Assembly (NCBI RefSeq): GCF_964204645.1
Contig: NC_134033.1
Coordinates: 620,001-684,000 of the forward strand
DNA: 64,000 nt
Direction of reading: 5' to 3'
Origin: Tubulanus polymorphus
Taxonomy: Eukaryota; Nemertea; Palaeonemertea; Tubulaniformes; Tubulanidae
Shown here one piece after another: positions 1 through 64,000 of the stretch. Position 1 is the first letter of the stretch, and every line of letters begins with the position of its first letter. Position numbers and translations under genes: made by a program. The notes beneath the pieces are model-generated. The model was not told the DNA's origin. It saw only the letters and a list, made by a program, of their open reading frames with translations, and did not search any database.

Positions 1-355
1 GATACAATTACATTCTGAAAAAAATAGGGCAATGATTAATTTGGCCTTTAAAAAATAAAAAAATGTTTCGTTTGAGGCCCAGACTTGGACTCAATGTTAG
101 TGTTTTTATAGAGCATATAGGCATATAGATTGTGAAATGAAATTTTTAAGTAATTTCAAACCTCTTGAGAAAAATTGAACGAATAGTTTGACGAATAGAA
201 TTGATAATCTAAAAATGACGATTAAGCACATTGAAAAGATAAATTGATAATTTGAGAATTGCAACTGATAATTTGAGACTTAACATAGAATCCTCGGGAA
301 AGAAAATGAGATATTATCAGAAATTCTAGAAACAAAAATAAAATGTAATTTTCAC

Positions 356-1666
356 CGTATTTGTCGAATTCTTCGCCTCCGAGGAACTTCTTAACGGATG
401 GATATTTCTTCTCCAGTTTACTCACTCGATCCGGCCCGAGTTCTTTTTTCACTTTTTCTATCGTTTTCTTTTCCAATTCGACGACCGCTTTACCCGGAAG
501 ACCTGTCAATTTCTTGAACATCTCTGAAAAAATAATACTGATGAAATTTCGAATAGCCGAAACCTGCCCTGGAAATTGGCCACATCCTGGTCGGAGTTCA
601 AATGCGTGCAATAACACAAGATGTCAGCGCGATACGGTTCAACCAAAATTCACTGATGATACCAGCAACTGTAAAATCATTCTAAATAATCCTAAGCCGC
701 CGCTGTTACAAACAAATTATCGATTAAAATCAGTTTTCGTTTCAGAGTCGCGTTAAAACCAACATTTCTAAAGTGCAGTTAAAACGAAAAACTTGTTTTT
801 AATGCAGCGTTGAAAGGAAAAGTGAAACATGTTTTTTTTTATTGTGTAGTTTGAATATCATATATATTTTTTTACGTTGCCCGAATTAGCCACCATGAAA
901 TAAGTGTTACGTAGTCCGCGTTAAGCTGGATGGTGGCTGAGCGGAAGGTGGATATCGGGTTTTTTATTTTTCGGGAGGATTTTCACACAAAACCTCGAAA
1001 GGACTGCAGAAAAAAAAATAGAAAATGTGCGAAAATTGTGACGAGTTTGATTCAAATGGTGGAAGAAATTTTTTTTTTTTAGTTGAAAAGTTGTGATTGA
1101 AAAATTAATTTGAAAATCAAGGCTGACAGATCCAAAATATTTTGAGAGAGGAGGGCGAGGGAGCCGGTATTTACCGAGAAGGCTGTTAGTCGATTCCCCT
1201 GTTGACGAGCCTTTGCCATCGGCAAGATTTCCGTAATCTTTGATGACGATTTTAGTTTTATCTTCCAAACTTGATTTGACTTCCCTGGAAACAAATTCAA
1301 AATGAAGAAACACGAAAAAAAACGTAACGGTCGTATGGGTCCGGTTTCACAAAAAAGTTTAACAACTAAATTTCTTTTTTTTTCTGTTTAGTTGCTACTA
1401 ATGTATAACCATGGTTACTTCGTTTCGATTCTCAATGAGGAAACAGATGAAACTACATTCTATGAAACAGGACGCTGTTTTGAGATGCTGCTGAATCGTT
1501 TGGGAATTTTTTTTTTTGGAACATACCTAACAAGTTGAAGTTCGGTGTTGTTGAATATGATAGAACCGTTCACTCCTGTTTGCTGTATCGTTTCCACACC
1601 TTCTGTCTCAATCACCGCACCGAAAACCAGCAAAACAGCAAAAACCGCCGACCAAGAATACATCAT
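356..1666 (-). CDS. Secreted protein of unknown family, 5' part only
   Basis: Three coding exons are visible: 1527-1666, 1175-1284 and 356-523. All have GT-AG borders and matching phases (2, then 1, then 1 open). The start MMYSWSAVFAVLLVFGAVIETEG is a typical signal peptide (written here in full only because it is short enough to judge by eye: hydrophobic core at residues 5-17). The mature part has NGS and NNT glycosylation sequons, then a Ser/Gly/Thr-rich linker. Exon 3 is a lysine/glutamate-rich helical segment (EMFKKLTGLPGK, then VKKELGPDRVSKLEKK) ending KFLGGEEFDKYG. The last donor at 355/356 is open in phase 1, so the gene must continue left; I find no further exon in 1-355. I do not recognise the family. 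Secretion is inferred from the signal peptide; the exon chain is well supported by phase agreement. Confidence 0.6.
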
Positions 1667-1719
1667 TCAATCGCTCTATTCGAGTCCTGTAAATATTTAC
1701 TACATCATTTCACATTGAT

Positions 1720-1948
1720 AAGCCTAAGAAACATGGCACCTTGTTTCTCCACTCTAATGAGCTTAGAAATTGACCCACCATGTCGCCTATCTACCCTGTA
1801 CATTACTTATTTTTTTTAAAATCGTGATCAATTTTACCATAACAGACCCGGCCGCTATAGAAATGAACCGATTACGAATTGTGTCATATTTTACAAAAAT
1901 GACCCGTCCCTCTGCGGAGAAACAATGTATCATTTTTGTTTAGCCTTA
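1720..1948. mobile_element. MITE-like element, family M1, copy 1
   Basis: The two ends are inverted copies of each other: the left end reads AAGCCTAAGAAACATGGCACC and the right end reads as its near complement ending in TTTAGCCTTA. Both inner flanks carry the TTGTTTCTCC motif. The middle contains CGCCTATCTACCCTGTACAT, shared in either orientation with the copies at 19555, 20771 and 31142. No protein is encoded, so this is a non-autonomous inverted-repeat element. Confidence 0.7.
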
Positions 1949-2699
1949 GCGTTACTATTTTTCTAAAATTGAAGACCTAAAACAGAAACATCTCAGCGAC
2001 CGGTTCTATTAAAGACTCGTATTAACCTTCTAAAACCTGGTTTAACTCAATTCAATTTCAACCGACTTAACCCCCTGATTATAGTAAATACCAGCCTATC
2101 ACCCTGACTCCCTGAAAAATATGCAAGTGACAATTTCATGGGTCATCGAAAATTAGAATATCGACTTAAACTGAAAATCATCGACTCAGAAAATACCTCA
2201 GAGTGTGCGGAGTTCAGTTGTTGTTTCTGTAGAAGTTCACCGATAACTGAACCAAATGTTCTTATAACCGAGAGTATCTCAAATTAATCTAATTGATCGA
2301 TTCAATGCCAGATGTGAAACCAACTGTGTCGTCGTCGTCACCCATAACCCCATCATCATCCTTCTATATGTAACAGCCCGGGTTCCCTATTGTTATGTAC
2401 TTTAGACTTGAATAGAGTTAACGGGTTTGATAATTTGAATCTCTGTCGTGTCATGTATCACAGCTGTATTACGTCATAGCAGAGGTAACCCCCCCCCCTC
2501 CCGACCGGAGCCGGAGCCGAACCTCTTCTGTCGACGATTTTTTCATGATTTCGATTTCATCTTATTCGGTGTGGATGTCGGTTCCGATTCGACAGTGATT
2601 TGATGCAGGCTTGACGGTGAACCAAGACTGTTTACCAAGACTAATGCCGTTTAACGGATTGGCCACCGTTGTCCTGCCTCGAAAGTGTGCGGCCGGTGG

Positions 2700-2800
2700 G
2701 CTAGTCGCGCGATCCCGGTCATGGTCACGGTGGTAGGAGCGCTGGACTGGGAAGCGTTTGGTTGCACTGGTCGAATCCCGAATCTATCGAGGGACATTTT
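2700..2800 (+). repeat. Possible tRNA-derived SINE head
   Basis: The stretch GGTAGGAGCGCTGGACTGGG followed about 20 bases later by TGGTCGAATCCCGAAT resembles RNA polymerase III A-box and B-box spacing of tRNA-derived SINEs. No clean cloverleaf can be folded by eye. The rest of 1949-3250 shows nothing I can support as a gene, apart from a C-run and CCGGAGCCGGAGCC near 2490-2520. Confidence 0.35.
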
Positions 2801-3250
2801 CTTTTCCATTCACCGAGATTCGGAATCCCAACAATTTTGGAATATTAATCCCATGGACGACTTTGCTCGGTGCCGACGAAAACCTGTTTTCAACGTCTAT
2901 TTTAAGTGTATTTCGTAATAATGAAATATCCCATTTTAAACTTCCTAAATGCCAAAACTTCCTGAATCCCAATAAGCACAATCGTACATATTCGCGATGA
3001 CCTATTTTCAAAGGACACGTGCGCGCATTATCTGAATGTTTGTCTAGATAAAAGACATTTAAAAAACAACTTGAAGCATATTAACAATCGCCTGACACTC
3101 TGACATTATCTAGAACTCGAGTTCTATGGACATTATAGATATAAATAGATAGCATACACTATACAAGGTTCACGGTTAAGATTTAATGGCCGCGCTAAAA
3201 ACTTTCCGTTAACACAAGACGACACGCGACTTCAGGATCCAGTCTCGAAG

Positions 3251-6200
3251 ATGCGCGGATCTTATTTCAATATCATTTTGATAGTAGGCGCACTATCGTT
3301 GACTACGGTTGCTATAGGCGTCGGCATAGGAACGGCGCTGTTATCGAAACAGACCTCGCTGGAAAAGGCGCGAGAATTACTGAAACAGTTTCCGCTCATC
3401 GACGGGTAAGAGAGAAACATCTATTTATTCTTCTGATATGTGCGTGAAGTCGAGATTTATGTAATTTACAAAATCATTGGCGGTCAAATCGTTGCGAAAG
3501 GAACGTGTTAAATCTATTTGTGTTTTATTGCAGGCATAATGACCTAGCGGACACGTACTATAGATTAGTGAATAATCAAATATACAAACTCGACATCAGC
3601 GAACGTCTACCAAACACGAGTTCACAGACTGATATACCTCGTCTTAGACAGGGCCTATTAGGGGGACAGGTACGTGTGTAGTAGGCCTACCTCACATTAA
3701 GCAGGTCCTCAGCCTCACAAGTAGGTACCTTCTTGGTTTAAAGGCGGTCTATTAGGGGGTTAGGTCGTATCTCGTCTTAAACAGTTTCTCCTAGAATCCC
3801 TAGAACTGATCAGTAAATGGAATATCCCTTTCGGATCTGATTTTAGTTCTGGTCCAGTTATGTCGGTTGTTCCAGTCAAGACAAAGACGCTGTGCGGCGT
3901 TTCATCGAGCAGACTGACGTCATCAAAAGAATCGTGACGCGATACAATGACGTGTTCTCATTGGTGCGATCTGCAGACGGTAAGGATGATGTAGAAAATA
4001 AAATGGCCGCAGTTTCATTCGACGCGTGACTTCCCTGTTCGCTTGCCAGCGTCCCACTGCACTCCCTCAGTACACCATGGCGTCCCTCCGTACACCATGG
4101 CGTCCCTCCGTACACCATGGCGTCCCTCCGTACACCATGGCGTCCCTATGCATAACGGTCCCATGTGTCCTTCTGCACTCCACGGTGGTCCGATGCTTGG
4201 AAAGATTAGTCATTATGGATATTGATAAATCTTATTGATGAAAGACTTGTTATACTCAAATATCTAGATCACCTTTCAGATATAGACCGGGTGTTTAAGA
4301 CTGGTCGTATAGCTAGTATGATAGGAGTAGAAGGCGGTCATGCTATAGACAGCAGTCTAGCAGCACTCAGAAACCTCTATGAGACTGGCGTCAGATATAT
4401 GACCTTGACCCATAACTGTAACACGCCCTGGTAAGTGAGGTTCCGCTTTCCAAGATCCGCTACCTCCATAAACGCCCAATCCGACATCATCGGATCTGCT
4501 AATTTGATTCACATTGCGCCGTAGGTAAGGTGGTGACGTCATTGGGGGAATTTATGGAGGTTGCCATCATCTATTTCAACGGAAAGATAAAGGATGACGT
4601 AAAGATTAGTTCTATTTGATGTAGGAGTGAAAGTTGTTGTGATAAGAATGGCACGTATCGCCCAACAGGAGGTATAACAGCATTCGGCGAGGTAGGCGTT
4701 TTACCAGTTTCTTCTCTTTCTGAGATTTCTGGATTTGATTCATATTTTTCAAATTTAATACGTCAATATGACCCAGTTCTACAGTTCTGGAGTGGTGGAC
4801 ATATAGGCCTACCATCGAACGATGTAATCCTTATGTATCATATCTTAATGTCAACCGGAGTTATTTTATTTATTATATTGAAAATCGAACGCCCTCAGAA
4901 GCGATTTGTGGACCTTTCGCCTGCCATTACCGCTGGGGCTGGTTCCTCAGTTGAGACTTAAGTCCAAAAATGGTCTTAAATTTCAAGACTGGCCTAAAGT
5001 TGTTACATTGGTTATAGAACTGAGGTCTTAAATTGGTCTAAAGTCTAAGCCATGACTATGGAACTGGGCCCAGGAGTTCTAGTCATTGGCACTCTCCGAT
5101 AAAAAAACATTGTGGATGAGCGGTAAGGCTATAGATCCGCCCCTAGCTGGGGTCTTGAATTCTATTTTTTTTTCTGTTGTGTTTTAGATCGTGATAAAAG
5201 AGATGAACAGGTTGGGTATGTTCGCCGATTTAGCGCACGTGTCTGCTGCTACTATGCGTAAAGTTCTACAAGTGTCACGTGCACCTGTCATCTTCAGCCA
5301 TTCGTCTGCGTACGCACTATGTAATCATCCGCGCAACGTCCCGGATGATGTCTTGAACAAAATGGTATAACGCAGTCACCGAATGTTGGGAGAAATAGTG
5401 CGTGCCCCACTTCATGGAATTTGAACTTTCTGCTATCTTTCTGCAGGCCAAAAATGGCGGAGTAGTCATGGTGAATTTTCTAAACGGATTCGTCTGTTGT
5501 CCGCCATTGTGTAATCAGACTGGTCAAAGAGCCACCATCCCAATGGTAGCAGGTACGAGATGATGAGTCAGACACCCGGTCGTGCACTGCCTGGCCTGGT
5601 ATTCCATGTGACAAATATTGACAAATCTTTTACCGTTTTTCCTTTAAAATTATTTTCTCTAAATCACAGATCACATAGATTATATAGTAAAAGCGACAGG
5701 AAGTAACGACCATGTTGGAATCGGTGCCGATTATAATGGCGGAGATAAGTAAGTCTGCGAAGCGTCTGGTCCTAGAGATTATAATAATAGTCGAACAACA
5801 AGCGATATGTTGGGGTTCGAATCTCGTTTTAGTAAACAGTCATAATCAGTTGAGATGGTTCGAATCCTGAATATACAATTAGCAATGAAACTATCATTTC
5901 TATATATCTATTGCCTGCAGGTTCCCGGAAGGATTGGAAGATGTATCCGGATACCCGTATCTATTCGCCGAACTGATTGACAGGGGTTGGACAGACGAGA
6001 ATCTGAAGAAACTAGCCGGTGCAAATCTGATAGAAGCTTTCCGTAAAATGGAAAAGGTAAGACGTAGCCTCGGGTCCCCTGGTGGACTGCAGGGGTATCA
6101 CCTCAAATGGCGTAGTAGGGTATCTCCCTCAGCCCCCGGCCTCAGCCCCAAAAAGGCATGTAGCAGGGATATCCCCCTTAGCCTATCGCGGCGGCGGATC

Positions 6201-6704
6201 AAGGATTCCATGAAGGGGGGTGCACAAATGCAAGTTGGGGCCGGGGGTCCTCCCCATAACATTTTCTAAGATTAGACGCGTGGAGACGCGTTCTGGGCAC
6301 GATCAGAGTACGGGATTTAACTCGCAATATGAATAGTGATGTTTACAACTTTCATGGACGATATGTAGAAAAGCGCTGGTTAATTGTAAACAACGATATA
6401 TCAGTTTACGAATTTTCAGGGATTTTTCACATCCTTGTCTCTTCGTTCTCACGAAAAAGTCAGTCCGTAATTAATAAGTGAGGACTTAAGGGGGTGCACC
6501 CCTGTGATTCCGCCACTGTATGAAGGGCTGTTCGGCTGCAGTATTTATCATCCCTGCCTTCATCATTTTCAGGTACGCGATCGTTTGTCAAAGGATGAAG
6601 TACCGAACGATGAAGTCATCGACGAGCCCATTGTAGCCAGCGACACCTGTCGGACGCATCGAAAAACCAAGGACGACATCGACACCAAACTTTATTTCTA
6701 TTGA
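3251..6704 (+). CDS. Membrane-anchored renal-type dipeptidase (DPEP family)
   Basis: Ten exons join in phase: 3251-3405, 3534-3669, 3847-3979, 4280-4430, 4625-4691, 5188-5364, 5447-5552, 5670-5748, 5921-6056 and 6573-6704, giving 423 aa. Zinc-site motifs of the M19 dipeptidases are all present: DGHND across the exon 1/2 junction, IGVEGGH in exon 4, LAHVS and [10 protein letters not shown] in exon 6, and GIGADYNG in exon 8. The family hydrolyses dipeptides (and leukotriene D4 or beta-lactams in mammals) outside the cell. Residues 6-30 form one hydrophobic segment after a short basic start, followed directly by a charged stem, so a signal-anchor (type II) topology is likely. The C-terminal exon is hydrophilic (ends [13 protein letters not shown]) with no hydrophobic GPI-attachment tail, unlike vertebrate DPEP1. 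Which DPEP paralogue it matches cannot be told by eye. Confidence 0.9.
4071..4148 (+). repeat. 20-bp tandem repeat in a dipeptidase intron
   Basis: The unit TACACCATGGCGTCCCTCCG is repeated almost perfectly about four times inside intron 3. It creates spurious short reading frames on both strands. Confidence 0.9.
4933..5083. mobile_element. Inverted-repeat element, family M2, copy 1
   Basis: Ends are GGGGCTGGTTCCTCAGTTGA and its approximate complement ATGGAACTGGGCCCAGG. The inside is made of short blocks around TTAGATTGGTTATAGAACT and GGTCTTAAG on either strand. Related copies lie at 12346, 12894, 17162, 17993 and 63765. It sits in intron 5 of the dipeptidase gene. Confidence 0.7.
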
Positions 6705-6709
6705 ATAAA
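6704..6709 (+). terminator. Poly(A) signal of the dipeptidase gene, overlapping its stop codon
   Basis: AATAAA begins on the last base of the TGA stop (6702-6704), so the 3' UTR is probably only 20-30 nt long. No other AATAAA lies close downstream on this strand. Confidence 0.7.
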
Positions 6710-8081
6710 GTAACAAAATTAATCCCATCAAAATATTTTACTTCACTTTATTTTTGGATTCGAGGGACATAAACACCACTTCCTGTCTATCACGTAACAT
6801 TAGAATAGTATTCTGGGAGTGACGTCATCAAGCACCTGCGCGCTTTCTGCTTGTAGAATGACAGCTGTTGCACGTGACGTCATAGTTGTTTGCCCGTCAG
6901 TGCTAGAGACATGTCGTCACGTTATAGATAACACCAACAAAAGCTATAATCAGGGAATTTACAAACTTCAACGGTTTGTCATGTGAAATCAATCACTAAA
7001 CATTGTGTATTTTACTGACTAAAGCGTTAGTCAGCGTGGAGATTAAAATGGCTGCAAGACCTGCTCAAGTACTACTAAAATTACTCATGATAAAATTGAT
7101 AAATTCGTGAAAATAGTGGATATTTCCAATATCATCATTACATGATTAAATTACATAGTTCCATTTATCTCCAATAAGGTTCGATCTTCCGATATATTAC
7201 AGACATTTTCAATATATATATTCTTACATATTATACATATATACTACCGATACTCAGTATAGTTTACAAAGGCTTCATAAATATAGATGACATTTTAAAG
7301 GCTTGCGGTTTATATAAAGGAATAAAGCCCTTGTCTTTCCCCGGTGCAAAACAAACATTGACAAATAACAGCTGCATGTCTCGTGCCCCCATAAACCATT
7401 ATATGACTAGAATTAAACATTTGGAATGTAATAAAACATAAATCTACTTAAAATATCAATCAATATTTATAATAATAAAATGTGTAATAATAATAATATG
7501 TAGTTACATAAATATAATTTTTTGTCTAACATGTATAAAATGCACCACGTTTTCTCATTCGATGTTGCCAATAAAACGAACTATCCAGGATGCACGCTCA
7601 CCGCCCTAGCAACTTAAGACTATATAGCAACAAGTTTACGATTCATCATTCCCCTAAATAACTAATATTGACTAGCGCATTACTAACTAGTTAATGCTAA
7701 TGACTATCATGCAAAAAACACAAACAAACCAACACTTTAAAATTTTGATAAAAGCCATGCAATAATTCTACATGTTTATAGAACTATCGGTTATAACCAA
7801 AAGATTTTCTGGTCTCCTGAAGTTCGCTTTAACAAGGTTCCGCTGTATATACAACTATCATTTATAAAACGAACAGATTTTCAGGACTCCTGGAGTTCGC
7901 CGTAACGAGGTTCAGTTGTATATAGAACTGTCGCTTATAACCAACAGATTTTCCGGCCTCCTGAAGTTCGTTGTAACGAGGTTCTGCTGTATATAGAACT
8001 GTCGCTTATAACCAACAGATTTTCGGGACAACTAAAGTTCGTTGTAACGAGGTTCCCGCTGTATATATGTTATAGTTATAT
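6710..8081. other. Intergenic AT-rich stretch with a ~72-bp tandem repeat
   Basis: No gene is supported here. From about 7790 to 8066 a unit of roughly 72 bp is repeated about four times with drift: each copy contains GAACTGTCGCTTATAACCAA, then CAGATTTTC, then GTTCGTTGTAACGAGGTTC. A single stray piece (AAACGAGGTTCCACTGTA) occurs again near 12500, so the unit also exists as a dispersed repeat. Confidence 0.75.
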
Positions 8082-11000
8082 CTAGGCGGTGGGAACTGTT
8101 GGAGTTGTTAAATTCAACCCAAGTTGAGACAGAGTATGATTAACTGTAGACTGGGTCACATTCATCACCGTCGTATGATTCAAATATCCCATCATCGTCG
8201 TCGTCGTCGTGGAAACATTACTGGCTGGTGACATGGTTGTCATGGTGGTGGCGGTTACATTGTTGTAATCAAGAAGCGTATTAACGGTTGCCCCGGTGAA
8301 ATCGAGCCACGCCGGTAACACATCGTAACGGATCAATAAATCAATAATAGTTCGGTAGATATCGTACACAATCGCGAAACAGAAATAAACAGGAAGTGTA
8401 TACTGTAACCAATAGAAACAGTTCGGCAATGGCAGCGGTAACTTTAACTTCCTGTAAGAAAATAAAACATGTATAAATCATTCAGCCATGTTACATGCAC
8501 ATTTATAAATCATTTAACCATATTACATGTACATGTCTCATTATTTCAGCCATGTTACATTTACAAATCGTTAAACCATGTCACATGTCTCTCGATCTAT
8601 CAGCCATGTTACATTTACAAATCGTTAAACCATGTCACATGTCTCTCGATCTATCAGCCATGTTACATTTACAAATCGTTAAACCATGTCACATGTCTCT
8701 CGATCTATCAGCCATGTTACATTTACAAATCGTTAAACAATGTCACATGTCTCTCGATCTATCAGCCATGTTACATTTACAAATCGTTAAACCATGTCAC
8801 ATGTCTATCAATCTGTCAGCCATGTTACATGTTTCTCTTACCCTTGTTCGACGATTCTGGAATTGCGAATCATGAAGAACACGAAGAATCCGGCCTCTAA
8901 ATTCAGAACGGAAGACGCGATCTTTTCTAACATCGATTCGAATCCCTTCGCGGAAAATAAACAACAAAATCATCAAATATAGAGGGAGCCACTCGACGTG
9001 TGTACGGCATGAATCGAGATATGATACAGACCTTCGGGTTGAGCATGGCAACACCGAACACTAAACCAAACCCGAGCAGTGAAAATATACTACGACATAA
9101 ACTGAAATATAACAAATACATGATACAGACACGGACACTGGCATGTGAGCTGACAGCCGATTTATTCATACGAACCACTGAGTGCTACAGAATCGAGAAC
9201 AGAGTTTACTGTTCGTATTCATTATAGCTGACGTATACGTCGATTCCTTCGTTTTACCCCAAACTGAATCTACGATTCCTTTCACTGAAAATAAACAACA
9301 AATACTATCGACTATCATAACATCCTTGATAAATCCCCCTATGACATCATTAGACTGTACTGATTTATCTATCTCTTGAGAAGATGGCTACATCCATCCA
9401 TAGATCCCCCTATGACATCATCAAATCTCTACATTGGTATCTAATATCAATATGATTCCTTTCACTGAAAATAAACAACAAATACTATCAACTATCATAG
9501 CATCCTTGATAAATCCCCCTATGACATCATAAGTCTGCACTGATTCATCTATTTTCTTCGAGAAAAGATGGCTACATCCACCCATAAATCCCCCTATGAC
9601 ATATATCTAATCTCTAAATTGGTATCTAATATCAATTCAGTGTAAATCTGGTAATTAGTGATGTCATAAGGAGAATTCATGGAGGCAGCAATCGTCGTAA
9701 ATGTCTAGTGTACTTACGCGTATGATGCATGGCGCCACCTATCGTCAGGAATGATACAGTGATACTGATTAGAATGAATAACTCGATAAGGAATGCGACC
9801 CAGTCGTACCGAGGGTAGAATTTGTGTAGGATCTGCAACAACATTTAGAGAGATATTCGGAAATTAGGAACAGCTTCTAGACGGTCGACAAGTTTACAAA
9901 GTCAACAACTTCACTAAGTATTTACCTTTATCAATGGAATAGTCGAAATTTCTCCTTCTTGATTTGACCTGCAAAAACAAGAACACGACTAGTAGTCATT
10001 TATTTCTCTGATGATGAAGCTTCAAAAATGTCAAAAAATAAATTGTTAAATCATCAACTGCGGGTTTGCTAATGAAAAACAAGAATATTTTGGATTGGAA
10101 AAGTTGCATTTGCGGTCATTCATTTATTACGCACGCATAAAATTTGAATTTTCCAACCCCCCTCCCCCTCTGTAAGCATTACAGTACGCAATCGCACTGA
10201 CCCCTCCCCCTCCCCTAATGCGTGCATAATAAATGAATGATCCCTTTCTGAAAATGTCTCAATATATGATGTTTTATGCTACTACTAACCTGGCTAGTGA
10301 TATATTAGCTATACAAACAGGATGAACATCTGTGGATGTGTTCGCTTGTTGATGAGGGGTAGAACATCCAGACAACTGTGGAACTATATCTAAAACTGCC
10401 CAACACCTGCAATCAAAATAACGTACAAAATGGCTACCTCTATGTATCACCCTATGACATCATCATTACTATCGGTAATTCATATACAAACAATGACATC
10501 ATTGCTACTATTTCATATACAAACAAAAATAACTTCGACATTTGAGAGATTTCATGTAAGATATGTTATCCTCTACCCCTTCCCTGACACAAGAGATTTG
10601 TAGAAATGAAACTGACCAGAGTATGTTCAGTATCATACACGTTGTTAAACCGGAGAGCACAGCAGTACGAAATCCTCGAACCTGATGCCTCACTGGCGCC
10701 ACCTTCGCGTATAACATCGGCATTACATTGATTATTCCACCTACGATACAGAGATATATAACTTTAGAATGTGGGACTCATCACAGGCCAAGTATTAGAG
10801 GAGTTTTACTGACCTAAAGCTACTGTACCCATCAGAAATGGAGCCCCAACATATTTCCAGTCATTGCTAATCTCATGGTGAATCTCGGCTCCTACCATAA
10901 ACGTTACCACAACCTAGAAAATAATCAACAGTTTCTATATTCCCATATTCAAATCAGCAGTTTCTATACCCATATTCAAATCAACAGTTTCTATATCCCC

Positions 11001-13892
11001 CATATTCAAATCAGCAGTTTCTATATACTCATATTCAAATCAACAGTTTCTATATACCCATATTCAAATTATCAGTAGTTTCTATATTCCCATTTATTCA
11101 AATCAGCAGTTTCTATATCCCCATATTGAAATTAGCAGTTTCTATATATCCCCATATTTGAATCAGCAGTTTCTTCTTCTATATCCCATATTCCAATGAA
11201 CTGTCAATTTTAGTTTCTATATCCCCAGTTATACTACGGTACTTACTGTAGCTAAGAGGAGAGAACCTTTAACAAACGTCATCAGTGAAATGAGAGGTTT
11301 GATAAATCTGAACCCGAAAACAATCGCGAAAGTCAAAATCCACACAAACACCGGAATCACGTAGAAATGACTGAAATATAGAGAATCATATAAACTTACA
11401 ATCAGTAAATAGAGATGAGGGAAAGATGAGAGAGTGAGAGGAAGTGAGAAGGGAGAGGGTGAAACTTACTCAATTCCAATAAGAACTGCAAATGCTTCAC
11501 TTCCAGCTAAAGCATAACTGATCAGAATTGAAATACTAAAAACAATAACACATTTAACAATTCAATTCATTTCAATAGGATTAATGTTTTTATGTAGGGA
11601 GCTGACTGCCACTAGAGGACTTTTCAACCCCCAATCAAGATATGAAACCTGCATGAGACCGAGGCCATCGAAAATTAACTGAACAGTGATTTTTTTCCAT
11701 AATTTGGAGCATATAGTATCGATCTAATTTCTGAAGCCTACAACTGCATTATTTCATCCGATTCCTGATAAAATGTAGAATTTTGCTGAACTTACAATTG
11801 TATTATGATAACTACAACGAACATCTGTCTAAGTCCACAACTTAGAAACATAGTTCCCAACATGTGTAGATTCGGTTCCTTTACGCTGTTGTCTTTAGGT
11901 ATAATAACATGTCCGGCGAGAACCGGCCCTAAAAAAGAGACAACATTAAAATACTGCCGCCCAACAAAGCATGAGTTGATGCTATATTGAAAATTAAGTC
12001 AAACTCTGGCTTAAGTCATTTCAGTTGGGAATGTGTCGTTGTGACTTAATCAAAATGATGACTTACACTTAGTAAATTCAATTGGAAATAATAGAATAGA
12101 GACGACTTAACGACTTATTGAAATGATGTCTTAAGCGATTAGTTCGTTCGTATTGTTTTATATTCACCACTGTGTTCACTTTCCTCTTCAGCCTCGCTGA
12201 ACGAATCATCGTCTAAATCTATATCATTCAACGGAATACTTTCAAATTGATCTTCCTACGAACAGAAAAATCGGCCGCATCAAAATAAGAATTCAGTATT
12301 ATTCATTAATTTATTACAGTGACATGTACATCATATTTCTAGTCCCCAGGGGGCTGTTTCCATAGTCGAGACTTAAGACCGAAAGTGGTCTTAACCTTAA
12401 GACTTTCTCAAGTTGTTAGATTGGCTATAGAACTAAAATTGTCTTAGACAGGTCTTAAGTCTAAGCCCTGTCTATGGAACCGGCCCCTGTAGTTTGTTGA
12501 AACGAGGTTCCACTGTACAAATAGATATATATATAGTACCCGGCCTGAATTTAGATGTATAAATTACTTCCAAATGATTACTTCACGTTCATGTTTCTAC
12601 CACAATTGATGGACCACAAAAGATAAGATTATCATTTACCCTTTTGACGACAAGTTGAATAGCGTATGATCTCTGTAGTAAATCAGTGAAAAACACGATC
12701 AGTATCGCCTGGAATAGAAACAAATTAAACTCATATTAGAAATAGAAAGATAACCGGTTATAATCGGAAGAAGTCCCACAATTCAAATTTTATATGATGA
12801 AATTTATCATTTTGAAACCACGAAGTTTGACTTTAACACAAACAGCCATCATCAGGTGGAATGATGATGATGTTGAATGATCACCATTCCACCAGGGGCC
12901 AGTTGCACAGTCATGACTTAAGTTCAAAAGTGGTCTTAAATCTTAAGTTGTTAGATTGGCTATAGGAGTAAGTTGGTCTTAGATTGGTCTTAAGTTGTTA
13001 GATTGGCTATAGAACTAAAATGAGCTTAGACTGGTCTTAAGTTTAGGCAATGACTATGCAACCGGCCCCTGGTCCTGATGATAGCTGTTAGTCAACAGCC
13101 GAAACGTTGTGTTTCATTTTAATAAATCATTTCATATAAAATTCAAATTGTGATTCTTCTTTGATTATCTACAGTATACACGGATTAGAGTGTTTCATTC
13201 GACTATTCTATAACCGGTCATCGTAAGTAAGAGACAAGAGACTTTACAACGAACCTGCATGAAAAATCCGAGCAGAAACGTGACTAGAAATGGATATATT
13301 CCGGCGTGAGACAGAGTGACCGGCAGCCCTGAAATATATATCAATAACAATCATTCAGATCTAGGTGTAAGGTTTGAGAGGTCATCTCTCTGAATGAATA
13401 CATACCCAATATTCCGGTCCCTAAGATTGTAGCGATTGTGATGAAATCTATATGAAAACAAAAACAAAAGCATTTCATAATCGTCAAATATTTCTGTTTC
13501 CAAATCTGAAAAAATCAGTTAAGAGTTTTAAATAGTGTCAGCAGAGAGGTTGTTCAATTCAAAATTCTTCTCACTGTAGTTTTGTCATCAATACAACGTT
13601 TCAAGTTGATGAACGTCGAGATGAGACTCGACCAACAAGCACAAGGCCTAAGCACTGACTGACTGTCTGTCTGTGTGTGTATCATCGACATCGACGAGCC
13701 GGATTCTGTGGGCCACAGTTATTTCTACGATGAAAATGAACAAATGCACGAAAATGACCCCTCAAATTACTCACAACATTGTAAATAAATCAATTTCACG
13801 TTTCCCTGTTTGGCTGATCCAGATGAACGCGCTGTAGCCGTCAATTTCTCCGCAATTAGACTATCTTTCGAGCCGTTCATGGAGGCTGCCAT
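8082..13892 (-). CDS. Multi-pass amino-acid transporter-like protein (Aa_trans type)
   Basis: Sixteen coding exons join in phase to 589 aa: 13775-13892, 13406-13447, 13255-13328, 12640-12708, 12168-12255, 11796-11928, 11470-11535, 11247-11307, 10814-10913, 10617-10740, 10290-10406, 9926-9968, 9718-9832, 9032-9177, 8842-8945 and 8082-8451. After a soluble N-terminus comes TILGTGILGLPVTLSHAG, the glycine-rich first membrane segment typical of the SLC32/36/38 (Aa_trans) fold. An acidic cytosolic loop (DIDLDDDSFSEAEEESE) is followed by about nine further hydrophobic segments, including LAGSEAFAVLIGI and FMVGAEIHHEI, and LNLEAGFFVFFMIR near the end. The C-terminus is Ser/Thr/Asn-rich with about seven NxT/S sequons, so it is probably extracellular. 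Two exon borders are judgement calls: the acceptor at 11307, chosen because the reading frame from the upstream one is blocked, and the AAG acceptor at 8945. Family assignment is from topology and motifs; substrate unknown. Confidence 0.65.
8530..8830. repeat. 54-bp minisatellite, about five units
   Basis: The unit contains CAGCCATGTTACATTTACAA, then ATCGTTAAACCATGTCACAT, then GTCTCTCGATCTAT, and is nearly identical between copies. It lies in the last intron of the transporter gene and gives a false open frame because 54 is divisible by three. Confidence 0.95.
9236..9700. repeat. Cluster of a short dispersed repeat containing CCCCCTATGACATCAT
   Basis: The motif AAATCCCCCTATGACATCAT recurs four times here (near 9332, 9402, 9515, 9589), usually next to GATGGCTACATCCA. 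The two halves 9276-9410 and 9460-9610 are near-direct repeats of each other. Further single copies, in either orientation, occur near 10445, 14960, 15105, 15190, 18515, 19425, 23935, 24060 and 34765. Confidence 0.8.
10925..11190. repeat. ~32-bp minisatellite
   Basis: Seven to eight drifting units of TCAAATCAGCAGTTTCTATA followed by TCCCCATAT. It lies in an intron of the transporter gene. Confidence 0.9.
12346..12490. mobile_element. Inverted-repeat element, family M2, copy 2
   Basis: Left end CAGGGGGCTGTTTCCATAGT and right end ATGGAACCGGCCCCTG are inverted relatives. Internal GGTCTTAAG and TTAGATTGGCTATAGAACT blocks match the other copies. Located in a transporter intron. Confidence 0.7.
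12778..13152. mobile_element. Nested elements: M2 copy 3 inside a longer inverted-repeat element
   Basis: An outer inverted repeat of roughly 90 bp per arm spans 12778-12893 and 13073-13152: the left arm has AATTTTATATGATGAAAT, then AACAGCCATCATCAGG; the right arm has CCTGATGATAGCTGTT, then CATTTCATATAAAATT. The space between is filled by a complete M2 element (12894-13072) with ends CAGGGGCCAGTTGCACAGTC and ACTATGCAACCGGCCCCTG. The M2 copy therefore landed in the loop of an older hairpin element. Confidence 0.75.
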
Positions 13893-14481
13893 GTTGGATT
13901 AGGCGGCGCCACCGGCCGGTCTTCTATCTTCGCTTCTTGCGGGTTCCAATACAGGACAGAATGTCTCTGTCAAACCTTTCTTAAAACAAAAGAAACAATA
14001 CCATTTTGAAGTGAAAAATAGCCAATTTTTTAAGCTAAAACAATAGAGGTGCCACTGGATTAGAGTGAAACCTCATATGGGTTCGAACCCAGGACAAAAA
14101 TGGAATTTATCCTGTCCTGATCAGTCAAGCACCTTGTAAGCAGAAACAATTTTTTGTTGAAAATATCCTATTTCCATAAAAAAGAACGAAATCGAGGCAG
14201 TTGTGTTTACTTAGAGGTGACCTCAGTGAAAGCATGCGTTCAACCAAGGACGAATTATTCCAACAACCGCAAAAACCAAACAGTACAACTTAAACTCGTC
14301 GAAGAAAAACTTTTTCTCCATTTTTGAAAAAGCTGATGGTTTTTTTTTTTTAGAAAAAAAGACAATCACAAAACATTCCGATAATTATGAATTTATTTTG
14401 CTAAACCTATATACAACGAGTTGTTTAATAATTTACACAGAAATCAAACAATAAAACCGTCCCAGAGCTGTCGGTTCGCAG
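13893..14481. other. Gap between the transporter and TIM14-like genes
   Basis: This holds the 5' flank of the transporter gene and the 3' flank of the TIM14-like gene. I see a T-run near 14340, an AATAAA on the minus strand near 14387-14400 region (AAATAAATTC) that could end the TIM14-like transcript, and no further gene. Confidence 0.4.
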
Positions 14482-15905
14482 TCACCGCAAGTTACCGCCA
14501 CTTTCTAATTGATCTTTAGCTTCGTTTATTTTAGCCGCTAAATAAGGAGATCCTCCTATAAAATATAAATCAATACAAAACTGTTACTTTGTGAACCAAT
14601 CTGAGGCCGGTTGCTCAAAGAGTTTGTTAGAGTTAATCAGTGGATAGTTGATACAGTGACAATTAAAAGTTCATTGTTAATTAAAAGTTAGTTAAAGATA
14701 ACTGGTGAATACCTTAATCAAGATATTCATCAACCAGTTATCTTTTTTCTAATTTTAACAACTGCAACTCGTGTTCTCTATAGTAAACATACAAACCTTT
14801 ATCCGGATGGTTCGCTAACATTATTTTCTTGTGTGCGTCTTTTAATTTCGATTTATTCACATTTGGGCTGAAAATAATAAATTCAACATTTTCTTTTGTC
14901 ATATTTATTAAGATTATCCGTTTCTATTGATCAAATCACTAGCACACAATTTGATGATGTCATAGGGGGTCTATGGAGGCAACCATCATTCTTAGAGGGT
15001 TTAGGGCGATAGGAAGACCCATCTAATTTGATGATTTGGAGGTATCATAAATCATTTCTAGAAGGGCTTACAGTTCAAATAGTCTGGTCTATTACTATGA
15101 TGTCATAGGGGGATTTCTGAAGGCAGACATCTTTTCTGGAAGGCTCTATAGATTAAATTTCTCCGGTGGTAGGTTATTTGATGATGTCATTGGGGGATAT
15201 ATGAAGGCAACCAACATTTCTAGAGCGGTCTAGCGATCAGATGACTTATCTAATTTGATGATGTCATAGGGTGACTCGAGCGGGGTATTACCTGACTCCT
15301 AGAATGAGTCCTGCCTCGCGCCTCGACATTTTAGGCTCGAACCCTCCTTTGTAATATTTGCTCGGCTGAAAATAAAAGAAATCAGAAATTCAAAATTTCA
15401 GGTGAATACTTCATAGATCACCTCCAGATGTCAGAAGACTTACAGCTGATAGGACGATCTGTTGTTTGATGACTTCCTGTAGATTTCTGCTGTATCTGAA
15501 TGCATATCGCCCGGCGAATCCAACAGCAGCTAAACCTAAACCGGCTAATATCAACCCAGAGGCCTAGAATAATACAACATACAGGTCATTTAGGCAGTCG
15601 CTCCAGTCAAACAAACAATTAGGCCTATATGCCTATGGCCTCTGCTCTGCCCCCTGGGCTAATAATTCCTCAATTTGAATCAATCATGATACAATATCAA
15701 TCATCTCATGAAAAAGACAACCGTGATTAAAACGGGCACAATCTATAAGACAATGTCCTTAATTGAAATTGTTATATAATACAACGATCAAGTGTTAACA
15801 TGTGTCAATAAAATCTAATTGGATTGCATTTGATGCCCTCGCCACTCATTTTACCCCCGATTAATGATTGAATTAATGATGAATTCGCGATGTAATGCTT
15901 ACCAT
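14482..15905 (-). CDS. TIM14 / DNAJC19-like mitochondrial import co-chaperone
   Basis: Five coding exons (15903-15905, 15444-15563, 15292-15365, 14797-14867, 14482-14555) give 113 aa. The first coding exon carries only the ATG (CCCGAGTATG then GTAAGC), followed by [20 protein letters not shown], the single membrane helix. After a short stalk come [33 protein letters not shown], and the J-domain HPD in [18 protein letters not shown]. Length and order match DNAJC19/DNAJC15 and yeast Pam18, which sit in the inner mitochondrial membrane and stimulate the Hsp70 import motor at TIM23. The MAS start and the short N-terminus fit DNAJC19 better than DNAJC15, which has a longer N-terminal extension; the YYKGGFE and SRREA wording is shared with both. 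Function is from family knowledge. Confidence 0.9.
14606..14772. mobile_element. Inverted-repeat element, family M3 (GGTTGCTCAAA ends), copy 1
   Basis: Left GGCCGGTTGCTCAAAGAGTT and a right half ending ATTTTAACAACTGCAACTC flank GATAACTGGTGAAT and its complement ATCAACCAGTTATC. Related copies lie at 32930-33028, 57179-57308, 58740-58797 (partial) and 62655-62775. Confidence 0.65.
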
Positions 15906-16567
15906 ACTCGGGTTTTGAACCCTGGCTTGGTTTTCTGTAAACGTCTGAGGATCCAGTTTATTCTTAAGTGTAATCTGGACGCAATTTATCGCCGATACCG
16001 AAATGGACCTGAACCTCACTCAAAGTCAAATACAATCTTTTTATATTGCGTATTCACGCTCCGAGTCTAGATACAAAATGGCGGCTTTTTGAATCGTAGT
16101 TACTGTATCTAGAGGGTTGGGGTTAGGTTTAGAGGGTCTAAAGCATTAGGGTTAGGGTGATGTGGGGGATTTAGGACTAAGATAAGAGTTCTGGCATTAT
16201 AATAGGTTAGTTCAGGGTGAGGTAGAATATAGTAAAACAAATTGGGTGTCTGTCGGCTACGGAATCACCCAATTTCCGTGACAAAGACTCGATGACGATG
16301 AGTAAACAATCCCACAATGTGTGTGTGTGAACGAATCTTAAAAGTTTATTTTAAAAAATTTAGAAATATTTCGGGTGGTTGCTCCCACCCTTCTTCAGTC
16401 TAAAGTGCATTTTATTCATTTGCAACCACCCGAATTTTTAAATAAACTTCTGCGGAATGACTCATATGGAATGTTGGGATTCGAACCCGATTGAATTATT
16501 TACAAACAGTTCACCAGCTGGTTGTTGCACGTGTCACTCCACACTCCGCTGTCAACAACCATTCAAA
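15906..16567. other. Space between divergent TIM14-like and NT5DC-like genes, with an M4 repeat
   Basis: About 660 bp separate the two start codons, so this likely holds both promoters. From 16262 to about 16450 lies a repeat with ACAAAGACTCGATGA, CCCACAATGTGTG, then a hairpin CGGGTGGTTGCTCCCACCC followed by TTCTTCAGTCTAAA. Similar pieces occur at 49498-49680 and 62965-63085. An ATGGCGGC motif near 16076 resembles a YY1-type site, but I cannot show it acts as one. Confidence 0.5.
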
Positions 16568-19500
16568 ATGGCGTCGCATGTTCTACTGAAATTTGCGGGC
16601 GTTTTACGCCCCGTTTTCTCGAAACTGCGACTGAACTGGAGCGCAGTCGGATTGCGAGATGTATGGATCGGGAAGAACAGGCAATACTGCACGATACGGA
16701 ACAAGCGTAAAGTCGATCTGTGGGAAGAGTATCATAAAACCAGGGCCAGTTTACAGGGTAAGAGCTTCACTGATCATTCATAGTCTGTGTGACGTATGTT
16801 CAGTAGATATATGGTTAAACGTTAGGTTTTAGCGATTCAGAATCCGACTGTGAACTGAAGATTTTATTTTGTATCATCATTATCTTTGATCTTTAACAAA
16901 AGTAGCCTAGAGCCTTTAAAAATGCAATTCCTCGTTCCTGACCTGGAGGAGGAGACGAGAGGCAGGCAGGTCGCATCAGGGTTATAATTCAATTACACTG
17001 AATTGAAGGATTGCCAAAATTCTTGATTGAATGTATTAAAAATCGATGTTGGTGTTCAGCTGCCCCCATCTCTGCTGGATGGCACTGCCAAAAAACTGAC
17101 TGAGCTAGGCCACCTGACGCCCTCTCTGCAAGCAAAATTGAAATAGACATTATAATTCTGGGGTCGGTTGCATAGTCATGGCTTAGAAGACTGGTCTAAG
17201 ACCAACTTAGTTCTATAACCAATCTAACAACTTAAGACTAGTCTAAACTCATTTTGGTCTATATCCAATCTAACAACTTAAGACCAGTCTCTAAGTTCAT
17301 TTTAGTTCTATAACCAATCTAACAACTTAAGACTAGTCTAAACTCATTTTGGTCTATATCCAATCTAACAACTTAAGACCAGTCTCTAAGTTCATTTTAG
17401 TTCTATAACCAATCTAACAACTTAAGACCAGTCTAAACTCATTTTAGTTCTATAGCCAATCTAACAATTTAAGTTCAGTCTTAAGATTTAAGACCGCTTT
17501 TGGACTTAAGTCACGACTGTGCAGCTGGCCCCCCCCGGGATAGAGGATCCTGATAAGCCCTGGCCTGGTGGTGGTCAGCAATTGTAGTAACTGTAGTAAC
17601 TATCTATTATTTATAGGTGTTGAATTGCCCGCTGATGTTGACGCGACAGCTATATTCGCTAACAATGAAACGTCTCTATCGGAAGTGGAAGTTTACGGGT
17701 TCGATTACGACTATACGTTAGCCAGTTATAAACCATCGCTGCATAATTTAATCTATAACCTCGGACGCTACGAGCTTGTAACTAATCATAAAGTAAGATC
17801 TCTTTCAAACAAGAAAACCAACAATAAAACAGTGAAGAAAAACTAAGAGATTGATATTAGATGTTTGGACTCAGTTAGAATATGTTTAGTTTTGTCAAAA
17901 CTTGAAATAATCTCTTAGTATTTCTAGTGTTTCTTCATTGTTGTGAGTGTTACTTCAATTGAATCTACACAAACAGCAGGGTTGGATCCAGGGGCCGGTT
18001 GCATAGTCATGGCCTAAACTTAAGACCAGTAAAAAGACCAACTTAGTTCTATAGCCAATCTAACAACTTAAGACTAGTCTTAAGATTTTAAACCACTTTT
18101 GGACCTAAGTCACGACCGCGCAACTGGCCCCAGGGGACTGGCAAGATTTGTACAAGTCCATCAGATCTCTTTTGAGTGCCCATTTTCATTTTCAACTCAG
18201 ATAGTTGCTGCATTTCAGTTTGGGAAGTGTGCTAAATATTGGACGTCGAAGTCCAATGGAATTCTTCAAGATTAGCTCCTGGATTCGCCCGGCCTGGGCA
18301 GTCACTTGTGTCAATAGAAATCTCTCCTCAACCCTCATAGTTTCTTGGATGTGTTTCGTTCTAAAGATTTCGATTGTTTTTTTTTTCAGTACCCAAAAGA
18401 TATTTTGAATATAAATTATAATCCTGAATTCGCTGTTAGGGGTTTACACTACGATGTACAAAAGGTAAGTAGCGTTTCAATGAAACCCTACAAAAAGATG
18501 GCTACTGCCATAAGACCCACTATGACATCATCGATATTTCCTAATTTTCAGGGTCTTCTTTTAAAAATCGATGCATTTCATAATATTCAACTAGGAACCG
18601 TTTACAGGTTGGTATTAATTCCCGCTACTCAAATCCTCGAACTGTAGCTCGTCGAATAGAGAAATATATTGAATATTGTCTTGTAGAGGATTGGAACCAG
18701 TGCCGGCCGATGAGGTGATTAAACTATACGACGGAACTCACGTCCCGGTAGAAAATATGAATTCATTTCACGGCACGGTAAGAATTTATTTATTTTATTT
18801 ATCTACTCTTTCTCTTACTTAAATAAATTCTTATAAATTCTAGATGTTTTTAAATACGAGTTGAATATAATTATTTTTGTTATACTGTATTGTTTTTCTT
18901 TGTATAACAGGTAGGAAAAAAGGTAAGATATATCAATAATATTTACGACGCGTTGTTCTGTTGTTCCTGACGCTTGGATTTGATTTTATGAATTTATTAT
19001 CTTAGCAACTATTTCAATCAAATATGATTATTATATTTTTGTTCATATTATTTAGAGTAACATTTTTGCGATTTCGCAGTTTGCGTAACTTGAAAGTTTT
19101 TTTTTACATTTTTGTACAAAATTCTTCATGAGATTTTACTTAACGTTTGGAAACATATTCAGCTGCTTTTAAAGTATGCTCATATTCTAGTTTTTGAAGT
19201 GCTTGTTTTCGACTGTTGTTTGTAGACACGCTTGAAACAATGCAGTTCCTCAGTTGTGTAGGTTTAATTTTACTCGATGAGATTATCCACAGGTATTCTA
19301 AACCGCGCCCAACTGTCGAACTGCGTAAAATGGTTCCGCTTTTTGCTTCATCTCTGAAAACTTTGCTAAAAGCAACTGTTCACCGTACTGTAAACCATTC
19401 AGAAAGTAATACCCCTACCTTTCATAAATCCCCCTATGACATCATACTGCGGTCCAACTGACTCAAAATGCTTATCGGATCAAATACTGTCTGATTCACA

Positions 19501-22500
19501 TTAGTCGGTATCGAATTTGATGATGTGATTGGTGGATTTTTAGGAAGTGTATATTAGGCTAAACAAAAATGATACCTTGTTTCTCCGCAGCGGCCGGGTC
19601 ATTTTTGTACAATATGATAGAATTTATAAACAGTTCATTTCTATAGCGGCTGGGTCTGTTATGGTAAAATTGATCACGATTTTAAAAAAAGTAATGTATA
19701 GGGTAGATAGGCGGCCGGCCGGGTCAACATTTAAGCTCAGCAGAGCGGAGAAACAAGGTATCAATTTTTTTTTAGCCTTATACGTTTATCCTGGAACGGT
19801 ATATTTTAGCACTGAGTTGAGTTGTGTATATTTTTGTATAGGTCCCTCCACTGTTAGAAGTAACTCCTGGTCAGTTAAATACACCTGCTCAGCTGGTTAG
19901 TAAAAACACAAAACAAAAAATCAAATTTCCCTCCCGAATCTTCAAGGAAATTACTAATAATTCTCTTCCAGTAGTCCCCTATGATTTCATAATTGTCTTT
20001 GATTTCAAAACTCTTAATTTGGTATAAAAATGGCTGTTTCTTCGATCAATATCCATCATGACCCTTTGACCTTGATGTTGATTTCCTTGAAGTAGCACTA
20101 TCTCAAGCACTTTGGTAACAATATCAAAATCTTATTCTCTTTCTCTATTTCAAAAAAAATTCTATTGCTGTGATATATCTGATGAATATCCTAGCTGGAG
20201 ATATTGAATCAGTGATAATAAACACTAGTGCTTGATAATGTACTAAATGCCTGACCTACTGTTTGTGTTCATTTCAAGTTTCTCAATGTTTAGAATTTTG
20301 ACTAAAGAAAACTCTAAATTTGATGTTTACAAATCACCGAGACTCACCACAGAAATTACTAAACAATTGAATAATCTCACGTTAGTAATTAGGATAATTA
20401 CTGAGTAATTTTATATTTTTAATTACAGTAATTACCAAAACATCCAGTGATAGAATTTTCTATGTTTTATTTGATTGTTAATTATTTCCCTGATAAAGAA
20501 AGGAATTCAATGATTTGAATTTCTGTTTCAGTTGAATTGAACCTCTCTACTCTGGTACCCGGCTCAACCCAGTTGTGTTAACTTATCGCATTTATTTTCT
20601 ATCAAAATTAGAATCTTTCAGATGTTTCTATCTTAAGTAGTTTCTTAGATAAGATGACTCAATTTCAGCCGGGTTCACTCGGGTTCAGTTTTAGGCTCAA
20701 AACACTTTGACATTCATGAATTAAACATACAAAATTTTACTCTCTTCTATAACCTTTGCCTCTGGGTGCATTAGGCTAAACAAAAATGATACCTTGTTTC
20801 TCCGCAGCGGCCGGGTCATTTTTGTAAAATATGATAAAATTAATGTATAGGGTAGATAGGCGGCCGGCCGGGTCAACATTTAAGCTCAGCAGAGCGGAGA
20901 AACAAGGTATCAATTTTTTTTAGCCTTATGTCAGCTCATATATATAGTGGTAAACAGGACTAATGAGCTAATTAAGGGGGTGTAGCCCTCGACTATGGGG
21001 GTTTCTATGTATAAAAAGTCTGGAGAGTTTTCTTACAATTTCAGGGTAAACACATGTATCAATTGATGGATTTATTCGCATTGCCCGAGATGACTTTACT
21101 TTCAAACGTAATCAATGTAAGTTTGAAAATACAACGAATAAGATTCGTTTTGATTTGGAAATCGGGCTCGACTTCTTTCTGAGTTGAAATTACTTGACTT
21201 TTGATAAGTCAATGCTGCGTAGATATCCATTTTAAACTCATTACACATATATTTGTTTTTCAGTATTTCCATCTGAACAATATTCCTTACGATCCCGAAT
21301 ACGTTTTCTATGATGTAAAAGTAAGTGAATCGCAACTTTCTAAATTTCGAATCGAATGATTACATTATTTCCTAATTGATGGTTATGTTATTTCAGAGCG
21401 CTGTACAGGGATTACACTCCACCGGTGCCCTGCATTCATGTGTCGTAAAAGATCTCGGTAAATTATAGTTTCTGAAGTAGTTTAAAGGAATCTTTAGAAA
21501 GATTTGATAAAATGATCAATTTTGTTGAATGATTCTGGGAAAAATCTTGATCTTACAGACTAAGGGTGTCTAAGTTGGTTGTACACAGACTCTCTTAACC
21601 TTAAAGTTGATTGCCTTGGATTCTGGCGTACCTAACAATACAATACAAATTATTTACCCTAATTCATCGTAACAATCACCCATCCTTGCCATAGCTACCC
21701 CAGAATTCTCGCGTACTTCAGAGTTCACTGGTTGTGCGAGATCAGAGGCAAACATCGAGTCAACTGGAGCAGCAAAAACCCATTTAAAAAAGAACAATAT
21801 GAAATACTTTAACACTTTCTCTGCTCTGTTTGATGTGAGATTGTTTCCTCTATTGATAGATGAATACATGACAGACGGACGCGGTATACAATCAATGCTT
21901 AATCGTTTAAAAGACAACAATAAAAAACTGTTTCTCATCACGAACAGTCCGTTTTCATTCGTGTAAGTAGAATTAAACTCACTGGGCGCCTAGGAATAAA
22001 GTGCTTAAGTCAATTTTGTTCATCTGGGATCGCTTTTTGGGGAATAATGCACAATTAATCGTGATGTAATTGCAGTGATCGAGGAATGCATCATATCGTC
22101 GGCCCTGATTGGACGGATTTGTTCGATGTAATCATAGCCAGTGCTAGAAAACCAAAATTCTTCAACGAATCAGCGAGGTAAAGTTCTCGGAATGTTCGCA
22201 CGTTCGTCTAGTGCTATTTCAATTGTACGGAATGTCGTGACATTCTTTTTGCTTTAATTTCAGGCCTTTTCGGCGACTAGACAAATCACAGCGTGTTCGA
22301 ACGTTCGGTCGAGTGACCGAACTTAAAAAGGGGGAAATATATTTAGAGGTAAACAGATGATGTCATAGGGAGAGTTGAGCTTTGTTCATTATCTTATCTA
22401 GAGATTTTTAAAATGATCTTGCGTATATTTTTCCGTGAATTCTAGGGAAATCTTGCTCATTTTCGAGAAATGACGAAATGGTTCGGATCGAAAGTTCTAT

Positions 22501-23540
22501 ATTTCGGTGATCATGTTTATAGCGACCTAGCGGTATGTTAAAGTAGTATCCGGTGAAAATCCACTCAGAATCGTATTTAGATCGTTTTTACAACGCTTGG
22601 TTGTGTCTTTTTTTTTCAAGGATGCTAATCTAAAACATGGCTGGAGAACGGGAGCTGTAATTCCGGAATTAGAAAACGAGATCAAAGCTTTAAATTCGCC
22701 GACGTTTAAACATTCAGTTCGTTGGTCGTCTGCGTTACAGGATCTCATTCATAAAATGCAGGTAGGAATCTGCTCTGTTTGTTTCTCTACCAGGCTGAGC
22801 TCTGGTGGTGGAAGCTTATTGAGATACAGTGGAAGCTCATTGAAATCTTTATTTGCAGGTTTATGAGGACGCAGAATCGCAGGCAATTCTGAATGAATGG
22901 ATGAAAGAAAGGGATGAACTGAGGTACATTAGAAACTTATACACTCTCTTAGAACTGAGTTCCCTGATTCTCAACTCAGTGAAATATTTACAGCAGTCTC
23001 AACACGACCGAGTTCCCTGATTCTCAACTCGGTGAAATATTTACAGCAGTCCCAACCCCACCGAGTTCCCTGATTCTCAACTCGGTGAAATATTTACAGC
23101 AGTCCCAACCCCACCGAGTTCCCTGATTCTCAGCTCGGTGAAATATTTACAGCAGTCCCAACCCCACCGAGTTCCCTGATTCTCAACTCGGTGAAATATT
23201 TACAGCAGTCCCAGCCCTACCGAGTTCCCTGATTCTCACAATCTATTTTTCTCAACTTAAATTTTGCTTCTCTTTCAGTCCAGATCCTGTCATTAATATC
23301 CTGTTCTCCCAGTATTTCATGATCTTTTCTTGTCTATTTTTCAGAGTTGTAACTAAACAGGTGTTCAATCCACAGTTCGGTAGTTTATTTCGTACGCATC
23401 ACAACCCGACCTATTTCTCGAGGCGTCTCGCGAGATTCGCCGATCTTTACATGTCTTCAATCGAAAACTTACTGAACTATTCAGTAAATTATACGTTTTA
23501 TCCTCGACGCTCAGCTTTACCTCACGAGGTTTTACTTTAA
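16568..23540 (+). CDS. 5'-nucleotidase domain-containing protein, NT5DC2/NT5DC3 type
   Basis: Seventeen exons join in phase to 540 aa: 16568-16757, 17617-17792, 18390-18464, 18552-18607, 18687-18777, 18911-18922, 19842-19895, 21045-21116, 21264-21320, 21397-21457, 21860-21962, 22076-22177, 22264-22348, 22446-22532, 22621-22761, 22859-22923 and 23345-23540. HAD-hydrolase motif I is [10 protein letters not shown], motif II is LITNSPFSF, and the late acidic motif is [11 protein letters not shown] before [13 protein letters not shown]. The C-terminal [20 protein letters not shown] block and a final TFYPRR are hallmarks of the NT5DC2/3 group (family length about 520-550). The first 55 residues are Arg/Lys-rich and acid-poor, compatible with a mitochondrial presequence. 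A 12-nt microexon (18911-18922, VGKK) and the 54-nt exon at 19842 add about 20 residues where human NT5DC2 has a short GKGPS turn. Substrate of this family is not established. Confidence 0.88.
17162..17536. mobile_element. Expanded M2 element with internal tandem units
   Basis: Ends are GGGGTCGGTTGCATAGTCAT and GTGCAGCTGGCCCCCC. Inside, AACCAATCTAACAACTTAAG and AGTCTAAACTCATTTT alternate in about five units, so this copy has grown by internal tandem duplication. It lies in intron 1 of the NT5DC-like gene. Confidence 0.8.
17993..18135. mobile_element. M2 element, compact copy
   Basis: Ends CAGGGGCCGGTTGCATAGTC and CGCAACTGGCCCCAGGGG. It has a single internal AACCAATCTAACAACTTAAG block, in contrast to the expanded copy 460 bp upstream. 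Confidence 0.75.
19555..19780. mobile_element. MITE-like element, family M1, copy 2
   Basis: Left TTAGGCTAAACAAAAATGAT and right end ATCAATTTTTTTTTAGCCTTA are inverted relatives, with CTTGTTTCTCCGC and GCGGAGAAACAAG just inside. The middle carries GGGTAGATAGGCGGCCGG. It lies immediately before exon 7 of the NT5DC-like gene, within about 60 bp of the acceptor. Confidence 0.85.
20771..20938. mobile_element. MITE-like element, family M1, copy 3 (short form)
   Basis: Same ends and same orientation as the copy at 19555 but about 60 bp shorter in the middle; the segment TAGGGTAGATAGGCGGCCGG through the right end is essentially identical. This is an internal-deletion derivative in the next intron of the same gene. 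Confidence 0.85.
22935..23245. repeat. 54-bp minisatellite whose units are hairpins
   Basis: About six units in the last intron of the NT5DC-like gene. Each contains ACCGAGTT, ten bases, then AACTCGGT, so every unit can fold into an 8-bp stem. The rest of the unit is GAAATATTTACAGCAGTCCC. Confidence 0.9.
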
Positions 23541-24366
23541 ATTCAGTCGTTTATAGAACAGAAATATGTCCTCACGCAGTTATTGTTTTAACGCTGGCCC
23601 AGTTTTTTTAGGTACCATAACTCAAAACATTGAAATGGCTTTTTCATTGTGCGTATAAAGTGAATATCTAGTCTATTACTGGGCCCTGTCTAATCGTAAC
23701 TCCGAAACGTTTTTAAGCGTGAGTAAATATTCTAAGGTTCCAATCAAAGGTCCTGCTTACTTGAAATTAATGACTTACGATTCTGTTAATGGATTTATGA
23801 AAAAATGCTGCTCGGTGAAAAAAGTGTCGTTTGAAATAATTTCGCACCATATCAAAAACCAAAGGTATACATGTATTTTATAATATTCTACGTAGACAGA
23901 CATTTCGAGGAAGATAACTTTGTAATTCAATGATATCATAGAGGGATCTATGTAAGGTCTTTGTACTAATTTGCATAATTCTGAATTCATCGTTTGAGAT
24001 GATGACGTCAATACATGTATATAGCAGATCATACAATGCTAGTCGAAACGAAATTGATGATGTCATCACACAGGGACGTACGTAAGCTGCTTATTAGCAT
24101 ATTCCGAATTTATGAGCGATGTATTAGATAATTATGGGTATTATTTTGAAATAGTATCTGTTTGAAATATAAGGTACATTGTATATAAAATGTAGAAATA
24201 TAGTTACAACGTTTATGGTATTGTTATAGGGAATTGTTGTTGCTTTGCTCAATAGTTATCAGTACTAAAACAGTATTGAATAGTATTGTCAGCTTTGCCA
24301 TTGTTGTTGACGGTACTTGTCAATTATCGAGTCCTGTAATGAATATCTCCTCCGCGACGAGGAAAA

Positions 24367-24489
24367 CCTTGGAGCATGGACGTATAAACTAGAATATATA
24401 GTTTATACGCCCATGCTTGGAGTAATCATTCAAATGATTGCTCCAAGCAGGGAAGTGTGATGAGATCATCACACTTCCCTGCTCCAAGG
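24367..24489. repeat. Three adjacent hairpins enclosed by an outer stem
   Basis: Hairpin 1 (24374-24416) pairs GCATGG-CGTATAAACTA with its complement. Hairpin 2 (24414-24449) pairs TGCTTGGAG-AATCATT. Hairpin 3 (24446-24483) has a perfect 18-bp arm around AGCAGGGAAGTGTGATGA with a 2-base centre. CCTTGGAGCA at 24367 and TGCTCCAAGG at 24480 close all three. It lies 830 bp downstream of the NT5DC-like stop, with no reading frame. Confidence 0.85.
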
Positions 24490-25119
24490 GAAAACGTTTA
24501 TTTCAATCGCTTCTACAACCTGTTCTGTGTTACCATTGGTCGGTTGGCTGATACGAATTGACCAATCAGGAGTGGCTTTTACATCTAGAATTCTCATTAA
24601 ATCGTTTTCTAATGATTTGACGTTTGAAGATTTTTACCTTGATACGAATTTTAAATTATATTTCGATTTTCTGATTGTTTTATCGATTTTTAAATTCTCG
24701 GATTATTTTTTTTCGCGTGTGAAGAATTTTTGTTGATAATTTCTGTGATATCCATTATTTTCCTGATGATTAAATTGTTTATTTCTCAGAGTCGAGAGAG
24801 GTGTTGGAAGAAGTGGGAGTGCCCCTTCGTGGATTTAATCATATGCAAATTTATTTGTGAATCGATTTAATTTTCTAAAAACAACTTATGCAAAACTTGT
24901 TTGTTTTTAATTCAGTATTATTTGTAAAAATACACACGCCATACGTAATAATGATTTTTATCACGGTCATAATGACGTCATATCGACATTTCGATGACAA
25001 CGAATTGACCTATTTTAAGTGGGAATCTCTCAACTGTCCCGAAGTGTCTTTTCCCTGCAGTACGAGCTCACCTGTGCTGCTGCTGCTGTTGTATATAGAA
25101 TAGACGTGTATTTATGATG

Positions 25120-25560
25120 GTTGAATTGTTTCTGATCTTCTCTCAGTTGATTCAAATGATCAGATGTGATTGTTAACGTTTTTTAACGAGTGCGAAAAAG
25201 ATCGAAAAAATTGTAAAAACCATTTTACAAATGTTTCAAATATAGAGAGAAAAAAATACAAAATCGATGTCTTTGCTGTTAATTAATGGACGATTGAAGA
25301 GTTGAAGCTAAAAAGAATTTACATAGTGGATTCAGAAGCATTATTCAGTCATTCCTGTGTGTCTAAACATCAGTCTTGAAAGCTATGGACTATGTGTTAA
25401 TTGGAGGCTATGGACTATGTGTTAATTGGAGGCTATGGACCATGTGTTAATTGGAGGTTATGGACCATGTGTTAATTGGAGGCAATGAACCGTGTGCAAA
25501 ACTGTCAGTAAATGTTACGGTTTCAAATTAAACTTTCTTGTATGTTATCATTGAAGAAGA
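25120..25560. repeat. 26-bp tandem repeat in an intergenic stretch
   Basis: From about 25380 to 25495 the unit GGCTATGGACTATGTGTTAA with TTGGA is repeated about five times with drift (ACC for ACT). The wider gap 23541-25695 has the three-hairpin cluster and two TGACATCAT repeats, but no gene I can support. Confidence 0.8.
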
Positions 25561-25695
25561 AACAACTAGGCCGGTTCCTGATCTATTAAGGCAAGGCCAC
25601 TTTTATAGAACGGTTTTAACTTAAACCCAACTAAAAGTCAAACGGGTTTACTCGGGTTTAGAGTAAACCGTTGCTGAAATGTTCGATACCCCGGT

Positions 25696-25938
25696 TTAAA
25701 GAAGCTCTTCTCGGGGATCACCATCAACTGCATACTGATATTCACGCAGGTATTTATCTGTGGCGTGTTCGGCTTGCGATACTTGTCTGGTCCTCCTGCG
25801 TCGAGGAAGTCTCGGAGTGTCGATAACTTCGGCATGTTCTTCTATAACCGGAGGTCTATTGGCGATAGTGGCGCCATCGACGTCGTCCCATAGAGGAAAA
25901 CCAAGCACAGTTAGCAGAAGAGACATCGCGAGCATCAT
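25696..25938 (-). CDS. Small secreted protein or propeptide with an RRRR site
   Basis: An 80-residue reading frame begins with MMLAMSLLLTVLGF, a hydrophobic signal-peptide core followed by WDDVDGA as a plausible cleavage region. The middle reads IEEHAEVIDTPRLPRRRRTR, containing a tetrabasic site of the furin or prohormone-convertase type. The remaining QVSQAEHATDKYLREYQYAV and DGDPREELL would be a 30-residue peptide without cysteine. A splice acceptor (GTTGTAG) sits 10 bases before the ATG, so a 5' UTR exon upstream is likely. The nearest TATAAAG on this strand is at 26639-26645. It could be a neuropeptide or growth-factor-like prohormone, but I recognise no peptide family. That it is expressed is unproven. 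Confidence 0.5.
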   Translation of the reverse strand: MMLAMSLLLTVLGFPLWDDVDGATIANRPPVIEEHAEVIDTPRLPRRRRTRQVSQAEHATDKYLREYQYAVDGDPREELL

Positions 25939-26638
25939 TTTAATTTCTACAACCGATTATTAAAAAAGCCTGGTTGATAAGAAATATATTCCAGTAATAT
26001 CAACCCGATTGATTAACAATTCCCACAAAAGATGGTTGAACAATCCGATGATCTCAATGATTCAATCAATTTACTCTTAATGTTACCTCTTATCTTCATG
26101 AACATCAGAAATCCTGCGTGCGTCATGTTTCCGGCGTCTTCTATTTTATATACACGTACAGTAAATGAATGTTTAATACTGCAGCTGGCCATTAAACTAC
26201 CATTACACAAAAGAAAAGTATCGAAACAGAGACACGAATCGCTTGAGTACAAAACAGTTCCAGCGACTGGGACAAGGGAAATAACAATATGGCAGTGCTA
26301 AACTAATTTAACTAATTTACAAACTGGACCGCGATACCTTTTACCAATTCGCCAACAATTTCTACTGTGTCAAGTTGTTCGCATCAGAATCACTTTCCTT
26401 TACCAACTAGGCCAAGATGCCCCTGTACAAATAACCTCAGAACCCATTTCAACTCTGTGCCAAAATGTGCAGCACCTATTTGCCAACAACAGGGCAACAT
26501 TGTCCATGTCCATTGGCTAACAATCCTTTCCAGCGAATGAACAGGGCCAACCACAGATAGAGAAGTCAACAAAAACGAAACGAAAGATGAATTCCGAAAG
26601 GAAAACTTTTATCGTTCGTTATATCAGTGTGGGATTCT

Positions 26639-26645
26639 CTTTATA
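26639..26645 (-). promoter_or_regulatory. Possible TATA box
   Basis: TATAAAG on the minus strand, preceded by a GC-containing flank. It faces the small secreted gene about 700 bp away, so the link needs an intron in the 5' UTR. Plausible only. Confidence 0.35.
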
Positions 26646-27018
26646 CCGTTGTTGACGTCACACAATATACGGACGTATCACCTACGGTTAACGAGGTTAA
26701 CTAACCCGGAGGTAGATAGTTTCCCATTATTGTTATTGCAGGCGAATCAAGAATAACTAACGCACAAAGCCTTCATTTTTGTAACCCTTATAGCACTTTT
26801 ATTTTTTTTCAATGAAATCTGTCTGAGTCTTACATTCAATTATACCAGTACTGGAACGACTGTCGTTATGACGTCGTCATCAGTCTGTAACCATCAGATA
26901 CCTTCGTTCTTCCTGGAAAAAGAATATGGATAACGTAATGAACGCCATCGCTGAAGACGAAGCGCGCTCGATTATTTCAGAATAGTTGTTTAAGAAAATT
27001 ACCGAAGTTGGAATATGT

Positions 27019-27061
27019 CTATTTATCATCCGTGTAAGTATCTGCAGGTTCTGGTTCTGGT

Positions 27062-27099
<38 letters not shown>

Positions 27100-28847
27100 G
27101 TCATCATCTTCACCATCGTCTGACCTTCCAATGCCACCATAGTAGCCATCACCACCATCTTCAACAACGATGTAACTATCGTCGTATTCACCGGCCTCGC
27201 TACCGTAGCCATCTTCATAATGGATTTCAACATCTCCGGCTTCATAGCCGTAGCCGTTGTCATAGTAAGCTTCCTCCTCTTCATAATCATCATCATCATA
27301 ATGGATTTCAACGTCATCATAACCAGCTTCATGGCCATAACCGTTGTCATAATAAGACTCTTCCTCTTCGTGGCCATAGTAAGACTCTTCCTCTCCATAG
27401 CCATAGTAAGCTTCTGCCTCTCCATAGCCAGCTCCATAACCATAACCATCATCGTAATGGATTTCAACGTCACCGTAACCGGATTCATAGCCATAACCGT
27501 TGTCATAGTAAGTTTCCTCCTCATCATAACCATAGTAGGCTTCATCCTCATCGTAGACAACGGTATTGTCGTAATTATAGTAGTTGTCTCCGTATCCACC
27601 AGCGCTTCTACCATATCCAGCTCCGTAGCCATAGCCATTATCGTAGTAAGACTCTTCTTCTCCGTAATACGGCTCAGCGGCGTAGTAAGCCTCTTCCTCT
27701 CCATATCCATAACCATAGCCATTGTCATAGTAAGCCTCTTCTTCGCCATAACCATAACCATTGTCATAGTAAGCCTCTTCTTCGCCATATCCATAACCAT
27801 AACCATTGTCATAGTAAGCCTCTTCTTCGCCATAACCATAACCGTAGCCATTGTCATAGTAAGCCTCTTCTTCGCCATAACCATAACCATTGTCATAGTA
27901 AGCCTCTTCTTCGCCATAACCATAACCATTGTCATAGTAAGCCTCTTCTTCGCCATATCCATAACCATAACCATTGTCATAGTAAGCCTCTTCTTCGCCA
28001 TATCCATAACCATAACCATTGTCATAGTAAGCCTCTTCTTCGCCATAACCATAACCGTAGCCATTGTCATAGTAAGCCTCTTCTTCGCCATATCCATAAC
28101 CATTGTCATAGTAAGCTTCTTCTTCGCCATAACCATAACCATTGTCATAGTAAGACTCTTCTTCTCCGTAGCCACCTGCACTCCTACCGTACACTACTTC
28201 AGAACCATAGCCAGCTTCGTAACCATAGCCATCATCATAGTAAGCCTCTTCCTCTCCATAATATCCTCCTCCGTGGCCTCCGTAATAGCCTCCATCTTCG
28301 TAGTAACCACCCCCATGACCTCCATAGTGCCCATGTCCATGACCTCCATAGTGCCCATGTCCATGACCTCCATAGTGCCCATGTCCATGACCTCCATAGC
28401 GCCCGTATCCGCGGTCATATTCCTCGTGGCCGTATCCAGATTCCTCACCGTAACCGCCATCAGCACCATATCCAACCTCGTCACTGTATCCTGAATCATC
28501 GCTGTATTCGGATTCAGCAGGTGCACTGTATCCAGTATCAGCAGGTCCACTGTAACTAGATTCAGTAGCTGGTGCCGCCGGCGCTACTGGTGCCTGATCG
28601 TACGTGGCCGATTCTAAGTAACCAGAATCTTCTCCATAATAGAAACTACGCCCTTCAACTGCTGGGGCCTCGGTAACAGGTTCAACCGTCGGCTCTGTGT
28701 AATACATTAAATATCATGTCATTTAGAATTCATCGTGTGTATGTTGTGATCATATTGATATTTTCGATCAAAGTTTCATTCGTACTTACCATCATCAACG
28801 GCCATACAGCACCCAGCCAACAAGGCAAGAAGCAGTAACTTCCACAT
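27019..28847 (-). CDS. Secreted Tyr/Glu/Gly repeat protein
   Basis: Two coding exons, 28790-28847 and 28694 down to 27019, give 577 aa with a phase-1 intron right after the signal peptide MWKLLLLALLAGCCMAVDD. The mature protein lacks cysteine. In order: a Pro/Ala/Ser/Tyr region with GRSFYYGEDSGY; three GGHGHGHY units; then about ten tandem GEEEAYYDNGYGYG units in two length classes (GYGYG or GYGYGYG before the next unit); a degenerate half with YDDVEIHYDD blocks; and a tail GIGRSDDGEDDDEPEPEP ending in PADTYTDDK. The strand has TATAAAA at 29096-29102 and a donor near 28987, so a non-coding first exon is likely. It is very acidic and about one fifth tyrosine, like DOPA-bearing adhesive or sclerotising proteins, but no family is recognised. 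The long frames on the opposite strand are shadows of the repeat. Confidence 0.8.
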
Positions 28848-29095
28848 AACTACACATTTATATGAAAAAACAAAAGCAAACATGTTATATCCTGATTAAA
28901 ACTACTTTGCCAACTATTTGACGGTTCTCTTTTAAGTTTCTTATAAACTAGGGAATCAGTAATGAAAAAGTAATGAACTTTTATTACCTTTTTTGTTTTC
29001 ACTTCTTTGAGTTAAAAACGAGATTCCTCGACGGCTGAAATCAACAGCCTTGTGCGGTCAATAATAATGGCGCCGAAACACAGTCGACCGAACCC

Positions 29096-29102
29096 TTTTA
29101 TA
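29096..29102 (-). promoter_or_regulatory. TATA box of the Tyr/Glu/Gly repeat gene
   Basis: TATAAAA followed by GGG, about 250 bp upstream of the signal-peptide ATG. A donor (AAAAAAG then GTAATA) near 28987 and an acceptor 3 bases before the ATG imply a leader exon of roughly 75 nt. Confidence 0.55.
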
Positions 29103-30159
29103 GTCTAGAGTCCGGATAACCATAGATTTACTGGCAGACCACGTGTTGAAATTTATGATATTCAAGGCCCAACTTTCATTGTCCGCTCACGTCAGATACA
29201 TAGGTGATAAACTTCGTTAGGGACATTCGAAAAATCTGTGCCTCTTGGCGAAGTTACCATAACGGCGAGATTTATGCCGTCTTCTTACGACATTTCGTTC
29301 TGAAGGTCGCACAGCTTGCGTCAGGGGTCAGCATTCCGGATGATTCTAAAATCGAACCACACGAACGAAGAAGGAGCGATCGATATTACAGGGAAACATG
29401 TTACCGTTTCTGCGCTTACTATAATAGATGGTTTTTCGTGTGTTACTTGCGAATAAAACGTAAAATCGTATCACCTCTCATTTGTAAACGTTTGAGACAA
29501 ATAGCACTTCGAAGGTCACCTAGATTTGCGTGAAGTACAAGCTTTCGTTACGCAGTTCTATCACTGGTTCACCTGTGAAGCTACTTTAGGCATCAGTAGC
29601 ACTTTGAAAAGATCTAGCGGTACTTTCTAGGTACTACTTGTATTCACGTTTATCTACTCGACATCTGGTTATCATGGCTTCGCTGCAATTTTTCTCATTT
29701 ATAATACCACCATTTGCTATGATTTTCCACACGTTTCGATTCAGTTTCCTATAAAACGTTTTTTCTTCAGTTCATCTTTTTTATATCACGGAAAATGACG
29801 TTCTGCTAAACTGCACGTCATGTTTTCCGCGTCATGTTTATAAAACGTATCTTCAATTGACCGTGAAAACTATGCGAAAGTTAACTAACTAACTTTATTT
29901 GTCGCGTTACATGAACAGATAAATCAGAATTCTTCTCTAATTTCGAATCTCAAGTTCCAGTCTGCCTCAATTAATATATAGCTTTTGGTTTGAAAAATCC
30001 CCCTCTCGGTAATAATAACAGTTCACTTGTAAATTGCTGATAATACGTAGGGCCTGAAGTGTATTGTCAGTGAATTGAGAATAATCGACTCAAGATTCAC
30101 CACACCTGACTGGTCACCAGTCACCACACTGACCAGACTAACTTCCAGTCAATCACTAC

Positions 30160-30265
30160 TGGTCTATGGTCTAATGGTTAGCGTGCTAGACTGGCAGGCC
30201 GGAGGTCTGAGGGTCGAGTCCCAGCTAGGGTTAGGGTTAGTGACGAGCTAGGGTTAGGGTTAGCG
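30160..30265 (+). repeat. tRNA-derived SINE head followed by telomere-like repeats
   Basis: TGGTCTAATGGTTAGCGTGC matches an A-box, and GAGGGTCGAGTCCCAGC about 30 bases later matches a B-box. Immediately after come two short blocks of TTAGGG (CTAGGGTTAGGGTTAG twice, 30222-30262) separated by TGACGAG. The rest of 28848-31140 has no supported gene. Confidence 0.5.
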
Positions 30266-31141
30266 ATGAGTTGAGCACGAGTCCGACTAACTACGCTTAG
30301 GGCCACGGTCGAGCCGTATTCCATACTACGTGTCTCACGGTTTTAAGCCTCCTTTTCGAATAATTATATTTTTTTACAGGTCGCTGTCGTAATTCTCGAT
30401 CGATCTATTGGTGTTAACCAGCAGATTGTTTAGTTAAACCTAGTTCACAATAAGCATTGTTCTAGCAGTGACGCAGTGAGGCAGTCGTGTACGCACACTC
30501 CGCCACGCCCACCCCACTGATATTTTTATCAGTATGTGACACCTGCAGACACACCTGCAGCCATCTCTCCGCGTATGCTTGTAATTAATCGCCTTCAATT
30601 ACACCTGGTCACGACAAAACCGACTCCTTCTAAGACTCGATCCAAATATCTATTCACATTCCACGCGCGATTTAAAAAGAAAAAAACCTTTGAACTGATA
30701 ATGATTCAAATATTAGGTCAGTCTGTGATCGGTAACTGTCGTTTCGTCATCTCCCCAGTCAAAGCAGAGCTCATTATCATACAAACGAAAAGATTAATAG
30801 AATTATGTAAATATGATATCGATTTTGCAATTAGAGAGAATTATAATTACTGATAATAAATTATGCGGCGATGCATAAAAATTCGCGTAATTTTAATGTT
30901 ATAATGAAACATATTGCGACCAATAAATCGAATACAATCATGGCGTTAAATTCATTATAGGAACAAACCCGATCGGCTTTACAAGTCTTCTTATCGAGAC
31001 CGACGTCGAAAAAATGGTTTTCAATTCTATTTCAGAACCCCCTGATATCTCATTGACAGAGTGGGTTCTTTGTCTCATGGATGAAAAGACAACCACGAAA
31101 GATCAGTAAAGCAGAACGATTCGAAATCGAAGGTAGGTATT

Positions 31142-31327
31142 CAGGCTAGAAAATGAATACTTTGTTTCCCCTTTCTGCTGTTGACCCGGCCGGCCGCCTA
31201 TCTACCCTGTACATAACATTAAAATCACGATAAGCTATAGATATGAACTGATTACAAATTTCATCGCAGTTTACAAAATGACCCGACCGATTAATAGAAA
31301 CAATTGGTATCATTTTCTTAGCCTTAC
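31142..31327. mobile_element. MITE-like element, family M1, copy 4
   Basis: Left end CAGGCTAGAAAATGAATACT and right end GTATCATTTTCTTAGCCTTA. The middle carries GGCCGGCCGCCTATCTACCC, so its orientation is opposite to copies 2 and 3. Confidence 0.75.
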
Positions 31328-31729
31328 AGAAGGACTCGTAGCATTTTTGGTTTGGATCTGACCGCGCGCGAAGTCGTCAGTTTTTTTAACCCAGTGTTAG
31401 GACGAGGATGAAATAATAGCGGAATATTAGACACATGTAGAAAGATACAACTCGTTGTGACAGATGGATTTACTCCGAGGAGCCTATAACATCAATAGTA
31501 TGTTGTTAACGGCGTGGAGATATGCGGAATGTGGATCGAAGTCTTTATCGAAAAGGTAAGCATTTTCCAATTGCTGAGGAAGTGGATTTAATTCCACTAT
31601 AGAAACGTCGTAAACCGTGTAGAAAGTATTATCAATTAACTCAAGCTTTAAAACAGATGATCAACGTGTCACATAGTTCCATATCTTTTTGAATGTTCCA
31701 TTGCGACTTGATTTGACCGTAAGGCTTGT

Positions 31730-31935
31730 TTCACAGTTGACTGGGTTTCATTTGACTATAGATCCAGTTCCACAGCTGGGTTTAATTTGACTCTTGAACC
31801 TAGTTCCACAGTTGCGTGGATATAATTTGACTTTGGATCCAGTTCCACAGTTGCGTGGATTTAATTTGACTCTCGAGCCAGTTCCACAGTTGTGTGGGTT
31901 CAATTTGACTCTCCAGATTTGCGTGGGTTTAACTA
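31730..31935. repeat. ~40-bp degenerate tandem repeat
   Basis: Four to five drifting units of CCAGTTCCACAGTTG followed by GTGGATTTAATTTGACTC. No gene is supported in 31328-33361; the small frames near 32140 have no splice or signal context. Confidence 0.75.
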
Positions 31936-32929
31936 AAACGTCATTTCTGATGATGCAATAACACGAAAATAGAAATCCACCTCACCCTCCAGAAAAAATG
32001 ACCGCCTTCCTGCATTTTGTTTTCGTATGTGATTAAATTGACGAACCTTAACAAACACAAATAGGTTAATATGTAAATTCCATCCATGACGTCATAGGGA
32101 GATTCTGTGATGACGGCCATTTTGTCTGTATTCATGTATTCAAGAGCTAGCGGAAACGTGTTTAGATTCAGTACCGCAGACGAACAGCTCTATTCTATAA
32201 CGAGTAGGTTGAAGTTTTTCATATGTCACCTGCATCAGTTCAACTTCGATGGATACGTTTTCGCGAAAGACAATAACAGCTGAACAATGGCCGCCGCCGC
32301 CGCCGCCGGTACTGGGCAGCAATTGTAGATGATATTTATTCACCCACTCGTGCAAAAATTATTAATTACTTTTACGCAGTTATATAAAGCGCACCGCTTG
32401 AATTCTTTATTAGCAATAGAATCCACATTAAAACCCACTCCGGAATACGGTAAGCTATCGGATATTTTTCGAAAAATTATACATGATTTTCGATTTTTAC
32501 CAAAAAAGCCGTTTTCTATTAACTTCTATTTCTAGCTGCGGATGCTAAATTTTAGACACTATATGCAATTAGATATTTTTTGATTCTGTTAAAAAAGTTA
32601 AAATTCTAAACCTAACTCAACTTGAAAATCTCTATCACGTCTTTCCGAAAACAATTTTTTAATTTCTTTTAGATTATTCAAGCAATATAAACTGAATCAA
32701 GAAAGAGATTTATGGATTATAAATTTTGGCCGATATATGTTGACACATGTAACCATCTTTACTTTAATCCTCAATGAAATATTGATATATCATTTCTTGG
32801 GACGAAATCTTAAGTCACTAATCTATTTATTTTTCTATAATATGTTTCGACCAAAATAAACTATAAAGATTATAATGCAACCTCAGTAAACTAACGGAGG
32901 ATAGATATCTGTTAGCTCTGGAAGATCGG

Positions 32930-33028
32930 TAATTTGGTTAAAGATAACCGGCGGGTCAATACCGTGATAACAATCAACTTTTAATAGTCAGTACTCTCCA
33001 CCGGTTAACTCTAATCAACTTTTGAGCG
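32930..33028. mobile_element. Inverted-repeat element, family M3, partial copy
   Basis: GGTTAAAGATAACCGGCGGG near the left and CCGGTTAACTCTAATCAACT with TTTTGAGC at the right match the M3 pattern. The left terminal GGTTGCTCAAA is missing. Confidence 0.5.
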
Positions 33029-33361
33029 CATGGCCCTGTGGTCAATTGGATCTTTGTTTGCGCAAACAGGTTCATATTGACCTGAAAAGAACCGAACTTG
33101 AAATCGGTGTTAATTCCGATTCAGATAAGTTTTTTACGAATGTACTTATTCCGATAATGAAAAGTCTTTATTGTCAATAGTAAACAAAACGCATTTTGGA
33201 TCGAATTTTATATCAACATAAAAATATTTATGTCGGGCAGCCAAAACATGTCAAACATATTTTTTGTGTATACATACATGTAAATAGAAGAAAAATGATC
33301 TAAAATGTTCACTTAGGTTTTTTATTCACGATTTCTTTTCTCTGCAGTGGATTGAAAGAAG

Positions 33362-35426
33362 ATGAAGTTAGCGTTGATATTGTTAGGATTGCTAGCAGTA
33401 GCGTACGCCCCCGCGCCACCGCGACACGAGGAAGTACCCGAACACGTGATCGATTCGATTAAAGAGGAAGTGATATCACCTCATCACGAGGAGGTGCACG
33501 AGGATAAACCGGAATACATTGAAGATCACGGTAAAGGTGACGACGATGTTGTCATTGTAGTCGAAGGAAAATGTAAGTCATTAGTATAAATGATGATGTT
33601 TTAATTATGTCAAACTTAAAATAATCAATTGTCTATGTTATGCGGTAGACTTCGCATTACTCGAAAATGGATTCTCTCCGGAGTTAGGATCGGTCGTTAA
33701 AGCGAGTGAAATGATGAATATATTTCATGCTTAAGGAATTCATATCTGATTGAAATTACAAGCATGCATTGAACACCAATGTATTGGGGTGGTTTGTGCA
33801 TTTTGAATGGTGTAAGTGCTAAGTTCTAATAGATAGCCTGATCTGGCTGGAGGATAGCTTACTCTGGGGATAGCTTACTCTGGGGATAGCTTACTCTGGG
33901 GATAGCTTACTCTGGGGATAGCCTGCTCTGTGGGATAGCCAACTCTGGGGAAGAGCCTAGTACTCTGGGGAAGAGCCTAGTACTCTGGGGAAGAGCCTAG
34001 TACTCTGGGGAGGAGCCTAGTACTCTGGGGAAGAGCCTAGTACTCTGGGGAAGAGCCTGCTCTGGGGGATACCTGCTCTGGGGGATACCTGCTCTGGGGG
34101 ATACCTGCTCTGGGGGATACCTGCTCTGGGGGATAGCCTAGTACTCTGGGGGATAGCCTACTCTAGGGGATAGTCTGGTCGAATTTTCACTGTAACCCCA
34201 TCTTGGTCAGGTACACAGCCTCTTAAAGACTTATTTGTAATTGCATATGAATTTCGTACTAGTGTCGGCCATTAACTCTGTCGTAGTAAAAACTACTTCG
34301 TTATTGCAAGATATGAGATAAATAGAATGTAATATTTTCTCTCGCTTCAGCCGGCGGCGGAGAAGAAGTCATAACCGTCATCGAAGAGCCACATTACAGC
34401 GAAGAGGAACTCGTGGTCGTCTATGAACCGCCAGAGGGTAAATCATCAGGACCTCCGGTATACGCCGATCTTTACGGAGATTACTACGATGACGATGGAG
34501 CTGATTGTGGATACAGCTATCCACATTACCACTTACCGCCTCAGCTTCCACCACCGCCTCCACCTAAACCTATCGTCTACGACTACCCGGCCTACAATGG
34601 TATGTGTGACTATGGAGATTATTACTATGACGATATTATCATTGTTGAGGAATTCGGACACGGTGAAGAGGTAAGATGGATGCATTATTTCAAAATCCAT
34701 TTAAAATTGGTCCTGGGAAATTGGTCCTGGACTCCAAAAAAAGATGGCTACATCTATGTTACCACTACATGACATCATTAATTGCTTTTCTGGATCTATA
34801 ATCTATAAAACCTTTTAATGCCCCAGACCTAAATTACCTTGGTATCTACTTTGTTGTAGTTTTCGCCACAATTTGACATATTCTGATTGTGAGCATATTT
34901 TGATGTTTTTAGGAGTAATTGAACTCCTTAGAGAGTAGTGACTACACTAGTCGGGTCTGATGACTGTAACCATAAAATTCCCGCATGCCATCATTAAATG
35001 CTTTCCATTTGAGCTGTAGACTTCTAAAAGGATTCTTCCAAAAATCGGCTGCCTCCGTCAAAATACTTCTATGAGGGAGGATGAGTGTGATCATTGGTCG
35101 ATGGCAATGATAATTCTATACACTGACATCAATTTACACTTTTCCAGGGTGTCGTCTACAAAGATGATATCGGCCGTTCCGATGACGGCATCAAGAAGGA
35201 CGAAGAACCAGTTGTCGACGAGGCTTTCGAGGAGAACGAATCGGTCGGAAATCCCAAACCGCACGACGAAGTAATCGAAGACGCCATTGCCGAGAACGAG
35301 GAAACGAAATCGTTCGAAAAGCCATTGATCGCCGAAGCTTTGGAAATCAACGAAGACAAAAAGTACCCGAAACATCCGCATGAGGTCGCTGAAGAGGTCG
35401 TCGACTATAACGAAAAAGGACATTAA
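33362..35426 (+). CDS. Acidic secreted protein neighbouring the array
   Basis: Three coding exons (33362-33572, 34351-34670, 35148-35426; phases 1 and 0) give 269 aa. MKLALILLGLLAVAYA is the signal peptide, with an acceptor (CTGCAG) 14 bases before the ATG, so the 5' UTR is split. The first coding exon is Glu/His-rich and ends GKGDDDVVIVVEGK. Exon 2 has EEELVVVYEPPEG, a YGDYYDDDGADCGYSYPHYH stretch, PPPPPP and GMCDYGDYYYDDIIIVEE. Exon 3 starts GVVYKDDIGRSDDG, a motif shared with the Tyr/Glu/Gly repeat gene and the long array members, and then has an acidic Glu/Asn/Lys tail ending DYNEKGH. It has just two cysteines. It is the only plus-strand member of the cluster. I do not recognise the family. 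Confidence 0.75.
33850..34170. repeat. Composite minisatellite in intron 1 of the acidic secreted gene
   Basis: Three successive unit types share CTCTGGGG: GATAGCTTACTCTGGG (about 4 units), GAAGAGCCTAGTACTCTGGG (about 6) and GATACCTGCTCTGGGG (about 5), then mixed forms. The order suggests stepwise replacement of one unit type by another. Confidence 0.9.
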
Positions 35427-35990
35427 ACAAATGGCAAGAATCATTTATAAATCATCCAGAAAATATGGTAGCCTGCTCAAATTCCCCTTTGGCATCTGGC
35501 ATTAAGTTTTGCAAGTTGCTTTTCAATCCTCAACTCCAAATCCTACAGTTTTGGGTTTATCATTTTTCAGAGGATCTTAAATCTATGTTTTAAAGCATCA
35601 CTTCACACTTTACTCGGATATTTACATTAGAAATGTTCGACGTGTAAATGAAATGTTTGTTGATTCTATTTCCAGTGCTGCAACGGTTGCTTCCAAAGAC
35701 GCAAAAAATCGGACAACGTCCTAAACGACGATTTGTACTCGAAGAAGTCTCTTGTAAATTGTTATTAGAAATAGAAATGAAAAAATCGGAAATATTTTTA
35801 GTTTTCTTTCATATTGTTTTAGAACATCCTATAACGTCCTTGTTATGATTAACTGTCCTGGTGGGCCTCACTTAGAGCTTCTGTTGTGACGTTTTGCTGT
35901 TCACATATGATAAGAAAAGCATAAAAAATTAATTTTAAGCAATGATCGAACATTATTTTATTCCACATGAAAGGATGACACGCGATTCAT
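35427..35990. other. Gap with a possible orphan terminal exon
   Basis: A clean acceptor (TCTATTTCCAG) at 35675 is followed by an open stretch 35676-35768 encoding CCNGCFQRRKKSDNVLNDDL and ten more residues to a TAG. It could be an alternative last exon of the acidic secreted gene upstream, but that gene's third exon already ends in a stop. An exact copy of this stretch lies at 40091-40183. Confidence 0.4.
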
Positions 35991-36481
35991 CTAAAGAGCA
36001 GGAGTAGCAGCCTCCTTTTGGTAAGCCTCATCATCAGCTGGTCCATATTGGTCTGTAACGAAGATCGTATCACCGTTTGCCAGATCAATGACATCAGAAT
36101 TTCCCTTACGATAACGATCAACGATTTTCTCGCCTTCTAAATCAGCTTCTAAAGTGCCTGGTTTTGGTCGTCCGTAACTTAGTCTTCTGCGGGGTGGAGA
36201 CGGATTAGTTTGTATAAACCACCAGCCCAGAATCCATAATCCCCGTAGTACCTTCCTCCATAACCTTCGTGACTTCTTACTCCTAAACCTCCACTTCCTC
36301 CATATCCTCCCATATCATATCCTTCTCCATGACCTCCATAATGCATAGCTTGAACTAAGGAATATCAAATGAATTCTTTCATCGCCTAGTTTTAACAGTG
36401 TTATCGTTGATGAAATGATTTCTGTGTAGACCTACCGAAGGCGACACTGGTCAAAGCAATCACTACCAATAATGTATTCAT
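35991..36481 (-). pseudogene. Array copy A, frameshifted
   Basis: The signal-peptide exon 36436-36481 encodes MNTLLVVIALTSVAFG and the second exon runs 36354-35991. The N-terminal part (AMHYGGHGEGYDMGGYGGSG and on to YYGDYGFWAGGLYK) is in one frame, which stops at 36190-36185 region after HPAED. The conserved core (RRRLSYGRPKPGTLEADLEG and on to DTIFVTDQYGPADD) follows in another frame, ending in EAYQKEAATPAL and a TAG. Compared with copy C, one base is missing between about 36185 and 36220. Its TATA position is also damaged. Either this copy is dying or the assembly has a base error; the degraded promoter favours the first. Confidence 0.7.
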
Positions 36482-36612
36482 AACTTCTTTTGTCGTCAGT
36501 TTGTCTTCCTACAACTACAACAAACAAGAGCAAATAGTTAAACACTATTATGAAAGAAAACATAAATACAACTGAATTTTGTAAACAATGCAAAGAAAAA
36601 TGTTGAACTTAC

Positions 36613-36712
36613 TTTCAATTAGGATATTTCAATCTATCCCTGGTTCTACCCTAAGCTTTCAAACTTAGCTGTATGAACTGTTTGCCATATCGTCCAGAGG
36701 AGTTTAGATAGT
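36613..36712 (-). promoter_or_regulatory. Leader exon and decayed TATA of copy A
   Basis: The usual TATATAAA is replaced by TATCTAAAC. The leader donor is AAA then GTAAGT instead of AAG then GTGAGT, and hairpin 2 of the leader has a terminal C-to-T change that keeps only a G-U pair. Confidence 0.6.
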
Positions 36713-38209
36713 TATCGTATCATTCTTAAATCTTACATAACGTGTCAGTTTTCGTCGGCAACCTGTCAACTCTTAATTTAGTTCGATGGTTGTTTATTCC
36801 GAGGAGTGCGACGGAAAAACCTTAATGAATATTTTCACAGGATATATTTGAACCAGTTGTTCACGTGGTACAGATGTTAAATCTAGTTGAATCAAAAATT
36901 TTAAAACCTTTTTTTTATCGGATAGAGCTAAGAATATAGAGCACATAGCCAGTAAACTAGGGTATTTTTTAACATGTCTTCAGAACCACTTGTCCTCTAT
37001 TGAGATTCCTCAGAATGAAACAAAATAATATAGGCATAAATGGACATTTGTTGTATCCACAGAAAGCATATCGACGTTCCTTCGATTGAAACTGTACGTT
37101 ATTTTTCAAACCGGGCTCGTATAGGCCTATAGGGAGAGGTTCTGGGTGTTCAAATGACACTCTTCCAGCTCAGCCACCAAGATGCCGGCCTTAAAGAAAT
37201 TCTTGCATCGATCTTCAAGGGATTCGCTCATTGGTGAAACATTTGTGTTAGTTGTCGTTCAAAATGTCTTTGAAACTGACTTCATTCCAAGCCATTGCGC
37301 CGTAAAATGATAATTCAGTAATTTAATTTAGTAATTTAATTCTTTAATGACCGATAAACGGTAAGTGAATGGGTAATGATATCAATATAATGGAATGCGC
37401 CGTTGAAAATTGTATCACAGTGAAATCCCAGGGGAGAACTCGATCCCAGGACCTCCGATCTACACACCCTTCGGCGTTTGCGCCTGATATAAAGTCCACT
37501 TTCGTAAATCAAACCACCACAATGACGGACCTGCATCTTTCAATGTTGTTCTGAGCTACTTCTAAATCCCCACGAATTGACGCGAATTGAAACGGTAATT
37601 TCCCAAATGTACAGAAAAAAATCCTCGTCATTTTTGGCCGCTATATTCAGTATTCGGAATACCAACATAAAAATAGCATATGAAGCCTTCATATCCAAAT
37701 ATGTTTCGCTTTCCATCTTTTTATAGTCATCGTGTATGTATTAGATTAGTCAGTTTCTGTCGGCCACTTTTCAACCATTATTTCATAGTTCAATGGTTTC
37801 AGAGTTCAATCGAAATGCTAGTTCATGTGTAACGCGAGTCCTATTCTGTTGAGGTCTCTGTGCAAATTTTTATTAGAAAGAAGAAATGAAAAAATTGGAA
37901 ATTACTTTGTTTTTTGTATTGTTTTCTTTTTTAATCCCTAAGATGTCCTTGTTATGGTAAATTGGCTTCTTAGGCGTCACTTTGAACTTCTATTGTCACG
38001 TTCTATTATTCACATATAATAAGAAAACTAAAACAAGATATTCCATGTAAAACGTAAAATGAAATAAACCGTGTAAGCTTTTATTGATCATTAAAATGAT
38101 CGAGCAACTTTTATTCTACATGAAGGAGGAAACACGATTCATACAAGAATTACTCATTACCTATTATGAACCTTATTTTCCACCACCGAATCCAACATAA
38201 GCCGCATCA
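36713..38209. other. Array gap between copies A and B
   Basis: It holds degraded promoter-flank copies (the GAAAGCATATCGACGTTCCT block at 37065, also near 39305), and at 37400-37480 on the minus strand a tRNA-derived SINE-like piece (CGGAGGTCCTGGGATCGAGT). No gene is supported. Confidence 0.4.
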
Positions 38210-38641
38210 TCAGCTGGTCCATATTGGTCGGTAACGATGGTCATCGTTTGCCAGATCAATGACATCGGAATTTCCCTTACGATAACGATCAACGATTTTC
38301 TCGCCTTCCAAATCAGCTTCTAAAGTGCCCGGTTTTGGTTTTGGTCGTCCGTAATTTGGTCGTCTGCGTGGAAGGCGACGAACTCCAAGGTATCTTCCTA
38401 TATAACCTCCGTGACCTCTTCCTCTATATCCTCTACCTCCAACATAACGTCCACTATAACCTCCCAAATTATATCCTCCTGCATGAATTCCTGGTCCATT
38501 TTCATAATTCTGTGCTTGAACTTAAATATAAGAATATTTCAATGAAATTCCATGAACTTGTTTTAACAATGATTATGATTTCTGTGAAGACTTACCGAAG
38601 GCGACACCGGCCAACACAACCACTACCAATATTATATTCAT
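38210..38641 (-). pseudogene. Array copy B, C-terminal frameshift
   Basis: Signal exon 38596-38641 (MNIILVVVVLAGVAFG) and exon 38210-38520, 118 aa as read. The N-terminus and core up to NSDVIDLAN are normal, but a 5-bp deletion near 38238 (AACGATGGTCATCG where others have AACGATGATCGTATCACCG) shifts the frame to DDHRYRPIWTS and a stop. The normal ending (AYVGFGGGK then stop) still lies intact just downstream at 38170-38205. The TATA box (TTTATAAA near 38861) and leader look functional, so a shortened protein may still be made. Confidence 0.7.
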
Positions 38642-38770
38642 AGCTTCTTTAATCGTCAGTTTGTCTATAAAAACAGCAGGAGCAAATGGCATTATAGAAC
38701 TTTTCGCGGTAGAAAACCTTTATAAAACCGAACATTATAAAACAATGAAAAGAATCGATGTTGAACTCAC

Positions 38771-38869
38771 CTTCAAATGGGATATTTCAATCTATCCCTG
38801 GTTCTACCCTAAGCTTTCACACTTAGCTGTATGAACTGTTTGTCACACTGTCCAGGGCGGTTTATAAAG
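38771..38869 (-). promoter_or_regulatory. TATA box and leader exon of copy B
   Basis: TTTATAAAG TATA variant. Leader hairpin 1 has an A-to-G change in the upper stem (CTAAGTGTGAAAGCTTAG), leaving a 6-bp stem. Confidence 0.65.
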
Positions 38870-39467
38870 TCAACGTATGGATCTTAAATCTTACATAACG
38901 AGTCAGTTTTCGTCGGCAACTTGTCAACTCTTAATTTAGTTCGATGGTTTTTTATTCCGAGGACTGCGAAGGGAATTCCGAAGTCTCTATAGATTTCTCG
39001 ATAAAACCGACAAAAACAGGCGTCACATATAAACCATCAGTTGTTCACGTGTTACAGGGATGTCTTATCCAGTTGAATTTAAAAAGGGTTTTGTGGATAG
39101 AATTTGAGATTCATACAGCCAGTAAACAAACAGAATTTCTAACATGTTTTCAGAATCACATAACTACTTTCGCAATTACTAAATTTGTATGTTCATGTTT
39201 CATATCGTATTCGTTTACTATATTTTTTTAAGATTGCAAAATAAAATACAAAAATAAGACCAAAATATAGGTTTGTATTAAATGGACATAAGATGTGTCC
39301 ACAGAAAGCATATCGACGTTCCTTCGATTGAAACTGTTATTTTTTCTCATGTATCAGGCTGTTATTTAGGGGGTAGATTCTCGGATTCAAACGACCTTTC
39401 CTCTGTCCATCGAGGAAGGTCCATCTAGATCCCGCCGGCCTTAAGAAACTCCTTGCATCGATTTTTA

Positions 39468-39701
39468 AAGAAGGACGAAGAACCAGTTGTCGACGAGGCT
39501 TTCGAGGAGAACGAATAGGTCGGAAACCCAAAACCGCACGACGAAGTCATCGAAGACGCCATTGCCGAGAACGAGGAAACGAAATCGTTCGAAAAGCCAT
39601 TGATCGCCGAAGCTTTGGAAATCAACGAAGACAAAAAGTACCCGAAACATCCACATGAGGTCGCTGAAGAGGTCGTCGACTATAACGAGAAAGGACATTA
39701 A
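39468..39701 (+). pseudogene. Duplicated last exon of the acidic secreted gene, with a nonsense change
   Basis: This is a close copy of 35192-35426 (KKDEEPVVDEAFEENE through DYNEKGH). The codon after FEENE is TAG here and TCG in the parent. No upstream exons of that gene accompany it. The downstream orphan stretch was copied too (40091-40183), so one block of about 0.6-0.8 kb was transferred into the array between copies B and C. Confidence 0.85.
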
Positions 39702-40392
39702 ACAAATGGCAAGAATCATATCATTTATAAAACATGCATTCATGTTACACAAATTTCTTTTATGGCATCAGATTTTGCAAGTTGCTGTTCAATTAATGTT
39801 CAACTCCAATTCAAAAGTCTACAAGGACATTAAACAAATGGCAAGAATCATATTATCTATAAATCATCCAAAATTATGGTAGCCTGCACAAATTTACCTT
39901 TGGCATCTGGCATCAACTTTTACTTTTCAATCTTCAACTACAAATTCAAACGTTGACCTACAGTTTCAGGACTTACATTTTCCAAAAGATCTTATATCTT
40001 CTAATTAAAGCATTACTTCACACTTTACTCGGATATTTACATTAGAAATGTTCGACGTGTAAATAAAATGTTTGTTGATTCTATTTCCAGTGCTGCAACG
40101 GTTGCTTCCAAAGACGCAAAAAATCGGACAACGTCCTAAACGACGATTTGTACTCGAAGAAGTCTCTTGTAAATTGTTATTAGAAATAGAAATGAAAAAA
40201 TCGGAAAATAGTTTCAGTTTTCGTTTATATTGTTTTCTTGTAAACATAACAGTGGTATGTTAACTTCTGTTGTTGTGATGCTTTGTTTTCAACAAAGTTC
40301 AAAACAGTAAAATGAAAACATTCCATGAAAGCTTTCATTGATCATCAAAATGATCGAGCAACTTTATTTCACACGAAAGAAGGACACACAAT

Positions 40393-40920
40393 TCAAGCAC
40401 TAATAATCCCATTACCACCGTCCATATCTACTGGGGGTACATAAGCCGTATCATCAGCTGGTCCATATTGGTCTGTAACGATGATCGTATCACCGTTTGC
40501 CAGATCGATGACATCAGAATTTCCCTTACGATAACGATCAACGATTTTCTCGCCTTCCAAATCAGCTTCTAAAGTGCCCGGTTTTGGTCGTCCGTAATTT
40601 GGTCGTCTGCGTGGACGACGACGAACTGGTCTGTATCCACCACCAGCACTTACTCCATAACCTCCATGGTATCTTCCTATATAACCTCCGTGACCTCTTC
40701 CTCTATATCCTCCACCTCCAACATAACGTCCACTATAACCTCCCAAATTATATCCTCCTGCATGAATTCCTGGTCCATTTTCATAATTATGTGCTTGACC
40801 TTAAATATAAGAATATTTCAAAGAAATTCCATGAACTTGTTTTAACAATGATTATGATTTCTGTGGAGACTTACCGAAGGCGACACCGGCCAACGCAACC
40901 ACTACCAATATTATATTCAT
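40393..40920 (-). CDS. Array copy C, Gly/Tyr-Arg-acidic secreted protein
   Basis: Exons 40875-40920 and 40393-40799 give 150 aa. MNIILVVVALAGVAFG is the signal peptide, with the intron in phase 1 on the final Gly. The mature protein starts QAHNYENGPGIHAGGYNLGG, continues with GYRGRGHGGYIGRYHGGYG, then VSAGGGYRPVRRRPRRRPNY, then the core LEADLEGEKIVDRYRKGN, SDVIDLANGDTIIVTD, QYGPADD, and a private tail TAYVPPVDMDGGNGIISA. No cysteine. A strongly basic middle precedes an acidic end. AATAAA lies at about 40363-40368 on this strand. I recognise no database family; an extracellular structural role is inferred from composition and secretion. Confidence 0.8.
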
Positions 40921-41049
40921 AGCTTCTTTAATCGTCAGTTTGTCTATAAAAACCGAAGAGGCAAATCATATGATAAAACCTTTCGCGGTAGAAAACCTTT
41001 ATAAAACTGAACATTATAAAACAATGAAAAGAATCGATGTTGAACTCAC

Positions 41050-41149
41050 CTTCAAATGGGATATTTCAATCTATCCCTGGTTTTACCCTAAGCTTTCAAA
41101 CTTAGCTGTATGAACTGTTTGGCACATTGTCCAGAGAGGTTTATATAGT
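41050..41149 (-). promoter_or_regulatory. TATA box and leader exon of copy C
   Basis: TATATAAACC near 41139-41148. The leader holds CTAAGTTTGAAAGCTTAG (41088-41105) and GGGATAGATTGAAATATCCC before the GTGAGT donor. The donor-to-TATA distance of about 90-100 bp is the same in all twelve copies. Confidence 0.8.
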
Positions 41150-41784
41150 AAATATACACATCTTAAATCTTACATAACGTGTCAGTTTTCGTCGGCAACT
41201 TGTCAACTCTTAATTTAGTTCGATGGTTTTTTATTCCGAGGACTGCGAAGAGAATTCCGAAGTCTCTATAGATTTCTCTGTTAGCTTTAACTTGTCTTAA
41301 AAATTTGATAAATTGCCGAGAAACGTGAGTCTGACGTGACACATCTTCTGAATACATTCAAGATTTGTTCGGGCACTACGAATGTATATAAAATCGTTAT
41401 CTTTATTCCAAAGAGAAGAAAAGATACGAAACCGTCCTAGCAACGACACAAACACTGTAAAATAGTTATCAGAAAATAGAAATAAGAAGATTGGCAATGA
41501 GTTATAGCCTCCTTTTCTTTATATCGTGTACGTAGACGTAGATCATTTCCCGACTATAACCAGTTCTACGTTTGTGTCACGAAGAACTTTTGTTTTCACG
41601 TTTTGAATAAATAATGCAATATCCTTTTGACACACTAGAATAGATAATAGAAAGTTGGCACAAACGAATCATAATCAGTGATTATTACTTGATTTATTCT
41701 ATTTCACACGAAAGGAAGACACAAGATTTATATTATGCAATTTGAGATTTCCATTTGCTACATTTTTTTTTCTTTCTATCAATT

Positions 41785-42252
41785 TTATTTCCGCCCAAAG
41801 CCGTAAGCCGCGTCATCAGCTGGTCCATATTGGTCAGTAACGATGATCGTATCACCGTTTGCCAGATCGATGACATCAGAATTTCCCTTACGATAACGAT
41901 CAACGATTTTCTCGCCTTCCAAATCAGCTTCTAAAGTGCCCGGTTTTGGTTTTGGTCGTCCGTAATTTGGTCGTCTGCGTGGAAGGCGACGAACTCCATG
42001 GTATCTTCCTATATAACCTCCGTGACCTGTTCCTCTATATCCTCTACCTCCAACATAACGTCCACTATAACCTCCCAAATTATATCCTCCTGCATGAATT
42101 CCTGGTCCAGTTTCATAATTCTGTGCTTGAACTTAAATATAAGAATATTTCAATGAAATTCCATGAACTAGTTTTAACAATGATTATGATTTCTGTGGAG
42201 ACTTACCGAAGGCGACACCGGCCAACGCAACCACTACCAATATTATATTCAT
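41785..42252 (-). CDS. Array copy D, short form
   Basis: Exons 42207-42252 and 41785-42131, 130 aa. It lacks the VSAGGGYRP segment, so GYIGRYHG joins directly to VRRLPRRRPNYGRPKPKPG. The core is identical to copy C and the tail is DDAAYGFGRK. Compared with copy G, the two coding exons appear the same at protein level, apart from one signal-peptide residue. Confidence 0.8.
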
Positions 42253-42381
42253 AGCTTCTTTAATCGTCAGTTTGTCTATAAAAACAGCAGGAGCAAATCA
42301 TATGATAAAACCTTTCGCAGTAGAAAACCTTTATAAAACTGAACATTATAAAACAATGAAAAGAATCGATGTTGAACTCAC

Positions 42382-42481
42382 CTTCAAATGGGATATTTCA
42401 ATCTATCCCTGGTTTTACCCTAAGCTTTCAAACTTAGCTGTATGAACTGTTTGGCACATTGTCCAGAGAGGTTTATATAGT
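42382..42481 (-). promoter_or_regulatory. TATA box and leader exon of copy D
   Basis: Sequence indistinguishable from that of copy C in the TATA and both hairpins. Confidence 0.8.
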
Positions 42482-43116
42482 AAATATACACATCTTAAAT
42501 CTTACATAACGAGTCAGTTTTCGTCGGCAACTTGTCAACTCTTAATTTAGTTCGATGGTTTTTTATTCCGAGGACTGCGAAGAGAATTCCGAAGTCTCTA
42601 TAGATTTCTCTGTTAGCTTTAACTTGTCTTAAAAATTTGATAAATTGCCGAGAAACGTGAGTCTGACGTGACACATCTTCTGAATACATTCAAGATTTGC
42701 TCGGGCACTACGAATGTATATAAAATCGTTATCTTTATTCCAAAGAGAAGAAAAGATGCGAAACCGTCCTAGCAACGACACAAACACTGTAAAATAGTTA
42801 TCAGAAAATAGAAATAAGAAGATTGGCAATGAGTTATAGCCTCCTTTTCTTTATATCGTGTACGTAGACGTAGATCATTTCCCGACTATAACCAGTTCTA
42901 CGTTTGTGTCACGAAGAACTTTTGTTTTCACGTTTTGAATAAATAATGCAATATCCTTTTGACACACTAGAATAGATAATAGAAAGTTGGCACAAACGAA
43001 TCATAATCAGTGATTATTACTTGATTTATTCTATTTCACACGAAAGGAAGACACAAGATTTATATTATGCAATTTGAGATTTCCATTTGCTACATTTTTT
43101 TTTCTTTCCATCAATT

Positions 43117-43620
43117 TTATTTCCGCCCAAAGCCGTAAGCCGCGTCATCAGCTGGTCCATATTGATCAGTAACGATGATCGTATCACCGTTTGCCAGATC
43201 GATGACATCAGAATTTCCCTTACGATAACGATCAACGATTTTCTCGCCTACCAAATCAGCTTCTAAAGTGCCCGGTTTTGGTTTTGGTCGTCCGTAATTT
43301 GGTCGTCTGCGTGGAAGGCGACGAACTGGTCTGTATCCACCACCAGCACTTACTCCATAACCTCCATGGTATCTTCCTCTATAAACTCCGTGACCTGTTC
43401 CTCTATATCCTCCACCTCCAACATAACGTCCACTATAACCTCCCAAATTATATCCTCCTGCATGAATTCCTGGTCCATTTTCATAATTATGTGCTTGACC
43501 TTAAATATAAGAATATTTCAAAGAAATTCCATGAACTTGTTTTAACAATGATTATGATTTCTGTGGAGACTTACCGAAGGCGACACCGGCCAACGCAACC
43601 ACTACCAATATTATATTCAT
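43117..43620 (-). CDS. Array copy E, full-length short form
   Basis: Exons 43575-43620 and 43117-43499, 142 aa. It keeps VSAGGGYRPVRRLPRRRPNY like copy C, but has the AAYGFGRK tail of copies D, F and G: a chimera of the two types. Private changes are GTGHGVYRGRYHGGYG and ADLVGEKI (Val for Glu in the core). Confidence 0.8.
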
Positions 43621-43749
43621 AGCTTCTTTAATCGTCAGTTTGTCTATAAAAACAGCAGGAGCAAATCATATGATAAAACCTTTCGCAGTAGAAAACCTTT
43701 ATAAAACTGAACATTATAAAACAATGAAAAGAATCGATGTTGAACTCAC

Positions 43750-43849
43750 CTTCAAATGGGATATTTCAATCTATCCCTGGTTTTACCCTAAGCTTTCAAA
43801 CTTAGCTGTATGAACTGTTTGGCACATTGTCCAGAGAGGTTTATATAGT
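43750..43849 (-). promoter_or_regulatory. TATA box and leader exon of copy E
   Basis: Identical in the visible motifs to copies C and D. Confidence 0.8.
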
Positions 43850-44484
43850 AAATATACACATCTTAAATCTTACATAACGAGTCAGTTTTCGTCGGCAACT
43901 TGTCAACTCTTAATTTAGTTCGATGGTTTTTTATTCCGAGGACTGCGAAGAGAATTCCGAAGTCTCTATAGATTTCTCTGTTAGCTTTAACTTGTCTTAA
44001 AAATTTGATAAATTGCCGAGAAACGTGAGTCTGACGTGACACATCTTCTGAATACATTCAAGATTTGCTCGGGCACTACGAATGTATATAAAATCGTTAT
44101 CTTTATTCCAAAGAGAAGAAAAGATGCGAAACCGTCCTAGCAACGACACAAACACTGTAAAATAGTTATCAGAAAATAGAAATAAGAAGATTGGCAATGA
44201 ATTATAGCCTCCTTTTCTTTATATCGTGTACGTAGACGTAGATCATTTCCCGACTATAACCAGTTCTACGTTTGTGTCACGAAGAACTTTTGTTTTCACG
44301 TTTTGAATAAATAATGCAATATCCTTTTGACACACCAGAATAGATAATAGAAAGTTGGCACAAACGAATCATAATCAGTGATTATTACTTGATTTATTCT
44401 ATTTCACACGAAAGGAAGACACAAGATTTATATTATGCAATTTGAGATTTCCATTTGCTACATTTTTTTTTCTTTCCATCAATT

Positions 44485-44961
44485 TTATTTCCGCCCAAAG
44501 CCGTAAGCCGCGTCATCAGCTGGTCCATATTGATCAGTAACGATGATCGTATCACCGTTTGCCAGATCGATGACATCAGAATTTCCCTTACGATAACGAT
44601 CAACGATTTTCTCGCCTTCCAAATCAGCTTCTAAAGTGCCCGGTTTTGGTTTTGGTCGTCCGTAATTTGGTCGTCTGCGTGGATGACGACGAACTCCATA
44701 ACCTCCATGGTATCTTCCTATATAACCTCCGTGACCTCTTCCTCTATATCCTCCACCTCCAACATAACGTCCACTATAACCTCCCAAATTATATCCTCCT
44801 GCATGAATTCCTGGTCCAGTTTCATAATTCTGTGCTTGAACTTAAATATAAGAATATTTCAATGAAATTCCATGAACTTGTTTTAACAGTGATTATGATT
44901 TCTGTGGAGACTTACCGAAGGCGACACTGGCCAACGCAACCACTACCAATATTATATTCAT
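44485..44961 (-). CDS. Array copy F, short form
   Basis: Exons 44916-44961 and 44485-44840, 133 aa. Signal peptide MNIILVVVALASVAFG. Keeps YHGGYG but lacks VSAGGGYRP, reading GYGVRRHPRRRPNYGRPKPK. Tail DDAAYGFGRK. The intermediate deletion size shows that the segment between YHG and VRR is lost by in-frame slippage of different lengths. Confidence 0.8.
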
Positions 44962-45090
44962 AGCTTCTTTAATCGTCAGTTTGTCTATAAAAACCAAAGG
45001 AGCAAATCATATGATAAAACCTTTCGCGGTAGAAAACCTTTATAAAACTGAACATTATAAAACAATGAAAAGAATCGATGTTGAACTCAC

Positions 45091-45190
45091 CTTCAGTTGG
45101 GATATTTCAATCTATCCCTGGTTTTACCCTAAGCTTTCAAACTTAGCTGTATGAACTGTTTGGCACATTGTCCAGAGAGGTTTATATAGT
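45091..45190 (-). promoter_or_regulatory. TATA box and leader exon of copy F
   Basis: Leader ends CAACTGAAG before the donor where C-E have CATTTGAAG; hairpins unchanged. Confidence 0.75.
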
Positions 45191-45825
45191 AAATATACAC
45201 ATCTTAAATCTTACATAACGAGTCAGTTTTCGTCGGCAACTTGTCAACTCTTAATTTAGTTCGATGGTTTTTTATTCCGAGGACTGCGAAGAGAATTCCG
45301 AAGTCTCTATAGATTTCTCTGTTAGCTTTAACTTGTCTTAAAAATTTGATAAATTGCCGAGAAACGTGAGTCTGACGTGACACATCTTCTGAATACATTC
45401 AAGATTTGTTCGGGCACTACGAATGTATATAAAATCGTTATCTTTATTCCAAAGAGAAGAAAAGATACGAAACCGTCCTAGCAACGACACAAACACTGTA
45501 AAATAGTTATCAGAAAATAGAAATAAGAAGATTGGCAATGAGTTATAGCCTCCTTTTCTTTATATCGTGTACGTAGACGTAGATCATTTCCCGACTATAA
45601 CCAGTTCTACGTTTGTGTCACGAAGAACTTTTGTTTTCACGTTTTGAATAAATAATGCAATATCCTTTTGACACACTAGAATAGATAATAGAAAGTTGGC
45701 ACAAACGAATCATAATCAGTGATTATTACTTGATTTATTCTATTTCACACGAAAGGAAGACACAAGATTTATATTATGCAATTTGAGATTTCCATTTGCT
45801 ACATTTTTTTTTCTTTCTATCAATT

Positions 45826-46293
45826 TTATTTCCGCCCAAAGCCGTAAGCCGCGTCATCAGCTGGTCCATATTGGTCAGTAACGATGATCGTATCACCGTT
45901 TGCCAGATCGATGACATCAGAATTTCCCTTACGATAACGATCAACGATTTTCTCGCCTTCCAAATCAGCTTCTAAAGTGCCCGGTTTTGGTTTTGGTCGT
46001 CCGTAATTTGGTCGTCTGCGTGGAAGGCGACGAACTCCATGGTATCTTCCTATATAACCTCCGTGACCTGTTCCTCTATATCCTCTACCTCCAACATAAC
46101 GTCCACTATAACCTCCCAAATTATATCCTCCTGCATGAATTCCTGGTCCAGTTTCATAATTCTGTGCTTGAACTTAAATATAAGAATATTTCAATGAAAT
46201 TCCATGAACTTGTTTTAACAGTGATTATGATTTCTGTGGAGACTTACCGAAGGCGACACCGGCCAACACAACCACTACCAATATTATATTCAT
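45826..46293 (-). CDS. Array copy G, short form
   Basis: Exons 46248-46293 and 45826-46172, 130 aa; mature protein the same as copy D (GRGYRGTGHGGYIGRYHG, VRRLPRRRPNY, core, AAYGFGRK). The signal peptide reads LVVVVLAGVAFG as in copy B. Its upstream region switches to the copy B type (TTTATAAA TATA). Confidence 0.8.
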
Positions 46294-46422
46294 AGCTTCT
46301 TTAATCGTCAGTTTGTCTATAAAAACGGAAGGAGCAAATTATATGATAAAACCTTTCGCGGTAGAAAACCTTTATAAAACTGAACATTATAAAACAATGA
46401 AAAGAATCGATGTTGAACTCAC

Positions 46423-46521
46423 CTTCAAATGGGATATTTCAATCTATCCCTGGTTCTACCCTAAGCTTTCACACTTAGCTGCATGAACTGTTTGGCACAC
46501 TGTCCAGGGAGGTTTATAAAG
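46423..46521 (-). promoter_or_regulatory. TATA box and leader exon of copy G
   Basis: TTTATAAAG variant and the CTAAGTGTGAAAGCTTAG hairpin, both as in copy B, so the unit boundary of the C-G duplication lies within or upstream of this gene. Confidence 0.7.
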
Positions 46522-46897
46522 TCAACGTATGGATCTTAAATCTTACGTAACGAGTCAGTTTTCGTCGACAACTTGTCAACTCTTAATTTAGTTCGATGGT
46601 TGTTTATTCCGAGGACCGCGAAGAGAATTCCGAAGTCTCTATAGATTTCTCGATAAAACCGACAAAACATGCATCTCATTAATGGAACATCACCTTTTAA
46701 ACATTGCAATAGAATGATAGAAAAGTATAATAAAAAGATCCATGTAAAAAGTGAACTAGATAAACTTTGATTGATCGTGAAAATGATCGAGTAACTTTAT
46801 TCCACGTGAAAGGAGGACACAAATCAGATAGTCCCATTCTACCACCCACAGGTACTGAAGGTACATATCAGTTTTGTTTTTCTTTTCATTATGAATA

Positions 46898-47356
46898 TCA
46901 TTTTCCCCTTCCATAAACCGCGGAATCGGCTCGACCATATTGGTCGGTAACGAAGATCGTATCACCGTTTGCCAGATCGATGACATCAGAATTTCCCTTA
47001 CGATAACGATCAACGATTTTCTCGCCTTCCAAATCAGCTTCTAAAGTGCCCGGTTTTGGTCGTCCGTAATTTGGTCGTCTGCGTGGAAGGCGACGAACTC
47101 CAAGGTATCTTCCTATATAACCTCCGTGACCTCTTCCTCTATATCCTCCACCTCCAACATAACGTCCACTATAACCTCCCAAATTATATCCTCCTGCATG
47201 AATTCCTGGTCCAGTTTCATACTGCTGTGCCTGAACTTAAATATAAGAATATTTCAAAGAAATTCCATGAACTTGTTTTAACAGTGATTATGATTTCTGC
47301 TGATGCTTACCCAAGGCGACACTGGCCAACGCAACCACTACCAATATTATATTCAT
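46898..47356 (-). CDS. Array copy H, short form with altered tail
   Basis: Exons 47311-47356 and 46898-47235, 127 aa. The signal peptide ends VALG with a GTAAGC donor, like copy K. N-terminus QAQQYETGPGIHAGGYNLGG; GRYLGVRRLPRRRPNYGRPK; core unchanged to NGDTI, then FVTDQYGRADSAVYGRGK. The tail has lost the GPADD motif. Confidence 0.8.
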
Positions 47357-47485
47357 AGCTTCTTTAATCGTCAGTTTGTCTATAAAAACCGAAGGAGCAA
47401 ATTATATGATAAAACCTTTCGCGGTAGAAAACCTTTATAAAACTGAACATTATAAAACAATGAAAAGAATCGATGTTGAACTTAC

Positions 47486-47585
47486 CTTTAGTTGGGATAT
47501 TTCAATCTATCCCTGGTTCTACCCTAAGCTTTCAAACTTAGCTGTATGAACTGTTTGGTACATTGTCCAGAGAGGTTTATATAGT
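47486..47585 (-). promoter_or_regulatory. TATA box and leader exon of copy H
   Basis: TATATAAACC at about 47576-47584; leader ends CAACTAAAG with a GTAAGT donor. Confidence 0.75.
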
Positions 47586-48288
47586 AAATATACACATCTT
47601 AAATCTTACATAACGAGTCAGTTTTCGTCGGCAACTTGTCGACTCTTAATTTAGTTCGATGGTTGTTTATTCCGAGGACTGCGAAGAGAATTCCGAAGTC
47701 TCTATAGATTTCTCGATAAAACCGACAAAAACAGGCTTCTCATATGAAACACCACTTTTCAACACAGGAATTATATTTGAAACAGTTGTTCACGTGGTAC
47801 AGATGTCTCAGTCAGTTGAATTGAAAACTAAAAACCTTTTTTCGGATATTTTTTCAGATTCTGGAACATGTAGGAAGTAAAACACAAGTTAGCTTTAACT
47901 TGTCTTCAAAATTTGATAAATTGCCGAGAAACGTGAGTCTGACGTGACACATCTTCAGAATACATGCAAGACTTGTTCGGGCACTACGAAAATCAGAAAA
48001 TAGAAATAAGAAGATTGGCAATGAATTATAGCCTCCTTTTCTTTATATCGTGTACGTAGACGTAGACCATTTCCCGACTATAACCAGTTCTCCGTTTGTG
48101 CCACGAAGAACTTCTGTTTTGACGTTTTGAAAAAATAATGCAATATCCTTTTGACATACCAGAATAGATAATAGAAAGTTGGCACAAACGAATCATAATC
48201 AGGGATTATTACTTGATTTATTTCATTTCACACGAAAGGAAGACACAAGATTTATTGAAGATTCAAGTTTTTCTTTTCTTTATTAACT

Positions 48289-48824
48289 TTATTTTCCACC
48301 ACCGAATCCAACATAAGCCGTATCATCAGCTGGTCCATATTGGTCTGTAACGATGATCGTATCACCGTTTGCCAGATCGATGACATCAGAATTTCCCTTA
48401 CGATAACGATCAACGATTTTCTCGCCTTCTAAATCAGCTTCTAAAGTGCCCGGTTTTGGTCGTCCGTAACTTGGTCGTCTGCGTGGACGTCGACGAACTG
48501 GTCTGTATCCACCACCAGCACTTACTCCATAACCTCCATGGTATATTCCTCTATAAACTCCGTGACCTCTTCCTCTGTATCCTCTACCTCCAACATAACG
48601 TCCACTATAACCTCCCAAATGATATTCTCCTGCATTTATCCCTGGTCCGTTTCCATACTCCTGAGCTTAAAATCGAAACAAAACAGGTAAGAAACACGAA
48701 AGCCAAACTGCATGTATATCACGTCATCATTAGTGATGATGCTGTTATGTGAAGATTGTGATTTCTGTGTAGACCTACCGAAGGCGACACTGGCCAAAGC
48801 AACCACTACCAATATTATATTCAT
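48289..48824 (-). CDS. Array copy I, full-length short form
   Basis: Exons 48779-48824 and 48289-48665, 140 aa. Start of the mature protein is QEYGNGPGINAGEYHLGGYS, distinct from C-H. It has GVYRGIYHGGYG, VSAGGGYRPVRRRPRRRPSY (Ser as in J and L), the invariant core and a tail DDTAYVGFGGGK. The intron is longer and unlike those of C-H, so I sits outside the recent expansion and resembles the ancestor of the short class. Confidence 0.8.
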
Positions 48825-48952
48825 AGCTTCTTTAATCGTCAGTTTGTCTATAAAAACCGAAATGAGTAAATTATGATACGAACTTTCATGGTAGAAAACA
48901 TTTATAAAACTGAACTTCGTAAAACGATGAAAAGAATCAATGTTGAACTCAC

Positions 48953-49052
48953 CTTTAATTGGGATATTTCAATCTATCCCAGGTTCTACCCTAAGCTTTC
49001 AAACTTAGCTGCAAAAAATGTTTGTCACATTGTCCAGGGAAGTTTATATAGT
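48953..49052 (-). promoter_or_regulatory. TATA box and leader exon of copy I
   Basis: TATATAAACT near 49042-49050. Both leader hairpins are intact. Confidence 0.75.
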
Positions 49053-49099
49053 CAATGTATGGATCTTAAATCTAACGTAACTTGTCAGTTTTAGTTGGT

Positions 49100-50030
49100 A
49101 AATTGTCAACTCTTTATTTAGTACGATGGTTGTTTATTGCGAGCACTGCGATGGGACTCCTGAAGTCTCTATAGATTCATCCATAAAACTGACAAAAACA
49201 TGCCTCTCATATGTAACATCAGTTTTTAAACATACTTACAGGATATTTTGAACAGCTGTTTGCGTTGTAAGTGTGACTGATTCAGTTGAATTAGAAAATA
49301 GAAAATCTTATTTTGGAAAGAATTGAGAGGGCGTGTAGTAGTAAATAGAAGTCAGACATCTAAGATTGCTTTATATGAAGAATAAAACATGTTTTAAAGG
49401 TGTGTAAAACATGGAATTCCGCTGTGTCCACATAAAACCATGTCGACGTTCCTTTGACTGATACTGCTATCTCTCATGAAACGTTAAGAATCACAATATC
49501 CGTGACAAAGACTCGATGAGTAACAAATCCCACAATGTGTGAACGAATCTAACAAAGAAATAATTTCTTCCTCTTCTATTTTTTGCCAGTCATTTTAGAC
49601 TAAAGAAGGGTGGTAGCAACCACTCGAAATATTTCTAATTTTTCAATAAACTTTTTAGATTCGTTTTCACAAATTTTTTTTCTCATGCTATCTTTTCATT
49701 CTTCGATGTAGTTCTGTGAACTGCTTCAAATACTTCAGATGGAACTTTGAATCGATTAAATCTAGTCACTATGATTCAGATCACCAAGATATGAATGACA
49801 AGCGTGTAAATATGCCAAAAATCCACTTCGTTTCTTGGGCAATTTTTTTAGAACATCACCATTAGAAACAGCATGTAGAATATGTTTCGCCTTCTTTAAT
49901 CGATGTATTTCCTTTGCTCTGTGGATCTTACAAAGACATTAAATAACTATTCAACTGATTAAATCCATGTAACCGAGCAAAACGTCAATCAATTTTATTT
50001 CATAACACGAAAAACGGACACAAAAATTTC
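49100..50030. other. Gap between short and long array classes
   Basis: No gene is supported. A decayed promoter-flank copy is present near 49130-49200, the GCATATCGACGTTCC-type block is present in altered form near 49425, and an M4 repeat spans 49498-49680 (ACAAAGACTCGATGAGTAAC, CCCACAATGTGTGAACGAAT, then AAGAAGGGTGGTAGCAACCA). Confidence 0.5.
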
Positions 50031-50683
50031 ATCATCCATTATCAGATTCTTTATTCGTCAGTCACGATATTCAACATCAGTTACATTAGATTTACTTTTA
50101 CTTCTGGAATGACGGATTCAAGACTGCAACAGATGATAGAGAGAGAATCGTGTTAGTCATTTTGTAATATTCGTCTTGAGTATAGTGAAGGCTGGTCAGA
50201 AACATGACATTTCTAAAGATAAAGTTGGGCTCTAGGTTAAACTATGCAATGGTCGCCATTAAAACTACCTACGACACAGTTACATAGCGGGGCGAGGTTG
50301 GACAATAGAAGTCACAAAGGGGCATTTTGATGTCCGAAAAAGCGTACTCCCGGACTGAGGGACTAGTTTTGAAGAACTTGTCGAGTCTCAAAAGGACTGA
50401 TGTCCAAAAAGGCCATGTTAAGCGTACTCCCGCTTTGAAAGGAACAAACTTCTTTTTTGACAATATGAAAAGGGGCACTCACTGGATCCACCCCTGTGTT
50501 TTATCAACAAAAACATCATCAACATGATATCCTTGGAAATAAAGTTAGGCCTTAGGTAGATCTATGCAATGATCTCTATCTAAACTAACTATGATACAGT
50601 TACATACCATCAATTTATCCACGATGATAATACAATTTAGATATATATATAATGATTAATTTACCGTTTATCGAAAATCCAGT

Positions 50684-51876
50684 TTATCCTGTCTCCTGGT
50701 CGACATATATCACACCGTCACCGTCATCTTCCTTATCGTCATCTTCATCAACATCATCATCGTCATCATCACCATCAGATCGCCCCATACCATAATACCC
50801 ATCCTCTTCATAATAACCGTCCTCTTCATAATATACCTCATCGACCTCGTATGTCTCCTGGTCGACGTAAGTCTCCTGGTCGACGTATGCCTCTTCGTCG
50901 ACGTATGTCTCCTGGTCGACATATGTCTCCTGGTCGACATAAGCTGGACCATACGCATCTTCTACGACGATTGTATCACCGTTTGCCAGATCGATGACAT
51001 CAGAATTTCCCTTACGATAACGTTTAATGATTTTCTGGCCTTCCAAATCAGCTTCTAAAGTGCCTGGTTTTGGTTTTGGTCGTCCGTAACTTGGTCGTCT
51101 GCGTGGACGACGACGAATTGGTCTGTAGCCACCACCTCCTCCAACATGGCCACCTCCACCGCCACCTCCATAACCTCCTCCTCCAACATGGCCACCTCCA
51201 CCGCCGCCTCCATAACCTCCTCCTCCAACATGGCCACCTCCACCGCCGCCTCCATAACCTCCTCCTCCTACATGACCACCTCCTCCATGGCCTCCTCCTC
51301 CATAACCTCCACCTCCGACATGACCTCCACCATGTCCTCCACCACCACCTCCTCCGTAACCTCCACCATGACCTCTGTGCCCTCCGTGGCTTCCATGACC
51401 TCCTGCTATTCCAACGTATCCCCCACCTGGAGCTGGTCGATCATGACCTCCTCCACCACCGCCATAGCCTCCTACATGTCCTCCATGACCATGACCTCCT
51501 GAAGGACCTGGGCCATAACCACCTGGTCCTGACGGGCCTGGGCCATAATCTCCTGGTCCTGGGCCGTATCCACCTGGTCCCGCTGGGCCTGGGCCATGAT
51601 CTCCTGGTCCTGCTGGGCCTGGACCATAATCTCCTGGTCCTGCTGGGCCTGGTCCATAATCTCCTGGTCCTGCTGGACCTGGCCCATAACCACCCGGTCC
51701 TGGCCGATGATCAGCTGGTCCTGGCCCATGATCAGCTGGTCCATACTGAGCTGAAAGTTGGAGATAGAAATGTATAAGATGCGGTAAATCAAGTAAATCA
51801 GTGTAATTAATGATTTCTGCAGAGACTTACCGAAGGCGACACTGGCCAACGCAACCACTACCAATATTACATTCAT
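50684..51876 (-). CDS. Array copy J, long form with Gly-His repeats and YVDQET tail
   Basis: Exons 51831-51876 (MNVILVVVALASVAFG) and 50684-51750, 370 aa, no cysteine. The mature protein begins QYGPADHGPGPADHRPGPGG, then about six PGPAGPGDYG-type units, a GHGHGG region, and four GGHVGGGGYGGGG units. Then RPIRRRPRRRPSYGRPKPKP and the core LEADLEGQKIIKRYRKGN, SDVIDLANGDTIVVED, AYGPA. The tail is five YVDQET/YVDEEA units, EEDGYYEEDGYYGMGRSDGD and a run of Asp, ending GVIYVDQETG. The whole exon is open and has no internal ATG, as expected from composition. A 3' UTR intron is likely (donor after GATAAACG, acceptor near 50136). Structural secreted protein by inference. Confidence 0.8.
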
Positions 51877-52006
51877 AGCTTTTTGGCGTCTTTACAACCT
51901 CCTGAACAAAAAACAGACAATAGTAAACATTCAGTAGTTACAAAGCAATAGCTTTACTTTTAATGTGGCTTTGTGAAGTAAATGCAAAGAAATTCGTTTA
52001 GCTCAC

Positions 52007-52105
52007 CTCGAATTGGGATATTTCAATCTATCCCTGGTTCTACCCTAAGTTTTCAAACTTAGCTGCATAAACTGTTTAGCGTATCGTCCAGACTGGTTTA
52101 TATAG
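52007..52105 (-). promoter_or_regulatory. TATA box and leader exon of copy J
   Basis: TATATAAACC at about 52096-52104. Hairpin 1 reads CTAAGTTTGAAAACTTAG (52045-52062): the G-to-A change converts a G-U pair into an A-U pair, keeping the stem. Confidence 0.75.
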
Positions 52106-52978
52106 GCGTCCCTTACGTCAGACTCCAGCTTTCATTTTATGCAAAAGCAATATTTCTGTCGGCTATTTGTCAACTTTGATGGCATTCAGTTTGGTTCAAT
52201 TGCTACATTTCGTCGAGGACCGCGAAGGGAACTCCAAATTCTATACGAATTGCTCAATAAAATCGTTAATAAAATGCGTCTCGTGTCGAGCGTCGTTTCT
52301 TACAAATGTTCTATGGACATTTAAAACACTTGTTGGTTCGTGTTCTAGTGGTACAGGTGTTATATACTGACGAATTAAAAACTGATATAATGGAATCTTT
52401 TTAAAGGAATGCATTAAGAGTTTTTTTCGTATCGTTACGTAAGTTTTAGCACAATAAATTACCAATTAGTATTACAATCAGTCGGAATGCTATAGAATAT
52501 TCTAGCCTTTTGCAGAAATACCATCTATCAATTGATTGATTCATATTCTATATAATACCAACTGAGACTCCTCCCAAAGACATTACGTACGAATCTGCAT
52601 CATTGAGATTGAAAGGGCGTCCATCTTCTAGAATTTCGAGCAAAACATTAAGCAAACGTAAAACTAAACTTTCCATGTAACTGAGCACATCATTATTCAA
52701 CTTTATTTCAAACAAAATATTCGTGAATTTCAGATCTATGTCACCAGTTACATTTGGATTTCCCTTTATCTCTCGGCTGTTTTGAGGATGACGGCTGCGG
52801 AACTGGAATAAAAAAGAACAAAGAAAAGAAAGCTGTTAATCATTTCTTTCATCTAAGCTCATCTAGGTAAAGGACAAGAACATATCACATCAGAAAAAAA
52901 AAGATTTCGGCAATAGCGCAATGATCTTGTGAATTCAATGGACTCGAATCAGTGAAATAATCATCTTACCGTCTAAAC

Positions 52979-54410
52979 CTACTCATCGGCATCGGCATCG
53001 GCATCTGCATCATCGGCATCTGCAGCATCGTCAGTAGCGGCATCATCATCGGCATCATCTGCATCAGCATCATCAGCATCATCTTCCACATCAGCGGATC
53101 GACCTATACCCGATGTAGTACCGTAAGTTACTTCCTCGTAAACCTCTGCTTCGTAGCTTCCTTCATCGTCATAGTCTCCAACATCGGCACGACCCTGAGC
53201 TTCACCGTAACTTTCTGCCTCGTAAATCGCCTCGGCGTAACTCGCTTCCTCGTAACTTTTTTCGTCCACGTAGTCTCCAACATCGGCACGGCCCTGAGCC
53301 GCTGCTGCCGCTGCTGCCGCCGCCGCAGCTGCCTGCTCTTCCTCGTATTCTGCCTTTTCGTAATCTTCTTCGGTATCGTACTCTTCAACATCGGCACGTC
53401 CAGCGACCTCTTCAGGGACCTCATAATTATCATTGTCATCATCATCACCCTCTCCATAGGCGTCCTTTATGACAACCTTTCCACCGTCATCCAGATCCAG
53501 TATTTCATCATCTCCCTTACGGTCCTTTTTAACTACTTTCTTGCCTTTCAATCCTCTTTTTAATTGAGCTTTACTTGGTCTTGGATGTCCGTGAATTGGT
53601 GGTCTGTGAAGAATTGGTCCGTATCCAAAGCCTCCTCCTCCACCACCGCCTCCATAACCTCCTCCTACGAAATGACCTACACCATGTCCTCCTCCATAAC
53701 CTTCTCCACCACCTCCTCCATAACCTCCTCCGCCTCCTCCTCCATAACCTCCTCCACCACCGCCTGCGAAATGACCTACACCATGTCCTCCTCCATAACC
53801 TTCTCCACCACCTCCTCCATAACCTCCTCCGCCTCCTCCTCCATAACCTCCTCCGCCGCCTCCTCCATAACCTCCTCCGTGACTCATATGACCTCCTCCA
53901 TAACCTTCTCCGCCACCTCCTCCATAACCTCCTCCATAACCTCCTCCATGATCAAAATGACCTCCTCCATAACCTTCTCCGCCACCTCCTCCATAACCTC
54001 CTCCATGATCAAAATGACCTCCACCATGGCCCATATGGGCATCTGGTCCGTAACCTCCAGCTCCGTGATGGTCCATATGGTCCATATGCCCACCTGGTCC
54101 ATATCCGCCATCTCCTAAGTGGCCCATGTGGTCATCTGGTCCGTAACCATGGTCCATATAGCCTCCTGGACCATCTCCTAAATGGCCTCCAGGTCCGTCC
54201 ATATATCCTCCGCCATGGTCTGGACCTGGGCCATAAGGACCGTAGTCCATATCAGGACCACCATAACCTTGTGCTGAAAATCAAATAACGAAACGTAAGA
54301 AGTTCGTTAACGAAAAACATGTCATGTTATTTTGATGATGATTATGATTTCTGCTGATGCTTACCCAAGGCGACACTGGCCAACGCAATTGCTACCAATA
54401 TTATATTCAT
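52979..54410 (-). CDS. Array copy K, longest and most diverged form
   Basis: Exons 54365-54410 (MNIILVAIALASVALG) and 52979-54273, 446 aa, no cysteine. Mature part: QGYGGPDMDYGPYGPGPDHG, Met/Asp/His-rich GPGGHMDHMDHHG-type repeats, then long runs of GGGYGGGGG with HFDHGG and GHGVGHFAGG blocks. The core is recognisable but diverged: KAQLKRGLKGKKVVKKDRKG, DDEILDLDDGGKVVIKDAYG. The C-terminal third is acidic with three GRADV repeats (GRADVEEYDTEEDYEKAEYE, QGRADVGDYVDEKSYEEA, QGRADVGDYDDEGSYEAEVY), a run of 12 alanines before the second, then GIGRSADVEDD and an Asp/Ala tail. A 3' UTR intron is likely: donor ACG then GTAAGA just after the TAG, acceptor near 52806. Confidence 0.8.
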
Positions 54411-54552
54411 AGCTTCTTTTGTCGTCAGTTTGTCTATAAAACAAAAGCAAATAATATTTAAAACCTTTCATGGGTGAATACGTTCATACAACTAATAATT
54501 CATGCTGAACATTGTAAAACAATGGGGGGGGGGGGAATAATGAAGAACTCAC

Positions 54553-54652
54553 CTTCAATTGGGATATTTCAATCTATCCCTGGTTCTACCCTAAGCTTTC
54601 AAACTTAGCTGCATAAACTGTTTGGCACACTGTCCAGGGCGGTTTATATAGT
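54553..54652 (-). promoter_or_regulatory. TATA box and leader exon of copy K
   Basis: TATATAAACC near 54642-54650. Hairpin 1 at 54591-54608 and hairpin 2 are identical to those of copy C although the two proteins share little sequence. Confidence 0.8.
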
Positions 54653-54699
54653 AATCACTTGCGACAGACCTGCATCTTTTTTAATTCAAGAAGTCATTT

Positions 54700-56880
54700 T
54701 TCTGTCGGGCGTTTGACAACTTTGATGGGAATAAATAAGATTTTGATGGTTATTTTTTTCGAGGGCTGCCAAGGAATTTCAAAGTCTGTCTCGATGTTTT
54801 GATGAAAGCGAATTGTATACTTTCCCCTTAACGTGTGCCTCATTACGAGCATCCTATTTTTTTCTTATTTTCCCTTTGTCGGTACATATAACACACTTGC
54901 GGCTGTGTTTGTTCAAAGTACCATGCTGGCGACCAGGTGTTTTATACTGTTTAGACATTTAAAAAAACAAACATGTATCTACCACTTTCTTGCAATTGTG
55001 AAATTATTATTTGAAAGGTACCATGAACTTATCATCCAATCATCTTTAGCAACTCGTGGCTTTTGTTGTTTTAATGGTCACATTTGAATAAATCTCTATC
55101 TAAAATACATGTTGTTTATAACGCCACATTTGGTTGTAATGGAAACGTATAAGGATTGTTGCATACGACGATGAGTTTTCGATAGTGTGCGCAAAATGGC
55201 AGGACTTCGTGAAGTGCATCAGAACGTTTCCAAATGTGTACACGAAAATAACGAAGACACTGAACTGACCAGGTACATGATGCTTAATGTATCTGAACAA
55301 TGAAATAGTTTTGGACCGCCGTCATTTACAAACGGTTTCATCCTAAAATGCAGTTCTTCAGTTTATCCACAACTTTTTTTATATACGTCATGTAGTTTTG
55401 TTTCAAGGAAAATTTTACAATTAGTTATTTTGCTAAGGTCAAAGTTGACATTAATAGCAAAGTTCCACCACTCCCGGCAACCGCCAAGTAAAAGCTTAGT
55501 CCTAGATTACGTAATGCTTTTATCTTCCGATTTCCCACCAAATTCCGCAATCCACCTCACAATTTTCTGAACAAATCTCATAATAATAGTTCATTTTCAT
55601 TCCATTGTCCGCCGTCAAATATATTTAAAATATGTAGTTACGAAGAACAAATTTACTTATTAGTCTGGGAGCAATCCAATCGAGTGGGAAATGATTGTTA
55701 GAGCAAGACACCTTCAAGTATTAGAAAAATCTTTGACCCAAATTTTCGACTGTTGTCCTGTTGCTATAACGACGGTTTTCTCGGCAACAATTGGTAACTC
55801 TGATACTCAGCCTATGAAATCGGTCCCAGGACTACCAGGTACTTACTCTAATCAGAGTATAATTGATGATAATAAAACAGACATGTCACAGAAGGCAAAC
55901 AAATACAACGGCTCACGTGAACAGCTTAATAATAGAGGAAATATGTTTCGAGGTAATGTCTGACGTTTTGAGTTAATGTCTGGTGTATTGAAGGAAAATG
56001 AAAATTTCTAATTCACTCATCCGTGACCCATGATTATCCGCCTTAATTGCGGAGGTCCTGATATTGCGGCACATAAACCACGGGAGTTGACAGTTTTGTA
56101 TGACAGGACATTAAAGCTCAGATAAAAAGTGCGTGTATTCATGACACGTGTTGTTGTTCGGAATGTTACTGGTTACAGCTGGTTTATATTGCTGTCGAAC
56201 ACGTCACGCATTAGTCACGTCCCAGTCACGTGTTATGGCTGTAGATAAAAACCGATGAACAGTGAGTATGTTCGGAGAAACTTTGTCAAGTGGTCAGCGG
56301 TTAAGGTTTTTGTTCGTAAGCGATATGCCATTTATTTTAACATTGTTTTTCCTCTATGGCTCAATGTCAGATTGAGTTGCTGAAATGGTGTTGGGCATCA
56401 TATTGCGCTAGAGACGAGGAAGACATCAATGAGTAGAACGTTACAGCTTCGTGTTACAGCTAACCTCATTATACGGCAAAATCTCGTTGAAGGTGATATT
56501 TGGGCGTTTAGGTATCATGCTAAAATACATTTCATCTGAAGAATACGTTTGATTATAATCGGCGTGTCGTAGTAATAGATGTTGGGTTACATGTAGAAGC
56601 GGCTGGTGAACTAGGGACGCGCGGATCTGTAGACACGATGCAACTTCTGCACCATCGACCTAGTACACGCTGGTCTTATTCTGTAAACCCCAATTTCAGC
56701 TCATTGCAACTTTTGTAGATTCCTCCGCACAACACTTTCCATCGCGCCACAAACATAGTAAGCCGCGCAATTAATGGGTTTCTGGTGGTACATTTTTATG
56801 CAGGAATACAACGATTTTCTCCCTTTACTCAAGTGTGACAAGAAGACCTAAACAAAACGTATGACGTCACCGAGCAACTA
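54700..56880. other. Gap between copies K and L
   Basis: No gene is supported. A 90-residue plus-strand frame at 55691-55963 has no partner exons or recognisable motif. Sequence is otherwise unremarkable and AT-rich. Confidence 0.4.
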
Positions 56881-57178
56881 ATGCGTTTACTTTTATTTCA
56901 TAAAAAAGAATGAGGACACAGATTCGATATCGACATCCGGCATTAGTTACGTTGCCTCTTTCAATTTCGTCTTTGAAATTTCCTTTGGTGAGGTAGTAGT
57001 TGAAATGATGTACCGCGAAGCTACAAAAAAATAAGAACAGAATACAATATAATTTATTCGAGAAACTAGAATCTGATTATAGAACTAGAAGGATAGCCTT
57101 TAACAATGCAAATATGAGTAATATCATTAGTAAATGGAAATTGGAAAAATGACTTTCGGTATATATAAAAGATGGATG

Positions 57179-57308
57179 GGTTGGTTGCTCAAAAGTTAGC
57201 AGAAGTTAACTTTGCTAACTTCACCAATTCATCCACTACATACCAGTAGACATATTACTAATTAAAATGAGGTAAACTTGAAACTGACTTTTCAGCAACT
57301 GCAACCGC
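57179..57308. mobile_element. Inverted-repeat element, family M3, copy in the copy L 3' region
   Basis: GGGTTGGTTGCTCAAAAGTT and AGCAACTGCAACCGC form the inverted ends. It lies between the stop codon of copy L and its probable 3' UTR exon, i.e. inside the 3' UTR intron. Confidence 0.55.
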
Positions 57309-57399
57309 GGGTCTTTCCATGTCTTGCGATTAAAGAAATGAGAATTTTGATTTTTATTCGTGCGTCAAATTATGGATAACAAGTATAACACCTTACCAT

Positions 57400-58647
57400 T
57401 TATTCATACTCATCATCGTCATCTTCCTCATCGTCGTATGAATCTTCCTCGACGACTGTAACTGTTTCTCCGTCATCGGAACGTCCGCCATAATAGCTTT
57501 CCTCCATTCCGTAAGACTCTTCATCGTCGTAATAGGTCTCCTCGTCGACATAGTCCTCGTAATCTTCGTAATCCTCATAATCTTCTCGATCTTCGTAATC
57601 CTCATAATCCTCATAATCTTCATGATCTTCGTAATCTTCATGATCTTCGTAATCTTCATAATCTTCGTAATCCTCATAATCTTCATGATCTTCGTAATCC
57701 TCATAATCCTCATAATCTTCGTAATCCTCGTCATAACTATCAGCTGGACCATACGCATCTTCTACAATGATCGTGTCACCGTTTGCCAGATCGATGACAT
57801 CAGAATTTCCCTTACGATAACGATCAACGATTTTCTCGCCTTCTAAATCAGCTTCTAAAGTGCCTGGTTTTGGTTTTGGTCGTCCGTAACTTGGTCGTCT
57901 GCGTGGACGACGACGAATTGGTCTGTAGCCACCACCTCCTCCAACATTGCCTCCTCCACCACCTCCTCCAGCATGGCCTCCTCCATAACCTCCACCTCCT
58001 ACATGACCACCTCCATGTCCTCCATGACCTCTTGGTACACCAACATATCCTCCAACTGGACCGGGGCCTTGGGGACCTGGGCCATAAGGTCCAGGACCTG
58101 CTGGGCCTGGGCCATAACCTCCTGGACCACCTGGTCCAACTGGACCTGGGCCATAATCACCTGGTCCAACTGGACCTGGGCCATAATCACCTGGTCCTAC
58201 GGGACCTGGTCCATAATCACCTGGTCCTGGGCCGTATCCTCCTGGACCACTTGGCCCTGCTGGGCCTGGGCCATAACCACCTGGACCACCTGGTCCTACT
58301 GGGCCTGGTCCATAATCACCTGGTCCTGGACCAATAGGACCTGGTCCATAAGGTCCAGGTCCACTTGGACCTGGACCATAATCACCTGGGCCAGGGCCAA
58401 TGGGACCTGGACCGTATCCTCCTGGACCACCGATAGGTCCATGGCCACCGGGACCTGGACCATATTCAGCGGGGCCTGGGCCCATGGCCATAGGACCTGG
58501 TCCTGGTCCATACTGAGCTGAAAGTTAGAGAAAGATATGTTGATTAAGATGCGTTGAACCAAGATTAATCAGTGTCCTTAATGATTTCTGCAGAGACTTA
58601 CCGAAGGCGACACCGGCCAACGCAACTACGACCAATAATATATTCAT
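57400..58647 (-). CDS. Array copy L, silk-like GPGGYGPGP repeat protein
   Basis: Exons 58602-58647 (MNILLVVVALAGVAFG) and 57400-58517, 387 aa, no cysteine. The first 150 mature residues are Gly/Pro/Tyr repeats of the type GPGPVGPGDYGPGPVGPGG, with about 15 YGPGP units. A GGHVGGGGYGGGHAGGGG stretch leads to RPIRRRPRRRPSYGRPKPKP and the standard core (LEADLEGEKIVDRYRKGN, DTIIVEDAYGPADS). The tail is about 17 EDYEDY/EDHEDY units, then VDEETYYDDEESYGMEESYY, GGRSDDGETVTVVEEDSYDD and a Glu/Asp end. A 3' UTR intron is likely (donor ATG then GTAAGG just after the TAA, acceptor TTTTTGTAG near 57022). The G-P-G-G-Y pattern resembles spider dragline and flagelliform silk by convergence; material role inferred. 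Confidence 0.8.
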
Positions 58648-58844
58648 AACTTCTTTTGTCGTCTCAAGGACCTGAAGAAAATAAACATTCATTATAGATC
58701 AAACAACTCGGGCACAGTTAGTCAGCTGAATACCTGGTATAACAATGAAGTTAAATTATCAGCCGGTTTTCTTCAACCAACTTCTGAGTAACTGCAGCTA
58801 CAGACTCTTTGTTTAAAAAAAAATCAATGAAAATAATGACTCAC

Positions 58845-58945
58845 CTTTAGATGGGATATTTCAATCTATCCCTGGTGCTCTACCCTAAGTTTTCAAACCT
58901 AGCTGTGTGAACTGTTTGTCACATTGTCCAGAGAGGTTTATATAG
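58845..58945 (-). promoter_or_regulatory. TATA box and leader exon of copy L
   Basis: TATATAAACC near 58936-58944. Hairpin 1 reads CTAGGTTTGAAAACTTAG (58885-58902); both differences from copy C still pair (G-U and A-U). A 2-base insertion lies between the hairpins. Confidence 0.75.
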
Positions 58946-59559
58946 TCACTAGTAACATCGTACATCTTTCATTTACGTAGGCAATCATTAGTTTATTTGA
59001 CCACTTGTCATTTTTAATGGCTTCCAGTTCACTCGGAGGGTCATCCATTTTTTTTCGAGGCTAACGAAGGAATTCTGATTTTCTTTTCGGAAATATCAAT
59101 TTCGATCGGTGGAAATCGATTCTGCGCGCGTCCCAATGTGAGCATCGTATTTTTATATCCTATCGCTACATTTAGAACACTTGTCGATACCGATTCATGG
59201 GACGCAGGTGTCCGCGAGTGTCGCCATAAAAATAACCTGCACGTCCGGAAATTCCTTGAATTATCGCAATGTTTAGAAAACCATTGAGAGTAAACAGTTC
59301 GTTGAAGGTTGATGCAATCAATTCATAAAACTGCGCCCACTCATGGGGTGGTGACGCGGGCTTCGTTGAAATCAAGGACACATTTATCAATTACATTCAT
59401 GCTTTATGTTTCGGGTGATTTGACTTAACTCTTTCATAGGCCTACACATTTGGTGGGTATTTTAGGTGAAATTGGAAACAGAGAAATCACGATTAACTTA
59501 CTGTTAGTATCTAAAAGGGTAACACAGGGCTCATATTGTAAAAGATAATCTTTTGATTT

Positions 59560-59995
59560 GCAGTTAAACATCATGCTTAAGTCGTGCACGAATGTGACAG
59601 TCGTTTCTCTACGAATTTTTCACTTGCAGACAAGAAAAGTCTTGCTGCCTATTCTGCATCAATTCAATATCAAGGAAATCAACAAGCAGCAGCTTCTGCA
59701 GCAGCACCACCAACAGCAGCACAAGCAGCATCAGCAGCAGCACCAGAACCACCACCGGCAGCAGCAGCAGCAGACTTGTGATTTACTCCGAATTACTTTC
59801 GTGCCATTCATGCCTTACCAAATTTCCTATGTCTTAGTTCTCTCTCCTTTTATTATTTTTCTGTTAGTGCACATCTTTGTGTCACACATTTTTGTTTTTT
59901 GTCTGTTTGTTATTATTGTTGTTTTCTTCATTCACAATCTTATACTTTGGATTTATGATGAATAAATTGAAATTGAAATTGAATATAGATCCACG
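59560..59995 (+). repeat. CAG-rich tract and possible non-LTR retrotransposon 3' end
   Basis: A CAG/CAC/CCA tract at 59683-59775 is followed by a T-rich stretch and then GATGAATAAATTGAAATTGA with further TTGAAA units, a form typical of 3' ends of invertebrate LINE-type elements. The reading frame across it (poly-Gln then hydrophobic) is most likely not a protein. Confidence 0.4.
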
Positions 59996-59999
59996 GCCT

Positions 60000-62650
60000 C
60001 TGAAACATTGGGAATTTTACAACTTTTCATCATCAATTTCTGTCCCCATTCTTTGCAACTTATTCATTCAATTTCATTCACTTTAATAAGTCCAATTTAG
60101 AAATTCCATATTCATAATGCGAACAGAACTCGAAGCTCATAGCTTCGTATTCTTGCTCCAGGGATGTCTGCATCAATTCAATCCCGAGGAAATCAACAGG
60201 CAGCAGACGTTTGAATTACATCCGAATCGGTCTCCGTACTCGAGACTGTGTCTCGTTCCCTTGAGGCTTTAATGCATAAAAAAACCATAGCGCAGCGAGA
60301 AATAATTATTGAAGCAAATAAGAGATCAATTTTATTGATTAGTAGTTTTGTTGTATGCTATAAGCTGTGTGTTGCATACAGATGACATTTCAGTGCGGAG
60401 CTGCACGCACGAACTGGAGAGACAGAGGAGAGCCGCAGATCATAGTCAACAAGCTTCATTAAGGATCGACTTAATTAATCGTCTTATCACGTATGTTAAA
60501 TTTACATATTTCAGTTTTATGATAGGATAGAAATGAACTGTGTCTTATGTGCCGGTTAATTCTGTGGTGCGGGTTTCATTAGTGGAGCATCATTCAAGCA
60601 AAACCATGAGTGCGTTGTGAAACGTTAATGAACATTAATTTAAATGGACAAATACAATATATCCAGGATCAAGTTCACAGTTTCTTGGGTGGACTGGTGG
60701 CCGCTGAGCGCCAGTGATTGGCTATAAATATAGACTGGTGGCCGCTTAGCGGCAACCTGTCCGCCCGTGTTGACGTGAGTTTCTGCGGAAGGCAACAAGC
60801 GAGGGTTAATTCAGGAATTGGGGCAAGGAATTTCATGTTGGGCTCATCGTTGCCTATAAACTATACCAAATAGTAGGATCGGCACTGACAAAGAAAGTAT
60901 GATTTAGTGTTGGGAAGTTTAGTAAAAATATATCATTCATTGTCAACCAGAGACGCGAGTAGAAATAATGACAAATAGACAGACAAATAGACTGACGAGT
61001 TTCCAGTTCATTACTGGAACTTCCGCCGCCGCGAGGAAAGAGGGGGCAGTCAATAGATATGCGGAACTGTTGATTGAGTTCGCTGAACTACAAACACATT
61101 CACAATCAATTTCATCTCCTCCCTGATAAAACCGATGAAATGTCTAAAGGGCTTGAATACATAGTTGGTTGAGTATTTTGAGAAGATCTTTTTTAAGTTG
61201 ATTCCATTGAAACTATTTCTAGCTCCAAGAACACAACTGAGGATCCAGTTACAAGGTCGGTTTATGAAACATGTCCGCAACATACAGGAAGCTTCAACAA
61301 GGACATCTTTGAATTGGTATACTATTAAGAATCAGGTTACCAATTACTAAGAAACATCCAGTAAAGCTATTAAAGGGACATTTTTACCGGTAAGCGTCCT
61401 AAACGTAGTTCCTTTATTAATAGGCCACTTCATGTTAAATGAATGCGAGACGGAATGCGGTTTCATCGAGAACAAAATAGATCAGAGATAATAAGATAAA
61501 AACTCACTATTTCTATACAGATTTAAAAGTTTTGAAATAAAGACTTCATTCCATCTTGATTTAAAAACTCATAAATCTGTATATAGTGGGTGTTTCAACA
61601 TATATTATCTGTGTTCCACGTGTGAGTGTACGGGTCATTCTACTGTGAAAAGCAGAGATGTCGCATTTTGTACGAGGAAGCTGTTTCTGACGAACATCAA
61701 GAGCTTGTTGGAGACGATTCAGCGATCAATTTTTGCTGTACATCGTGTGTGCGCCTGATAGATATATCTATTCTATTCTTGGCAAGTAGAAGAAAATAGA
61801 CCTGGTACTCGATACAGGTGTGGAGTGTATCAATCAACACGTCGCGTCTCCAGTATCGTACATATATTAATACTGCCTACATCATGTTTCAGATCATTAA
61901 TAATCTATCAGTTCATTATACATAACAAACAAAAAACATCTGGATCCCACACACACGTGCACCTTAGTCGCTGTACCACTTATATTAACATTCAGGGGCG
62001 GATCCAGCGACCACTGTTGAGCGAGACTAGCACAAGGCATAATCCAGGACAAACGAAGGGGTCTTTGGGTCCCCCAGAACATTTTGTTGAAGATTATCCG
62101 CCTCGTCTTGTGAAAATATGCCACTTTCTACTTTTATAGGGACACCCTTTTTTTTACTTTCGGGATGAACAGATGGAAATGGCACGAAATATTCACGACG
62201 GTAGCAGCACGTGACTATACGGTGTTCCGAATCCGCAGCCGATATTACACAGTGCTCGCTTACCACTCGAGATGCAGTTATTGACCTTTTTGTCGACAAC
62301 TAAGGGAGATCTAATGCTCGGGTATTGGCATGAAGGCTTGTCGTCGTTAATAGCGTAACATCGAGAAACCTATTATTTATCGTGACTGGCAAATTGAATG
62401 AGAGTAATTTTTCTAATGATGTCGAGGTCATTGTGAACACGCGCATTATCGAGGAAATAATCAAATAACCATTAGACGCCAATTCGGGCCACACTGTCTC
62501 GTACGAGATTGATACATATCACGTAATGCTCATCGTCATCTTCATCATCATCGTAATATATGTCACATCTCTTGGGGCAGCAGTGAAAACCAGCAACACT
62601 TTGGCTATCGATGCATGGATCCCCATACACAATGTAGGCCTATTATGTAT
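60000..62650. other. Intergenic stretch without a supported gene
   Basis: I see a direct pair GACTGGTGGCCGCT (60692 and 60735 area), a GGGGCGGATCCAG repeat piece at 61994 resembling one near 6188, and a cysteine-bearing open stretch at 61600-61800 described in the findings. Confidence 0.4.
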
Positions 62651-62654
62651 AAGA

Positions 62655-62775
62655 CAGGGGTCAGTTGCTCAAAGATTGGTTAGAGTTAACCATATGGTTG
62701 ACAATATTAAAACTTCATTGTTTCTATGGCATTTATCTACCGGTTATCTTCAACCAACTTTTGAGCAACTGACAG
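62655..62775. mobile_element. Inverted-repeat element, family M3, complete copy
   Basis: GGGGTCAGTTGCTCAAAGAT at the left and CTTTTGAGCAACTGAC at the right are clear inverted ends, with GGTTAGAGTTAACC and CCGGTTATC inside. Confidence 0.8.
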
Positions 62776-62964
62776 GATCCTGTCCTAAATTGGATTAAGC
62801 TGGATTTATTGATTCATTTGACTTGAAATCCAGTTCAACAGGGTGTGGACTTACAACTTGATATTCATAACAATCAGAGGAACAAAATACCCATCATGGG
62901 CAGTAGGAACAGCTTAGGTAGGCTTTAAGTGCCATACCATGATGAAACAATAGAAATCCCACTA

Positions 62965-63085
62965 ATTGTTGAAAGATCAAAAATATATTAAAAATAATAG
63001 AAATATTTCGGGTGGATTTTACCATCCTCCTTCAGTCTAAATAGGGGTAAGAACCACCGCCTGAAATAATTCTACTATTTTCATC
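62965..63085. repeat. M4 hairpin repeat
   Basis: AGAAATATTTCGGGTGGATT, ACCATCCTCCTTCAGTCTAA, and then the complement-like AGAACCACCGCCTGAAATAA. Same family as 16366 and 49600. Confidence 0.65.
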
Positions 63086-63764
63086 GATACAACTGTGTTT
63101 TGAGTACGGATGATCTTTACAGTGAATTCAACTCATAAATCATCGCTTCTAAATCGGTTTTAAGTTTTCCATCGTATTTTGAGGTTTTTTCCGCATTATC
63201 ATTCGCCTGAGAGACTTTACTAATTAGGTTTAATGGATCTGTTTATCTTAAGACTTGATTCGGTTTTATGAGACATTGAACAATTAATGAGCCATTCCGC
63301 GCAATCAAAACCAGCTTTGACATGATCCGCCGCGGTGCGGATGATTAATCAAAATGTCTGTTCTGCGGTCTCCCAGGAACTATCGTGCGCGACAACAATC
63401 TGAGCCGTTAGCTAATTACAAACATCGTTCCTTCCTCACCTGGGATTTGAGGTTTCTTCGAGTGGTTTATGCTGCGGATATAGACTATGGGTCTCGTTTA
63501 CATGAACGCTGGTCGCTAATTACTGAATATATTGATATTGATATCATTTCCATCAATACTGATATAGTAGTAGTCTTTCATATTTACTATTATCATCACA
63601 CGTGACTCGGTGTTGGTTCTCTTTATCATGTTTGAATTAGTATTGAACTGTTGTTGGCTTCGTTAATGGTTGCAGTGGCTATGTAAATACTCGAGTGGGC
63701 ACTGTATGATCTGGTGCAGTGTGGTTGTTCCAAGCTATTTCAGTGAGGATGAATAAATAGAACC

Positions 63765-64000
63765 ATGAACTTAGTTGCCGGTCTAAGCTAAATCTGGTTC
63801 TAGCCAATCTCTGACAACTTGAGACTAAGTTAAGCTCATTTTGGTTAGCCAACCTAACAACATGAGACCAGTCTTAGCTCATTTTGGTTCTATAACCAAT
63901 CCAACAACTCAAGACCAGTCTAAGCTCATTTTGGTTCTATAACCTATCTGAAAACGTAGGGCCAGCTAAATTCCATCTAACAATTCGGAGATTTATGTAT
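63765..64000. mobile_element. M2 element with internal tandem units, cut by the window edge
   Basis: Units of AACCAATCCAACAACTCAAG and AGTCTAAGCTCATTTTGGTT repeat about four times, matching the expanded copy at 17162. The right end lies outside the window. The stretch 63086-63764 has no supported gene. Confidence 0.65.

Follow-up and report, generated by a model that had tools for sequence, protein, structure and literature searches.

A tandem array of acidic and basic secreted Gly-rich paralogues with a common core, a possible silk-like material family

In the window (the whole stretch of 64,000 nucleotides analysed here), twelve tandem genes encode secreted Gly/Tyr-rich proteins of two opposite charge classes, which have a core of about 45 residues in common. 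The gene structure, the two charge classes, the common core, the common promoter and leader and the Gly content can be read directly from the sequence. Our reading, held with moderate confidence, is that the array represents a lineage-specific silk-like family of extracellular matrix or adhesive proteins whose acidic and basic forms co-assemble, and probably these proteins build a tough or sticky extracellular material.

Results

As originally predicted, the genes are twelve in number and lie on one strand, the minus strand, from the first ATG at 58647 to the last stop at 35991, and with the promoter of the first gene at 58944 the array occupies 35991-58944 (Table 1). The expected order, with the signal-peptide exon first, then a phase-1 intron and then the core, is confirmed in 12/12 genes, each consisting of a TATA-like/5'UTR exon, the signal-peptide exon, the phase-1 intron and a single large coding exon; the 5'UTR exon, which is separate, strongly conserved and preceded by a TATA-like box in 12/12, is an addition to that prediction. 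Though all twelve genes are found, two copies (g36 and g38) are frameshifted, the latter by a net loss of 5 bp within the core. When the 268-Mb genome was searched with the core, by single-sequence queries of both core types, exactly 12 sites were obtained, every one in the array, and the next-best match in the genome had an E-value of about 3-6, which is the chance level. The 5'UTR leader exon also has exactly 12 sites in the genome, all within the array, and across all genes it is 86-97% identical to the g44 copy, while between long and short genes the identity of upstream, intron and 3'UTR sequences is mostly down to about 40-60%. Such a leader exon, kept while the surrounding noncoding sequence diverged, fits a shared, strong and co-ordinated promoter.

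Table 1. Positions of the array genes, their parts and two neighbours in the window
Feature	Coordinates	Strand	Remarks
g58, long acidic gene	57400..58944	-	387 aa, pI 4.1
g58 exons	TATA-like/5'UTR 58944-58845; signal exon ATG 58647, donor after 58602; coding 58517-57400	-	
g58 core	57739..57864	-	GTLEADLEGEKIVDRYRKGNSDVIDLANGDTIIVEDAYGPAD
g58 acidic EDY-repeat tail	57403..57738	-	includes GGRSDDGE site
g54, long acidic gene	52979..54650	-	446 aa, pI 4.2; divergent core
g54 exons	exon 1 54650-54553; ATG 54410; coding exon 54273-52979	-	
g54 divergent core	53444..53575	-	SKAQLKRGLKGKKVVKKDRKGDDEILDLDDGGKVVIKDAYGEGD
g51, long acidic gene	50684..52104	-	370 aa, pI 4.6
g51 exons	exon 1 52104-52013; ATG 51876; coding exon 51750-50684	-	
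g51 core	50939..51064	-	
g48, short basic gene	48289..49050	-	140 aa, pI 9.6
g47, short basic gene	46898..47583	-	127 aa, pI 9.8
g46, short basic gene	45826..46518	-	130 aa, pI 9.7
g44, short basic gene	44485..45188	-	133 aa, pI 9.6
g44 core	44515..44640	-	typical of short forms
g43, short basic gene	43117..43847	-	142 aa, pI 9.8
g42, short basic gene	41785..42479	-	130 aa, pI 9.7
g40, short basic gene	40393..41147	-	150 aa, pI 9.2
g38, short gene	38210..38866	-	broken; frameshift inside core
g36, short gene	35991..36710	-	broken; frameshift between Gly-rich part and basic stretch (about 36180-36220)
g26, neighbour	27019..28847	-	single-copy Gly/Tyr/Glu-rich secreted protein, no core
plus33, neighbour	33362..35429	+	acidic secreted protein, three exons (by eye), GRSDDG site, no core

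The products fall into two charge classes. The three long genes (g58, g54 and g51) encode Gly-rich acidic proteins with pI 4.1-4.6, and among the nine short copies, two of them frameshifted, the seven intact ones encode basic proteins with pI 9.2-9.8; the net charges add up to -167 over the three long proteins and to +42 over the seven intact short ones. The core had been expected to sit between a basic stretch and an acidic tail. The first half of this holds in all genes but g54, where the PRRRP stretch is replaced, but the tail is present in only 3/12, namely the long genes, with a net charge of -64 in g58, -55 in g54 and -36 in g51, while the short genes stop about 8-19 residues past the core. 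The acidic tail marks a long subclass, not the whole family.

A hydrophobic leader of the form MN-ILVVVALA opens 12/12 proteins (11-residue hydropathy 2.8-3.6), and the maximum 19-residue hydropathy of the mature part is at most 0.81, which indicates no membrane segment, both calls being made from hydropathy windows. In the intact proteins Gly makes up 25-31% of an 80-residue window in the short forms and 56-79% in the long ones. Silk-like structural proteins (SLSPs) have been defined by a signal peptide, the lack of a membrane segment and a window of 80 residues with 25% Gly or more (PMC4944945), and all intact members fit this published definition as far as their deduced sequences go. Like SLSPs they are also of low complexity and probably lineage-specific, but they differ in having a conserved, non-repetitive core of about 45 residues that the acidic and the basic class of a single tandem array have in common. 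Moreover, g58 and g51 contain GPGGYGPGP and GGGYGGGG runs, which resemble the GPGGY/GGX repeats of the spider silk type; no spidroin terminal domains were recognised in the array proteins, and convergence is the natural reading.

The core is retained across both classes. Even the divergent g54 core aligns to that of g58 with a score of 100 against a shuffle maximum of 51; dN and dS are 0.07 and 0.31 for the g58/g44 pair and 0 and 0.15 for the g48/g44 pair, and the core is under constraint among most copies. The small beta fold proposed earlier agrees with AlphaFold2, which predicts a short helix and a beta meander with pLDDT about 70-84 over the core, and predicts the same for the 39%-identical g54 copy folded alone, that is for two cores of only 39-41% identity; over each whole model, confidence is moderate (mean pLDDT 62 and 74, pTM about 0.37). 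As for the flanks, described as disordered, the idea is supported for the modelled N-terminal basic flank, where confidence is low (pLDDT about 45-50). Foldseek comparison of the core model gave no significant match; the top one, S-adenosylhomocysteine hydrolase, covers 27 columns at E 0.26 and was rejected as chance.

These features also bear on the idea that the short, Arg-rich proteins serve as antimicrobials in host defence or mucus and have duplicated rapidly, with the long acidic proteins as their carriers or precursors. The short forms are indeed basic, small, tandemly duplicated and recently expanded; however, they have no cysteine scaffold, their N-terminal half is low-complexity and Gly-rich, the core is conserved instead of diversifying, and the same core occurs in strongly acidic proteins of 350-430 residues, so we consider a defence role improbable.

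That the core belongs to no named domain stands, since no Pfam or NCBIfam family scores above its curated cut-off and no PDB relative is found by sequence; DARPin/ankyrin matches from a profile search of the PDB (E 0.1) are at chance level. The first Pfam match to the common core is BapA_N (E 0.0014-0.0022, sub-threshold). It also ranks first for the g54 core of 39% identity, where the alignment keeps that register (E 0.007); 10 shuffled cores gave zero Pfam matches, and the NCBIfam BapA_N model matches all 10 members below its cut-off. The core might therefore be a true relative, by transfer or deep ancestry, of the BapA prefix-like domain (PF22783, NF033677) of bacterial biofilm adhesins, serving as an assembly or adhesion module. 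Yet no score reaches its curated cut-off (18.7 of the 27 bits required in Pfam, 15.2 of 35 bits in NCBIfam), the centromere protein model Scm3 scores equally well on the common core, and no meaningful sequence relative was found in 84,980 prokaryote genomes, viral contigs, phages and plasmids. This bacterial homology is putative only, and we judge it very unlikely. Two Sinorhizobium plasmid matches to the core (E 0.9) were dismissed. For the chitin-binding domain of arthropod RR cuticle proteins (Chitin_bind_4, PF00379), no Pfam match was seen in the array proteins, and none in the genome, where positive controls gave no match either.

Two neighbouring genes, g26 and plus33, encode secreted proteins that are likewise acidic and rich in Tyr and that share the GR-S/A site of the array. 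The former has a signal exon with its ATG at 28847, a phase-1 intron, EEEAYYDNGYGYG repeats and GRS sites, and it probably serves the same tissue or material as the array. In addition to these related-looking neighbours, the two opposite-charge classes, the conserved leader exon and the two broken copies go beyond the original prediction. The Arg residues of the acidic parts lie nearly always in GR[SA], with 4/4 in the g54 tail and 4/6 in g26, the g26 level being reached by 0/2000 shuffles. This, together with the GFGRK end of several short forms, could be taken to mean that bioactive peptides are freed by processing at the GR-S/A sites and at the GRK or GK C-termini. However, no repeated conserved peptide lies between the sites, the C-termini vary (GFGRK, YGRGK, FGGGK) and structural proteins also contain processing sites, so that a precursor role has little probability.

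The Hox cluster of the genome includes Lox5, Lox4, Lox2 and Post2, and the presence of Lox5, Lox4 and Lox2 therefore bears out a lophotrochozoan host; Antp is present as well, by reading of its homeodomain. Bryozoa and Phoronida are without Lox2 and Scr, bryozoans also without lab, Hox3 and Antp (PMC10675955), and both phyla were set aside as hosts for that reason; Siboglinidae, which are without Antp (PMC10192322), do not fit either. In the genome no haemerythrin was found by a search with matching positive controls, no annelid erythrocruorin linker was found by one whose positive controls gave no match either, and no gene near-identical to the Capitella acetylcholine-binding protein of solved structure is present.

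Discussion

Among the closest known systems is the cement of sabellariids (Pc-1 to Pc-5, Sa-1 to Sa-3), where Gly-rich basic Tyr proteins occur alongside very acidic ones and condense by complex coacervation of oppositely charged proteins (PMC12621633). The array likewise has oppositely charged secreted Gly/Tyr proteins, but the acidity of the cement is phosphoserine, whereas that of the array is encoded as Asp/Glu, with only 6-9 Ser per long protein and hence no poly-phosphoserine partner of the Pc-3 type. Moreover, the acidic and basic cement proteins are unlike in sequence, while the array classes are paralogues with a common core.

Another comparison is with the KRMPs, shematrins and prismalin-14 of pearl oyster, which are also secreted multigene families; KRMPs have a basic domain joined to a Gly/Tyr domain and are thought to connect acidic proteins with framework proteins (PMC3120837). 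In line with the roles proposed for KRMPs and shematrins, the acidic tails would bind calcium and steer mineral growth, and the basic Gly/Tyr forms would link the acidic proteins on the mineral with an organic framework. The long Asp/Glu tails and the basic plus Gly/Tyr layout agree with what has been published on KRMPs and so with such a biomineral matrix. The array proteins do not follow the KRMP order of a signal peptide, a Lys-rich basic region and a C-terminal Gly/Tyr region, but have the Gly/Tyr region N-terminal, then a mainly Arg-rich basic region and then the predicted beta-meander core or the acidic tail. Against a mineral role, a search of the genome for the mollusc haemocyanin domain gave no match, though its positive controls gave none either. 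We regard a mineral role as an unlikely alternative.

Returning to the silk-like matrix or adhesive, we infer co-expression, co-assembly, cross-linking and the tissue of the proteins, and opposite charge by itself is no proof that the two classes meet. Tandem duplication would have given two chain types, one short, Arg-rich and basic and the other long and Gly-rich with a polyanionic Asp/Glu/Tyr tail, both carrying the core (modelled as a short helix and a three-stranded beta meander), preceded in all copies but one by the same basic linker. After secretion, tails and Arg-rich stretches may attract each other and condense in a way like complex coacervation, with divalent cations assisting; the common cores might pack via their beta-sheet edges, and the Gly/Tyr segments could provide elasticity and Tyr-based cross-links. 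Disulphides would play no part, since no array protein contains cysteine. Candidate materials are tube, mucus, cement, cuticle or organic shell matrix. More tentatively, and with clearly less confidence, the locus could be a self-contained two-component material kit, in which recent duplication made polycationic and polyanionic paralogues with a near-identical beta-sheet docking core and promoter/leader, so that a single locus would govern in what ratio and when the two halves of an extracellular condensate are made and how they recognise each other.

The proteins that make up animal cements, tubes, silks and shell matrices evolve fast and are of low complexity, and little is known of the rules by which they assemble. 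An array of oppositely charged paralogues with a folded core and a promoter in common would offer a compact test of a docking module against charge alone in condensation, and the array could inform the design of a simple underwater adhesive or hydrogel. Even if the core is merely lineage-specific, it would still define a new fold-bearing family within the silk-like class.

A tandem array of twelve related genes

With the leader exon as DNA query and the core as protein query, exactly twelve genomic places were found in either case, all in the array. Outside it, the core finds nothing better than matches expected by chance, the best at E about 3 or 6. Moreover, the divergent core of g54, one of the three long acidic genes, aligns to that of g58, another of them, with a score of 100, while the maximum in 5000 shuffles is 51. 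The array is therefore far beyond chance. The twelve genes lie head-to-tail on the minus strand, and each has, as originally noticed, a signal peptide and a phase-1 intron. In full, each consists of a TATA-like box, with a 5'UTR exon inside the accompanying ~98-bp stretch; a second exon with the 5'UTR end and a 15-codon hydrophobic leader (MNIILVVVALASVAF); the phase-1 intron of 75-113 bp; and one exon for the rest of the protein, where transcript starts and splice sites are putative assignments from the sequence. Ten of the twelve are intact; g36 has lost the frame between its Gly-rich part and basic stretch, and g38 has lost five bases inside the core.

Two charge classes

The intact proteins fall into two classes, both devoid of cysteine. 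The long ones (g58, g54 and g51; 353-429 residues once a nominal 17-residue leader is removed; pI 4.1-4.6) carry Gly-rich runs (GPGGYGPGP in g58 and g51, GGGYGGGG in g51 and g54). Their acidic tails measure 84-156 residues and have a net charge of -36 to -64. The seven intact short ones (g40-g48; pI 9.2-9.8) have a short Gly/Tyr/Arg part (GGYNLGGYSGRYVGG...), then a basic PRRRPNYGRPKP stretch, then the core, and stop 8-19 residues past it, so that the acidic tail, originally taken as a general feature, is confined to the long class.

Eleven copies have a near-identical core of about 45 residues (GTLEADLEGEKIVDRYRKGNSDVIDLANGDTIIVEDAYGPAD); that of g54 shares about 40% identity with it. AlphaFold2 on the core alignment predicted a short helix together with three strands (residues 36-59 of the model; pLDDT blocks 70-83), the basic flank N-terminal of it having pLDDT about 45-50; the g54 core, modelled singly without alignment, again gave a helix and two strands, plus a short third bridge, its pLDDT blocks reaching 84. 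Both models are of moderate confidence and are consistent with the small beta fold suggested from the sequence. No Pfam or NCBIfam family exceeded the cut-off for the core or the array proteins, in line with the expectation of no named domain, and Foldseek with the core models returned no significant match. The first domain match, below threshold, is the bacterial prefix-like domain BapA_N, which matches both divergent cores in identical register and none of ten shuffled cores; because Scm3, an unrelated model, scores as high on the common core, we treat this match as shape similarity unless proven otherwise.

Evolution of the array

The short copies arose recently. The repeat units of g40-g44 measure 1.33-1.37 kb, with introns 96-97% identical and flanks 97-100% identical, the 3' side of g40 excepted. 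A long gene and a short one resemble each other in just three islands: exon 1 (86-92%), exon 2 (71-89%) and the stretch of basic residues plus core, where 150-200 bp are about 87-92% identical; a looser match of g51 to g44 extends over 258 bp at 82%. Introns and flanks mostly drop to about 40-60% identity, although some are closer, such as intron 1 of g54 against g44 (75%). The core is under constraint, because between g58 and g44 dS is 0.31 and dN 0.07; the g51 core is looser (dN 0.13, dS 0.17). The gene g54 is a mosaic of young leader and signal exons and an old divergent core: its exons 1 and 2 are 92% and 88% identical to those of g44, and synonymous sites in its core are saturated. This pattern would follow from local gene conversion, from strong constraint acting on the leader, or from the two together.

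Neighbouring genes and host genome

Features in and around the window and elsewhere in the genome
Feature	Location	Strand	Remarks
Renal-dipeptidase-like gene	3149-6266	+	by eye; ordinary conserved neighbour
TMEM104-like gene	8085-11465	-	by eye; ordinary conserved neighbour
NT5DC-like gene	17544-22863	+	by eye; ordinary conserved neighbour
g26	28847-27019	-	single-copy; leader, phase-1 intron, long EEEAYYDNGYGYG repeats
plus33	33362-35429	+	acidic secreted protein; three exons, joined by eye
Short tandem repeat	33830-34190	+	GGGATAGCCTACTCTG-like; within plus33 intron
plus33 last exon and flank	35020-35830
Copy of the preceding	39377-40263		between g38 and g40
g54 leader and signal exons	54650-54339	-
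g54 core	53575-53444	-
von Willebrand factor type D-like domain	L082 9123-10000	-	immediately left of window; GDPHLYTFD, CGDCDGDKTND
Acetylcholine-binding-protein-like genes	G000:C4:21871632-21883521		tandem; exons seen stop without membrane segment
Hox cluster	G000:C6:5318231-5634753		all genes on one strand

The motif GR followed by S or A, and often then by an acidic residue, occurs in the coreless neighbours g26 and plus33 and in the tails of g58, g54 and g51, and may be a common processing site; it holds four of the six arginines of g26 and all four of the g54 tail, and across these Arg-poor acidic parts the majority of Arg. This sharing points to a single secretory tissue that the 27-59-kb stretch as a whole would serve. 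The last exon of plus33 is duplicated within the array, and a fragment of a neighbouring gene has therefore been carried along with the expansion. The von Willebrand factor type D-like locus is perhaps a mucin-like gene adjoining the cluster.

The window covers G000:C9:620001-684000 of the host genome (267.8 Mb, 77 contigs, introns present). That genome has a largely intact Hox cluster of about 316 kb, running Post2, Lox2, Lox4, Antp, Lox5, Scr, Dfd, Hox3, pb, lab as assigned by eye from homeodomains and flanking motifs, where Lox5 carries the AKLNGPN parapeptide. Since Lox5, Lox4 and Lox2 are lophotrochozoan genes, their presence bears out the clade originally guessed. Bryozoa and Phoronida are unlikely hosts, as Lox2 and Scr, among others, are missing there (PMC10675955) and occur here. 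Genome searches for annelid linker and mollusc haemocyanin were empty, as were those of control genomes, so these absences prove little; that for haemerythrin was also empty.

Proposed function

Silk-like structural proteins are defined by a signal peptide, the lack of a membrane segment and a Gly content of 25% or more within 80 residues (PMC4944945), and all intact members show these features. In sabellariid cement, basic and acidic partners condense by complex coacervation (PMC12621633), to which the array's oppositely charged classes and their common leader bear a functional likeness, while the basic-plus-Gly/Tyr layout resembles that of oyster KRMPs (PMC3120837). The best explanation is that the array makes a secreted material, structural or adhesive in nature. 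In it the Arg-rich paralogues would co-assemble with the polyanionic ones, and the common beta core would be the docking element between them; co-expression, assembly, cross-linking and tissue are what we infer from the parts found in the sequence. As silk-like proteins they belong to a known kind, in which members restricted to one lineage should be frequent; they are set apart by the shared core of predicted fold and by having acidic as well as basic paralogues within one array.
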